49,483 bases of DNA from Rhodocyclaceae bacterium (GTDB lineage: Bacteria; Pseudomonadota; Gammaproteobacteria; Burkholderiales; Rhodocyclaceae). A model generated the notes under the pieces. That model did no database searches and had not been told where the DNA came from. It saw nothing but the letters and a program-made list of their open reading frames with translations. Below are positions 1 through 49,483 of the stretch, in pieces (the stretch's first letter is position 1; each line of letters opens with the position of its first letter). The translations under genes were made by a program, and so were the position numbers. Location of the stretch: contig JACDZI010000018.1 of NCBI GenBank assembly GCA_013426785.1, positions 1 through 49,483 on the forward strand. The letters are read 5' to 3'.

Positions 1-2
1 GG

Positions 3-551
3 CGGACGAACCTGCCGGGCCCGGCGCTCCGGGATGCGACGCCGAAGCAGCTGGGCTACCAAGTGGGTGGTGCAGCGGTCCCGACAGGACTGGACTTCGA
101 CGGCATCCTGCAGGCACACATCGCCTGGCGGAAACGGCTGCGTGAATTCATCGGCGGTAGCCATGAGCAACTCGATCCTGCCGTGGTCTGTCGCGATGAC
201 AAATGTGCCCTCGGACAATGGATCTACGGCGAAGGCCGGCAACTCGACGGTGACAGCGATTTCGAGCGCATGCGCAGTTGCCACGCCGATTTCCACCGCT
301 GTGCCGGCGAGATTGTCCAATCACACTTGAAGGGGGACAAGCGGAAGGCGGCCGGGATGCTCGGTGGGGAACTGACCCGCCTGACAACGATGACGATTGC
401 CGAAATCAAAAGTCTCCGGGACAAGTTTGGCAGTACCGGCCCCCGCCAGGGAACAACATCCCGGACGATGCCTGCAGCCTCGACAAGGACCCTCGATGCG
501 GTAACCCCACCCCGACTTGTGAAAGAAGACGAGCAATGGGACGAGTTTTAA
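3..551 (+). CDS. C-terminal part of a CZB-domain (zinc-binding) chemoreceptor-type protein, 5' partial
   Basis: The reading frame is open from the left edge of the window to a TAA at 549-551, so the gene begins upstream. The visible part carries a chemoreceptor zinc-binding (CZB) domain: a histidine in QAHIAWRKRL, then a CALGQWIYGEG signature and a later CHADFHRCAGEI segment. These match the His/Cys ligand pattern of CZB domains, which sit at the C-terminus of methyl-accepting chemotaxis proteins or with diguanylate cyclases and bind Zn in the cytoplasm. After the domain there is a tail of about 60 residues rich in Thr, Pro and Arg. No chemoreceptor signalling helix is visible, so the partner domain lies outside the window. 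GTG at 63 is unlikely to be a true start because the frame continues upstream. Confidence 0.75.
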   Translation, partial: RTNLPGPALRDATPKQLGYQVGGAAVPTGLDFDGILQAHIAWRKRLREFIGGSHEQLDPAVVCRDDKCALGQWIYGEGRQLDGDSDFERMRSCHADFHRCAGEIVQSHLKGDKRKAAGMLGGELTRLTTMTIAEIKSLRDKFGSTGPRQGTTSRTMPAASTRTLDAVTPPRLVKEDEQWDEF

Positions 552-569
552 CAACGCCACCCCCCGTCC

Positions 570-892
570 GCCATTCTTTCGCAGGGGTGACTTTGCGACG
601 CGTGGATTCTTCCCACTTGGCGCTGGGCCTTATGGATGCTTTTTGTGATGAGGAGTTTCGCTGTGAAGCGAACCAACTCGGTAATGGTGATCGGGTGATT
701 TGTTGTTCAGATGGCCTCGTCGAAACCTGGGATGAGGCGATTCGCCCGGACAAAAGCGACTTGAACGCCTTTATCGCAAGCTGCGAACCCAACGAAATCC
801 TCAGTCAGATTAGTCACAACAATAGTCGCTACAGCCATCACGACGATACCTCTCTGGTTGTTATCAACATGGGGGGCAGATGCTCGTGCTAA
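570..892 (+). pseudogene. Remnant of a PP2C/SpoIIE-type phosphatase (3' end only)
   Basis: In frame 2, from about 585 to the TAA at 890-892, the translation reads like the last third of a SpoIIE/PP2C serine phosphatase domain. It has an HLALGLMDAF segment, then GDRVICCSDGLVETWD (the conserved GDR-ll-sSDGl-E block), then HDDTSLVVI, the terminal 'DD-T-l-v' strand. The N-terminal half, with the first metal-binding motifs, is absent. The frame upstream overlaps the CZB gene and has no phosphatase features. I read it as a decayed fragment of a response-regulator phosphatase left by deletion. It has no plausible start or ribosome binding site of its own. Confidence 0.6.
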
Positions 893-923
893 TTGCAGCA
901 GCACATAATGCGGATGCCACATC

Positions 924-1538
924 ATGACAGCCCTCAGAGAACCTTTTCGTCCCGGACGAGGTTCGGGATGCCCCTCCCTCTTGCTGGCCGGGGGGCTCCT
1001 GCTATTGTTACTGGCCGGGCTGGCCTACTTGATGTGGCAAGCACAGCAAGAGGCCATTCGCTCGGCCGAGCGGGCAACGTCCTCGCCGGCTGAACTGTTT
1101 GAAACCCGGGTAGCCAGCGAATTTCAGCGACTCGATGCTCTGCTTGGAATTGCTGCCGGAGAGTTTCAACCTGCCCGCCTGTCGTCTCTATCCCCGGCCG
1201 AGCGCGTAGCGCAAAGTGCCCGGCTCGCCCGCCTGATTGCCGACTTCCCGGCGGTGGCAGAAACACTTGTATTCGATGCGAATGATCAACTGCAACTTTC
1301 CTCGAATCCGGCCCAAACACCGTTCAATAACGTCGACCGTCCGCATTTCAACGTCCTGCGAGATGATCCGAGGCTGACCAGTGTCTCTTCCGATCCGCTG
1401 ATGGCACGCTCAACCGGGAAGATGGCGTTCGGCGCATCGGCAGTTTCCGCGTGCTGGAACAGTTTCCTTACTATGTCCAGGTCGCCTTTGCCGAAAGTGA
1501 AGTCCTGGCCGACCGGAACCGTCAGGCGCAGATTGTGA
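924..1538 (+). pseudogene. N-terminal sensor part of the hybrid histidine kinase, cut off by deletion and frameshift
   Basis: The frame starts at ATG 924 and encodes a short cytoplasmic stretch, one membrane segment (about residues 18-38, Leu/Gly/Ala-rich) and the first half of a periplasmic Cache-like sensor, including FVFDANDQLQL-type and NVDRPHFNVLRDDP motifs. After about position 1425 the frame stops making sense. The sensor resumes in another frame (RRIGSFRVLEQFPYYVQVAF, from about 1430), which is the end of the same domain type. The middle of the sensor appears to be missing. The protein from this start would end at 1538 without any kinase domain. It could be gene decay or, less likely, an assembly error, although an error alone would not explain the lost segment. 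Confidence 0.65.
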
Positions 1539-3994
1539 CTGGAATTTTCCTGCTCCTCGGCATACCGGTGCTGGCCGTGCTGTTGCGCCTTGGGCGGTCT
1601 CGTATCCGCGAGCAGGCTGCAAACGAAAAACTGCTGGCCCAGCAGCGCCGTCTTGAAGAAAGCGAACAGCGCTTTCGTGACTACTCGACGGCATCTTCAG
1701 ACTGGTTATGGGAAATGGATGCTGATCTGCGTTTCTCGTATTTTTCCGACCGAGCGGAAATCGTGCTCGGGGTCAAGCCACAGATGCTCCTTGGCCGCCG
1801 GCGAGATGAAGTGGCCGACCTGGACGATCTCGAGCAGCGCGACAAGTGGGAGGCTCATTTCAAGACGTTGGCAGCGCATCAGGCATTCCGGAATTTCGAG
1901 TACCACGTCCGTAATGAACTTGGTGGGCGCTGGTTCAGCGTCAGCGGTGTGCCAGTCGTCGATGCGCAAAACCGGTTTTGCGGCTATCGCGGTACCGGAG
2001 CGGATATCACGCCAACAAAACATGCAGAAGCGAGTCTGCGCCGCGCGGAAGTTCTCTTGCTTTCCGCCATCAATACTATCGAAGAGCCGTTCGTCATTTA
2101 CGATCAGGATGACTGCCTCTACCTGTGTAACGAGCAATACCGGAAGGTTTACGCATCATCGACAGCCGCCATTCAAGTAGGTAATACCTTTGAAGCCATT
2201 CTTCGTTATGGCCTTGAGAACGGCCAGTATGCAGAGGCAATTGGCTGTGAGGAGGAATGGCTGGCAAGACGATTGACACAACACCATTCTGCGAACACCG
2301 ATCTCATCCAGCCATTGAATGATGGACGCTGGTTGCGCATTCTGGAGCGTCGCACGCCGGAAGGCTTCATCGTCGGATTCCGGATTGATGTCACGCTCCT
2401 GATGCAGGCCAAACAGGCGGCCGAAGCCGCCAGCATCGCCAAGAGCCGTTTTCTTGCCACCATGAGCCATGAAATTCGCACACCGATGAACGGTATCCTC
2501 GGCATGGCGCAGATGCTGCTGGTGCATGAGGTGAACGATAGCGAACGTCGGGATTTCGCCCGAACCATCCTAAACTGTGGCCAGGGCCTGCTGAATCTGC
2601 TCAACGATATCCTCGATTATTCCAAGGTCGAGGCCGGCAAACTCGAACTGGAAAAAGTGGTGTTCGATCCTCGCCAAATCGTGAGGGAGGTGCAATCGCT
2701 GTTTGCCGAATCTGCGCGCGGCAAGGGCTTGCAACTCAAGGCCGAATGGCAGGGCGAACACACCACCTATCAGGCTGATGCGCATCGGCTGCGCCAGATG
2801 CTGTTCAACCTGACCGGCAATGCCATCAAATTCACTGCCCACGGCCAGGTATGCATTGAAGCTGCCGAAATCGAACGCACCGGCAACGTCGCCCTGCTGG
2901 AATTTGCGGTTGTCGATACGGGGATGGGTATCCCCACCGAGAAGCAGGAACTGTTGTTCAAGCCATTCAGCCAGATGGACAGTTCGACTACGCGACAATT
3001 CGGCGGCACCGGTCTGGGCTTGTCGATCGTCAAAAACCTTGCCTGTTTGATGGGCGGGGATGTTGGCGTCGATAGCGAACCGGGCAAGGGTAGTCGATTC
3101 TGGTTGCGCATCCGGGCCGACGTCTATGCGGGCACCGAAAGACGGCAGCGAGGCCGGGCTACCTATATCAACCAGACGGGCGAGCAGAAATCGCCCGGTG
3201 CTCCGCCGCAATTGTGCGGCAGTTTGTTGGTGGCCGAAGACGATGCAACCAACAAGAAGGTCATCCTGGCCATGCTCGATAGCCTGGGTCTCACCGCCGT
3301 TATTGCCGATAACGGACAGCAGGCCACGGAGCGAATCGACCGTGGCGAGCGCTTCGACCTGATCCTCATGGATCTGCACATGCCGGTCATGGATGGGATT
3401 GCTGCGACCCTGCATATTCGTCAGCGCGAACGCGAACTCAGCGAGCCTCATCGCACCATCGTCGCTCTGACGGCCGATGCTTTTGCCGAGGATCGGGAGC
3501 GCTGTCTTAACGCGGGCATGGACGATTTCCTGACCAAGCCCATCGATATCGCCGCACTGTCCTCTCTGCTGCGGCATTGGTTGGCTCCGCATGTCACGTC
3601 AGAAACAGCCGGGGCAGAGGGTGGACGGTCTGCATCGGCTGCCGTCCCGCCAGCGCCGACTTTTGTCGAAGCAGCCTTGCTTGACCCCCTGGGCGACAAT
3701 CGCGAGTTGGCTCGGCTGATCATCGATTCGGCTGCGAGTGACTTCCCGATGTATTTCGACCAACTCGTGCAGGCGTGCCAGGCGGTTGACTGGATAGCTG
3801 CTGAACGGCCCGTGCATATCATGAAAGGTCTTGCCGCCCAGATCGGAGGACTGAAGCTGGCCGGCCTGATGCAAACAACGGAAGAGCGGCTCAAGCAGGG
3901 TGAGGGGCTGGATGCGGACACCCTCACTCAGCTTCAGAGAGAATATGCCTCCCTGACTGTCGCTTTGGAGCATTGGCTCGAATCGTCCTCTTGA
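1451..3994 (+). CDS. Hybrid sensor histidine kinase (PAS-PAS-HisKA-HATPase-REC-HPt)
   Basis: An 847-residue frame holding a second membrane segment (about 30-50), a PAS domain (about 75-190), a second PAS-like region (about 195-310), HisKA with phospho-acceptor His about 340 (SHEIRTPMNG), and HATPase_c with N (FNLTGNAIKFT), G1 (DTGMGIP) and G2 (GGTGLGLSIVKNL) boxes. A receiver with Asp about 641 (LILMDLHMPVMDG) follows, then an HPt domain with His about 789 (VHIMKG). This gives a complete His-Asp-His phosphorelay. A copy of the dispersed 24-bp repeat (3641-3664) encodes AVPPAPTF exactly in the REC-HPt linker. The GTG at 1451 is only the first start in this frame. The natural start is ATG 924, separated by the frameshift, so a working full-length sensor is doubtful. 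Confidence 0.85.
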   Translation: MLEQFPYYVQVAFAESEVLADRNRQAQIVTGIFLLLGIPVLAVLLRLGRSRIREQAANEKLLAQQRRLEESEQRFRDYSTASSDWLWEMDADLRFSYFSDRAEIVLGVKPQMLLGRRRDEVADLDDLEQRDKWEAHFKTLAAHQAFRNFEYHVRNELGGRWFSVSGVPVVDAQNRFCGYRGTGADITPTKHAEASLRRAEVLLLSAINTIEEPFVIYDQDDCLYLCNEQYRKVYASSTAAIQVGNTFEAILRYGLENGQYAEAIGCEEEWLARRLTQHHSANTDLIQPLNDGRWLRILERRTPEGFIVGFRIDVTLLMQAKQAAEAASIAKSRFLATMSHEIRTPMNGILGMAQMLLVHEVNDSERRDFARTILNCGQGLLNLLNDILDYSKVEAGKLELEKVVFDPRQIVREVQSLFAESARGKGLQLKAEWQGEHTTYQADAHRLRQMLFNLTGNAIKFTAHGQVCIEAAEIERTGNVALLEFAVVDTGMGIPTEKQELLFKPFSQMDSSTTRQFGGTGLGLSIVKNLACLMGGDVGVDSEPGKGSRFWLRIRADVYAGTERRQRGRATYINQTGEQKSPGAPPQLCGSLLVAEDDATNKKVILAMLDSLGLTAVIADNGQQATERIDRGERFDLILMDLHMPVMDGIAATLHIRQRERELSEPHRTIVALTADAFAEDRERCLNAGMDDFLTKPIDIAALSSLLRHWLAPHVTSETAGAEGGRSASAAVPPAPTFVEAALLDPLGDNRELARLIIDSAASDFPMYFDQLVQACQAVDWIAAERPVHIMKGLAAQIGGLKLAGLMQTTEERLKQGEGLDADTLTQLQREYASLTVALEHWLESSS
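3641..3664 (+). repeat. Dispersed 24-bp repeat, copy 1 (perfect)
   Basis: Exact consensus GCCGTCCCGCCAGCGCCGAC plus TTTT. It lies inside the hybrid kinase and is read as AVPPAPTF in the REC-HPt linker. Confidence 0.9.
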
Positions 3995-4096
3995 ATCTCG
4001 GCGCGGGGACAAGCGTCTGGCCAGCCGCCATGGATGTGCGCACCGGGTTTCTCCGGCAGGGTTCGAAAACCAGTTCGCAACAGACAACCAACCGTC

Positions 4097-5368
4097 TTAT
4101 TGGGGGAAGGGCGATTCAATCAGGATCGCGCGAAAGTCATTCACGTTGGTGAGCGTCGGCCCGGTGACCACCGCATCACCGAGCGCACCGAAAAAGCCGT
4201 GGCCATCGTTGTTGCCGAGGCTTTGCTTCGGGTTGATGCCCAACGCCCAGGCGCGTGCCAGGGTGTCGGGGCGCAGCACCGCGCCAGCAACCTCTTCCTG
4301 ACCATCAACGCCGTCGGTATCCCCGGCCAGCGCATGGACCCCAGGCAGGCCATCGAGGGCAATGCCGAGTGAGAGCAGGAATTCGACGTTGCGGCCACCA
4401 CTACCCGTGCCGCGCACCGTCACCGTGCTTTCACCCCCCGACAGCAGCACGCACGGTGGCCTGACGGGCTGACCAAGACGGCTGATCTGGCGGGCGATGC
4501 CGCCCATCACAGTGCCCATGTCGCGCGCCTCGCCTTCCAGGCTATCCCCCAGGATGTGCGCCGCCATGCCGTGGCGCCGGGCCACTTCCGCTGCAGCTTC
4601 GAGCGCCATCTGCGGCCGGGCCACGATGCGGGTTTCGCCGCCCGCCAGGCGCGGGTCGCCGGACTTGATGCTCTCGCCCATGCCGCTTTCCAGCACACCC
4701 CGCACCCTGGGAGAAAGATCGATACGGTAACGATCGATGATCGCCAGTGCATCGGCGCAGGTGGTCGGGTCCGCCACCGTCGGGCCGGAGGCGATGTCGA
4801 CCGGATGGTCGCCGGGCACATCGGAGATCAGCAGGGTCAACACTGTCGCCGGATGGCAGGCGGCAGCGAGTCGCCCACCCTTGATGGCCGAGAGATGGCG
4901 TCGGACGCAGTTCATCTCGGCAATGGTCGCGCCGCTGCTCAGCAGAGCCTGGTTGACGGCCTGTTTGTCAGCCAGCGTCAGGCCGGGGGCGGGGGCGACG
5001 AGTAGCGCTGAACCGCCGCCGGAGATCAGGCACAGCACGCGGTCATCGGGTGTCAGGCCCGCCACGGCGGCAAGCAGACGCTGTGCTGCCACTGCACTGG
5101 CAACATCAGGCACCGGGTGAGCGGCCTCGATGACCTCAATGCGCTGGCAGGGCACACGGTAGCCATAGCGCGTCACGACCACGCCGGACAGCGGGGCCGG
5201 CCAGTGGTCCTCGACCGCCCGAGCCATTGCCGCCGCAGCCTTGCCAGCCCCGATCACGACCAGGTGACCCTTGGGCGCGACAGGCAGGTGGGGGGGTACG
5301 CAAGCAGCCGGTTGGGCCGACGCGATGGCCGCAGTGAACAGTTCGCGCAACAACAGGTCGTGGCTCAT
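4097..5368 (-). CDS. Glycerate 2-kinase of the MOFRL family (TtuD/GckA type)
   Basis: A 423-residue cytoplasmic enzyme, full length for the family. The N-terminal DUF4147 domain carries GKAAAAMARAVE (about 40-52) and LISGGGSALL. The C-terminal MOFRL domain carries LSGGESTVTVRGTGSGGRN and AGDTDGVDG. It phosphorylates D-glycerate at position 2 to give 2-phosphoglycerate, feeding glyoxylate/tartronate-derived carbon into lower glycolysis. Homologues are often labelled hydroxypyruvate reductase (TtuD). It follows dsbC on the same strand with a 28-nt gap, 24 nt of which is a copy of the dispersed repeat (5371-5394). As a result no Shine-Dalgarno is visible before the ATG at 5366-5368, and translation may depend on readthrough from dsbC or be weak. 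Confidence 0.88.
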   Translation of the reverse strand: MSHDLLLRELFTAAIASAQPAACVPPHLPVAPKGHLVVIGAGKAAAAMARAVEDHWPAPLSGVVVTRYGYRVPCQRIEVIEAAHPVPDVASAVAAQRLLAAVAGLTPDDRVLCLISGGGSALLVAPAPGLTLADKQAVNQALLSSGATIAEMNCVRRHLSAIKGGRLAAACHPATVLTLLISDVPGDHPVDIASGPTVADPTTCADALAIIDRYRIDLSPRVRGVLESGMGESIKSGDPRLAGGETRIVARPQMALEAAAEVARRHGMAAHILGDSLEGEARDMGTVMGGIARQISRLGQPVRPPCVLLSGGESTVTVRGTGSGGRNVEFLLSLGIALDGLPGVHALAGDTDGVDGQEEVAGAVLRPDTLARAWALGINPKQSLGNNDGHGFFGALGDAVVTGPTLTNVNDFRAILIESPFPQ

Positions 5369-5370
5369 CG

Positions 5371-5394
5371 AAAAGTTGGCGCTGGCGGGACGGC
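5371..5394 (-). repeat. Dispersed 24-bp repeat, copy 2
   Basis: One mismatch to consensus. It fills 24 of the 28 nt between dsbC and the glycerate kinase and removes any visible ribosome binding site for the latter. Confidence 0.9.
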
Positions 5395-5396
5395 AC

Positions 5397-6125
5397 TTAT
5401 TTCAGATTGGCGCTGCCCTTGTCGAGCGCTTTTTCCAGCATCGCGACCGGCATGTAGCCCGGTGTGCGCGTGCCGTCGGCGAAGAACATCGTTGGCGTGC
5501 CACGAATGTTGAGCTTGCGACCGAGGGCCACCACCTTGTCGGTGGGATGGTCGCAGTTGCCACTGGCCGGCGCCTTGCCGTCGATCATCAAATCGTTCCA
5601 GGCCTTGGCCCGGTCGGGCGCGCACCAGAGGTTCTTCGCCTTCTCGCTCGAATCGGGTGAAAGGATCGGGTAGAGGAAGGTGTAAATGGTGACGTCATTC
5701 ACGCCCTGCAGTTCCTTTGCCAGCTTGCGGCAATAGGAGCAGTTCGGGTCTTCGAAGGTGACCAGCACGCGCTTGCCGTTGCCCTTGACCTGCTTGACGG
5801 CAAGATCGAGCGGCAGGTCGGAAAACTTGATCTGGGCCAGTTTCAGTTTACGTTCTTCGGTCAGGTCGCGGCGGGCTTTCACATCGATGATATTGCCGGT
5901 GAGGAGATAGTTCACCTTTTCGTCGGTGTAAAGCAATTCGCCGCCAACCTGGACTTCATAGAGATTCAGCACACCGGCCTTGCGTACGGCCTCGGGCTTC
6001 GCACCAGGCCCGAAGATCTGTTCGAGGACGGGGCCGATGGCCTTCTTGACATCGGCTTCGTCGGCCAGCGCTGCCTGGGCGATGAGCAAGGCGACCAGAC
6101 CACCGAGAACAGCTTTGAATTTCAT
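5397..6125 (-). CDS. dsbC: Periplasmic disulfide isomerase DsbC
   Basis: A 242-residue protein with a signal peptide (MKFKAVLGGLVALLIAQAALA, cleavage near 21). It then has the DsbC dimerisation domain and a thioredoxin fold with active site CSYC at 129-132 and the cis-Pro loop GTPTMFF near 212. A second Cys pair (WCAPD and NCDHP) matches the structural disulfide of DsbC. It shuffles incorrect disulfides in periplasmic proteins and is kept reduced by DsbD. The start is ATG 6123-6125 with a TGGAG ribosome binding site 5 nt upstream. It lies downstream of the hydroxylase gene (40-nt gap), so it may be co-transcribed with it. Confidence 0.93.
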   Translation of the reverse strand: MKFKAVLGGLVALLIAQAALADEADVKKAIGPVLEQIFGPGAKPEAVRKAGVLNLYEVQVGGELLYTDEKVNYLLTGNIIDVKARRDLTEERKLKLAQIKFSDLPLDLAVKQVKGNGKRVLVTFEDPNCSYCRKLAKELQGVNDVTIYTFLYPILSPDSSEKAKNLWCAPDRAKAWNDLMIDGKAPASGNCDHPTDKVVALGRKLNIRGTPTMFFADGTRTPGYMPVAMLEKALDKGSANLK

Positions 6126-6164
6126 GGAATCTCCAGAGATGGAATTGAATAACTGGCGCCAAGC

Positions 6165-7325
6165 CTAGCCCATGGCATAGCGCACCAGCACATCCTTGAT
6201 GACCGGCAAACGGTCCACAAAGTTCATGCCGAAATTACGCAAAGCAGCCACGGGCGCCTGCGGCGCACCAAACAGGCGCTGCAAGCCATGGGTGACGGAT
6301 TGTAGCGCCACCACTTCCTCGCGCCGCGCACGCTCATGGCGGCGCAGCCAGTGCGCGTCACCACAATCCACATGCGCCGGGCACTCCACCAGTGTTTCGG
6401 CCAGGCTGCGCGCATCCTGGAACCCGAGATTGATACCGTGACCGGACAGCGGGTGAATGGTATGGGCGGCATCGCCGATGAGTGCCAGCCGGGGAAAGAC
6501 CGTTTTCGGTGCGCGCATCAACCGCAAGGGAAAACCCGCCGGCGGGGTGATCAGATCGAGCCGGCCCAGTTGCAGGTGACCGGCGACCGCGACGCGCTCG
6601 GTAAAGACCGCCGGCTCCAGCGCCAGCAGTTCTTGGGCATGCCCGGTGGGCGTCGACCAGACAATCGAGATCTGGTTGCCCGGCAGGGGCAGATAGGCCA
6701 GCACGCCGTCGGGGCGGAACCATTGCCAGGCCGTGCCGTGATGCGGACGTTCGGTGGCGAAATTGGCGACTACGCCCATCTGGTCGTAGGGCTGGAATGC
6801 CACCTCGATGCCCGCCGCCGTGCGGGTCCAGGAATCGGCACCATCGGCGGCCACGACCAGTTTGGCCGTCAATGTGCGCCGGTCGGCGAGTTCCAGCGTG
6901 GCTGCATCATCGCCGAGTGTCAGGCTGGCCGGGGTGGCCGGGCAGAGCAGGTCGACATTGCCCTGGCGCTTGGCGGTCTCCCACAATTCGTGTTGCAGTT
7001 GTCCGGATTCGATGATCCAGGCGAGTTCGCCGACACCGCTGGCGTAGGCGGAAAACTCCAGCGCCCCGCCGCCGTCGCCCTGTACCGACATGTGTCGCAC
7101 CGGGGCGATGCGCCCCTTGTCCAGATGTTGCCAGATGCCGATGGTATCGAGAAACCTGGCGTTGGCCGGACTGACCGCGTAGATGCGTGCATCCCAATCC
7201 CAACCCGTAGGCCGGACTGGCGCACGCGCCTCCACCACGGCAACCCGGAGCCGACTACGGCGCAGTCCCACAGCCAGCGCCAAACCCGCCAGACCGCCTC
7301 CGACAATGATGAGATCGTAATCCAT
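6165..7325 (-). CDS. UbiH/UbiF/VisC-family FAD-dependent ring hydroxylase
   Basis: A 386-residue flavoprotein monooxygenase. The N-terminus has the dinucleotide-binding GGGLAG motif (about 9-14). VVAADGADSWTR gives the DG motif, and LALIGDAAHTIHPLSGHGINLGFQDA gives the GD motif that contacts the FAD ribityl chain and marks the ubiquinone-hydroxylase subfamily. These enzymes hydroxylate the benzoquinone ring at C1, C5 or C6 during ubiquinone synthesis. Sequence reading alone cannot say which position, so I give no symbol. It is the first gene of a minus-strand group with dsbC and the glycerate kinase. The start is ATG 7323-7325. Confidence 0.85.
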   Translation of the reverse strand: MDYDLIIVGGGLAGLALAVGLRRSRLRVAVVEARAPVRPTGWDWDARIYAVSPANARFLDTIGIWQHLDKGRIAPVRHMSVQGDGGGALEFSAYASGVGELAWIIESGQLQHELWETAKRQGNVDLLCPATPASLTLGDDAATLELADRRTLTAKLVVAADGADSWTRTAAGIEVAFQPYDQMGVVANFATERPHHGTAWQWFRPDGVLAYLPLPGNQISIVWSTPTGHAQELLALEPAVFTERVAVAGHLQLGRLDLITPPAGFPLRLMRAPKTVFPRLALIGDAAHTIHPLSGHGINLGFQDARSLAETLVECPAHVDCGDAHWLRRHERARREEVVALQSVTHGLQRLFGAPQAPVAALRNFGMNFVDRLPVIKDVLVRYAMG

Positions 7326-7353
7326 GCCTGCATTGTGGCGTCCGACGCCGATC

Positions 7354-7383
7354 TTGACAAGTCGGGGGCTGCGCCGGGATAAT
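7354..7383 (+). promoter_or_regulatory. Sigma-70-type promoter for tRNA-Met
   Basis: A perfect -35 TTGACA lies at 7354-7359 and a -10 GATAAT at 7378-7383, with an 18-nt spacer. The expected transcription start is near 7390, about ten bases before the tRNA. The GC-rich stretch just after the -10 resembles the discriminator of stringently controlled stable-RNA promoters. Confidence 0.75.
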
Positions 7384-7398
7384 CACGCCCCTTGAATT

Positions 7399-7475
7399 GG
7401 TGATGTAGCTCAGTCGGTTAGAGCATCGGATTCATAATCCGGGGGTCGGTGGTTCAAGTCCACCCATCACCACCA
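7399..7475 (+). tRNA. tRNA-Met (anticodon CAT)
   Basis: A 77-nt cloverleaf: acceptor stem GGTGATG paired with CATCACC, D-arm AGCTCAGTCGGTTAGAGC, anticodon loop TTCATAA with anticodon CAT, T-arm GGTTCAAGTCC and an encoded CCA end (7473-7475). The A-T/G-rich acceptor and the absence of the three G-C pairs typical of initiator tRNA favour elongator methionine. It differs clearly from the tRNA-Ile2(CAT) at 27392-27468. Confidence 0.9.
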
Positions 7476-7480
7476 AAATA

Positions 7481-7508
7481 AAGAGCCCGCAGCGATGCGG
7501 GCTCTTTT
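7481..7508 (+). terminator. Rho-independent terminator of tRNA-Met
   Basis: An 11-bp perfect stem (AAGAGCCCGCA at 7481-7491, TGCGGGCTCTT at 7496-7506) closes a GCGA tetraloop and runs into T residues, six bases after the tRNA CCA end. The symmetric A-run and T-run could also let it work on the other strand. Confidence 0.9.
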
Positions 7509-7951
7509 CACGTCCGGTATTCGACTCGTGGATGCTGCTACGACATCGATTGCAATATCGATGGACTACCCGATTGCGGTCACTACTGAACTACCGAGTT
7601 CGGCCATCAACGGTCGTAGCCTCAGCGCCTCCAAACCGGCCTTTGACGAGGCTCGATCTCTCGGAAATCGTCATTCGATAGGCGTAAATGCACTGATTCC
7701 CAGCAGCACGTAGATACTATTGTCCGTAACGGTCTGTACTTCGACCCCTAGCCAGACTCTCCAACATTCTTTGAACAGTTTCTTCGATTATTGTCCGGAG
7801 ACATACCAAGAAGAGCTATCGGGCAGGAAACTCGGTTTGGTTGCAACAAGCTATCTCCTGACGATTGATCTCCAATCGGTGACGGCATGGTGCTATCCCG
7901 TCACCGATGCTCGTCAAAGCCTTGAGGTGGCGTGAGAATTCCAGATGCCAA
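7509..7951. other. Intergenic stretch without a recognisable gene; holds two inverted repeats
   Basis: No convincing gene is visible. The two plus-strand frames of about 70 codons have no ribosome binding site, domain or codon preference like the neighbours, and base composition is closer to even than in flanking genes. Visible structure: CATCGAT/ATCGATG around TGCAAT (7544-7563), and an 11-bp perfect hairpin, ATCGGTGACGG/CCGTCACCGAT with a 12-nt loop, at 7875-7908. The second lies just beyond the stop of the minus-strand ABC permease, so it may end or protect that transcript, though no T-run follows it. Confidence 0.5.
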
Positions 7952-10360
7952 CTAAAGCGCTACCAGAGCCCTCGCTACAGACATTCGAGCAGCACGATTT
8001 GCCGGAAGAATCGTGGACACCAGCGACACCCCGCCAAGCAGCGCCAGCCACCCTAGCGCCGCGACCGGAGACATGATAAACGGCAGTGGTGCAACAAATC
8101 CCAGCCGGCCAACCAGGGTATCCACTAACCCGGTCAGCGGAACCGCCAGAATCAAGGCAATGATCCAACTGAGCGCGCCAATAAAAAGAGCTTCAGCAAT
8201 CAAGAGCACGATAATGCGCCGAGGCGTTGCCCCCACGGTCTTCATGACGGCAAACTCGCGTGTTCTCTCAACGACACTGACGCCCATCGTTGAAGCCAGA
8301 CCCAGGGTGCCGACCGTGGCCATTACAACGGCCATGGTCAGAAGTGCCCGGGTCAGAATCACGATGTGATCAGCCATGGCGGTGCGCAACTCGGCGAGCG
8401 GAACGGCGGTTTCGACACTGACGCCATCGTCCGAGAGGCGTTGTTCGATGGTGCGGATGACATCAATGCGCCCTTGAGGCGAATTCGCATGCGTTGCAAT
8501 CCTGAGCAGACGTGCGCTTCCCTGCGCACCAACCTGAGTCCCAACGATTCGCGCAAAGGCCTGATCGGTCACGTAGGCGACAGCGGACGAGCCGATTTCT
8601 TCGACAATGCCCACCAGACGCCGGGAGGCAGGTTTGCCATCAAGCGACAGGTCGATACGATCACCGATCCTGATCTGCGGCACCTGAGCCGCTGCCGCGT
8701 GATTGAGTACAACGCCCTCTGTATCCGTTGGCTGCAACCAGCGTCCGGCTAACACCGGGAACCCGATCAAACGTGTATCGGCTGGCGGCCCCATGACCGA
8801 AAAACTGGCATGACCACGATCTGGATAGGTCCGTACGACGTTGATCTGTCCGGGTTTGGCGAATGCGGCAGGGCTATATCCCCAGGCTTCAACGGATTTG
8901 ACGCCGGGCAGTGCCCGAATGCGTTCGGCGACAGGAGAACCCTGTGCTTCGTGGAAACGAACCTCCACGTCGTAGTGCCGCGTCTCATACACTTTGGCGA
9001 TGTTTCGGTCCCATCCGGCCGAGACGTTGAGTGCGGTCATGAACATCGCTCCGCCAGCCGCCAGCAGCGCAACGGTGAGCGCGAGCCGCGTGGGGCGACG
9101 CAGTGCATTGCGGGCCGGCCTGGGGAGCTTTGCGGTGCGCCAGCGCAAGGAGTCAGGACTGACGCCGTAGTGGTCGAGGGCCTGGCGTACACTCATGCGG
9201 CTCGCCCGGGCGATGGGAATAGCCGCAACGAGCAGGGGCACAACACCGCCGGCGAAGGCCTGCACAGCGAAAACCCAAGTGGGTACGGCCGCATCGGTGA
9301 GATTGAAGTTCAACAAGCCGGCGATGGCTTTCGTCAATATCTGTGTTCCCAGCCAGCCGAGCGGTATGGCCAGCACGACGGCCATTATGCCGATACTCGC
9401 AACCATCAGCGCATACATGCCGAAGATCTGGCGGGTTCGTGCACCAATGGTTTTCATAATGCCAATTTCACGCACTTGCCTGACCAGCATCGCCGCCAGC
9501 GAACCCGATACCAGTATGCCGCTCAAAACCAGGGCCATCACGCTAAACGCCAGCATCATGAACAGGATGGTGACCAGCTGCCGTTGATGCGGATGCTGAC
9601 GGGGCGGCGGTACGCGTATTTCATGCACGGCAATGCCCTGATCCGTCAAGGATCTTGCCAGATTGGAAGCAACGCTCTCCACGCCCTGGATGCTGGCCTG
9701 CGGATCGCGTACCGTGATGCGCAATTCATGCAATAGCGGTCGTTCGCCCAGTGTCGAAAGCGTCGCTCGTGAAATGTAGCCATAACCTGTGCGTTCCTGA
9801 CTGGCAGGCGCCAATCCCGGATCATGGACCAGGCCGGCAATGGTAACTTCACGGGCTGTCCCATGCGCGGTTTTGACTAACACATGCCCACCCACGGTGG
9901 CCTCCAGCATCGAGGTCGCGGTACGTTCGATCAGCATTTCCCCTGTTGCCGGCGGCCAGGCGCCCTGAATGGGCGCGAAGGTGCTGATTCGCATGGCCGC
10001 GAAGTCATCAATGACGAACAGCAGTAATGACCGCCAATCCTCACCCACCTTGGCACGTGCAAGAATTACGTCGCGCGCTTCGGCTTCCCGTACTTGCGGA
10101 TGCTGTCGGGCAAGTTTAACGATACGCGCGTCAACATCACCTTCAAGTTCCAGGGTCGCCGATGCAGGGTTTGTACCCAGATAGTTGGCGGCAATCTCGC
10201 GCGTCAGCACGGCGTAAGAACCCAACACCGCACCGATTGCGATGATGCTTACGGTAATAGCAGTCAGCATGAGCAGAATACGGCCTTTTTCAGCCATCAA
10301 ATCTCGCGCCAGTTTTAACCAGCGGATACTTGGTATGGAATGCGTTTTGTGGAGGCTCAT
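7952..10360 (-). CDS. ABC transporter permease with two FtsX/MacB domains
   Basis: An 802-residue integral membrane protein. It has an N-terminal membrane segment (about 28-50), a periplasmic MacB_PCD-like domain, then a FtsX block near 260-390 (MLAFSVMALVLSGILVSGSL, REIGIMKTIGART). A second membrane anchor, a second periplasmic domain and a second FtsX block near the C-terminus (REFAVMKTVGATPRR) follow. This duplicated-permease layout belongs to Type VII-like ABC exporters and mechanotransmitters that act on lipoproteins, peptides or lipids rather than importing. It overlaps the DUF2141 gene by ATGA, and the ATPase lies upstream, so the three genes form one operon. The substrate cannot be told from sequence. 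Confidence 0.88.
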   Translation of the reverse strand: MSLHKTHSIPSIRWLKLARDLMAEKGRILLMLTAITVSIIAIGAVLGSYAVLTREIAANYLGTNPASATLELEGDVDARIVKLARQHPQVREAEARDVILARAKVGEDWRSLLLFVIDDFAAMRISTFAPIQGAWPPATGEMLIERTATSMLEATVGGHVLVKTAHGTAREVTIAGLVHDPGLAPASQERTGYGYISRATLSTLGERPLLHELRITVRDPQASIQGVESVASNLARSLTDQGIAVHEIRVPPPRQHPHQRQLVTILFMMLAFSVMALVLSGILVSGSLAAMLVRQVREIGIMKTIGARTRQIFGMYALMVASIGIMAVVLAIPLGWLGTQILTKAIAGLLNFNLTDAAVPTWVFAVQAFAGGVVPLLVAAIPIARASRMSVRQALDHYGVSPDSLRWRTAKLPRPARNALRRPTRLALTVALLAAGGAMFMTALNVSAGWDRNIAKVYETRHYDVEVRFHEAQGSPVAERIRALPGVKSVEAWGYSPAAFAKPGQINVVRTYPDRGHASFSVMGPPADTRLIGFPVLAGRWLQPTDTEGVVLNHAAAAQVPQIRIGDRIDLSLDGKPASRRLVGIVEEIGSSAVAYVTDQAFARIVGTQVGAQGSARLLRIATHANSPQGRIDVIRTIEQRLSDDGVSVETAVPLAELRTAMADHIVILTRALLTMAVVMATVGTLGLASTMGVSVVERTREFAVMKTVGATPRRIIVLLIAEALFIGALSWIIALILAVPLTGLVDTLVGRLGFVAPLPFIMSPVAALGWLALLGGVSLVSTILPANRAARMSVARALVAL

Positions 10361-10791
10361 TTGATGGCAATCTCCAGAATCCGAGTATCTACGCCATGCT
10401 GAAAAGCCAATCTCTCAAAAGTGGGCAGACCGGACAAGAGCCCCAGCGTAAATCCATTTGAGAACCCCAGTGCTTCACTGGGCATTCGCAGGACGTTGTG
10501 GTCGATTTGTCCATTGCTGTTTTCATCATGAAATACAACGATGGCGTAACGTCCAGCCGGGAGATTGGCAAACGCCAAACGGGCTTGTCCATTTTCGATG
10601 GCGGTGGCCACCTGCAGACGTCCCGGCCCCATGACAACATCGCCCGCCTCAAACAGTTTGGCGATGGCCTGCCCGTGCCCATTCTGGAATCCAGTTGCAT
10701 GGATAACCAGCGCGTGGCTTTCCTCGGCCACTGCGCTGCTCAACAGAATGCTTCCCATCAAGCCGAGCAACATTCGTTTGCTTTTACGCAT
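10357..10791 (-). CDS. DUF2141 secreted protein
   Basis: About 144 residues from the start MRKSKRML, chosen because GAGG lies 6 nt upstream; a longer frame to 10839 has no ribosome binding site and no homologous look. A signal peptide covers about residues 1-22. The mature part shows the DUF2141 pattern: LPAGRYAIVVFHDENSNGQIDHN, then a GFSNGF segment. The family is exported, small, beta-rich and of unknown function. It is sandwiched between the ATPase (8-nt overlap) and the permease (ATGA overlap), so it is probably a periplasmic partner or cargo-handling subunit of this exporter. Confidence 0.75.
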   Translation of the reverse strand: MRKSKRMLLGLMGSILLSSAVAEESHALVIHATGFQNGHGQAIAKLFEAGDVVMGPGRLQVATAIENGQARLAFANLPAGRYAIVVFHDENSNGQIDHNVLRMPSEALGFSNGFTLGLLSGLPTFERLAFQHGVDTRILEIAIK

Positions 10792-11494
10792 GGGACACCT
10801 CGCTGACTGTGTGTTGCCCTGCGGTGGTCTGGCTGGCAATCTTGCCGTCTGCCAGCGTCACGATCCGGTCGGCATACTGCGTCAGGTCGCGTTCGTGGGT
10901 AACCATCACAACCGTTTTACCGGCTTTGCTCAGACCAACAAGCAGAGCCAATACCGCTTCGGCTGTATGCGAGTCCAGATTGCCGGTTGGCTCGTCGGCC
11001 ACGATTAGGGGCGGATCGTTGGCCAGAGCCCGGGCGATCGCGGCGCGTTGCTGTTGCCCGCCCGACAAACTGGAAGGCAATTTGTTGGCCTGGTCGGCAA
11101 TACCTACTTTTTCGAGTAGCGCCATGGCACGCAGACGAGCGGCCCGAGGTTCGAGCGTGGCGCAGAAATCCATTGGCAACATGACATTTTCGGCAATGGT
11201 CAGCGTCGGCAGCAGTTGAAAGAACTGGAATACCACGCCTATATGGCGGCCGCGCCAGGTGGCCAGATTTGATTCGTCAAGCGTACCCACAGGCGTTCCC
11301 ACCACCCGAATCACGCCATCGCTGGGCCGGTCGATTCCCGCGATCAAATTGATCAGCGTCGATTTGCCGCTCCCCGATTTGCCGACAATGGCAACAAACT
11401 CACCTGCGGGAAATCGTAAGGTGATGCCATCCAGGGCCTTGAAGTTTCCATTGCTTCCCGGATATACCTTGCTCACGTGCTCAAGCTCGATCAT
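10784..11494 (-). CDS. ABC transporter ATP-binding protein, LolD/MacB type
   Basis: A 236-residue nucleotide-binding subunit with Walker A GKSGSGKST (38-46), Q-loop near 90, signature LSGGQ (143-147), Walker B LIVADEP (about 163-169), D-loop NLDS and H-loop His in VMVTHE. The length and the QQQRAAIARAL segment match the LolD/MacB/FtsE exporter class. It is the first gene of the minus-strand operon. The ATG (11492-11494) is preceded by AAGG inside an inverted repeat (11497-11527), so a repressor bound there would block the promoter region and its RNA would carry the element at the ribosome binding site. Confidence 0.9.
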   Translation of the reverse strand: MIELEHVSKVYPGSNGNFKALDGITLRFPAGEFVAIVGKSGSGKSTLINLIAGIDRPSDGVIRVVGTPVGTLDESNLATWRGRHIGVVFQFFQLLPTLTIAENVMLPMDFCATLEPRAARLRAMALLEKVGIADQANKLPSSLSGGQQQRAAIARALANDPPLIVADEPTGNLDSHTAEAVLALLVGLSKAGKTVVMVTHERDLTQYADRIVTLADGKIASQTTAGQHTVSEVSHA

Positions 11495-11496
11495 TC

Positions 11497-11527
11497 AGAC
11501 ACCTTGTTCTGTATTGGACAAGTGTCT
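11497..11527. promoter_or_regulatory. Inverted repeat, candidate TetR operator between exporter operon and its regulator
   Basis: AGACACCTTGT (11497-11507) and ACAAGTGTCT (11518-11527) are inverted copies apart from one extra C, separated by 10 nt. An inner TTGT-C/G-ACAA symmetry is also visible. It lies in the 128-nt divergent space between the ABC ATPase start and the TetR gene and covers the ATPase ribosome binding site. That is the normal arrangement for a TetR repressor controlling its neighbour. Confidence 0.65.
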
Positions 11528-11622
11528 ATGATCGATCTGGAGGATAAAGTTAAACAGAACGTGCATCCGCTGAATGCCCATTTCCAGACAGAAACGCTTA
11601 TGTTGTGCAGAAAGGAGCGAAC

Positions 11623-12198
11623 ATGATCGGAACAGAACAAATCACGGATCGACGGGTTCTCAAAACGCGTCTGGCCTTGCGAAATGCCTTTCTTGAGTTG
11701 CTCCCCGAGAAAGGATGGGACGAGTTAAGCGTGCAAGACATCTGTGATCGCGCAAACGTTGGCCGCTCGACGTTTTACATTCACTTCCAGAGCAAGGAGG
11801 AATTGCTGTCCAATGGCTTGAACGACTTGCGCGAAGGACTTCAACAACAGGCGTTAAGTATGCTGAGCAAAGGATGTGGCGCGTTTCCCTTCGTGCGCGG
11901 CTTGATTGAGCACATGTTTGAGCAGAAACGCATCTTCCGGTCGATTGTTGGCCGTCGCAGCGGTCACGTTGTGCAAACGCGCTTCCGGGAGTTGATGCTT
12001 CAACTCGTTGGTGATTCGCTAGAGAAAACGGTTCCCGCTGGATGGGAGCGGGATGCCGCTACCCATTACATCGCTGGGGCACTCTTTGAATTGTTGTCAT
12101 GGTCGGTGGATGACAATACTCGAACGGCAGAAGAGATCGAGCAGTGCTTCCAGCAGCTTTCTTTGCACATAACGGCTTCGCTTGCAACGCGAGAGTGA
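11623..12198 (+). CDS. TetR/AcrR-family transcriptional repressor
   Basis: About 191 residues. The N-terminal helix-turn-helix reads VQDICDRANVGRSTFYIHFQSKEEL (about 37-61), the TetR signature. The C-terminal half is a variable ligand-binding domain containing LFELLSWSVDD. The start is ATG 11623, with AGGAG 5 nt upstream. An in-frame GTG at 11605 is less likely. It is divergently transcribed from the ABC/DUF2141 operon, and the inverted repeat at 11497-11527 is the best candidate operator, so it probably represses that operon and possibly itself. The ligand is unknown. Confidence 0.85.
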   Translation: MIGTEQITDRRVLKTRLALRNAFLELLPEKGWDELSVQDICDRANVGRSTFYIHFQSKEELLSNGLNDLREGLQQQALSMLSKGCGAFPFVRGLIEHMFEQKRIFRSIVGRRSGHVVQTRFRELMLQLVGDSLEKTVPAGWERDAATHYIAGALFELLSWSVDDNTRTAEEIEQCFQQLSLHITASLATRE

Positions 12199-12494
12199 TT
12201 GATTCAAAGGGTCGTTACACCATGTGGGCCGCAAGGTGTGACGGAGAAATTCCTGGTGCATGCTCAACGACCGCTTACGCAATTTATGTTCTCGGCGCGA
12301 AGGTCTGCTATCGAAAACACGCAACTTACCCTTTGGGTCGCTATGTAAACCTCTACATAGCGGACCGACACACCACCCTTCAGTCCGAGTTATTGACATG
12401 GCCACGCAACCTGCATCAAATAACCAAACGCCAACCGGCCGTCCTGAATAAGCCATATGCGCAAAGGCAATATTATTAAATGAAGGTGGCGATT
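12199..12494. other. AT-richer intergenic region with two hairpins, no gene seen
   Basis: No supported gene. CGTTACACC (12213-12221) pairs with GGTGTGACG (12235-12243) soon after the TetR stop and could act in termination. A stronger structure, CGCTATGTA (12339-12347) with TACATAGCG (12354-12362), has a 9-bp perfect stem and 6-nt loop, extendable by GGT/ACC with one bulge. It lacks a T-run, so a binding site or processed RNA element is as likely as a terminator. Confidence 0.5.
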
Positions 12495-12806
12495 TCATTC
12501 CGAATAATGTTTTCTCAGGCGGTCATCCCGTTGCTTCTTTTCAGTTGCAGCAGCTTTTTTCATTTTTTCAAGTTCCAGGGCGTCGGAAAGTTTTCCTCCG
12601 GCTGCAAGCCCCACAAATGATGCAACCGCACCCACACCGAGGTGCCAGCCTGTAAAGTTCATGAATAGCATGGCAGCAACCGCAATAATGCCGGCGATTG
12701 CCAGCCAGCCCAGGAGTCCCTTGGTTCGCAACAGCGAACCGCAAGCGAATGCCGGGATGAAGGTGAGCAGAATCACCCAAACCGGACCGAGTTCGCTCAT
12801 GGCCAT
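12495..12806 (-). CDS. Small hypothetical membrane protein
   Basis: 103 residues. Three hydrophobic stretches are seen: about 9-25 (VWVILLTFIPAFACGSLL), 32-50 (LLGWLAIAGIIAVAAMLFM) and 54-70 (WHLGVGAVASFVGLAAG). A charged coiled tail rich in Lys, Glu and Arg follows (LELEKMKKAAATEKKQRDDRL). The hydrophobic/charged layout suggests an inner-membrane protein with a cytoplasmic tail. I do not recognise the family. It lies downstream of the H-NS-like gene on the same strand with a 19-nt gap and may be co-transcribed. The start could be either of two ATGs (12806 or 12800). Confidence 0.6.
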   Translation of the reverse strand: MAMSELGPVWVILLTFIPAFACGSLLRTKGLLGWLAIAGIIAVAAMLFMNFTGWHLGVGAVASFVGLAAGGKLSDALELEKMKKAAATEKKQRDDRLRKHYSE

Positions 12807-12825
12807 CGAATCTGCCCGCCTGTTT

Positions 12826-13194
12826 TTATGCCTGAATAATCAACGCTGAATCAAGCGTGCCGGCATTCTTGAGACCCTGCGCCCACAGGGGTGCCTTGCC
12901 GCGTCCGGTCCAGGTCTGCTCGGCATTGGCCGGGTTGCGATATTTTGGTGCAACCTTGCCACGTGCGCCAGACGCCGGCTTTCTTTTCGCCGCTCCTTTC
13001 GGCCTGGCGGGTTTTCTTTCCTTCATCGCCTCGGCAATTTGCGTAGCGCTGATCCTGTTTTCGGCGGCAATCTGGAGAATGCGCGCAACAGCCTTGCCCT
13101 GAGTTCTATTCATAAGCTCTTTTTCTTTTTTTTCAATGAGCTCCTTGGCCTTGCGGAGTTTTGCCAGTTGTGTTTCAACGGAAGTGCGCGCCAT
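12826..13194 (-). CDS. H-NS-family nucleoid-associated protein
   Basis: 122 residues. The N-terminal half is a helical coiled-coil oligomerisation region (about 1-60). A basic Ala/Lys/Pro linker follows (70-85), then the H-NS DNA-binding domain PKYRNPANAEQTWTGRGKAPLWAQ (about 84-107). This contains the TWTGRGKAP loop that inserts into the AT-rich minor groove. Such proteins silence AT-rich acquired DNA. The start ATG has AAGGAG 7 nt upstream. The upstream 120 bp are strikingly AT-rich, consistent with autoregulation. Short H-NS paralogues like this are common in betaproteobacteria. Confidence 0.88.
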   Translation of the reverse strand: MARTSVETQLAKLRKAKELIEKKEKELMNRTQGKAVARILQIAAENRISATQIAEAMKERKPARPKGAAKRKPASGARGKVAPKYRNPANAEQTWTGRGKAPLWAQGLKNAGTLDSALIIQA

Positions 13195-13391
13195 TCATAT
13201 CTCCTTTATAGTGAATAAATCCTCAAGCCGATGATATTGCAATTACGGGTATCCGGAAAAATATTTAGAATTTAATCTCGATCTTTGATTATTAAATTCA
13301 CTTCGGGCCGTAATTACTCTTACAACTGGATTGGCATGTTTGGGCTCGTAATGCAAGTGTATTTCGTTCGAAACCGGTTTATTATCGCCGT
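13195..13391. promoter_or_regulatory. AT-rich upstream region of the H-NS-like gene
   Basis: Between the H-NS start and the next gene, about 13215-13320 contains long A/T runs (for example around 13259-13300) in an otherwise GC-rich genome. ATTACGG near 13236 and CCGTAAT near 13307 are inverted copies. On the minus strand, TTGCAA followed 17 nt later by TTTATT could serve as promoter. The region is a natural H-NS target, so self-silencing is likely. Confidence 0.45.
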
Positions 13392-13739
13392 ATGTCCGAT
13401 CCACTTGTTGCCGCCGTCGTCAGTTCGATCATCAGCTCGGTTGCCGGGGATGCGGTAGCTCCGCGACCGCCCGACCCGACCATGGGGATCGTGCGGATGC
13501 TGCCGGAGGAGACCCGCAAGGGCACCATGACCTCGCCCGGTTTCGGGCATGTCGTCATTGACGGGACCAGCATGCCGCTTTCGCCCGGCGCCCAGATACG
13601 CAACGAACTCAACATGCTGGTCATGCCCTCGATGATCGCCGGGCCGGCGCCGGTACGCTACCAAGTGGACTTTACCGGCTCCGTTTACCGCATCTGGATT
13701 CTCTCGGCGACCGAAGCGAGCCTGCCGGAGCCCCGCTGA
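13392..13739 (+). CDS. Conserved-looking hypothetical protein
   Basis: 115 residues with no domain that I can name with certainty. The middle reads VVIDGTSMPLSPGAQIRNELNMLVMPSMI and the end VRYQVDFTGSVYRIWIL. This layout recalls short betaproteobacterial proteins with a beta-barrel-like 'G-q-y-LapGA-IRd' core, usually behind a signal peptide. Here the first 25 residues are only weakly hydrophobic, so export is uncertain. No clear ribosome binding site precedes the ATG, and the start may be wrong. It lies just upstream of phoH on the same strand, with a copy of the dispersed repeat between them. Confidence 0.5.
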   Translation: MSDPLVAAVVSSIISSVAGDAVAPRPPDPTMGIVRMLPEETRKGTMTSPGFGHVVIDGTSMPLSPGAQIRNELNMLVMPSMIAGPAPVRYQVDFTGSVYRIWILSATEASLPEPR

Positions 13740-13749
13740 TTTGATGCAG

Positions 13750-13773
13750 AAACGTTGGCGCTGGCGGGACGGC
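13750..13773 (-). repeat. Dispersed 24-bp repeat, copy 3
   Basis: Two or three mismatches, all near the T-run end. It lies in the short gap before phoH and creates a false N-terminal extension (KRWRWRDG) in the phoH frame. Confidence 0.85.
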
Positions 13774-13788
13774 CCAACCGGAGGCGGT

Positions 13789-14745
13789 TTGAAGACCAGA
13801 AGCCTGTCCGTCGGCCTGGAGCCGCTCGACAACGCGCAGCTGGCCAACCTGTGCGGCGCACTCGACGAGAATCTGCGCCAGATCGAGATGGCCTATGACG
13901 TGACGCTGTCGCGGCGTGGCAAACACTGTCGCATCGATGGCGACCCGGCCCAGGCACGCCAGGCCGCCAACGCCCTCAAGCACTTCTATGCGCTCGCCAC
14001 CGCGCCACTATCCGTCGATGACATCCAGCTCGGCCTGGTTGAACTGCGTAGCCGTCAGCCTGCCGCAGCGACTTCGGCCGGCCTGCTGACAAAAAAGACC
14101 GATCTGCACGGGCGCACGCCGCACCAGGTCGAATACCTGCGCCAGATTCAGGAACACGACATCACCTTCGGCGTCGGCCCGGCCGGCACCGGCAAGACCT
14201 ACCTGGCCGTCGCCAGCGCCGTCGATGCCTTTGAACGCGACCAGGTGCAGCGCATCATCCTCACGCGCCCGGCGGTCGAGGCCGGTGAGCGGCTCGGCTT
14301 CCTGCCCGGCGATCTGGCGCAGAAGGTCGATCCCTACCTGCGTCCGCTCTACGACGCGCTGTACGACCTGATGGGCTTCGACAAGGTGGCCCGCCTGTTC
14401 GAAAAGCAGAACATCGAGATCGCCCCGCTCGCCTACATGCGCGGGCGCACGCTGAACCACGCCTTCATCATCCTCGACGAGGCGCAAAACACCACGCCGG
14501 AACAGATGAAAATGTTCCTGACACGCATCGGTATTGGCGCGAAGGCGGTGGTGACCGGCGACGTCACCCAGATCGACCTGCCGAAGGGGCAGAAGTCGGG
14601 GCTGATCGAGGCGCGGCGCATCCTCGCCAACGTGCGCGGGCTCGCCTTCACCGATTTCGATGCCGGCGACGTGGTCCGTCACCCCCTCGTGGCGCGCATC
14701 GTCGTAGCCTATGAAGCCAATGGTGCCAATGTCGCCAAAGCCTGA
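13789..14745 (+). CDS. ybeZ: PhoH-like ATPase (PhoL/YbeZ)
   Basis: 318 residues from TTG 13789, chosen because GGAGG (13780-13784) precedes it and [15 protein letters not shown] is a natural family start. The frame stays open to 13741, but those first codons (KRWRWRDG) are just the dispersed repeat. It has an N-terminal KH-like region, then a P-loop ATPase: Walker A GPAGTGKT (130-137), Walker [11 protein letters not shown] and a [17 protein letters not shown] motif. PhoH-like proteins act with YbeY in 16S rRNA maturation and ribosome quality control, and ybeY follows with overlap. The group phoH-ybeY-corC-lnt is conserved across proteobacteria. Confidence 0.9.
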
Positions 14746-15172
14746 ACTTTCGCTGGCGGTACAGTACGCCTGCACCTGGAACGGCCTGCCCTCACGCCCG
14801 CAGGTACGCCGCTGGGTGTGCGCCGCCCAGGAACAGGCGCTTCAGGCCACCGTGCGCTTCGTGGCTCTGGATGAAGGCCTGAAGCTCAATCACGAGTATC
14901 GTGGCAAGGATGTCCCAACCAATGTGCTGTCTTTCATCTATGAGAGTGCGTCGGTCGTCATGGGTGATCTGGTCATCTGCCTGCCGGTCGTGGCGCAGGA
15001 AGCCCGGACGCAGGGCAAGCCGCTAAAAGCCCATATGGCGCACATGGTTGTGCATGGTATGCTTCATTTGCAGGGATACGACCACGAAACCGGCCCGCGC
15101 GACGCCGCCAGAATGGAAGCGAAGGAGCGTGAAATCCTGGCTCGTTTCGGCATTCCCGATCCCTACACCTGA
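14711..15172 (+). CDS. ybeY: Endoribonuclease YbeY (16S rRNA 3'-end maturation)
   Basis: 153 residues. The zinc motif HMVVHGMLHLQGYDH (111-125; His115, His119 and His125) defines YbeY, a single-strand endoribonuclease needed for 16S rRNA processing. LSFIYE and GDLVICLPVV are further family blocks. It overlaps the end of phoH by 35 nt if the first ATG (14711) is used; ATG 14720 or 14729 are equally possible starts because the first residues are not family-like. Four bases separate it from corC. Confidence 0.92.
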   Translation: MKPMVPMSPKPELSLAVQYACTWNGLPSRPQVRRWVCAAQEQALQATVRFVALDEGLKLNHEYRGKDVPTNVLSFIYESASVVMGDLVICLPVVAQEARTQGKPLKAHMAHMVVHGMLHLQGYDHETGPRDAARMEAKEREILARFGIPDPYT

Positions 15173-15175
15173 CCC

Positions 15176-16018
15176 ATGGAACCTTCCAGTCGCCCCTCGC
15201 TGTTTGAACGTCTTTCACTGCTCCTGATGGGGGAACCCGAAGACCGGGAGCAGTTACTGCAACTCCTGCGCGGGGCACACGAACGCAAGCTGATGGATGC
15301 CGACGCCCTGTCGATCATCGAGGGCGCGCTGGCCGTTTCGGAAATGCAGGTGCGCGACATCATGGTGCCGCGCGCCCAGATGGATGTCATTTCGCTTGCC
15401 GATCGGCCCGAGAAGCTGGTCGATTTCGTCCTCGAAACCGCCCACTCGCGCTTCCCCGCTGTCGGCGACCACAAAGACGACGTGGTCGGCATCCTGCTGG
15501 CGAAGGACCTGCTGCGGCATTTCGCCGGCAAGGAGTTCGACCTGCGCGACAGCCTGCGCCCGGCAGTCTTCATCCCCGAATCGAAGCGCCTGAACGTGCT
15601 GTTGCGCGAGTTCAGGGCTTCGCGCAACCACATGGCGATCGTCGTCGATGAATATGGCGGCGTCGCCGGTCTCGTCACCATCGAGGACGTGCTGGAGCAG
15701 ATCGTCGGCGACATCGAGGACGAATACGATTTCGACGAGGCGGCCGGCAACATCGTGCTCGACAACGCCGGCCACTACCGCGTCAAGGCCACCACCGAGA
15801 TCGAGGATTTCAACGCCACCTTCGGCACAGCCTTTTCGGACGAGGATTTCGATACTGTCGGCGGACTGGTGATCCATCAGCTCGGCCGCCTGCCGCGGCG
15901 CAACGAGGTGGTCGTGATCGACGGCCTGCGCCTGCAGGTGCTGCGTGCCGACAGCCGGCGCGTGCATACCCTGCTGGTCGACCCGCAAAAGGGGCTGGCG
16001 CTCGACCCGGCCGCATGA
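15176..16018 (+). CDS. corC: CorC/HlyC-type CBS-domain protein
   Basis: 280 residues without membrane spans. Two CBS domains lie in about 65-185, starting at VRDIMVPRAQMDVI and including NHMAIVVDEYGGVAGLVTIEDVLEQIVGDIEDE. A C-terminal CorC_HlyC (transporter-associated) domain covers about 200-275. It belongs to the CorC family linked to magnesium/cobalt efflux, in the form without the DUF21 membrane part. The gene sits in the standard ybeY-corC-lnt order and its stop overlaps the lnt start (ATGA). Confidence 0.9.
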   Translation: MEPSSRPSLFERLSLLLMGEPEDREQLLQLLRGAHERKLMDADALSIIEGALAVSEMQVRDIMVPRAQMDVISLADRPEKLVDFVLETAHSRFPAVGDHKDDVVGILLAKDLLRHFAGKEFDLRDSLRPAVFIPESKRLNVLLREFRASRNHMAIVVDEYGGVAGLVTIEDVLEQIVGDIEDEYDFDEAAGNIVLDNAGHYRVKATTEIEDFNATFGTAFSDEDFDTVGGLVIHQLGRLPRRNEVVVIDGLRLQVLRADSRRVHTLLVDPQKGLALDPAA

Positions 16019-17478
16019 GGCCGCTCCTGTTCGCCGTACTGCTCGGCGCCGTCAGTGTTTTCGGCTTCGCCCCCTTCGAGTGGTTTCCGCTTCCCGTTAT
16101 CGCGCTCGCCATTCTGTTCTGGCTCTGGTCGCAGGCCGGTTCGCCCTGGCGCGCCGCCGGGCTGGGCTTCGCCTACGGCTTGGGTTTCTTCCTCGTCGGC
16201 GTGTCGTGGGTCTATGTCAGCCTGCATGACGTCGGCGGCATGGACGCGCCGCTGGCCACCATCGCCACGCTGCTGTTCTGCGCCTATCTCGCGCTGTTCC
16301 CGGCGCTGGCCGGCTATCTTTATTGCCGTCTCGCCAGCGCCGACTTTTTAAGGAATACCCTGCTGTTGGCCGGACTCTGGATGTTGACCGAATGGCTGCG
16401 CGGCTGGCTGTTCAGCGGCTTCCCCTGGCTGGCGCTCGGCTACGCCCAGACGCCGCCGAGCCCGCTGGCCGGCCATGCGGCCGTGATCGGCGTTTATGGC
16501 ATCGGTTTTCTCGTCGCACTGATCGCGGCGCTTGCCGCACTCGACTGGCGACGCAAGGCCGGCTGGGCCGTCATCGTCGCGCTGCTGGCCAGTGGCAACC
16601 TGTTACGCAACATGGACTGGACGCAGCCGGCCGGCAAGCCGCTGCAGGTCAGCCTCCTGCAAGGCAACATCGCTCAAAGCCTGAAATGGGAACCGAGCCT
16701 GCTGTTGTTGTCGATCGATACCTACACGCGCCTGGCGCAGCAACATCCCGCCGCGCTGACCGTGCTGCCGGAAACCGCCATCCCGCTGTTCTTCGACCAG
16801 TTGCCGCGCGAGACGCTGACTGCGCTGACGCAACAGGGCGACCTGCTGCTGGGCATGGCGGTGCAGCATCGCGACGGCGGCTACGTGAATGGCGCGCTCG
16901 CCATCGCCAAGGACGCCGTCCTGCCAGCGCCGACTATTCAGAGTTACGCCAAGCGCCACCTGGTCCCCTTCGGCGAATTCGTTCCACCGGGGTTTTCCTG
17001 GTTTTTCGACCTTGTGCATATCCCCATGTCGAACTTTTCCGCCGGCCCGGCCGGGCAGCCGCCGCTGGCGATTGCCGGCCAGCAGATTGCGCCCAACATC
17101 TGCTACGAAGATCTGTTCGGTGAAGAACTGCTCGCAGCGCTGCCGCAGGCCACGCTGTTGATCAATCTGTCCAACACCGCCTGGTTCGGCGATTCGCTCG
17201 CCCAGCCGCAGCATTTGCAGATCGCCCGCATGCGCGCGCTGGAAACCGGCCGCATGATGCTGCGCGCCACCAATACCGGCATCACGGCCGCCATCGCACC
17301 CGATGGTCGCGTGCTCGGCCGCTTGCCGCCCTTCACCGCTGGCGCCTTGCGTATCGAGGCGCAAGGCTTTGCCGGATCGACACCCTATGCGCGCTGGGGC
17401 AACGCGCTGGCCCTGCTGCTGGCGATTGGTGCCGTTTTGCCTGCGTTCTTGGCGGCTTATCGGCGACGAAGCCGTTAA
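16015..17478 (+). CDS. lnt: Apolipoprotein N-acyltransferase Lnt
   Basis: 487 residues. Several membrane segments cover about 1-200, then a periplasmic nitrilase domain, then a final membrane segment (about 460-480). The catalytic triad is visible: Glu in VLPETAIPLFF, Lys in YAKRHLVPFGE and Cys in APNICYEDLFGEE. Lnt transfers a third acyl chain to the N-terminal Cys of lipoproteins in the inner membrane. The gene carries two copies of the dispersed repeat, at 16325-16348 (encoding CRLASADF, in a membrane loop) and 16915-16938 (encoding AVLPAPTI, just before the catalytic-Lys strand). Both keep the frame. Confidence 0.93.
   Translation: MRPLLFAVLLGAVSVFGFAPFEWFPLPVIALAILFWLWSQAGSPWRAAGLGFAYGLGFFLVGVSWVYVSLHDVGGMDAPLATIATLLFCAYLALFPALAGYLYCRLASADFLRNTLLLAGLWMLTEWLRGWLFSGFPWLALGYAQTPPSPLAGHAAVIGVYGIGFLVALIAALAALDWRRKAGWAVIVALLASGNLLRNMDWTQPAGKPLQVSLLQGNIAQSLKWEPSLLLLSIDTYTRLAQQHPAALTVLPETAIPLFFDQLPRETLTALTQQGDLLLGMAVQHRDGGYVNGALAIAKDAVLPAPTIQSYAKRHLVPFGEFVPPGFSWFFDLVHIPMSNFSAGPAGQPPLAIAGQQIAPNICYEDLFGEELLAALPQATLLINLSNTAWFGDSLAQPQHLQIARMRALETGRMMLRATNTGITAAIAPDGRVLGRLPPFTAGALRIEAQGFAGSTPYARWGNALALLLAIGAVLPAFLAAYRRRSR
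16325..16348 (+). repeat. Dispersed 24-bp repeat, copy 4
   Basis: One mismatch. Inside lnt, read as CRLASADF in a loop between membrane segments. Confidence 0.88.
16915..16938 (+). repeat. Dispersed 24-bp repeat, copy 5
   Basis: Two mismatches. Second copy inside lnt, read as AVLPAPTI, just before the strand with the catalytic Lys. Confidence 0.85.
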
Positions 17479-17511
17479 AATCGTCGTCTCGAAAATCCTT
17501 GCCATTTCAAG

Positions 17512-18444
17512 ATGAAGCCGACGTTTCAAGAAATCATCCTGCGCCTCCAGGAATTCTGGAATCAGCAGAACTGTGCCCTGCTGCAACCCTATGACATGGA
17601 AGTCGGCGCCGGCACCTCGCACACCGCCACCTTCCTGCGCGCCCTCGGCCCCGAGCCGTGGAAGGCCGCCTACGTGCAGCCCTCGCGCCGCCCCAAGGAC
17701 GGCCGCTACGGCGAAAACCCGAACCGAATGCAGCACTACTACCAGTACCAGGTGGTGCTGAAACCCGCGCCGGCGAACATCCTCGAACTCTATCTCGGTT
17801 CGCTGGAAGCGCTCGGTTTCGACCTCAAGCAGAACGACGTGCGCTTCGTCGAGGACGACTGGGAAAACCCCACGCTCGGCGCCTGGGGTCTCGGCTGGGA
17901 AGTCTGGCTCAACGGCATGGAAGTGACGCAATTCACCTACTTCCAGCAGGTCGGCGGCATCGATTGCAAGCCGATCACCGGCGAGATCACCTACGGCCTG
18001 GAACGGCTGGCGATGTATTTGCAGGGCGTCGAGAATGTCTTCGACCTCGTCTATGCACCGGGCTTGAAATACGGCGACGTTTTCCACCAGAACGAGGTGG
18101 AGCAGAGCGCCTACAACTTCGAACACAGCAACGTCGAGTTCCTGCTCACCGCCTTCGGTGCGCACGAAGGCAACGCCAGGCACCTGATGGAACAGAAGCT
18201 GGCCCTGCCGGCCTACGAACAAGTCCTCAAGGCCGCCCACACCTTCAACCTGCTCGACGCGCGCGGGGCGATCTCGGTCACTGAGCGTGCCGCCTACATC
18301 GGCCGCATCCGCAACCTCGCGCGCAGCGTCGCGCAAGCCTATCTCGACAGCCGCGCGCGGCTGGGCTTCCCGATGGCACCGAAGGCTTGGGCCGATGAAG
18401 TGCTGGCAAGACTTACCGAACAGTCAGCAAAACGGGTAGCCTAA
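17512..18444 (+). CDS. glyQ: Glycine-tRNA ligase alpha subunit
   Basis: 310 residues of the heterotetrameric bacterial glycyl-tRNA synthetase. The typical start [13 protein letters not shown], the class II block [21 protein letters not shown] and the [24 protein letters not shown] segment are present. The alpha subunit holds the aminoacylation site, and GlyS recognises the tRNA. It lies 33 nt after lnt. Unusually, glyS does not follow directly, because a nuclease-like gene sits between them. Confidence 0.95.
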
Positions 18445-18470
18445 TCGCGTAATGGGTGGAGATATCGCTA

Positions 18471-19595
18471 ATGCGTAATACTCTGGAAGACATCGTTAGC
18501 CGTTTGCGGCATGGCGACTACAAGAACGAGGAACACGTTAGGGTTGCCATCGTCGTGAGATTGCTTGATGCGCTCGGCTGGGACATTTGGAACCCAGTGG
18601 AGGTTTATTCGGAATTTTCCGCGATTCGATCTGAAGACGCATCGCGTGTCGATCTGGCGATCTTCATGCCACCCCATTACCTCAGACCTGCACTATTCAT
18701 CGAAGTAAAGTCTGTCGGGAAATTAACTAATGCTATTGATTTAGCTGAGCGGCAGCTTCGAGACTATAACCGCAATAATCAAGCAGAAATTTCGGTACTT
18801 ACTGATGGACAACTGTGGCGGTTTTACCTTGCAAGCGCATCTGGTGAATTTAGTCAAAAGTGTTTTGAAAAGTTTGACTTATTGAGTGAAGACTGCGCGC
18901 TCGATGATGTAGAGCTTGCACTCGACGCTTTCCTTGCGAAATCCGCACTCCAAAGTGGAAAGGCAGTTGACGAGGCACGTGCCTACCTCAAGCGAACAGA
19001 TGCCCAAAGAGTTATGTTTGACGCTCTTCCTATAGCACTGCGAGACGCTGAAGATGACCCTTCGAGAAGTCTTGCTGAATGTTTTCTAATTCGCTGTTCT
19101 GAGCGCGGGGTTAGCTGTAGCTCAGAGGAAGCAATTGCATTTGTTCGTCAGAACAAACATCGAGCAATCACAGGGTACACCTCGATTGCATCCAGCGGAC
19201 AATCTTCTGTCCAATTAGAGCGACCTATCCCCAATAGTGCTGCACACTCTTCGTCAAGAACCATTCCCTCGGCCGCACCACCGGGTTTGCTTTTTCTCTC
19301 TGGTAAAAGAGGTACCGATGCCCAAGGCAAACTTCTACCCTCAGGCCGCTTCATAGTTTTGCAAAACTCTCTTGCTGCCGAGCCAAGTCCTGGCTTCATT
19401 AAGGATGACCGCGGGTACTACCCGCTTTATCGTGATCTGATAAATCAGAAAAATTTAGTCCCGGAAGATAAGGGGGGAGTGACCGTATTCCGGCTAAGGC
19501 AGGATACGGAATTTAGCTCTATATCAGCGGCCGCAAGTGTTTTTCTTGGGACGTCCGCAAGCGGTCCGAGAGAATGGAAACAAAATCAATTATGA
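18471..19595 (+). CDS. HSDR_N-type nuclease domain plus DUF4357 protein, inserted between glyQ and glyS
   Basis: About 374 residues; the start is ATG 18471 (MRNTLEDIV) or the more upstream codon at 18456. The N-terminal 150 residues resemble the type I restriction subunit R N-terminal (HSDR_N) domain, with a PD-(D/E)XK-like core: acidic VDLAIF, then FIEVKSVG, then ERQLRDYNRNN and LTDGQLWRFY. The last 35 residues (FRLRQDTEFSSISAAASVFLGTSASGPREWK) match DUF4357, common at the end of restriction-associated and GIY-YIG proteins. No helicase or methyltransferase is present. Base composition drops sharply (18721-18780 is about 38% GC against about 60% in 17881-17940), marking it as acquired. Its TGA overlaps the glyS ATG, so it is coupled to an essential gene. 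The function is probably defence-related; this is inference. Confidence 0.7.
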   Translation: MRNTLEDIVSRLRHGDYKNEEHVRVAIVVRLLDALGWDIWNPVEVYSEFSAIRSEDASRVDLAIFMPPHYLRPALFIEVKSVGKLTNAIDLAERQLRDYNRNNQAEISVLTDGQLWRFYLASASGEFSQKCFEKFDLLSEDCALDDVELALDAFLAKSALQSGKAVDEARAYLKRTDAQRVMFDALPIALRDAEDDPSRSLAECFLIRCSERGVSCSSEEAIAFVRQNKHRAITGYTSIASSGQSSVQLERPIPNSAAHSSSRTIPSAAPPGLLFLSGKRGTDAQGKLLPSGRFIVLQNSLAAEPSPGFIKDDRGYYPLYRDLINQKNLVPEDKGGVTVFRLRQDTEFSSISAAASVFLGTSASGPREWKQNQL

Positions 19596-21679
19596 AAAAT
19601 CTATTGATTGAACTCTTTGTCGAAGAACTGCCGCCCAAGGCACTGAGGAAGCTTGGCGAATCATTTGCTAATGACCTTACAGCCCAACTACGTCGGCTTG
19701 ATTATCTAGAGTCGGATAGTGTTACAACTCCTTACGCTTCGCCGCGACGGCTTGCCACTCATATCAGTGGAGTGCGTGAGAGATGTCCAGACGTTCCAGT
19801 TCGAAAGAAACTTATCCCTGCTGACATCGCATTTGATCGGCAAGGCCAGCCTTCAGCCGCACTGAGAAAACGCCTTGATAAAGAGGATGCCACGCTAAAG
19901 GATGCAACAAGAGCGTTCGAGGACGGCAAGGAGTTCGTGTTTCTTGAGCGAGTCGCACCGGGAAGAGAGTTGGCTTTTGTTCTCGAAGCTGTGGTGCTTG
20001 CCGGGTTGTCGAATCTGCCGATTCCCAAGGTGATGACCTACCAACTCGCCGATGGCTGGACCAGCGTGAACTTCGTGCGCCCGGCGCACAAGCTTGTTGC
20101 GCTATACGGCAGCGATATCGTGCCGATCGGCGTACTTGGCCTCACCGCTGGCCGCGAAACGCATGGCCACCGCTTCGAGGCCGCCAACCCGATTGTCTCG
20201 ATCCGCGACGCCGATTCCTACGCCGAGCAGTTGCTAACCGAAGGCGCGGTGATCGCCAGCTTTGCCGCACGGCGTGCCGAGATAGAGAAGCAGATCAAGG
20301 CGGCGGCTGCGAAAGAAGGCCTGCAGCCGATCGACGACGACGCTCTGCTCGACGAGGTGACTGCACTGGTCGAGCGACCGAACGTTCTGACCTGCCAGTT
20401 CGAGCCGGAATTCCTCGACGTGCCGCAGGAATGCCTGATCCTGACGATGAAGGCCAACCAGAAGTATTTTCCGCTGCTCAAGGACGGCAAGCTGACCAAC
20501 AAGTTCCTCGTCGTCAGCAACATCAACCCTGCCGACCCTTCTGCCGTCATTCAGGGCAACGAGCGCGTGGTGCGCCCGCGGCTGGCCGATGCCAAGTTCT
20601 TCTTCGACCAGGACCGCAAGAAGTCGCTGGCCGACCGCATTCCGGGGCTGGCGAAAGTCGTTTATCACAACAAGCTCGGCACCCAGGGCGAACGCGCCCA
20701 GCGTGTCGCCGCGCTGGCCTCTTCCATCGGCATGCAGCTTGGCGGCGAAGCTCTTGCGCGCCAGGCTGACCAGGCGGCGCTACTCTCGAAGGCCGACCTG
20801 CTGACCGACATGGTCGGCGAGTTCCCCGAGTTGCAAGGCATCATGGGCCGCTACTACGCGCTGCACGACGGCCTGCCGCAGGAAATCGCCGACGCGATCG
20901 AAGATCACTACAAGCCACGCTTCGCCGGCGACACGCTGCCGCGCGGCCAGGTCGGCGCTTGCGTCGCGCTCGCCGACAAGCTGGAGACGCTGGCTGGCAT
21001 GTTCGGCATCGGCCAGTTGCCGACCGGCGACAAGGACCCCTTCGCGCTGCGCCGCCATGCATTGGGTTTGATGCGCATGCTGGTCGAGCGTGATCTCGAT
21101 CTTTCGCTCCATGATCTGATCAATCTTGCCTTTGCCGCATTCCCGCAAGGCCTTGTTGGTCAAGCGCACACTGATTTATCGATATTTATTTTTGAGCGCT
21201 TTGCCGGTTGGCTACGAGAGCAGGGTTATTCCGCGCAGGAAGTGGATGCAGTTATATCGCTCAATCCTGTTCGCCTGAATCTTGTACCCAAACGCCTCGC
21301 CGCAGTGCGCGTCTTCGTCGCGCTGCCGGAAGCCGCCAGCCTCGCCGCTGCCAACAAGCGCGTCGGCAACATCCTCAAGAAAGTCGGCACTGGCGTGACG
21401 GCGCAGGTGAACATTGCCCTACTCATCGAGCCGGCCGAGGTGGGACTTAATGCTGCGCTGGCTCAGGTAAAGCCGCAAGCCGACGCCGCCTTCGCACGCG
21501 GCGACTACACGGAGTCGCTGTCTTCGCTCGCCGCGCTTAAGACGCCGGTCGACAGCTTCTTCGACCAGGTCATGGTCAATGCCGAGGAACCGGCGCTGCG
21601 CCAAAATCGGCTTGGCTTGTTGGCCACCCTGCACCAGGCGATGAATCGCGTCGCCGACCTTTCCAAGCTAAGCACATGA
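19592..21679 (+). CDS. glyS: Glycine-tRNA ligase beta subunit
   Basis: About 695 residues from ATG 19592 (MKNLLIELFVEELPPKAL, the family start). Blocks YASPRRLATHI, MKANQKYFPLL, GEFPELQGIMGRYYA and the C-terminal anticodon-binding-like region are visible. The 5' part (to about 19990) and an inner stretch at 21120-21300 have clearly lower GC than the rest (19681-19740 about 45%, 21181-21240 about 47%, 20041-20100 about 63%), which suggests a recombination mosaic. A dispersed-repeat copy at 21379-21402 encodes KVGTGVTA directly after NKRVGNILK. The stop overlaps gmhB (ATGA). Confidence 0.93.
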   Translation: MKNLLIELFVEELPPKALRKLGESFANDLTAQLRRLDYLESDSVTTPYASPRRLATHISGVRERCPDVPVRKKLIPADIAFDRQGQPSAALRKRLDKEDATLKDATRAFEDGKEFVFLERVAPGRELAFVLEAVVLAGLSNLPIPKVMTYQLADGWTSVNFVRPAHKLVALYGSDIVPIGVLGLTAGRETHGHRFEAANPIVSIRDADSYAEQLLTEGAVIASFAARRAEIEKQIKAAAAKEGLQPIDDDALLDEVTALVERPNVLTCQFEPEFLDVPQECLILTMKANQKYFPLLKDGKLTNKFLVVSNINPADPSAVIQGNERVVRPRLADAKFFFDQDRKKSLADRIPGLAKVVYHNKLGTQGERAQRVAALASSIGMQLGGEALARQADQAALLSKADLLTDMVGEFPELQGIMGRYYALHDGLPQEIADAIEDHYKPRFAGDTLPRGQVGACVALADKLETLAGMFGIGQLPTGDKDPFALRRHALGLMRMLVERDLDLSLHDLINLAFAAFPQGLVGQAHTDLSIFIFERFAGWLREQGYSAQEVDAVISLNPVRLNLVPKRLAAVRVFVALPEAASLAAANKRVGNILKKVGTGVTAQVNIALLIEPAEVGLNAALAQVKPQADAAFARGDYTESLSSLAALKTPVDSFFDQVMVNAEEPALRQNRLGLLATLHQAMNRVADLSKLST
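21379..21402 (-). repeat. Dispersed 24-bp repeat, copy 6
   Basis: Three mismatches. Inside glyS in antisense orientation, read as KVGTGVTA. Confidence 0.75.
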
Positions 21680-22209
21680 AACTGATCATCCTCGACCGCG
21701 ACGGCGTCATCAACCACGACTCCGACCTCTACATCAAGTCGCCGGAGGAATGGACGCCGATTCCCGGCAGCCTGGAGGCGATCGCGCGGCTCAACCAGTG
21801 GGGCTGGCGCGTCATCGTGTGCACCAACCAGTCGGGCATCGGCCGCGGCCTGTTCGGCATGGACATGCTCAATGCCATCCACGACAAGATGCTCAAGGCT
21901 GCGGCGCATGCCGGCGGAGCCATCGACGCCATCTTCTTCTGCCCCCATACCAATGTCGATGCGTGCGCCTGCCGCAAGCCCAAGCCCGGCATGCTGCAGG
22001 AAATCGCGACGCGCTACAACGTCAGCCTGACCGGTGTGCCGGTCATTGGCGACAGCCTGCGCGACCTGGAGTCCGCCCTCGCGGTAGGGGCGCAACCGAT
22101 GCTGGTGCTGACCGGCAAGGGCATGAAGACCCGGCTCGACCCGGCCCTGCCGGCCGGCATCCCCGTATTCCAGAATCTCGCTGCCGCCGTCAAATCGCTC
22201 ACGGCATGA
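21676..22209 (+). CDS. gmhB: D-glycero-beta-D-manno-heptose-1,7-bisphosphate 7-phosphatase
   Basis: 177-residue HAD-family phosphatase. The nucleophile motif LDRDGVIN lies at 6-13, CTNQSGIGRG (motif II) near 51-60, the zinc-binding loop with CPHTN and CACRKPKPGML near 93-110, and GDSLRDLESA (motif IV). It removes the 7-phosphate in ADP-heptose synthesis for the lipopolysaccharide core. The gene sits in a glyS-gmhB-plsC overlap chain, starting at the glyS stop and ending in the plsC start. Confidence 0.92.
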   Translation: MKLIILDRDGVINHDSDLYIKSPEEWTPIPGSLEAIARLNQWGWRVIVCTNQSGIGRGLFGMDMLNAIHDKMLKAAAHAGGAIDAIFFCPHTNVDACACRKPKPGMLQEIATRYNVSLTGVPVIGDSLRDLESALAVGAQPMLVLTGKGMKTRLDPALPAGIPVFQNLAAAVKSLTA

Positions 22210-22961
22210 ACTTCCTCCGCTCCGCCCTGTACATGCTGGCGATGGCGATCACCACGCCGCTGATCGTGCTGGCGCTGCTGTGCGTGTTCTGGCTGCCGTC
22301 CCGCCAGCGCCGACTTTTCGTGATGCCCTGGGTACGGCTGGTGATGTGGCTGATCCGCCACGTGCTCGGTATCGAGCATCTTGTCGTCGGCGCGGAAAAC
22401 ATCCCGGACCAGCCCTGCGTGATCCTGTGCAAGCACCAGTCGGCCTGGGAGACCTTCGCCCTGCAGGTGATCTTCCCGCTCACCTCATTCGTTTACAAAC
22501 GCGAGCTGCACTGGCTGCCCTTCTTCGGCTGGGGCATCAAGCTGATGCCTTTTGTCGCCATCGACCGCGCCCAGGGTAAGGCGGCGCTGAAACAGGTCGT
22601 GGAGCGCGGCCAACAACGGCTGGACGAGGGCTACCACGTGGTGATCTTTCCCGAAGGCACGCGCCTGCCGCCGGGCGCGCAGCGGGAATTCAAGATCGGC
22701 GGCGCCTGGCTAGCGGCGGCGACGAACGCACCGGTGGTGCCGGTCGCGCTCGATTCCGGCGAATGCTGGCCGCGCAATTCTTTCCTCAAGACCCCGGGCA
22801 TCGTGACCGTCAGCATCGGTCCCGCGATCGACCCGGCCGGCCGGAAAATCTCTCAGGTCAACACAGCGGCCGAAGAATGGATCGCGGCCGAAATGCGCCG
22901 CATCAGCCCGCATCGTTATCGCCATGAAGGCGAGAACACCGCAACTGTCGCTGCGGCTTGA
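22206..22961 (+). CDS. plsC: 1-acyl-sn-glycerol-3-phosphate acyltransferase (PlsC family)
   Basis: 251 residues from ATG 22206, overlapping gmhB by ATGA; a longer open frame upstream is a shadow. A membrane segment at about 7-28 precedes the PlsC domain with KHQSAWET (HX4D variant with His followed by E/T spacing), FVAIDR, IFPEGTRLPPG and VPVALDSGECW. It makes phosphatidic acid from lysophosphatidic acid at the inner membrane. A perfect copy of the dispersed repeat (22295-22318) encodes LPSRQRRLF right after the first membrane segment, adding basic residues at the cytoplasmic face. Confidence 0.88.
   Translation: MNFLRSALYMLAMAITTPLIVLALLCVFWLPSRQRRLFVMPWVRLVMWLIRHVLGIEHLVVGAENIPDQPCVILCKHQSAWETFALQVIFPLTSFVYKRELHWLPFFGWGIKLMPFVAIDRAQGKAALKQVVERGQQRLDEGYHVVIFPEGTRLPPGAQREFKIGGAWLAAATNAPVVPVALDSGECWPRNSFLKTPGIVTVSIGPAIDPAGRKISQVNTAAEEWIAAEMRRISPHRYRHEGENTATVAAA
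22295..22318 (+). repeat. Dispersed 24-bp repeat, copy 7 (perfect)
   Basis: Exact consensus, inside plsC, read as PSRQRRLF after the first membrane segment. Confidence 0.9.
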
Positions 22962-23388
22962 TGCCGCCGCCCCGGACCACGACGCGCGCTGGCGCGCCGG
23001 TGGCCGCATCGTTTATCTCGGTGCGCCACTGATACTGGTGCTCGACACCGCGTGCCGGTTGCTGGAGCGCGTCGGTGGCGAACTGCATCTGCCCCTGCCG
23101 CCGGCCGCCACGGCGCGCCAGATTCGCGATGCCGCCGAAAGCTGGCTGCGCGACGAGGCTCAGCGGATTTTCATGGAAAAATCGGCGCTGGCGGGACGGC
23201 AAGCACCGAAAATCGTGCTGAGCTTCGGCAATCGCGGCGACTGGGCCAGGCGCGAAGGCGATTTGCTCCGCTGCCACTGGCGGCTGGTCGAACAACCGCT
23301 GGCCGTGATCGAACAAATTCTGGCGCGCGAGCAAGCCGGGGCGCAGGCCGCGCCGCACTGCGACGACCTCTTCGCTCTGGCCGGATGA
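22924..23388 (+). CDS. Hypothetical protein paired with YgjP, metal motif absent
   Basis: 154 residues, overlapping the plsC end by 38 nt and the next gene by ATGA. The first 80 residues (GGRIVYLGAPLILVLDT, LPLPPAATARQIRDAAESWLRDEAQRIF) look like the N-terminal half of YgjP/DUF45 proteins. Instead of the HExxH zinc motif the rest reads KIVLSFGNRGDWARREGDLLRCHWRLVEQPLAVIEQILARE. It may be a diverged, catalytically dead paralogue or a partner of the following peptidase. A dispersed-repeat copy (23177-23200) in antisense orientation encodes EKSALAGR in the middle. Confidence 0.6.
   Translation: MKARTPQLSLRLDAAAPDHDARWRAGGRIVYLGAPLILVLDTACRLLERVGGELHLPLPPAATARQIRDAAESWLRDEAQRIFMEKSALAGRQAPKIVLSFGNRGDWARREGDLLRCHWRLVEQPLAVIEQILAREQAGAQAAPHCDDLFALAG
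23177..23200 (-). repeat. Dispersed 24-bp repeat, copy 8
   Basis: One mismatch. Inside the hypothetical gene before ygjP, antisense, read as KSALAGR. Confidence 0.9.
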
Positions 23389-24131
23389 GCAGTCAGCTCG
23401 AGCTGTTTCGTTTGCCGCTGCGCTTCACCGGCACGCAAACACAGGCACGGCACATCCTCCTGTCTGGCCGCATCGTGAGCTACGACTTGCGCCGCGACCG
23501 CCGCCGGCTGGCGCTGCACATCGACGAGCACGGCCTGCGCGTCGGAGCGCCGCGCGCCGTGTCGCTGGCCGAGATCGAACAGTTCATCCGGCAGCACGGC
23601 CCCTGGGTGCTGGACAAGCTGGAGGCCTACACCCGGCGCGTTGCGCACCGCCATGTCGGCATCCACGAAGGCGCCAAATTGCCGCTGCTGGGCAGCGAGG
23701 TCAGCATCCGCGTGACGGCCGGCGGCAATCGTGCCTTATGGCAGGACGACGAACTCTGGCTCGCTGCCCGGCCGGGCAGCGATCTGGTCGCGCTGGCCCG
23801 GCGCGCCTTGCAGCGGCGCGCGCTGGAGCATTTTCGTCCACGCCTGACGGCTGTAGTCAGCCAACTCGGCCGGCCCATACCGCCGCTGGCGCTGTCTTCG
23901 GCACGCACGCGCTGGGGCAGTTGCAGCGCCCGCAGCGGCATCCGGCTCAACTGGCGGCTGATCCACCTGCCGCCGGAACCCGTCGATTACGTGATCGCCC
24001 ATGAGGCCGCGCACCTCGTCGAGATGAATCATGGCGCCCACTTCTGGCGGGTGGTGGCAGCGCTGTACCCCGAGTGGCGCTCTGCCCGCGAATCGCTCAA
24101 GCGGCTCGGGCCGGGCTTGCCCCTGATTTAA
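23385..24131 (+). CDS. YgjP-type (DUF45, M48-like) metallopeptidase
   Basis: 248 residues. The zinc motif HEAAHLVEMNHGAHFW starts at residue 206 (His206, Glu207, His210), with a third ligand region in HGAHFW. SSARTRWGSCSARSGIRLNWRLIHLP upstream is the conserved YgjP signature. It is a soluble, gluzincin-like predicted protease of unknown substrate. The start is ATG 23385, overlapping the stop of the previous gene. It ends 4 nt into the convergent HD-GYP gene (24128). Confidence 0.87.
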   Translation: MSSQLELFRLPLRFTGTQTQARHILLSGRIVSYDLRRDRRRLALHIDEHGLRVGAPRAVSLAEIEQFIRQHGPWVLDKLEAYTRRVAHRHVGIHEGAKLPLLGSEVSIRVTAGGNRALWQDDELWLAARPGSDLVALARRALQRRALEHFRPRLTAVVSQLGRPIPPLALSSARTRWGSCSARSGIRLNWRLIHLPPEPVDYVIAHEAAHLVEMNHGAHFWRVVAALYPEWRSARESLKRLGPGLPLI

Positions 24132-25177
24132 GTCCGAACTTCGTCGGGATCGCGGAAGCGCTCACGGATGGCGGTCACGTCATCGCGATTGGCCAGAAAG
24201 GCATCCGCACAACGCGGATCGAAATGCGTGCCGCGACCGGCGGCAATGAACTCCCAGGCTTGGTCGAATTCCCAGGCCGGCTTGTAGGGGCGTGTCGAGG
24301 TCAGGGCATCGAAGACATCGGCGATGGCGACGATGCGGCCGAAGAGCGGGATCTGCTCGCCGGCCAGGCCGCGCGGGTAGCCGCAGCCATCGAATTTCTC
24401 GTGATGGGTGTAAGCGATCTCGGCGGCCACCTTCAGGGTAGGCGCGGACGAATCCCGCAGGATCTCCCAGCCGATGGTGGCGTGCTGCTTCATCACGGCG
24501 AATTCTTCGGAGGTGAGCTTGCCCGGCTTCAGCAGGATCATGTCGGGTGTGCCCAGCTTGCCGACATCGTGCATCGGCGCTGCTTCGAGGATCAGTTTCT
24601 GCTGCGCCTCATCCAGGCCCCGGCCGCGCGCGATCAACTGCGAGTAATGCGCCATGCGCTGGATATGGGCGCCGGTTTCCGGGTCGCGGAATTCCGCCGC
24701 GCGGGCCAGGCGGAACACTGCCTCGCGCTCGCGCTCGCGGATCTCGGCCGTCGCCTTATGCACTTCGTCCGCCAGCAGCGCGGCCCGATCGGTCAGGGCC
24801 AGATGGCTGCGGCGCAGAGCCAGCATGTTCTTGACGCGCGAGGTGAACTCGATGCGATCGACGGGCTTGGTCAGGAAATCGTTGGCGCCGCTTTCCAGCG
24901 CCCGATAGCGCACATCTTTCTCGTGATCGGCCGTCACCATCAGCACCGGCACTTCGGCGGTGCCCGACGCGGCACGAAAGCGCTGGATGAACTCGATACC
25001 GTCGGGCGCTGGCATCATGTAGTCGACGATGACGATGTCCGGCTGGTTCAAGAGGCACCAGTCGAGCCCGGCGGCCGAGTCGGTAAAACAGACCGGTTTG
25101 CAGCCCTCGATCCGGTTCACCAGCGCCTGCATCAGCGTGACATTGATCTGGGTGTCATCGACGATGACGATGTTCAT
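24128..25177 (-). CDS. Response regulator with HD-GYP output (cyclic-di-GMP phosphodiesterase type)
   Basis: 349 residues. A receiver domain covers about 1-120, with phospho-acceptor Asp52 (VIVDYMMP) and Lys in FLTKPVD. A helical linker leads to an HD-GYP domain from about 155: HIQRMAHYSQ, then MHDVGKLGTPD (the HD pair), then HHEKFDGCGYPRGL, which is the GYP motif in the form DGCGYP rather than the usual DGSGYP. Such proteins hydrolyse cyclic-di-GMP. The domain lacks none of the metal ligands I can see. The cyclase-hemerythrin gene lies 46 nt upstream on the same strand, so the two probably form one signalling operon. Confidence 0.9.
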   Translation of the reverse strand: MNIVIVDDTQINVTLMQALVNRIEGCKPVCFTDSAAGLDWCLLNQPDIVIVDYMMPAPDGIEFIQRFRAASGTAEVPVLMVTADHEKDVRYRALESGANDFLTKPVDRIEFTSRVKNMLALRRSHLALTDRAALLADEVHKATAEIREREREAVFRLARAAEFRDPETGAHIQRMAHYSQLIARGRGLDEAQQKLILEAAPMHDVGKLGTPDMILLKPGKLTSEEFAVMKQHATIGWEILRDSSAPTLKVAAEIAYTHHEKFDGCGYPRGLAGEQIPLFGRIVAIADVFDALTSTRPYKPAWEFDQAWEFIAAGRGTHFDPRCADAFLANRDDVTAIRERFRDPDEVRT

Positions 25178-25223
25178 GGCAGATTCCCGAAGAGTGACCG
25201 GCGCATTCTAATGGATGCCTGGT

Positions 25224-26663
25224 TCAGGCGATCCCCTCACCCAGACGTCCGGCCAGATAGCGTTCGAGGTGGCGATCGGTGATGCTGATATGGCTGATGA
25301 ACCAATCGAGCAACATGAACTGGCAGCGAAACGCCAAGCGCAATCCGGAAATCCGGCCCTCATGGATGTCCAGTGCCAGCGCATCCTCGAATTCTCGGAA
25401 TTTTTGATGTTGTTGACGATGTTCGAGCGACGGCGAACGGGCATATCCATGCGCGTCCATCATGCGTTCCTCGGATTCGAAATGTTCCTTGGTCACTTCG
25501 ACCAGCTTGACGACCAGTTGTTCGGCCAGGCCCGATGATTCCTGCAGCAGAGCCTCCGAGAGAGCGACGATATGGCTGAAGATGACCTGATGCATCTCGT
25601 CCAGACCCGAGAAACCGAGCAGGTATTCCGATCGCCACACCACCCCGCTGTCGGTTTCACCCGCCTCGCCGGAGTGATTGCGGTTGGCCTGGCGGCAGCG
25701 CTGCCAGTAGACCGAGGCCGGCGTGTCGCCCGGACTGTGTTCGAGGCAGTCGCTGAACAGAGCCAGCGCTTCATCCATGCGCCGGAAATGGTAGTGCGCC
25801 AGCGCATCCTCGAAGATGTCACGGCTTGCGGTTTTGGCCGCCTTGAGCGGCACCGGGTCGGCATCGAACACCTCGTAGATCGACTGGGCCAGGTGCTTGC
25901 CGCGCACCCGCACGCGATCGAGAAACCGGATCGAGAATTCAGCGGGGTAACGAATGCTGTTGAGGGTGTGCTGTGAAATGAGGATCGGCGTCTGGTAGGT
26001 CTTGGTGAGCGTCTCGACCCGGGAGGCCAGATTTACCGCGTCGCTGATAACCGTCACTTCCATGCGGTTACTGCCGCCGATCACCCCCAGCATCAGCAGG
26101 CCGGAATTCATGCCGATGCCGATATGCACGTCGCCGGCATTGCGGCGTTCCGGATTGTCGAATGCCAACTCGCCCTGCAGGATCGAACGCTGGGTATTGA
26201 ACTGTTCGAGCTCCGCGAGCATGCCGAGGGCGCCGCGCAAGGCATCGTCGCCCCGAGCCGGAAACAGCGCCATGACCGAATCGCCGATGTACTTGTCAAT
26301 GAAACCGCCATGCGCCAGCACCATCGGTTCCATGAAACTCAGGTAGGCATTGATGAAGTCGAAGCACTGCTGGGGCGACATGCGCTCGGACATCGAGGCG
26401 AAACCGCGGATGTCCGAAAACAGGATCGTCATCTTCTTTTCGGCCTGGTTGCCCCAGTCAACGTCGAGGATGCTTTCCTTGCCCAGCAGTTCAAGCAGCT
26501 GGGGGGGGACGAAACGGGCGTAGGCTGATTGCACCTGCGCCAACCGCTGCTCGACCCCTTGGCGGGTGGCAATCTCCGCTTCAAGACGCGCCCGCATCCG
26601 GCGCAACTCTTCTTCCGCGCTTGGTGCCAGGGCCGATTCAGGCGACATGCCGCGATTCGTCAT
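25224..26663 (-). CDS. Class III nucleotide cyclase fused to a hemerythrin domain
   Basis: 479 residues, no membrane span. A coiled N-terminus (about 15-48) is followed by an adenylate/guanylate cyclase catalytic domain (about 75-260) with metal Asp84 (ILFSDIRGFA) and Asp128 (GDSVMALF) and the EVTVISDAVNLASRVE segment. After a TPR-like helical linker (about 275-320), a bacteriohemerythrin-like domain follows (about 335-470). Di-iron ligands are visible: LDEMHQVIFSH, HFESEERMM, EHRQQH and HISITD. The protein should couple oxygen, NO or redox state to cyclic nucleotide production. It is upstream of the HD-GYP gene. Confidence 0.85.
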   Translation of the reverse strand: MTNRGMSPESALAPSAEEELRRMRARLEAEIATRQGVEQRLAQVQSAYARFVPPQLLELLGKESILDVDWGNQAEKKMTILFSDIRGFASMSERMSPQQCFDFINAYLSFMEPMVLAHGGFIDKYIGDSVMALFPARGDDALRGALGMLAELEQFNTQRSILQGELAFDNPERRNAGDVHIGIGMNSGLLMLGVIGGSNRMEVTVISDAVNLASRVETLTKTYQTPILISQHTLNSIRYPAEFSIRFLDRVRVRGKHLAQSIYEVFDADPVPLKAAKTASRDIFEDALAHYHFRRMDEALALFSDCLEHSPGDTPASVYWQRCRQANRNHSGEAGETDSGVVWRSEYLLGFSGLDEMHQVIFSHIVALSEALLQESSGLAEQLVVKLVEVTKEHFESEERMMDAHGYARSPSLEHRQQHQKFREFEDALALDIHEGRISGLRLAFRCQFMLLDWFISHISITDRHLERYLAGRLGEGIA

Positions 26664-26696
26664 GCACCCATTGTATTCAATACAGTTGGAAAAGGA

Positions 26697-26741
26697 TGGT
26701 GGCTCCCCCGGGAGTCGAACCCAGCACCAACAGATTATGAG
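26697..26741 (-). tRNA. 3' half of a tRNA (from a CAT anticodon loop to CCA), fragment
   Basis: Read on the minus strand this is the anticodon loop CTCATAA, the 3' anticodon stem TCTGT, a variable loop, a T-arm CTGGG/TTCGACT/CCCGG, the acceptor strand GGGAGCC, discriminator A and CCA. No matching D-arm or GGCTCCC acceptor strand exists on its 5' side, where the sequence becomes unrelated exactly at the loop. It therefore cannot be a working tRNA. It looks like a displaced 3' end at an integration boundary. Confidence 0.75.
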
Positions 26742-26904
26742 AATAGCCCTGGGGGCGCCGGGTTTCTCGCTACTGCGAAGAAAGGCAGCAAAGTTTCCAA
26801 GACTAAAGGTTTGCCTGCCTCGTCACCGAACCAGCTTCCGAACCAAACAAGCCCATTCGGGTTGATCTGGGTGAAATACCGAGTCGGTCCACCATTACCT
26901 TAAA

Positions 26905-27047
26905 AGCCAAGCCGTGGAATTGGTGAAGCGCTTTGAGGGTTTTCATCGAGTTCCAAAGAGCGACCCTCTGCATGCATACCCCTACGTTTGCCCCGCAGGA
27001 TTCCACACTATCGGCTACGGCCATCTTTGCGACCAACAGCATGGGAT
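26905..27047 (+). pseudogene. N-terminal fragment of a phage lysozyme (GH24 endolysin)
   Basis: The frame gives QAVELVKRFEGFHRVPKSDP, then AYPYVCPAGFHTIGYGHLC. This is the start of a T4/P22-type muramidase, with the catalytic Glu in FEGF and the TIGYGH block. After about residue 45 the sequence leaves the family and no second half follows. It is a truncated endolysin relic from a prophage. Confidence 0.65.
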
Positions 27048-27062
27048 GGGGTGCGGCCATCG

Positions 27063-27160
27063 TTCACGCATGGACGGAATTGCGTTAACCCAGCGCATCT
27101 GTACCTGGGTACGCAAGCGGAGAACCTTCAAGATATGCGCGCGAAGAAGCGCAACAATCC
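27063..27160 (+). pseudogene. C-terminal fragment of an HNH endonuclease
   Basis: In a different frame from the lysozyme piece, the translation reads HGRNCVNPAHLYLGTQAENLQDMRAKKRNN. This matches the second half of phage HNH_3 endonucleases (C-NP-HL-lGT--eN--DM). The first half with the HH residues is missing. The fragment abuts the lysozyme relic directly, which suggests a deletion that joined two phage genes. Confidence 0.65.
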
Positions 27161-27357
27161 ACCAAGGGGACCTGCCTCAGGAAGGCCATTTCCTCGTCCG
27201 TGTATATCCGCAAAACCATCCCGTCCTCCAAGCGCGAAAACGGCCCCAAAGGGCCTTGAGGGGGGAGCGAAAAAGGAGCGAGATTTTTTCCGACCCGCCC
27301 ACGTCCCCCGGGGGGAAACACGCCGAGATATAACCAAAGTCATAACCCGAAGGGGGC

Positions 27358-27386
27358 GGGATTGCGGGACCGTCGCCCGCAATCCC
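27358..27386. terminator. Strong hairpin after tRNA-Ile2, possible terminator
   Basis: An 11-bp perfect stem (27358-27368 with 27376-27386) and 7-nt loop lies six bases beyond the CCA end of the minus-strand tRNA-Ile2. There is no T-run on its far side, so termination or 3'-end processing is possible but not certain. Confidence 0.5.
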
Positions 27387-27391
27387 ATATT

Positions 27392-27468
27392 TGGTGGGCC
27401 CTGCTGGACTTGAACCAGCGACCAAGCGATTATGAGTCGCCTGCTCTGACCAACTGAGCTAAGAGCCC
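27392..27468 (-). tRNA. tRNA-Ile2 (anticodon CAT, lysidine-modified)
   Basis: A 77-nt cloverleaf on the minus strand: acceptor GGGCTCT paired with AGGGCCC (one G-T pair), D-arm AGCTCAGTTGGTCAGAGC, anticodon stem GCGA/TCGC with loop CTCATAA, T-arm GCTGGTTCAAGTCCAGC and encoded CCA. The anticodon arm and T-arm closely match the minor isoleucine tRNA of Escherichia coli (ileX), whose CAT anticodon is converted by TilS to read AUA. This is why I call Ile2 rather than Met. Confidence 0.88.
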
Positions 27469-27491
27469 TGAAAACGACAAATCAAAAAAGC

Positions 27492-27530
27492 TTATGAGTC
27501 CTCTGCTCTAACCAACTGAGCTACAGGCCC
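27492..27530 (-). tRNA. 5' half of a second CAT-anticodon tRNA, fragment
   Basis: On the minus strand the segment reads GGGCCTG acceptor, TAGCTCAGTTGGTTAGAGC D-arm, anticodon 5' stem AGAGGA and loop CTCATAA. It then continues as unrelated GCTTTTTTGATTTG. The 3' half (anticodon 3' stem, T-arm, CAGGCCC) is missing. The break falls at the same loop position as in the 3' half at 26697-26741, but the two halves have non-complementary acceptor strands, so they come from different tRNAs. Confidence 0.75.
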
Positions 27531-27572
27531 GCAGCCTGGCAGGGATCACCACCCCACCAGGTTGGATGAAAC

Positions 27573-29720
<2,148 letters not shown>

Positions 29721-29766
29721 GGGCTCGACTCGAATCGCGGCTAAACCGCTAATTATACACGCAGGA

Positions 29767-31512
29767 TCAATGACTCTTGCGTGCCAGCAAGTCGGCCAGG
29801 CTGCGCCGCTCCTCTGTCGTAAGGACACCGGAGCGTGCTTTGGCATTCAACTCGTCGATCCGGTGGCGCAAGGCCATGACGCGCAGGCGTTCGAGTGTGT
29901 CGGCGAAAATTTCTTCCTGTTTGCCTTCGTCGCCGGCATCGGCTTCGACTTGCGCCGCCAGCAGGGCGATGATCTCCTCATGCGGACTGCCGCGGAAATG
30001 CTCCAGCAGCAGGCCAAGATTGTTGCCCGACAGGGCGGCGTGTTCGACGGCATCGGCTACCGCCAGCAGGGCTTCCCCCTCGGCGCTGTCACGGGCAATC
30101 AGGTCGAGCGGGAGCCGGGCAGCCCGCTCCGGGCGGCGCAGTACGGTGAGGAGCAAGGTGTGCACCAGCGAATTGGGGGCAGGCCGGGCGCGACCAGGCG
30201 ATGGTGCAGAATGTCCGAATGAGCGGCTGCGGGCGAGCGGTTTGATTCCGCATTGTCCTTCCAGTTCGGCTTGCGACAACTGGGCATGGCGCGCGACTTC
30301 CTTGGTGATCTGTACACGCAGGACGGGTGCAGAAATTCTTTGCAGCAAGGGCTTTGCTTCGCTGACGAGCTTGGCGCGACCCTCGGCCGTTCGGGTGTTG
30401 CTCTCCTGGAGCAGCTTGCGCACCAAAAAGTCGCTCAGTCGCGTTGCATTCCGGGTTTGCTCGATGAAAGCCTCCTGGCCGTGTTCGCGGACGAACTCGT
30501 CAGGGTCCTGTGTGCCGTCGAGCTGGAGCATTTCCACGCTCTTGCCATCGACGAGGTGCTCCAGGCTGACTTCCATGGCACGGCGCGCGGCCCGGTCGCC
30601 GGCACTGTCGCGGTCGAAGCAGAACACGACGCGATCCGCCAGCCGGATCAGCCGCTGGACGTTGATTCCGGTCGCTGCCGTGCCAAGGGTGGCGACAACG
30701 TTTTCGACGCCATTCTGTGCCAGTCCGACGACATCCATGTAGCCCTCGACGACGAGCACCATGTTCTGGTTCTGGATGGCCTTGCGTGCCTGGGGCAGCC
30801 CGTAAAGTTCCTCGCCCTTGCGGAACAAAGGCGTTTCCGGGGAATTCAGGTACTTCGGCTCCCCTTGGTCAAGAACACGCCCGCCGAAGCCGATGACATT
30901 GCCGCGTTGATCCTGGATCGGGAACATGATGCGGTCACGGAAGCGGTCGTAGCGCCGCCCCTGCTCGTTCTGGATGACCAGCCCGCATTCGACCATGGCC
31001 GGGTCGGCATAGTCTCCGAATACCTGCTGAAGTCCCTGCCAGTCGTCGGGCGCATAACCGAGGCCGTAGCGGGCGGCGATCTCGCCGGTCAGCCCGCGGC
31101 CCTTGAGGTAGTCGATGGCCACCGGGCTGACCTTGAGCTGGTCCTTGTAGAAACGGGCAGCGTGACCCATGCGTTCGGCCAGGGGTTGTTGTTTGGCTTT
31201 TTCCTGACTGCGGGCATTCACTTCACGGGGCACCGCGATGCCCAGGCTATTCGCCAGTTCCTCCACGGCCTCGATGAAATCGAGGCCGGCATACTGCATC
31301 ACGAAACCGATGGCACTGCCGTGGGCCCCGCAGCCGAAGCAGTGATAGAACTGCTTTGAAGCGCTGACGGTGAAGGAGGGGGTCTTCTCCGAGTGGAAAG
31401 GACAGCAGGCATGGTAGTTCGCGCCCGCTTTTTTGAGGGTGATGTAACGCTCTACCACGTCGACGATGTCGACGCGGGAGAGCAGTTCCTGAATGAATGA
31501 CTCGGGGATCAC
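29767..31512 (-). CDS. dnaG: DNA primase DnaG
   Basis: 581 residues. A CHC2 zinc finger ([12 protein letters not shown] and FYHCFGCG, about 37-65) precedes the TOPRIM catalytic core with EGYMDV and [11 protein letters not shown]. The C-terminal helicase-binding region with the DnaB contact ends in [12 protein letters not shown]. It lays RNA primers for lagging-strand synthesis. It sits between yqeY and rpoD, in the conserved operon that ties replication, transcription and translation. Confidence 0.96.
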
Positions 31513-31530
31513 CCAGCCATTATGAGGGCA

Positions 31531-31980
31531 TTACGCCCCGCTGAGCTTGGCCTTGACCAGTTTCGAGACTTCGCCCATGTCGGCGCGACCGGCGATCTGC
31601 GGCTTGACCAGCGCCATCACCTTGCCCATGTCGACCGGTGCCTTGGCACCCGAGTCCACTACAGCCTTGGCGACAATCGCCACCATCTCATCGGCGCTCA
31701 TGGCCTGCGGCATGTAGGCCATCAGCACCCCGACCTCGAACTTTTCCGCATCGGCCAGATCCTGCCGCTTGGCCGCTTCGTACTGGGTGATCGAGTCCTT
31801 GCGCTGCTTGAGCATCTTCTCGATGACGGCGATCACCTGCGCATTATCGAGCTGGATGCGCTCATCTACCTCGCGCTGCTTGATCGCGGCCAGCAACAGG
31901 CGGATCGCACCGAGGCGGGCGGTTTCCTTCGCCTTCAAGGCGGATTTCATGTCTTCGGTAATGCGTGCTTTGAGGTTCAT
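31531..31980 (-). CDS. yqeY: GatB/YqeY domain protein
   Basis: 149 residues from ATG 31980 (MNLKARITEDMKSALKAK), with GGAG 6 nt upstream. The sequence shows the YqeY pattern: LGAIRLLLAAIKQREVDER, a K-RKDSI-QYE-A-R-DLA-E segment and MGKVMALVKPQIAGRADM. The domain resembles the tRNA-binding tail of GatB, and its exact role is unsettled. It lies between rpsU and dnaG, and a terminator-like hairpin sits immediately before its ribosome binding site. Confidence 0.9.
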   Translation of the reverse strand: MNLKARITEDMKSALKAKETARLGAIRLLLAAIKQREVDERIQLDNAQVIAVIEKMLKQRKDSITQYEAAKRQDLADAEKFEVGVLMAYMPQAMSADEMVAIVAKAVVDSGAKAPVDMGKVMALVKPQIAGRADMGEVSKLVKAKLSGA

Positions 31981-31989
31981 GCGTTTCTC

Positions 31990-32020
31990 CAAAAACACAA
32001 AAACCGCCCCGAAGGCGGTT
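31990..32020 (-). terminator. Hairpin plus T-run between rpsU and yqeY (terminator/attenuator)
   Basis: On the minus strand AACCGCC, a 5-nt loop and GGCGGTT are followed by TTTG and TGTTTTT. It lies after the rpsU stop and just before the yqeY ribosome binding site. It should let most transcripts end after rpsU, giving more S21 than primase and sigma factor, as known for the Escherichia coli rpsU-dnaG-rpoD operon. Confidence 0.85.
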
Positions 32021-32041
32021 CTGTCCAGCGACCGGAAAGGA

Positions 32042-32254
32042 TCAGTACATCTTGGGCGGAAGCAACTGGCTGCGGATGCGCTTGTGATGGCGCTTCACCG
32101 CGGCGGCCAGCTTGCGCTTGCGCTCGGAAGTGGGCTTCTCGTAGAACTCGCGCGAACGCAGTTCGGTGAGTGTGCCGGCCTTTTCGATGGTGCGCTTGAA
32201 GCGACGAATCGCAACCTCGAAGGGCTCATTTTCCTTGACGCGAATACCGGGCAT
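32042..32254 (-). CDS. rpsU: 30S ribosomal protein S21
   Basis: 70 residues, standard length: [21 protein letters not shown] start, then a basic helical body with [21 protein letters not shown]21 helps initiation on natural mRNAs and base-pairing near the anti-Shine-Dalgarno. It is the first gene of its operon, with a good promoter at 32292-32319. Confidence 0.96.
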
Positions 32255-32291
32255 GCGAATTTCCTAGACTTGGTTGGGTGAAAGGGTGCGG

Positions 32292-32319
32292 ATTTTAGTC
32301 ATTTCCCTGGGGATGTCAA
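32292..32319 (-). promoter_or_regulatory. Sigma-70 promoter of the rpsU-yqeY-dnaG-rpoD operon
   Basis: On the minus strand -35 TTGACA (32314-32319), a 16-nt spacer and -10 TAAAAT (32292-32297) lie about 40-60 nt before rpsU. The promoter region overlaps the leader of the divergent tsaD gene, which starts at 32334. Confidence 0.8.
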
Positions 32320-32333
32320 AGTAAAATTTCGCC

Positions 32334-33350
32334 ATGCGCGTGCTCGGCATCGAAACCTCCTGCGACGAAACCGGCCTGGCCCTGTACGACACGTCGCGGG
32401 GCCTGCTGGCCCATGCCGTGCATTCGCAGGTGGCGATGCACGAGGATTACGGCGGCGTCGTGCCGGAACTGGCCTCGCGCGACCACATCCTGCGACTCGC
32501 CCCGCTATTGCAGAAAGTTCTCGCGGACGCCGCAGTGTCGCAGGAAAGCATTGATGCCATTGCCTACACCGCAGGACCGGGGCTGGCCGGGGCGCTGCTG
32601 ACCGGCGCCAGCTTTGCGTCGGGACTGGCGCTGGCGCTCGGCATTCCCGCCCTGCCGATCCACCATCTCGAAGGCCATTTGCTGTCGCCGCTGTTATCGA
32701 AAGACCTGGCGCGCTTCCCTTTCATCGCCTTGCTGGTTTCCGGCGGCCACACGCAGATCATGGCCGTGACGCAAGTGGGCGCTTACGCGCTGCTGGGCGA
32801 ATCGCTCGACGACGCGGCCGGGGAGGCCTTCGACAAGACGGCGCAATTGCTGGGCCTCGGCTATCCCGGCGGGCCGGCGCTGGCGAAACTGGCGGAAACC
32901 GGTATGCCGGGACGCTTCAAGTTGCCGCGGCCGATGCTGAACAGCGGCGATTTCATGTTCAGCTTTTCCGGACTCAAGACCGCCGTACTGACGGCTGCAC
33001 GTGAGCACACGCTCTCGGCGCAGGACAAGGCCGACCTCGCCGCCGAATTCCAGGAAGCGGCGACGGAAGTGCTGGCTGCCAAGTCGCTGGCGGCGTGCCG
33101 CCAGCGCCGACTTTCCACACTGGTAGTGGCCGGGGGGGTCGGGGCGAACCGGCGACTACGCGAACGGCTCGACAGTGCGGCGGCGAAGCAGGGCGTGCGG
33201 GTCTGTTATCCGGAACTGGAACTGTGCACCGACAATGGCGCGATGATCGCCTTCGCAGCCGCGCAACGCCTGCTGGCGGGAAAAGCGGAAGCTCCAAATA
33301 AAGAGGGCGCGTTCGCCGTCAGGCCACGCTGGCCGCTGGCAACTGCTTAA
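32334..33350 (+). CDS. tsaD: tRNA N6-threonylcarbamoyladenosine synthase subunit TsaD
   Basis: 338 residues. Iron-binding His111 and His115 lie in IHHLEGH. The ASKHA-fold blocks [46 protein letters not shown] and [12 protein letters not shown] are present. It transfers the threonylcarbamoyl group to A37 of ANN-decoding tRNAs with TsaB, TsaE and TsaC. A copy of the dispersed repeat (33092-33115, three mismatches) encodes CRQRRLST just before the [13 protein letters not shown] strand. Its TAA and the plsY stop share the palindrome CTTAAG. Confidence 0.95.
33092..33115 (+). repeat. Dispersed 24-bp repeat, copy 9
   Basis: Three mismatches, with a perfect central core. Inside tsaD, read as CRQRRLS. 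Confidence 0.8.
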
Positions 33351-33955
33351 GTTTTCTTCTTGCTGCCGATCCTGCCTTCGGTGCCGGCCAGCAGCCGCTT
33401 GATGTTGGCGGTGTGGCGCCAGACCAGCAGCAGGCACATCATCAGCACCATCTGGGTCGAAGCCACCGCGCCATGCAGCCAGAACGCCAGCGCCGGTGCG
33501 GCAGCGGTCGCCACCAGCGCCGCCAGCGACGAGTAGCGGGTCACGAATGCCGTCGCCAGCCAGACGAGCAGTGCGCCCAGGGCCAGCCAGCCGTCCAGGC
33601 CCAACAGCACGCCGACGGCGGTCGCCACGCCCTTGCCGCCCTTGAACTTGAGGAACACGGGGAACAGGTGACCGAGGAAAGCGGCCAGTCCCGTTAATGC
33701 AATCGCCGTGCTGCCAGCGCCAAGTTTTGCGGCGGCGAACATGGCGAGCCAGCCCTTGGCTGCATCGCCCAGTAGGGTCAGTATCGCCGCCGCCTTGTTG
33801 CCGGTGCGTAGTACGTTGGTCGCCCCGGGATTGCCGGAGCCGAAACTGCGCGGGTCGGCGAGGCCGAAGGCCTTCGAGACGATCACCGCGAAGGGCAGTG
33901 AGCCGATCAGGTAACCGAGGATCAGGTAAATCAGCAGGGAAGTTGGGGTTTCCAT
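33347..33955 (-). CDS. plsY: Glycerol-3-phosphate acyltransferase PlsY
   Basis: 202 residues from ATG 33955 ([15 protein letters not shown]), an integral membrane protein with about five spans. PlsY motifs are [27 protein letters not shown] and [21 protein letters not shown]. It uses acyl-phosphate to acylate glycerol-3-phosphate, the first step of phospholipid synthesis with PlsX. A weak match to the dispersed repeat (33704-33727, four mismatches) encodes KLGAGSTA between membrane segments. It is convergent with tsaD (4-nt overlap) and divergent from folB. Confidence 0.93.
33704..33727 (+). repeat. Dispersed 24-bp repeat, copy 10 (weak)
   Basis: Four mismatches. Inside plsY, antisense to the gene, read as KLGAGSTA, the same frame as KVGAGGTA elsewhere. 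Confidence 0.5.
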
Positions 33956-33987
33956 AGAATGGCCGGCATTGTAATTGAGACGACCCA

Positions 33988-34338
33988 ATGGACTTCATCT
34001 TCATCGAGGACATGCGCGTCGAAGCGCATGTCGGCATCTACGACCGCGAACGGGCCGCGCCGCAAACACTCGACCTGTCGTTGACCTTCGGCGTGCCGGA
34101 CGAGGCCGCACAGGACGACGACATCGCCAAGACCATCGACTACGCAGTGGTGATCACGCGCATCCGCAGCGAACTGGCAGCGCGCCATTTCAACCTGCTC
34201 GAAACGCTGGGCGAATACCTCATCGGCCTGCTGCTCGACGAATTCCGTGCCCCCTGGGTCAAGATCTCGATCGCCAAGGTCGGCATCGCCAAGGGCGTCA
34301 AGCGCGTCGGGGTACAGATCGAGCGGGAACGAATATAG
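33988..34338 (+). CDS. folB: Dihydroneopterin aldolase
   Basis: 116 residues, typical length. The start [21 protein letters not shown] contains the active-site Tyr/Glu region, and [28 protein letters not shown] and the end [18 protein letters not shown] are family blocks. It converts dihydroneopterin to hydroxymethyl-dihydropterin in folate synthesis. It is transcribed divergently from plsY with 32 nt between starts. HipBA follows downstream but belongs to a different, accessory unit. Confidence 0.92.
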
Positions 34339-34354
34339 AAATACATAATTACTA

Positions 34355-34368
34355 TTAAGCATGTTTAA
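34355..34368. promoter_or_regulatory. Palindrome upstream of hipB, candidate HipB operator
   Basis: TTAAGCATGTTTAA matches its own reverse complement at 12 of 14 positions, 18 nt before the hipB start. The surrounding 40 bp are AT-rich and contain -10-like CATAAT and TATATT. HipB proteins repress their own operon by binding such palindromes. Confidence 0.5.
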
Positions 34369-34385
34369 GGCGTATATTGGAATCC

Positions 34386-34700
34386 ATGTTTTCCAATAGA
34401 GAAACTACTGATGCCCTCGTTTCCCTCGGGGAACGCCTGCGTCAGGCGCGGATTGCCAAAGGCGATAGCCAGACCGTGTTCGCCCGACGCCTCGGCATTT
34501 CGGTGCCGACGCTACGCGATCTCGAACAAGGCAACCCGCGGGTAAGCGCGGGCATCTGGGTGGCGGCGTTGTGGGCGCTCTCGCGCCTGACGGAGCTGGA
34601 CAATCTCCTGCTACCGCAGGAAAGCCTCTTCGAACAGTTTGCCCGCCGACCCGCCGCGCGGCAGCGTGCCCCCCGCCGGAGCAAGGCTTCCGCGTCATGA
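34386..34700 (+). CDS. hipB: HipB-type antitoxin/XRE repressor
   Basis: 104 residues from ATG 34386. A helix-turn-helix of the Cro/CI type spans about 12-60: LGERLRQARIAKGDSQTVFARRLGISVPTLRDLEQGNP. The basic tail (ARRPAARQRAPRRSKASAS) may contact DNA or HipA. It overlaps hipA by ATGA, the normal antitoxin-first order. The palindrome at 34355-34368 is the probable autoregulatory site. Confidence 0.85.
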   Translation: MFSNRETTDALVSLGERLRQARIAKGDSQTVFARRLGISVPTLRDLEQGNPRVSAGIWVAALWALSRLTELDNLLLPQESLFEQFARRPAARQRAPRRSKASAS

Positions 34701-35911
34701 ATCATCTGCATGTCTGGCTGACGCTGACGGGCGGCGAAACCGCAGCCCTCGGCGAACTGGTGTTCGGACCACCACGCACAAACGGCACCGCCCCCACGGC
34801 ATTCCGCTACGCCCCGACATGGCTGGCGCGGCCGGACGCTTTTGCGCTCAACCCCGACCCGCAATCCCTGTCGCTCGACGGCCGCGAATTCCCGGCCAGC
34901 CATCTTGGCCCGCCCTTGCAGGTGATTGACGACGCCCTGCCGGACGACTGGGGGCGCCGCCTGATCATTGCCGAACAGAAACTGCCGATGGCGCGGCAAA
35001 CGCCCTACGAGATCATGCGCGCCGTAGCCGGCAACGGGCTGGGGGCGCTGTCTTTTTCGGAACGCAGACAGCCGCCGCCGCGCCCCGATGACCAGTTCGA
35101 CCTTACGGAACTGATGCAGGCTGCCGCCGATTTCGAGGCAGGTCGCCCGCTGGAAGATGCCCGCCTGCAGCGTCTGTGCGCCGCGGGTGGCAGCCCCGGC
35201 GGTGCCCGGCCAAAGGCGCGCATTGCCTGGCAGCAGCAATCATGGATCGCTAAGTTTCCCAGCCAGGCAGGCGACAGCGGTCACGATGTGGTGGGGCTGG
35301 AGGCCGTCTGCCTCACGCTGGCAGCCCGGGCCGGACTCGCGGTACCGGCGATTCGCCTCGTTGATCTTGGCTCACGCCGTGTGTTGCTGGTGCTGCGTTT
35401 CGACATCTCGCCCCAGGGTGGCCGGCACCACATGATTACCCTGAAAACCCTCTGCCGCGAAGGGGCCGGCCTTTATGCGCTTTCCTACGATGTGCCGGCC
35501 GAGGCCATCCGTAAATACAGCGATGATCCTGAGGACATCGAGCGCTTCTTCCGTCAGATGGCTTTCAATGCCGCCATCGGCAATACCGACGATCACCTGA
35601 AAAACTTCCTGCTGCTGCACGGTGAGCGCGGCTGGCGGCTTTCGCCCGCCTTCGATCTGGTTCCCGACCTCGGCCGCAACCGCGAACACACGCTCGCCAT
35701 CGGTCATTCGCGCGAAACACCGGGGCGGGATGATCTCGTCGCCGTCGGCCAGCGCTGGCTGGGCAATGCTACGCAGGCGAGACTGATCGTGCAGGAGGTC
35801 GTCGACGCCGTGAGCAGCTTTGAAGCCACCGCGAAACAACTGGCCGTTGCGCCCGACAGCATGGCCTTCTTTGCGGCCGATATCGCCAGGCGGATCAAAC
35901 GGCTGGCGTGA
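34697..35911 (+). CDS. hipA: HipA-type serine/threonine kinase toxin
   Basis: 404 residues from ATG 34697. The N-terminal Couple_hipA-like domain (about 1-105) is followed by the kinase: a GGSPGGARPKA P-loop-like motif, SWIAKFPSQ with the ATP-binding Lys, the catalytic loop AFNAAIGNTDDHLKNFLLL and the Mg-binding LSPAFDLVPD. All key residues are present, so it appears active. HipA toxins phosphorylate an aminoacyl-tRNA synthetase (GltX in E. coli) and induce dormancy; the target here is unknown. A dispersed-repeat copy lies 9 nt after the stop. Confidence 0.88.
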   Translation: MNHLHVWLTLTGGETAALGELVFGPPRTNGTAPTAFRYAPTWLARPDAFALNPDPQSLSLDGREFPASHLGPPLQVIDDALPDDWGRRLIIAEQKLPMARQTPYEIMRAVAGNGLGALSFSERRQPPPRPDDQFDLTELMQAAADFEAGRPLEDARLQRLCAAGGSPGGARPKARIAWQQQSWIAKFPSQAGDSGHDVVGLEAVCLTLAARAGLAVPAIRLVDLGSRRVLLVLRFDISPQGGRHHMITLKTLCREGAGLYALSYDVPAEAIRKYSDDPEDIERFFRQMAFNAAIGNTDDHLKNFLLLHGERGWRLSPAFDLVPDLGRNREHTLAIGHSRETPGRDDLVAVGQRWLGNATQARLIVQEVVDAVSSFEATAKQLAVAPDSMAFFAADIARRIKRLA

Positions 35912-35920
35912 AAAATGCAG

Positions 35921-35944
35921 GAAAGTCGGCGTTGGCAGGACGGC
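35921..35944 (-). repeat. Dispersed 24-bp repeat, copy 11
   Basis: Three mismatches. Intergenic, between the hipA stop and the end of the XRE gene. Confidence 0.85.
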
Positions 35945-35946
35945 GG

Positions 35947-36189
35947 TCAGCCGATTTTGCCAAGCAGCTGACGCAACAATGCTATTGGGTCGCTGGACAT
36001 CGCTTGAGCCACCAGAACGAACTCGACTAAATCTAGGCGTCGTTCGCCGCGTTCGTATTTGGAGACATAGCTTTGCGGCTTACCGAGGGCCGCCGCCACA
36101 TCGACCTGAGTAAGACCTTGCCGTTCGCGCTCGGCAAAGAGTAGTTCGCGCATCGCGGCATAACGCGGATCGTGCATGGGGTTTGGCAT
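35947..36189 (-). CDS. XRE-family transcriptional regulator
   Basis: About 80 residues. The helix-turn-helix region [33 protein letters not shown] covers about 24-58. The start is either [10 protein letters not shown] (36189) or MHDPRY (36177); a longer frame to 36225 would begin inside the inverted repeat and is less likely. It is divergent from the acyltransferase gene, with an inverted repeat ATAACCT/AGGTTAT (36202-36235) between them that it may bind. It faces hipA tail to tail. A role outside HipBA is likely because hipB is already present. Confidence 0.75.
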
Positions 36190-36201
36190 CCGCGCACGGT
36201 A

Positions 36202-36235
36202 ATAACCTGTTTCGGTATATCCCAAAATAGGTTAT
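36202..36235. promoter_or_regulatory. Inverted repeat between XRE gene and acyltransferase gene
   Basis: ATAACCT (36202-36208) and AGGTTAT (36229-36235) are perfect inverted copies, 20 nt apart. The centre-to-centre spacing is about two helical turns. The element fills the divergent promoter space and suits cooperative binding by an XRE dimer pair, which would control both genes. Confidence 0.6.
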
Positions 36236-36253
36236 GCTTTCGGCAAACAAGTC

Positions 36254-38371
36254 TTGGCCGTGCACAACTCTCCAGAACACAACTTTCATCCACGCTATCG
36301 TCCTGATATCGACGGCTTGCGTGCGCTCGCCATCCTGCCGGTGGTGGCTTTTCATGCCTTCCCACGCTATGCCCCGGGCGGCTTCATCGGCGTGGATATC
36401 TTTTTTGTCATTTCCGGCTATCTGATTTCGCTGATCATCTTCCGCAGTCTGGCGCGAGGGGACTTCAGTTTCGCCGAGTTCTATGCCCATCGCGTGCGCC
36501 GTATCTTTCCCGCACTCATCGTGGTACTGGCCGCCTGTTATGCCATCGGCTGGTTTGTGCTGCTGCCGGACGAATTCATGCTGCTCGGCAAGCACATCGC
36601 CGCCGGCGCGGGTTTCGTTCAGAACTTTGCCCTGCAAGGTGAAACCGGCTATTTCGACGTTGCTTCGGAACTCAAGCCGCTCCTGCATCTATGGTCGCTG
36701 GCGGTGGAGGAGCAATACTATCTGGGCTTCCCGCTGTTCGTCTGGCTGTTCTGGCGCAAGGGTCTCAATGTCCTCACCGGCGTGGCGCTGATCGCCATCG
36801 TCTCATTTCTCCTTTCCCGCAAGGGCGTCCATGCCGACATGGTGAAAGCGTTTTACTGGCCACAGTCACGATTCTGGGAACTGATGGCCGGTGCCCTGCT
36901 CGCCTACGTGGAAGTCTTCAAGGCCTGGCCCGACCTCCTAACGCGGTTCTTGCACTGGGCAGTGTTCAACCGGCTCATCTTTCGGCACATACCCGAATCG
37001 CCCCACCAGCCGCTAATTCTGCGCAATCTGGCCGCCAGTTTCGGTCTGGTGCTGATCCTTGCCAGCATCGCCACCTACAACGCAAACATGCCCTGGCCGG
37101 GCAGTCGCGCCTTGGCACCGGTGGTTGGTGCCGTTCTGCTCATCGCGGCTGGCCCACAAGCATGGATCAACCGCCGTTTTCTCGCGATGAAACCGCTGGT
37201 CTGGGTTGGTCTGATCAGCTACCCACTCTATCTGTGGCATTGGCCGCTGCTGTCATTTCTGCGCATCATCGAAAGCGGCTTGCCGGCGCGCGAATGGCGT
37301 ATTGCGGCGGTAGCGCTCAGTTTCGTGCTCGCAACCCTGACCTATTGGCTGGTCGAACGGCCGGTTCGCTACGGCACCAAGCGGGTCTGGAAGAATGCGG
37401 CCTTTTGCTTGGCGCTGCTTGTGGTCGGGTATGTGGGCTTCAATGCTTACGAGAGGAATGGGTTGGAGTTTCGGGTCAAGGAAGCTGTGCGACGGAATGC
37501 CATGTTCAGCGCCAAAAACACGCCATGGCTACCAGAAAATCAGGACGAGCGTTGCAAGCAGGGTTTTCCACCACGAATTGATGCTGGATATTGCCGTTTG
37601 GCAAAGGATGGGGATCCAACTGTCCAGTTGATCGGGGATTCCCATGCCGTGTCGCTCTACCCAGGCATGCGGGACATTCTGCAAACCACACCAGAAAACG
37701 TTTTCCAGTTAGGTTATGGTGGCTGCGTGCCATTTTTTGAGGTGACCAGTTTCGACCGGAATACCGATGGGCCGGGCCACCACCATTGCAGGACCATCAC
37801 CAATCAAGCATTGAGTATCGCCGAAACCAGCAGGACGATCCACACGGTAGTCCTTGTTTCCCGTGGCCCCCTTTACCTTTCAGGAAAAGGCTTTTTCCCC
37901 GATGATTATGGGGATGAAAAAGGGCATGATCGACTGCTGCAATCAGCCTCTCACCCTGAACTTGAAGACCACTACCAGATATGGGAAACGGCGATGCGAG
38001 AAACAATCGACCGCCTGCTCGCGAAAGGCAAACGGATCGTATTCGTCCTCGACAACCCGGAGTTGGGGTTTGATCCAAAATCCTGCGTAGATTCGCGCCC
38101 ATGGCGCTTGACTAGCCGGGTACGTCAGCCTTGTGCAGTGCCGCGTAACGATTTTGACGAACGAAACCAGAGGTACCAGGAACTTGTTGCCGCTGTGCTG
38201 AAAGACTATCCGGCAGTCAAGGTGTTCGATGCCGCTGCACAGCTATGCGACAAGCAGTGGTGCTGGGCAATTTCAGATGGGCAGATGCTCTACCGAGACG
38301 ACGATCACTTGTCTCTTGACGGTGCCCGATTGATGGCGCGAGGCTTGGCCAAGCTTCTTGCCATACAGTAA
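36254..38371 (+). CDS. OafA/YrhL-type acyltransferase with C-terminal SGNH domain
   Basis: 705 residues from TTG 36254; GTG 36260 is an alternative. The N-terminal Acyl_transf_3 domain (about 15-350) has ten or so membrane segments, with RPDIDGLRALAILPVVAFHAF, FIGVDIFFVISGYLI, FYAHRVRRIFPAL and LHLWSLAVEEQYY. The C-terminal half is a periplasmic SGNH-like domain with GDSHAVSLYPGM (nucleophile Ser) and a late DDDHLSLDGARLMA block carrying the catalytic Asp/His. Such proteins O-acetylate lipopolysaccharide O-antigen or other surface sugars. A dispersed repeat starts directly after its stop. Confidence 0.88.
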   Translation: MAVHNSPEHNFHPRYRPDIDGLRALAILPVVAFHAFPRYAPGGFIGVDIFFVISGYLISLIIFRSLARGDFSFAEFYAHRVRRIFPALIVVLAACYAIGWFVLLPDEFMLLGKHIAAGAGFVQNFALQGETGYFDVASELKPLLHLWSLAVEEQYYLGFPLFVWLFWRKGLNVLTGVALIAIVSFLLSRKGVHADMVKAFYWPQSRFWELMAGALLAYVEVFKAWPDLLTRFLHWAVFNRLIFRHIPESPHQPLILRNLAASFGLVLILASIATYNANMPWPGSRALAPVVGAVLLIAAGPQAWINRRFLAMKPLVWVGLISYPLYLWHWPLLSFLRIIESGLPAREWRIAAVALSFVLATLTYWLVERPVRYGTKRVWKNAAFCLALLVVGYVGFNAYERNGLEFRVKEAVRRNAMFSAKNTPWLPENQDERCKQGFPPRIDAGYCRLAKDGDPTVQLIGDSHAVSLYPGMRDILQTTPENVFQLGYGGCVPFFEVTSFDRNTDGPGHHHCRTITNQALSIAETSRTIHTVVLVSRGPLYLSGKGFFPDDYGDEKGHDRLLQSASHPELEDHYQIWETAMRETIDRLLAKGKRIVFVLDNPELGFDPKSCVDSRPWRLTSRVRQPCAVPRNDFDERNQRYQELVAAVLKDYPAVKVFDAAAQLCDKQWCWAISDGQMLYRDDDHLSLDGARLMARGLAKLLAIQ

Positions 38372-38394
38372 AAAGTCGGCGCTGGCAGTACGGC
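38371..38394 (-). repeat. Dispersed 24-bp repeat, copy 12
   Basis: Two mismatches. It begins at the last base of the acyltransferase stop codon, so the stop and the repeat share an A. Confidence 0.88.
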
Positions 38395-38435
38395 GACAGA
38401 TTAGCGGCTGCCATGCTCAGGGGATGAGCATGGAT

Positions 38436-38771
38436 TCAATCCTGACAGATTTCTATGACCGATGTGCCGCTCTCAAGGCCGGAGCGGAGGCCCGGCAGCA
38501 ATGCCGAGAATGTATCGAGGAGAGCCTGCCGCCGTACATTACCCAGCCTGACCCAAATGACTTGGGGTGGTGTGCCGTAACGCGAAGCCAGATGCTGGTA
38601 GTCTTCGTCCATGGTGATAATGCCGTAGTTTCAAGCCTTGGCAAATTGCCATATGCGCTCGTCGGGCGCAGCACCCAAATCGAAGTGGCGCACATGGCGC
38701 GCCGCAAAACCATTTTCGTTGAAGAATTCAGCCAGCGCCTCGGGTAGCTGGTTGTCGATCAGGAGCTTCAA
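38436..38771 (-). pseudogene. DUF5615 (PIN-like) toxin with in-frame stop
   Basis: On the minus strand from TTG 38771 the translation is KLLIDNQLPEALAEFF, NGFAARHVRHFDLGAAPDERIWQFAKA, stop (TGA at 38633-38631), then NYGIITMDEDYQHLASRYG and PPQVIWVRLGN. This is the DUF5615 PIN-like toxin pattern, with acidic residues in LLID and TMDEDY. Only one internal stop separates the halves. The start overlaps the end of the DUF433 frame by TTGA, the usual antitoxin-toxin coupling. It is a recently inactivated toxin. Confidence 0.75.
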
Positions 38772-38991
38772 GCTGCGCGGAGGACCATATGGTCGCTTTG
38801 CTCGGCGGCATAGCTGAGTGCCGCAAGGATGTCGGCTTCTTCCAGGTCGGGATGGTCATCAAGGATTTCCTGATGGCTGGCACCGACAGCAAGCGGCCGA
38901 GGATGTCCTTCACGCGAATGCGCAGCCCGCGGATACAAGGACGCCCGCCACACTTGCCTGGTTCGATGGTGATGCGTTCGCTGAGGTTCAT
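38768..38991 (-). pseudogene. DUF433 antitoxin with a frameshift
   Basis: From ATG 38991 the frame gives MNLSERITIEPGKCGGRPCIRG, LRIRVKDILGRL, the hallmark of DUF433. Then a one-base shift near 38885-38897 is needed, after which LAVGASHQEILDDHPDLEEADILAALSYAAEQ continues in another frame to 38768. Both halves match the family. The unit pairs with the broken DUF5615 toxin downstream. Confidence 0.8.
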
Positions 38992-39087
38992 GGTGTTCCC
39001 CCTAGTATCAACGAGGCTGATTATCCTCCAAGATTCAGGGATACTGCTCTGCGGCCAGCCGCAATCGCTCCGCTGCTCGGCGTACCT

Positions 39088-39576
39088 TCAGGCCTGCCCA
39101 CACTCCACGATCTTCGGTTGCAGCACGCGCAGGATGTCGTGCGGGTGCACGCCGACCAGATAGCCGCGCTGGCCACCGTTGATGTAGATCAGCGGCAGGT
39201 CGAGGATGGTTTTTTCCATACAGACCGGCAGCTTCTTCTTCGTGCCGAAGGGTGAACAGCCACCGACCAGATAGCCGGTGTGGCGGTGCGCATCTTCCGC
39301 CGTGCAGGGTGAAATCTTCTTCACGCCGCACTGGCGCGCCAGTTCCTTGGTCGACACCTTGCGGTCGCCGTGCATCAGCACGATCAGCGGCTCCTTGTCC
39401 TCGTCTTCCATTACCAGTGTTTTCACTACCGCATGCTCGGCGACGTTCAGTTCGCGCGCCGAAACCTTGGTGCCGCCATGCTCTTCGTAAGCATAGAGGT
39501 GGTTGGAATGAGCGATGGCGTGCTTGTGCAGGAACAGCGTCGCGGGTGTTTCGGGGGGGCGGGCGTCATGTTTCAT
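39088..39576 (-). CDS. ybaK: YbaK/EbsC-type Cys-tRNA(Pro) deacylase
   Basis: 162 residues covering a single YbaK domain: NHLYAYEEHGGTKVSARELNV, VKTLVMEDEDKEPLIVLMHGDRKVSTKELAR, the GYLVGGCSPFGTKKKLPVCME block and the end GQRGYLVGVHPHDILRVL. YbaK hydrolyses Cys-tRNA(Pro) mischarged by ProRS. It lies just downstream of xerD on the same strand (3-nt gap) and may be co-transcribed with it. Confidence 0.9.
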   Translation of the reverse strand: MKHDARPPETPATLFLHKHAIAHSNHLYAYEEHGGTKVSARELNVAEHAVVKTLVMEDEDKEPLIVLMHGDRKVSTKELARQCGVKKISPCTAEDAHRHTGYLVGGCSPFGTKKKLPVCMEKTILDLPLIYINGGQRGYLVGVHPHDILRVLQPKIVECGQA

Positions 39577-39579
39577 GGG

Positions 39580-40506
39580 CTAACCTCTTGGATGGTGGTT
39601 CGCGTGAAGTTCTTTCAGTCGTGCGCGGGCAACGTGAGTGTAAACCTGCGTGGTCGAGATGTCGCTATGGCCCAGCAGCAATTGCACCACGCGCAGGTCG
39701 GCGCCGTGGTTGAGCAGGTGCGTGGCGAAGGCGTGGCGCAACACGTGCGGTGAAATGCGCTCGGCCGGAATGCCGGCGGTCAGCGCGTGCTTCTTGATCA
39801 GCGTCCAGGCCATCTGGCGCGTCATGCCGGTTCCTGCTGCATTGGCCCGGCCGGTGACGAAGACGAAATCGGATGTCTTCCCCTTGAGCACGGCCAGCCG
39901 GCCTTCCCTGATCCAGCGCAGCAGCCAGTCGGCCGCAATCTCGCCCAGCGGCACCAGACGTTCCTTGCCCCCCTTGCCGAAGGTGCGCACCACGCGATCA
40001 TCGAAACTGACAGAAAACAGTTTCAGGCCGACCAGTTCGGAAACACGCAGGCCGGTGGCGTAAAGCAATTCAAGCATGGCGCGGTCGCGCAGACCGAGGG
40101 GTGTATTGACGTCCGGTGCGGCGAGCAGATCCTCGACATTCTGTTCCGACAGGGTTTTCGGAAAGCGCTCTGAAGCAACCGGTGCCTGGATGTTGAGCAG
40201 AGGGTTGGCGGTAATGCGGCCCTGCTCGATCAGCCAGCCGTAGAAGCGCCGCAGCGTCGCCTGCAGCCGGCGCAGAGTGTTCGGCCGGGCGCGTTGGGCG
40301 CGAGCATGCAGATGAGCGAGATAGCCGTCGATTTCCACCTCGCCGGCAGCGGTGAGACCCGGCCGGTGTTCGGCCAGCCAGAGCGAAAACAGCGACAGAT
40401 CGGAACGGTAGGCGGCCAGCGTGTTCTTGGCCAGTCCATCGGCCAGCCAGAGCGCGTCGATGAACTCGTCGATGAGTTGTTGCTCAGACGCCGGTAGCGG
40501 CCTCAT
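39580..40506 (-). CDS. xerD: Tyrosine site-specific recombinase XerD
   Basis: 308 residues. The N-terminal SAM-like domain (about 5-95) starts with IDEFIDALWLADGLAKNTLAAYRSDL, and the catalytic domain follows. Arg in ATGLRVSEL, Lys in GKGGKERLVPLG, the HVLRHAFATHLL box, the GHSDISTTQVYTHV box and the nucleophile Tyr are all visible. With XerC it resolves chromosome dimers at dif. No dif-like site was recognised in this window. It overlaps the ogt gene (40484) by 23 nt. Confidence 0.92.
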   Translation of the reverse strand: MRPLPASEQQLIDEFIDALWLADGLAKNTLAAYRSDLSLFSLWLAEHRPGLTAAGEVEIDGYLAHLHARAQRARPNTLRRLQATLRRFYGWLIEQGRITANPLLNIQAPVASERFPKTLSEQNVEDLLAAPDVNTPLGLRDRAMLELLYATGLRVSELVGLKLFSVSFDDRVVRTFGKGGKERLVPLGEIAADWLLRWIREGRLAVLKGKTSDFVFVTGRANAAGTGMTRQMAWTLIKKHALTAGIPAERISPHVLRHAFATHLLNHGADLRVVQLLLGHSDISTTQVYTHVARARLKELHANHHPRG

Positions 40507-40978
40507 GCTGCAGCAACCAGCGTTTTACCTCAAGCAGAAAGCCACCGCGCTGGCGCGCAAAGCCGCCCAAGCCTTGGTCGCCCGCCACGACGCGGTGGCA
40601 GGGCACGATGACGGGATAGGGGTTGGCGCCACAAGCGCCACCCACCGCCCGCGGGCTGCTGTCGATCTCCCTGGCCAAATCGCCGTAGCTGCGCGTCTGT
40701 CCAGCCGGAATCGCCTTGATGCCATCCCAGACCCGTTGCTGGAAGGCCGTGCCGGCCGGGGCCAGTGGCAGGTCGAAACAGGCCGTGGGGTCCTTCAGGT
40801 AGACGCGCAACTGGCGCACCGCCGCTTGGACCAGGTGACCGCGCCCCCCCCGCTCGTCGCAGGGTTCGAGGAAGTCGATCGCTTCGATGGCCTCGTCCCC
40901 GCAACAGATGCCAAGCGAGAAGCCGGGAAAACTGACGATGGCGTCGTAATCAGCGGCGCCCGGATGTTCTTCGATCAT
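40484..40978 (-). CDS. ogt: Methylated-DNA-protein cysteine methyltransferase
   Basis: 164 residues from ATG 40978 ([12 protein letters not shown]), overlapping the proA stop by ATGA. The active-site motif [13 protein letters not shown] carries the acceptor Cys, followed by [11 protein letters not shown]. The DNA-binding helix and Arg finger region is [11 protein letters not shown]. It repairs O6-alkylguanine by suicide transfer. It has no Ada regulatory domain, so it is an Ogt type. Confidence 0.9.
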
Positions 40979-42231
40979 GACCTCACCTCGCCGTTGCCGA
41001 ACACGATCCACTTCTGCGACGTCAGGCCTTCCAGCCCGACCGGGCCGCGCGCGTGGAACTTGTCGGTGGAAATGCCGATTTCGGCGCCCAGACCGAATTC
41101 GAAGCCATCGGCGAAACGCGTCGAGGCATTGACCATCACGCTGGCCGAATCGACTTCGCGCAGGAAGCGCAGCGCCCGGGTGTAGTCCTCGGTGACGATG
41201 GTTTCGGTGTGCGACGAAGAGTATTTATTGATGTGGGCGATGGCTTGATCAACATCGGCGACGATCTTGCAGGAGATGATCGCGGCGAGGTATTCGGTGT
41301 AATAGTCTTCCTCGGTCGCTGCCTTGGCCTGTGGCACCAGCGCCTGCGTCTCCGCGCAGCCGCGTATTTCCACGCCTTTCGCCATCAACATGGCGCATAA
41401 AGTCGGCGCCAGCGAGACGGCGACCGGTCGGGCGATTAATAGCGATTCGGCGGTATTGCAGGTGCCGAGCCGCTGCGTCTTGGCGTTTTCGAGGATCTTC
41501 TTCGCTTTGGCCGGGTCGGCGGAGTCGTCGATATAGACGTGGCAATTTCCGTCGAGGTGCTTGATGACCGGCACCTTCGCCTCGCGGCTGATGCGCTCGA
41601 TCAGTCCCTTGCCACCGCGCGGCACGATCACATCCACGTATTCCGGCATGGCGACCAGATGGCCGACGACGGCACGGTCGGTGGTCTCGATCACCTGCAC
41701 CGCCGTCTCCGGTAGACCCGCTGCGGCCAGCCCCTTGCGCACGCTGGCGGCGATGGCCTGATTGCAGCGTATTGCCTCCTTGCCGCCGCGCAGGATCGCC
41801 GCATTGCCCGACTTGAGGCACAGCGCCGCGGCGTCGGCGGTGACGTTGGGGCGCGCCTCGTAAATGATGCCGACCACGCCGAGCGGCACGCGCATCCTGC
41901 CGACTTGGATGCCGCTGGGCCGGTATTTCATGTCGGCGATTTCACCAATCGGGTCGGGCAGGGTCGCCACCTGTTCGAGACCTTGCGCCATCGATTCGAC
42001 GCCCTTGGCACTGAGGGTCAGGCGATCAAGCAGCGCCGGTTCCAGGCCGTTGGCGCGGGCCTCGGCCACATCGGCGGCATTGGCGGCGAGCAGTTCGGCG
42101 CTGCGGGCACGGATGTCGGCTGCCGTGACCCGCAGCGCGGCGTTCTTCTGCGCAGTGCTGGCACGCGCCGTCGCGCGCGAAGCCTCGCGTGCCGCCCGCC
42201 CGAGAGCTTCCATGGTGCTCTTGATATCCAT
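40975..42231 (-). CDS. proA: Gamma-glutamyl phosphate reductase
   Basis: 418 residues, full family length. Blocks: [71 protein letters not shown], a [14 protein letters not shown] segment with the catalytic Cys, and the end [41 protein letters not shown]. It makes glutamate-5-semialdehyde for proline synthesis. A weak dispersed-repeat match (41398-41421, four mismatches) encodes AVSLAPTL and may be chance. It follows holA with a 9-nt gap. Confidence 0.95.
41398..41421 (-). repeat. Dispersed 24-bp repeat, copy 13 (weak)
   Basis: Four mismatches, two of them in the core. Inside proA, read as AVSLAPTL. May be chance. Confidence 0.35.
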
Positions 42232-42240
42232 GGCGGAATC

Positions 42241-43125
42241 TTACGCCTTCACGAGGCGCAAAGAGAGTTGCAAGAATTCATCCCACAAGTCTCCGGGAGC
42301 AACGCCCTTGATGATGCGATCGATGCGTGCCGCGTGCAGCAGCGCGACACGATGCGTGCGCTGGCGCGCTTCATTGGCTAGCACCCAGAGAATCAGGGGC
42401 GGGGCGGCCTCTTCTGCCCTGAGGCCGTCAAGGGTACGCAGGCAGCGCGCCATGTCGCGTGATTGCAGGGCGGCTTTCAGATCGTCGATGTCGTAGCGGG
42501 CGACATTGAGAACCGCCGCCGACACTTGCGCCAGGGATAGGGCTCCCGGCGGATGGAGCAGGCCCAGTTTCTGGATTTCTTGGTGCGCCGCCAGCAGGTT
42601 GCCTTCGACGTGCAGGGCGATGAATTCGAGCGCCTCCGAGGAAGCGGTCTGTTGCTGGGCGGCAAGCCGACGGGCAATCCACTGCGGCAACTGGGCGAGC
42701 GGCGGCGCGTTGCATTCGATGGCCACGCCGGCCTCGACGAGGGCGACAAACCAGGCGGACTTCCTGGCTTTCCAGTCCATCTCGGGCAAGGTCATCAGGG
42801 TCAGGACGTCTACGGGTGGCGTCTGGCCATAGCGCTGCAAGGCCTCGCTGCCGTCGCGGCCCGGTTTGCCGCCCGGAATGCGCAGATCGACCAGCGTACG
42901 GCCGCCGAAGAGCGACAGGTTGCCTGCCGCATGGAACAACTCCTCCCAGCGGAAGGAGGGCGTCACTACCAGTACCGTGCGTTCCTCGAACCCCTGCCGC
43001 CGTGCCGCCGCGCGCAGGGCGTCGCCGGCCTCGATGGTCAGCAGCGGATCGTCGCCGTGCAGGACGTAAAGGGGCTGCAGGGGTTTTTCGAGATGGGCCG
43101 CGAGATGTTCCGGGCGCAGCAACAC
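42241..43125 (-). CDS. holA: DNA polymerase III delta subunit
   Basis: 294 residues. The start LRPEHLAAHLEKPLQPLYVLHGDDPLLTIEAGDALRAAARRQGF is the HolA signature. The body contains LFGGRTLVDLRIP and the C-terminal helical collar domain with NEARQRTHRVALLH. It is a clamp-loader subunit that opens the beta clamp. It lies in the leuS-lptE-holA-proA order typical of betaproteobacteria, 8 nt after lptE. Confidence 0.93.
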   Translation of the reverse strand: MLLRPEHLAAHLEKPLQPLYVLHGDDPLLTIEAGDALRAAARRQGFEERTVLVVTPSFRWEELFHAAGNLSLFGGRTLVDLRIPGGKPGRDGSEALQRYGQTPPVDVLTLMTLPEMDWKARKSAWFVALVEAGVAIECNAPPLAQLPQWIARRLAAQQQTASSEALEFIALHVEGNLLAAHQEIQKLGLLHPPGALSLAQVSAAVLNVARYDIDDLKAALQSRDMARCLRTLDGLRAEEAAPPLILWVLANEARQRTHRVALLHAARIDRIIKGVAPGDLWDEFLQLSLRLVKA

Positions 43126-43133
43126 GGCCAGCC

Positions 43134-43634
43134 CTATTCTTTTTTGACGTCCGGCAGCGGCTTCGCCAGCGAAAGGCGGCGCAACAACTGCTGGACGAGG
43201 TCGGACTGCATGTCGCGCTGGATGATGGCCTCTTCCGATCCCTTGGCCAGCAGCAACTCGTCATCGAAAGTCATGTCGCGCTGCAGGATGATCTGTCCTG
43301 GGGCGGAGATATCCTTACCCTCGGCATCCTGGATACGGTAGAAGAACACCCGTGTCAATTGGACTTCTCGGACATAGCCCCTGGCACTCAGGGACAGAAT
43401 ATTGCGCAGGCTATCATTGCGCAGGATGACCAGCGTTGCCTTGGCCTCCTTGCGATCATTGACAACTTTCGTTACCGACGAGGCTTCGACATTGCGCTTG
43501 ATATCTGCGCGCAGCACATCGAACTCCGGCAGCCCGATGTAGAGGGTGTCCCACGGCAGGTTGTAGCTGCCACGCAACTGGAACCCGCAACCGGCCAGCA
43601 GGGTGGCCAGAACAATCACGATCAGCCGGCGCAT
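43134..43634 (-). CDS. lptE: LPS-assembly lipoprotein LptE
   Basis: 166 residues. A lipoprotein signal with lipobox LLAGC (lipidated Cys16) precedes GFQLRGSYNLPWDTLYIG, the LptE start. The rest is the mixed alpha/beta plug that sits inside LptD. It guides LPS to the outer leaflet. Between leuS (14-nt gap upstream) and holA in the usual order. Confidence 0.93.
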   Translation of the reverse strand: MRRLIVIVLATLLAGCGFQLRGSYNLPWDTLYIGLPEFDVLRADIKRNVEASSVTKVVNDRKEAKATLVILRNDSLRNILSLSARGYVREVQLTRVFFYRIQDAEGKDISAPGQIILQRDMTFDDELLLAKGSEEAIIQRDMQSDLVQQLLRRLSLAKPLPDVKKE

Positions 43635-43648
43635 GGGCTTCCCTTTCC

Positions 43649-46625
<2,977 letters not shown>

Positions 46626-46643
46626 GAACGGCTCCTTGAGGGT

Positions 46644-46662
46644 AGCGCAATTTTGTTGCGCT
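46644..46662. promoter_or_regulatory. Inverted repeat in the divergent uvrD/hypothetical promoter
   Basis: AGCGCAA (46644-46650) and TTGCGCT (46656-46662) are perfect inverted copies around TTTTG. A second, overlapping symmetry GTTGC/GCAAC follows. Placement between divergent genes and close to the hypothetical start suggests an operator. Similarity to PhaR-type sites is by eye only. Confidence 0.5.
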
Positions 46663-46748
46663 GCAACATTAGACCATGAGATCGGGCTGGTTCGTAAAAG
46701 TTCAATAGCCAGCGTGTAGACTGCGCTTTTCCATGAAAACCTAAGCCA

Positions 46749-48896
<2,148 letters not shown>

Positions 48897-48967
48897 AATG
48901 CTCAACCAATGGTCGCATTTACGCCAGCGGCATATGATTCCAGAGTGTCATTGAAATAGTCAGAACA

Positions 48968-49483
48968 GGGCTCTTCCGGTAAATCCTACGGAGAAATGAG
49001 ATGACCGACATCTCTGAGGTGGTGTATTCACGCGGGTTTTCCAGGACTCGGGTAGGTACAACATTATGGGAGCGGTCATCCCGGCGAAGATTTTGGGGCT
49101 TGAGGGGCAAGTGATCAAGGACGTTGTGTTCAACGAAGCAAGCGGAGGACGGGTGCGGGTCATTTGCGACCGTGACCGACGTCGTCGTCCGGTGGAGCAC
49201 CGTACCGGGGGGCGGGGTTCGGTCAATCGCTTGTTGCGGCGGACGGTGCTGGACGTGCCGCTGGATGGGCTTCCGTGCGAAACCGAGATCGAGTACGCCG
49301 TGCTGCTGGAGTTTCTTGACGCCCTGTCGCAGGAGTACGCACAAGGCATTGAGGCCGTAGCGCTCGACATGGGGCCGGCCTACATCGCCGCCGTGCGGGA
49401 GTCGTTGCCAGACGCGGCCATCGTCTTCGATCGCTTCCACGTCATGCAGATGTTCGGCAAGGTAATCCGCGATTGCCGCCGTG
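48968..49483 (+). mobile_element. Left end of an ISL3-family insertion sequence, internally deleted
   Basis: The element seems to start at GGGCTCTTCCGGTAAATC (48968 onward), which looks like an ISL3-type terminal inverted repeat. Its transposase begins at 49065, and the right end lies outside the window. It inserted about 70 nt after the uvrD stop. The target duplication cannot be seen here. Confidence 0.65.
49065..49483 (+). pseudogene. ISL3-family transposase, middle deleted and 3' end outside window
   Basis: The frame is open from ATG 49065 to the window edge. Residues 1-80 show the N-terminal zinc-ribbon region (VICDRDRRRRP, then RRTVLDVPLDGLPCETEIEY). It then jumps directly to LLEFLDALSQEYAQGIEAVALDMGPAYIAAV and AAIVFDRFHVMQMF, which are late parts of the DDE domain. 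The helix-turn-helix region and the first catalytic Asp, roughly 100 residues, are missing although the frame is kept. The copy is therefore probably defective. Confidence 0.7.

Follow-up and report, generated by a model that had tools for sequence, protein, structure and literature searches.

Background

Sequence-specific DNA uptake is, according to a 2025 paper (PMC12616744), known only in the Neisseriaceae and the Pasteurellaceae, whose motifs are 9-12 nt long and contain a CTG or GCGG inner core. That length describes the two known families and is not required for function. How such words come to be scattered through genes has been considered for both: the uptake signal sequences (USS) of the Pasteurellaceae are reported not to be insertions, on the strength of the same gapless-homologue test that is applied below (Redfield et al. 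2006, PMC1626085), and many of the DNA uptake sequences (DUS) of the Neisseriaceae are argued to come by recombination, in permissive core regions (Treangen et al. 2008, PMC2397512). For five uptake-sequence genomes, PMC2346458 gives 47-70% of copies as coding, as against 84-89% coding sequence.

The subject of this paper is a word dispersed over the window (the whole stretch of DNA that was analysed, 49,483 nucleotides) and over the genome from which the window comes (G000; 3.24 Mb in 241 contigs). A sequence-only reading had taken it for an element inserted in frame within genes and had likened it to the Rickettsia palindromic elements, which are in-gene, in-frame, palindromic insertions of more than 100 nt. 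It is argued here that the repeat is very probably a DNA uptake sequence: a tag marking self DNA, which a type IV pilin would recognise and biased transformation would propagate. It does not match the format of the known uptake words (9-12 nt, CTG or GCGG inner core): it is 24-25 nt long.

The repeat unit

Alignment of 110 copies from 428 kb of the window's genome defines the full unit as Y-GCCGTCCCGCCAGCGCCGAC-TTTT, about 25 bp and non-palindromic. Its edges are sharp: conservation drops to background on either side, with no conserved flank, and the least constrained part of the core is positions 6-8. Column information totals about 39 bits, a value that is inflated because the aligned copies were picked by similarity.

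The 20-mer core is matched 14 times in the window at up to three mismatches, where 100 dinucleotide shuffles lead one to expect 0.02 matches, and the 24-mer is present in 15 copies at up to four mismatches (8 plus, 7 minus; Table 1), the two at 3641 and 22295 being perfect. The whole assembly holds 741 copies of the 20-mer (364 forward, 377 reverse); the reversed-motif control yields six matches (5 + 1). What had been read from the letters alone is borne out in these respects: the repeat is real, lies on both strands, comes in two perfect and about 13 imperfect copies of the 24-mer, and is not clearly palindromic. About eleven copies had been assigned to coding sequence, and the recount likewise places 11 of the 15 in genes recognised by Pfam.

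Table 1. Copies of the repeat in the window, followed by three other window features. Mismatches are counted over 24 positions; G005 and G036 are genomes that lack the repeat.
Position	Strand	Mismatches	Location	Homologues and remarks
3641..3664	+	0	3' of receiver domain, hybrid histidine kinase (ORF 1451-3994; Pfam)	
5371..5394	-	1	Intergenic, between DsbC-like gene and DUF4147/MOFRL gene	
13750..13773	-	2	Predicted N-terminus of PhoH-like ORF 13741-14745 (Pfam)	
16325..16348	+	1	Lnt	3/4 motif-free homologues gapless
16915..16938	+	2	Lnt	8/9 motif-free homologues shorter by at least 6 aa (length gain)
21379..21402	-	3	GlyS	Motif-free homologues: 37/86 gapless, 0 lacking at least 6 aa
22295..22318	+	0	PlsC (22206-22961), encodes PSRQRRLF	Motif-free homologues: 59/82 gapless, 0 lacking at least 6 aa
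23177..23200	-	1	Between plsC and YgjP-like domain, reading frame uncertain	Motif at this place also in 20 other genome/locus ids (some possibly one genome under two ids)
33092..33115	+	3	TsaD	Sole motif-free homologue (G005) gapless
33705..33728	+	4 (weak)	Minus-strand PlsY-like gene	
35921..35944	-	3	Intergenic, directly 3' of stop of HipA-like ORF	
38371..38394	-	2	Overlaps end of acyltransferase/SGNH ORF	
41398..41421	-	4 (weak)	Aldedh-family gene	G005 and G036 homologues gapless
43758..43781	+	2	Minus-strand LeuS	G005 and G036 homologues gapless
48684..48707	+	3	C-terminal part of UvrD	Sole motif-free homologue (G005) 7 aa shorter
25224-26663	-		Guanylate/adenylate cyclase catalytic-domain protein	C-terminal hemerythrin-like match weak, below Pfam cut-off
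34571-35911			HipA-like kinase ORF	
39580-40506			ORF of phage-integrase family	Presumably XerC/D-like

Distribution and dialects

Among 61 genomes searched at up to two mismatches, the window's genome and 17 of the 18 other members of its genus carry 149-658 copies. The remaining congener, G005 (87% complete), has zero copies in that search despite its ComEC and its ComP-family pilin; tag loss and misplacement in the genus are both possible explanations. Neither 67 kb of G317 nor 158 kb of G005 yielded an outstanding dispersed candidate for another dialect.

In a sample of the family (297 genomes, 68 genera), GCCGTNNCGCCAGCNCCGACT at up to one mismatch reaches 150 or more copies in 36 genomes. 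They belong to genera g1 (10 of 12 genomes, including the window's), g2 (11 of 12), g9 (1 of 1), g62 (1 of 1), g70 (4 of 4) and g88 (9 of 9); each of the remaining genomes has at most 41 copies. A seventh carrier genus, g69, has a variant word. With the words searched, the repeat is found to be limited to seven of the 68 sampled genera of one family, the Rhodocyclaceae, the GCCGTNNCGCCAGCNCCGACT pattern being one that would miss variants in further genera. All 386 genomes outside the family in a sample of the order (399 genomes) have at most five copies.

One scan of 80 loci supplied the named relatives; the genomes of 40 of these loci were searched. The carriers among them, with 268-585 copies, are the Rhodocyclaceae metagenome-assembled genomes (MAGs) E6_metabat.bin.36, C10_concoct.bin.23, UBA5602 and GS19, a Sulfuritalea sp. 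MAG, a Rhodocyclales MAG and an uncultured beta proteobacterium; Rhodocyclaceae MAG UBA2250 shows only 41 copies with the GCCGTNNCGCCAGCNCCGACT-type pattern because it has a dialect of its own. The records searched for Thauera, Azoarcus, Denitromonas, Propionivibrio, Azonexus, Dechloromonas and Nitrosomonas have 0-3 copies.

Some low-count genomes (G377, G424, G047 and others; G137, G208) hold 1-18 copies, scattered or clustered and in part exact. These strays are possibly DNA from carriers, or binning errors, and the word could serve to trace transfers into such genomes. The exact 23-mer is also found in viral DNA: 40 contigs of a collection of 2.9 million hold 42 copies, and the reversed control is in none. 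The non-carrier G036 has an over-represented word of another kind, GTATAGCTGTTGCC with its complement (L107, L152-L156): its 11-mers occur 11-16 times in 120 kb, with 0.15-0.28 expected, and it may be a tandem array.

Lineage dialects of the repeat exist, one of them inside the window's genus. Congener G016 has 430 copies genome-wide of the word GCCGCC(C/T)CGCC(A/G)GCGCCGAGTTT, of which the window's genome has 10; none of ten other genomes searched has more than 39. G126, of genus g69, has T at position 16 (130 matches, 39 exact), and does so in every one of its places among the matches listed. The one mismatch allowed in the T16 search lets in the C16 word, so that 266 matches are also returned for the window's genome and as many as 188 for other carriers. 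G026 favours A at position 15 (62% of 47 copies); in G019, positions 6 and 7 are free and the T-tract is weaker (48 copies); G002, G017 and G003 have T at position 0 and C at position 24 (samples of 6-9 copies).

Placement and orientation

Placement was followed in 483,003 bp of the window's genome (15% of the assembly), allowing up to four mismatches of 24. The 122 copies in this sample (30, 44, 24, 18 and 6 at 0 to 4 mismatches) are divided between the strands 64 plus to 58 minus; the reversed motif gives none. There is an excess between genes: 40 copies are intergenic where 17.6 are expected, 8 are partly in genes (3.6 expected) and 74 are fully in genes (100.8 expected). Genes were called with a crude home-made gene finder that misses at least PlsC, so that the coding share is a low estimate. 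Within genes, positions lean toward the ends (8, 7, 4, 5, 6, 5, 6, 11, 9 and 13 copies in successive deciles). Copies are on average 3.5 kb apart and are spaced more regularly than by chance: the coefficient of variation is 0.78 vs 0.98 simulated, a value as low being reached in 0.36% of 5,000 simulations, while gaps of less than 1 kb (20 vs 26.7 simulated) differ non-significantly (6% of simulations).

The sequence-only reading had found all six frames of the word open and at least four in use. In the sampled genome all six are used, very unequally: the 74 coding copies encode KVGAGGTA (26), AVPPAPTF (18), RPASADF (14), KSALAGR (10), PSRQRRLF (4) and KSRRWRDG (2), the bulky or charged peptides being the rare ones.

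Hundreds of spread copies under strong sequence constraint would also be expected of a site that serves chromosome organisation: KOPS, Chi, matS, or a Noc- or SlmA-type binding site. We consider this very improbable. Orientation alternates within single contigs (as it does in the 49 kb of the window), so that the repeat is not replichore-polarised; the lack of Chi- or KOPS-like polarity that had been remarked on for the window extends to the 483 kb, and polar motifs of the KOPS/Chi kind are ruled out by the mixed orientation. Dimeric repressor-type sites are usually palindromic, which this unit is not, and the repeat is rare or absent in most of the related genera.

In the sampled DNA, the two stretches that run longest without a copy are contig starts of about 53% GC (C76, 1-28,621; C118, 1-22,260). 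The shape of the C76 stretch suggested a prophage, an idea that was given up: of its ten scanned proteins, three have matches among elongation-factor or RNA-polymerase families, and none of the remaining seven has a PHROGs match. It is presumably a ribosomal-type (elongation-factor/rpoB) operon, and strong protein constraint would fit the absence of copies. The C118 stretch is a 22-kb low-GC island of surface-polysaccharide genes, where Pfam matches nine of ten proteins; recent acquisition would fit its having zero copies, but this is a single case. Inverted pairs are few: only two among the 122 copies, 54-58 nt apart. They look like terminators. The one that was folded, on C14, lies 3' of a predicted gene end; it has a U-run, and its folding energy is -65.4 kcal/mol (z -10.9).

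Origin of the copies

Are the copies inserted or made in place? The 75 coding sites (PlsC added by hand) were searched against sampled DNA of relatives. A homologue spans the site in 24 cases, and the 20 of these with a motif-free homologue are testable. The nearest motif-free homologue is gapless at 14 of the 20 (at 8 of which it is the single homologue), shows smaller gaps at four, and lacks at least six residues at two (Lnt 16915 and UvrD 48684). When all motif-free homologues are pooled, 116 of 205 are gapless and nine lack at least six residues. PlsC is an example: the protein reads WLPSRQRRLF with the copy and WLPLRSRRLL in G017, which has no copy there, the RR-containing stretch being native. 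In the PlsC of G017 and G002, congeners that are copy-free at this site and carry the repeat elsewhere, the sequence is WLPLRSRRLL or WLPPRSRRLL. The gapless homologues and the native RR stretch of PlsC together indicate that most copies were made in place by substitution. The repeat is not generally an insertion: substitution is its origin at most sites, not all.

The Lnt loop at 16915-16938 is a hotspot: the congeners G003, G012 and G007 have longer, variable insertions there (loci L065, L056 and L070), which include motif-like stretches.

The view from which this work started, of an element inserting in frame, is thus ruled out as the general origin by the gapless homologues and kept for two sites; the analogy with Rickettsia palindromic elements goes unsupported, since sites are mostly gapless and the gain at Lnt 16915 amounts to 6 aa, or 18 nt, instead of 24 nt. 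In a broader form of the same proposal, the in-frame insertions would come from a mini-element, mobile or copied, such as an RPE-like or REP/RAYT-like unit or a retro-copied repeat. Hundreds of near-identical copies, the length gains in Lnt and UvrD, the Lnt expansions of the three congeners and one Y1_Tnp (RAYT family) gene in the window's genome speak for it; in addition to the gapless sites, the graded mismatches, the absence of a conserved flank, the non-palindromic unit and a word that itself changes base lineage-wide speak against it and make it very improbable. RAYT in particular is judged unlikely: the window's genome has one Y1_Tnp gene, but none was found in 9 of the 14 carrier genomes searched. 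The last proposal, a by-product of codon or peptide bias (VGAGGTA or VPPAP favoured in linkers, two peptides accounting for 44 of the 74 coding copies), has a negligible chance and is ruled out by 20 synonymous-codon shuffles, which keep all the proteins and leave 6-13 in-gene copies, far below the 74 observed, quite apart from the use of all six frames and the excess between genes.

Transformation machinery and a candidate receptor

The search took in ComEC, the ComP_DUS-family pilin and minor pilins. ComEC is present in the window's genome and in 17 of its 18 congeners, the miss being G018 (83% complete). The Pfam model for the ComP_DUS-family pilin finds a match in 53 of the 61 genomes, non-carriers included, and none in the carriers G012 and G015 (76% and 83% complete), and has been dropped as a carrier marker. 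Since ComEC and the ComP-family pilin are also found in non-carriers, G005 among them, they do not discriminate, and are necessary at most for carrying the tag.

In the window's genome the ComP-family pilin heads a PilE-FimT-PilV-PilW operon (names assigned from gene order and sequence), and is the candidate receptor because it is the only basic protein of the operon's four (pI 8.5). Charge does not by itself single out the receptor: FimT is basic in carrier G009 and slightly so in carrier G019, and a second basic pilin of the window's genome, PilA-like and with a pI of 9.4, lies outside the operon. Pilin charge also fails as a carrier marker: the pI is 7.7-9.3 in the carriers examined, but the pilin is basic in the non-carriers G005 and G036 as well. 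A PDB search with the ComP-family pilin returned type IV pilins and two chance matches, none of the 22 entries being named ComP. One perfect copy of the repeat (L115:9336-9359, contig C171) falls where a pilin-like protein, which starts MDRLNAVPPAPTFQERGFTL, has its leader peptide.

A proposed self-DNA tag

An uptake sequence fits, as no rival does as well, a word that is non-palindromic, lies on both strands, is evenly spaced, has mostly arisen by substitution and is in excess between genes; it is also favoured by the dialects, the narrow distribution and the transformation genes that are present. The scheme that can be proposed is the following: 1) In natural transformation the word of about 25 bp in free DNA would be bound by a receptor on the cell surface, for which the basic ComP-family minor pilin that heads the PilE-FimT-PilV-PilW operon is the likeliest protein. 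2) The type IV pilus and ComEC would preferentially pull in tagged (that is, self) DNA, which would then be recombined. 3) Tagged alleles would be taken up more often, so that copies would accumulate, mainly by point mutation, building up where protein or spacer tolerates them. 4) Recombination would repair copies back to consensus, keeping hundreds per genome on both strands. 5) A change in the receptor would shift the favoured word and give rise to lineage dialects. The mechanism of spreading, which the sequence-only reading had left open, is accordingly best read as biased uptake combined with homologous recombination; both uptake as the selective or "drive" force and the identity of the receptor protein are what we infer.

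A more far-reaching proposal is likely, if less assured: that this is a third, independently evolved system of self-DNA recognition, in which a 25-bp Rhodocyclaceae word spanning two helical turns (GCCGT, a free spacer, GCCAGCGCCGAC and a T-tract) would be read in two halves by a ComP-type pilin or by two pilin subunits, with genus-splitting dialects as isolation barriers. A full-text search of the open-access literature (subscription papers and preprints lying outside it) found no paper with the core words or with Rhodocyclaceae uptake sequences, and broader literature searches found no Rhodocyclaceae uptake-sequence paper among the matches listed.

If the proposal is true, there is a third family with sequence-specific uptake, with a motif twice as long, and such uptake evolves repeatedly, here in carriers that are mostly environmental MAGs. 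It would provide an independent receptor-motif pair for tests of coevolution, natural dialect pairs within one genus for testing species isolation by uptake tags, and a tag for tracing DNA donated by carriers; it would also predict that largely uncultured bacteria are naturally transformable.

Comparison with known systems

With the Rickettsia palindromic elements the repeat shares only the presence of in-frame repeat units inside genes; it differs in being short, non-palindromic and mostly derived by substitution.

The likeness to the DUS of the Neisseriaceae, which are read by the minor pilin ComP, goes further. DUS also come in many copies on both strands and have lineage dialects, as described by Frye et al. 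(2013, PMC3630211); they are stated to be missing from recently acquired genes (PMC2397512), which may be set beside the one copy-free polysaccharide island here, and to serve as terminators when in inverted pairs (PMC12616744), of which one was folded here. The differences are in size and number: DUS are 12 nt long vs 24-25 nt here, and are given as almost 1,500 copies for Neisseria (PMC2346458), with numbers reaching 5,918 for Kingella oralis (PMC3630211); the present word has fewer, about 150-740. DUS ATGCCGTCTGAA, as quoted in PMC5031613, and the repeat both contain GCCGTC and are otherwise unlike; the overlap may be chance, and it is broken in the G016 dialect (GCCGCC).

The USS of the Pasteurellaceae belong to another family, and their receptor is, in PMC12616744, only predicted (ComN/PpdA). 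Their core, AAGTGCGGT, is 9-10 nt long and is followed, further downstream, by AT-rich regions; the present word is one continuous block of 25 bp. As in the uptake-sequence genomes already mentioned, the majority of copies of the present repeat are coding and there is an intergenic excess (74 of 122 fully coding, vs 84%). And, like the present word, USS lie on both strands, arise by substitution (PMC1626085) and have a T- or AT-rich stretch beside the core.
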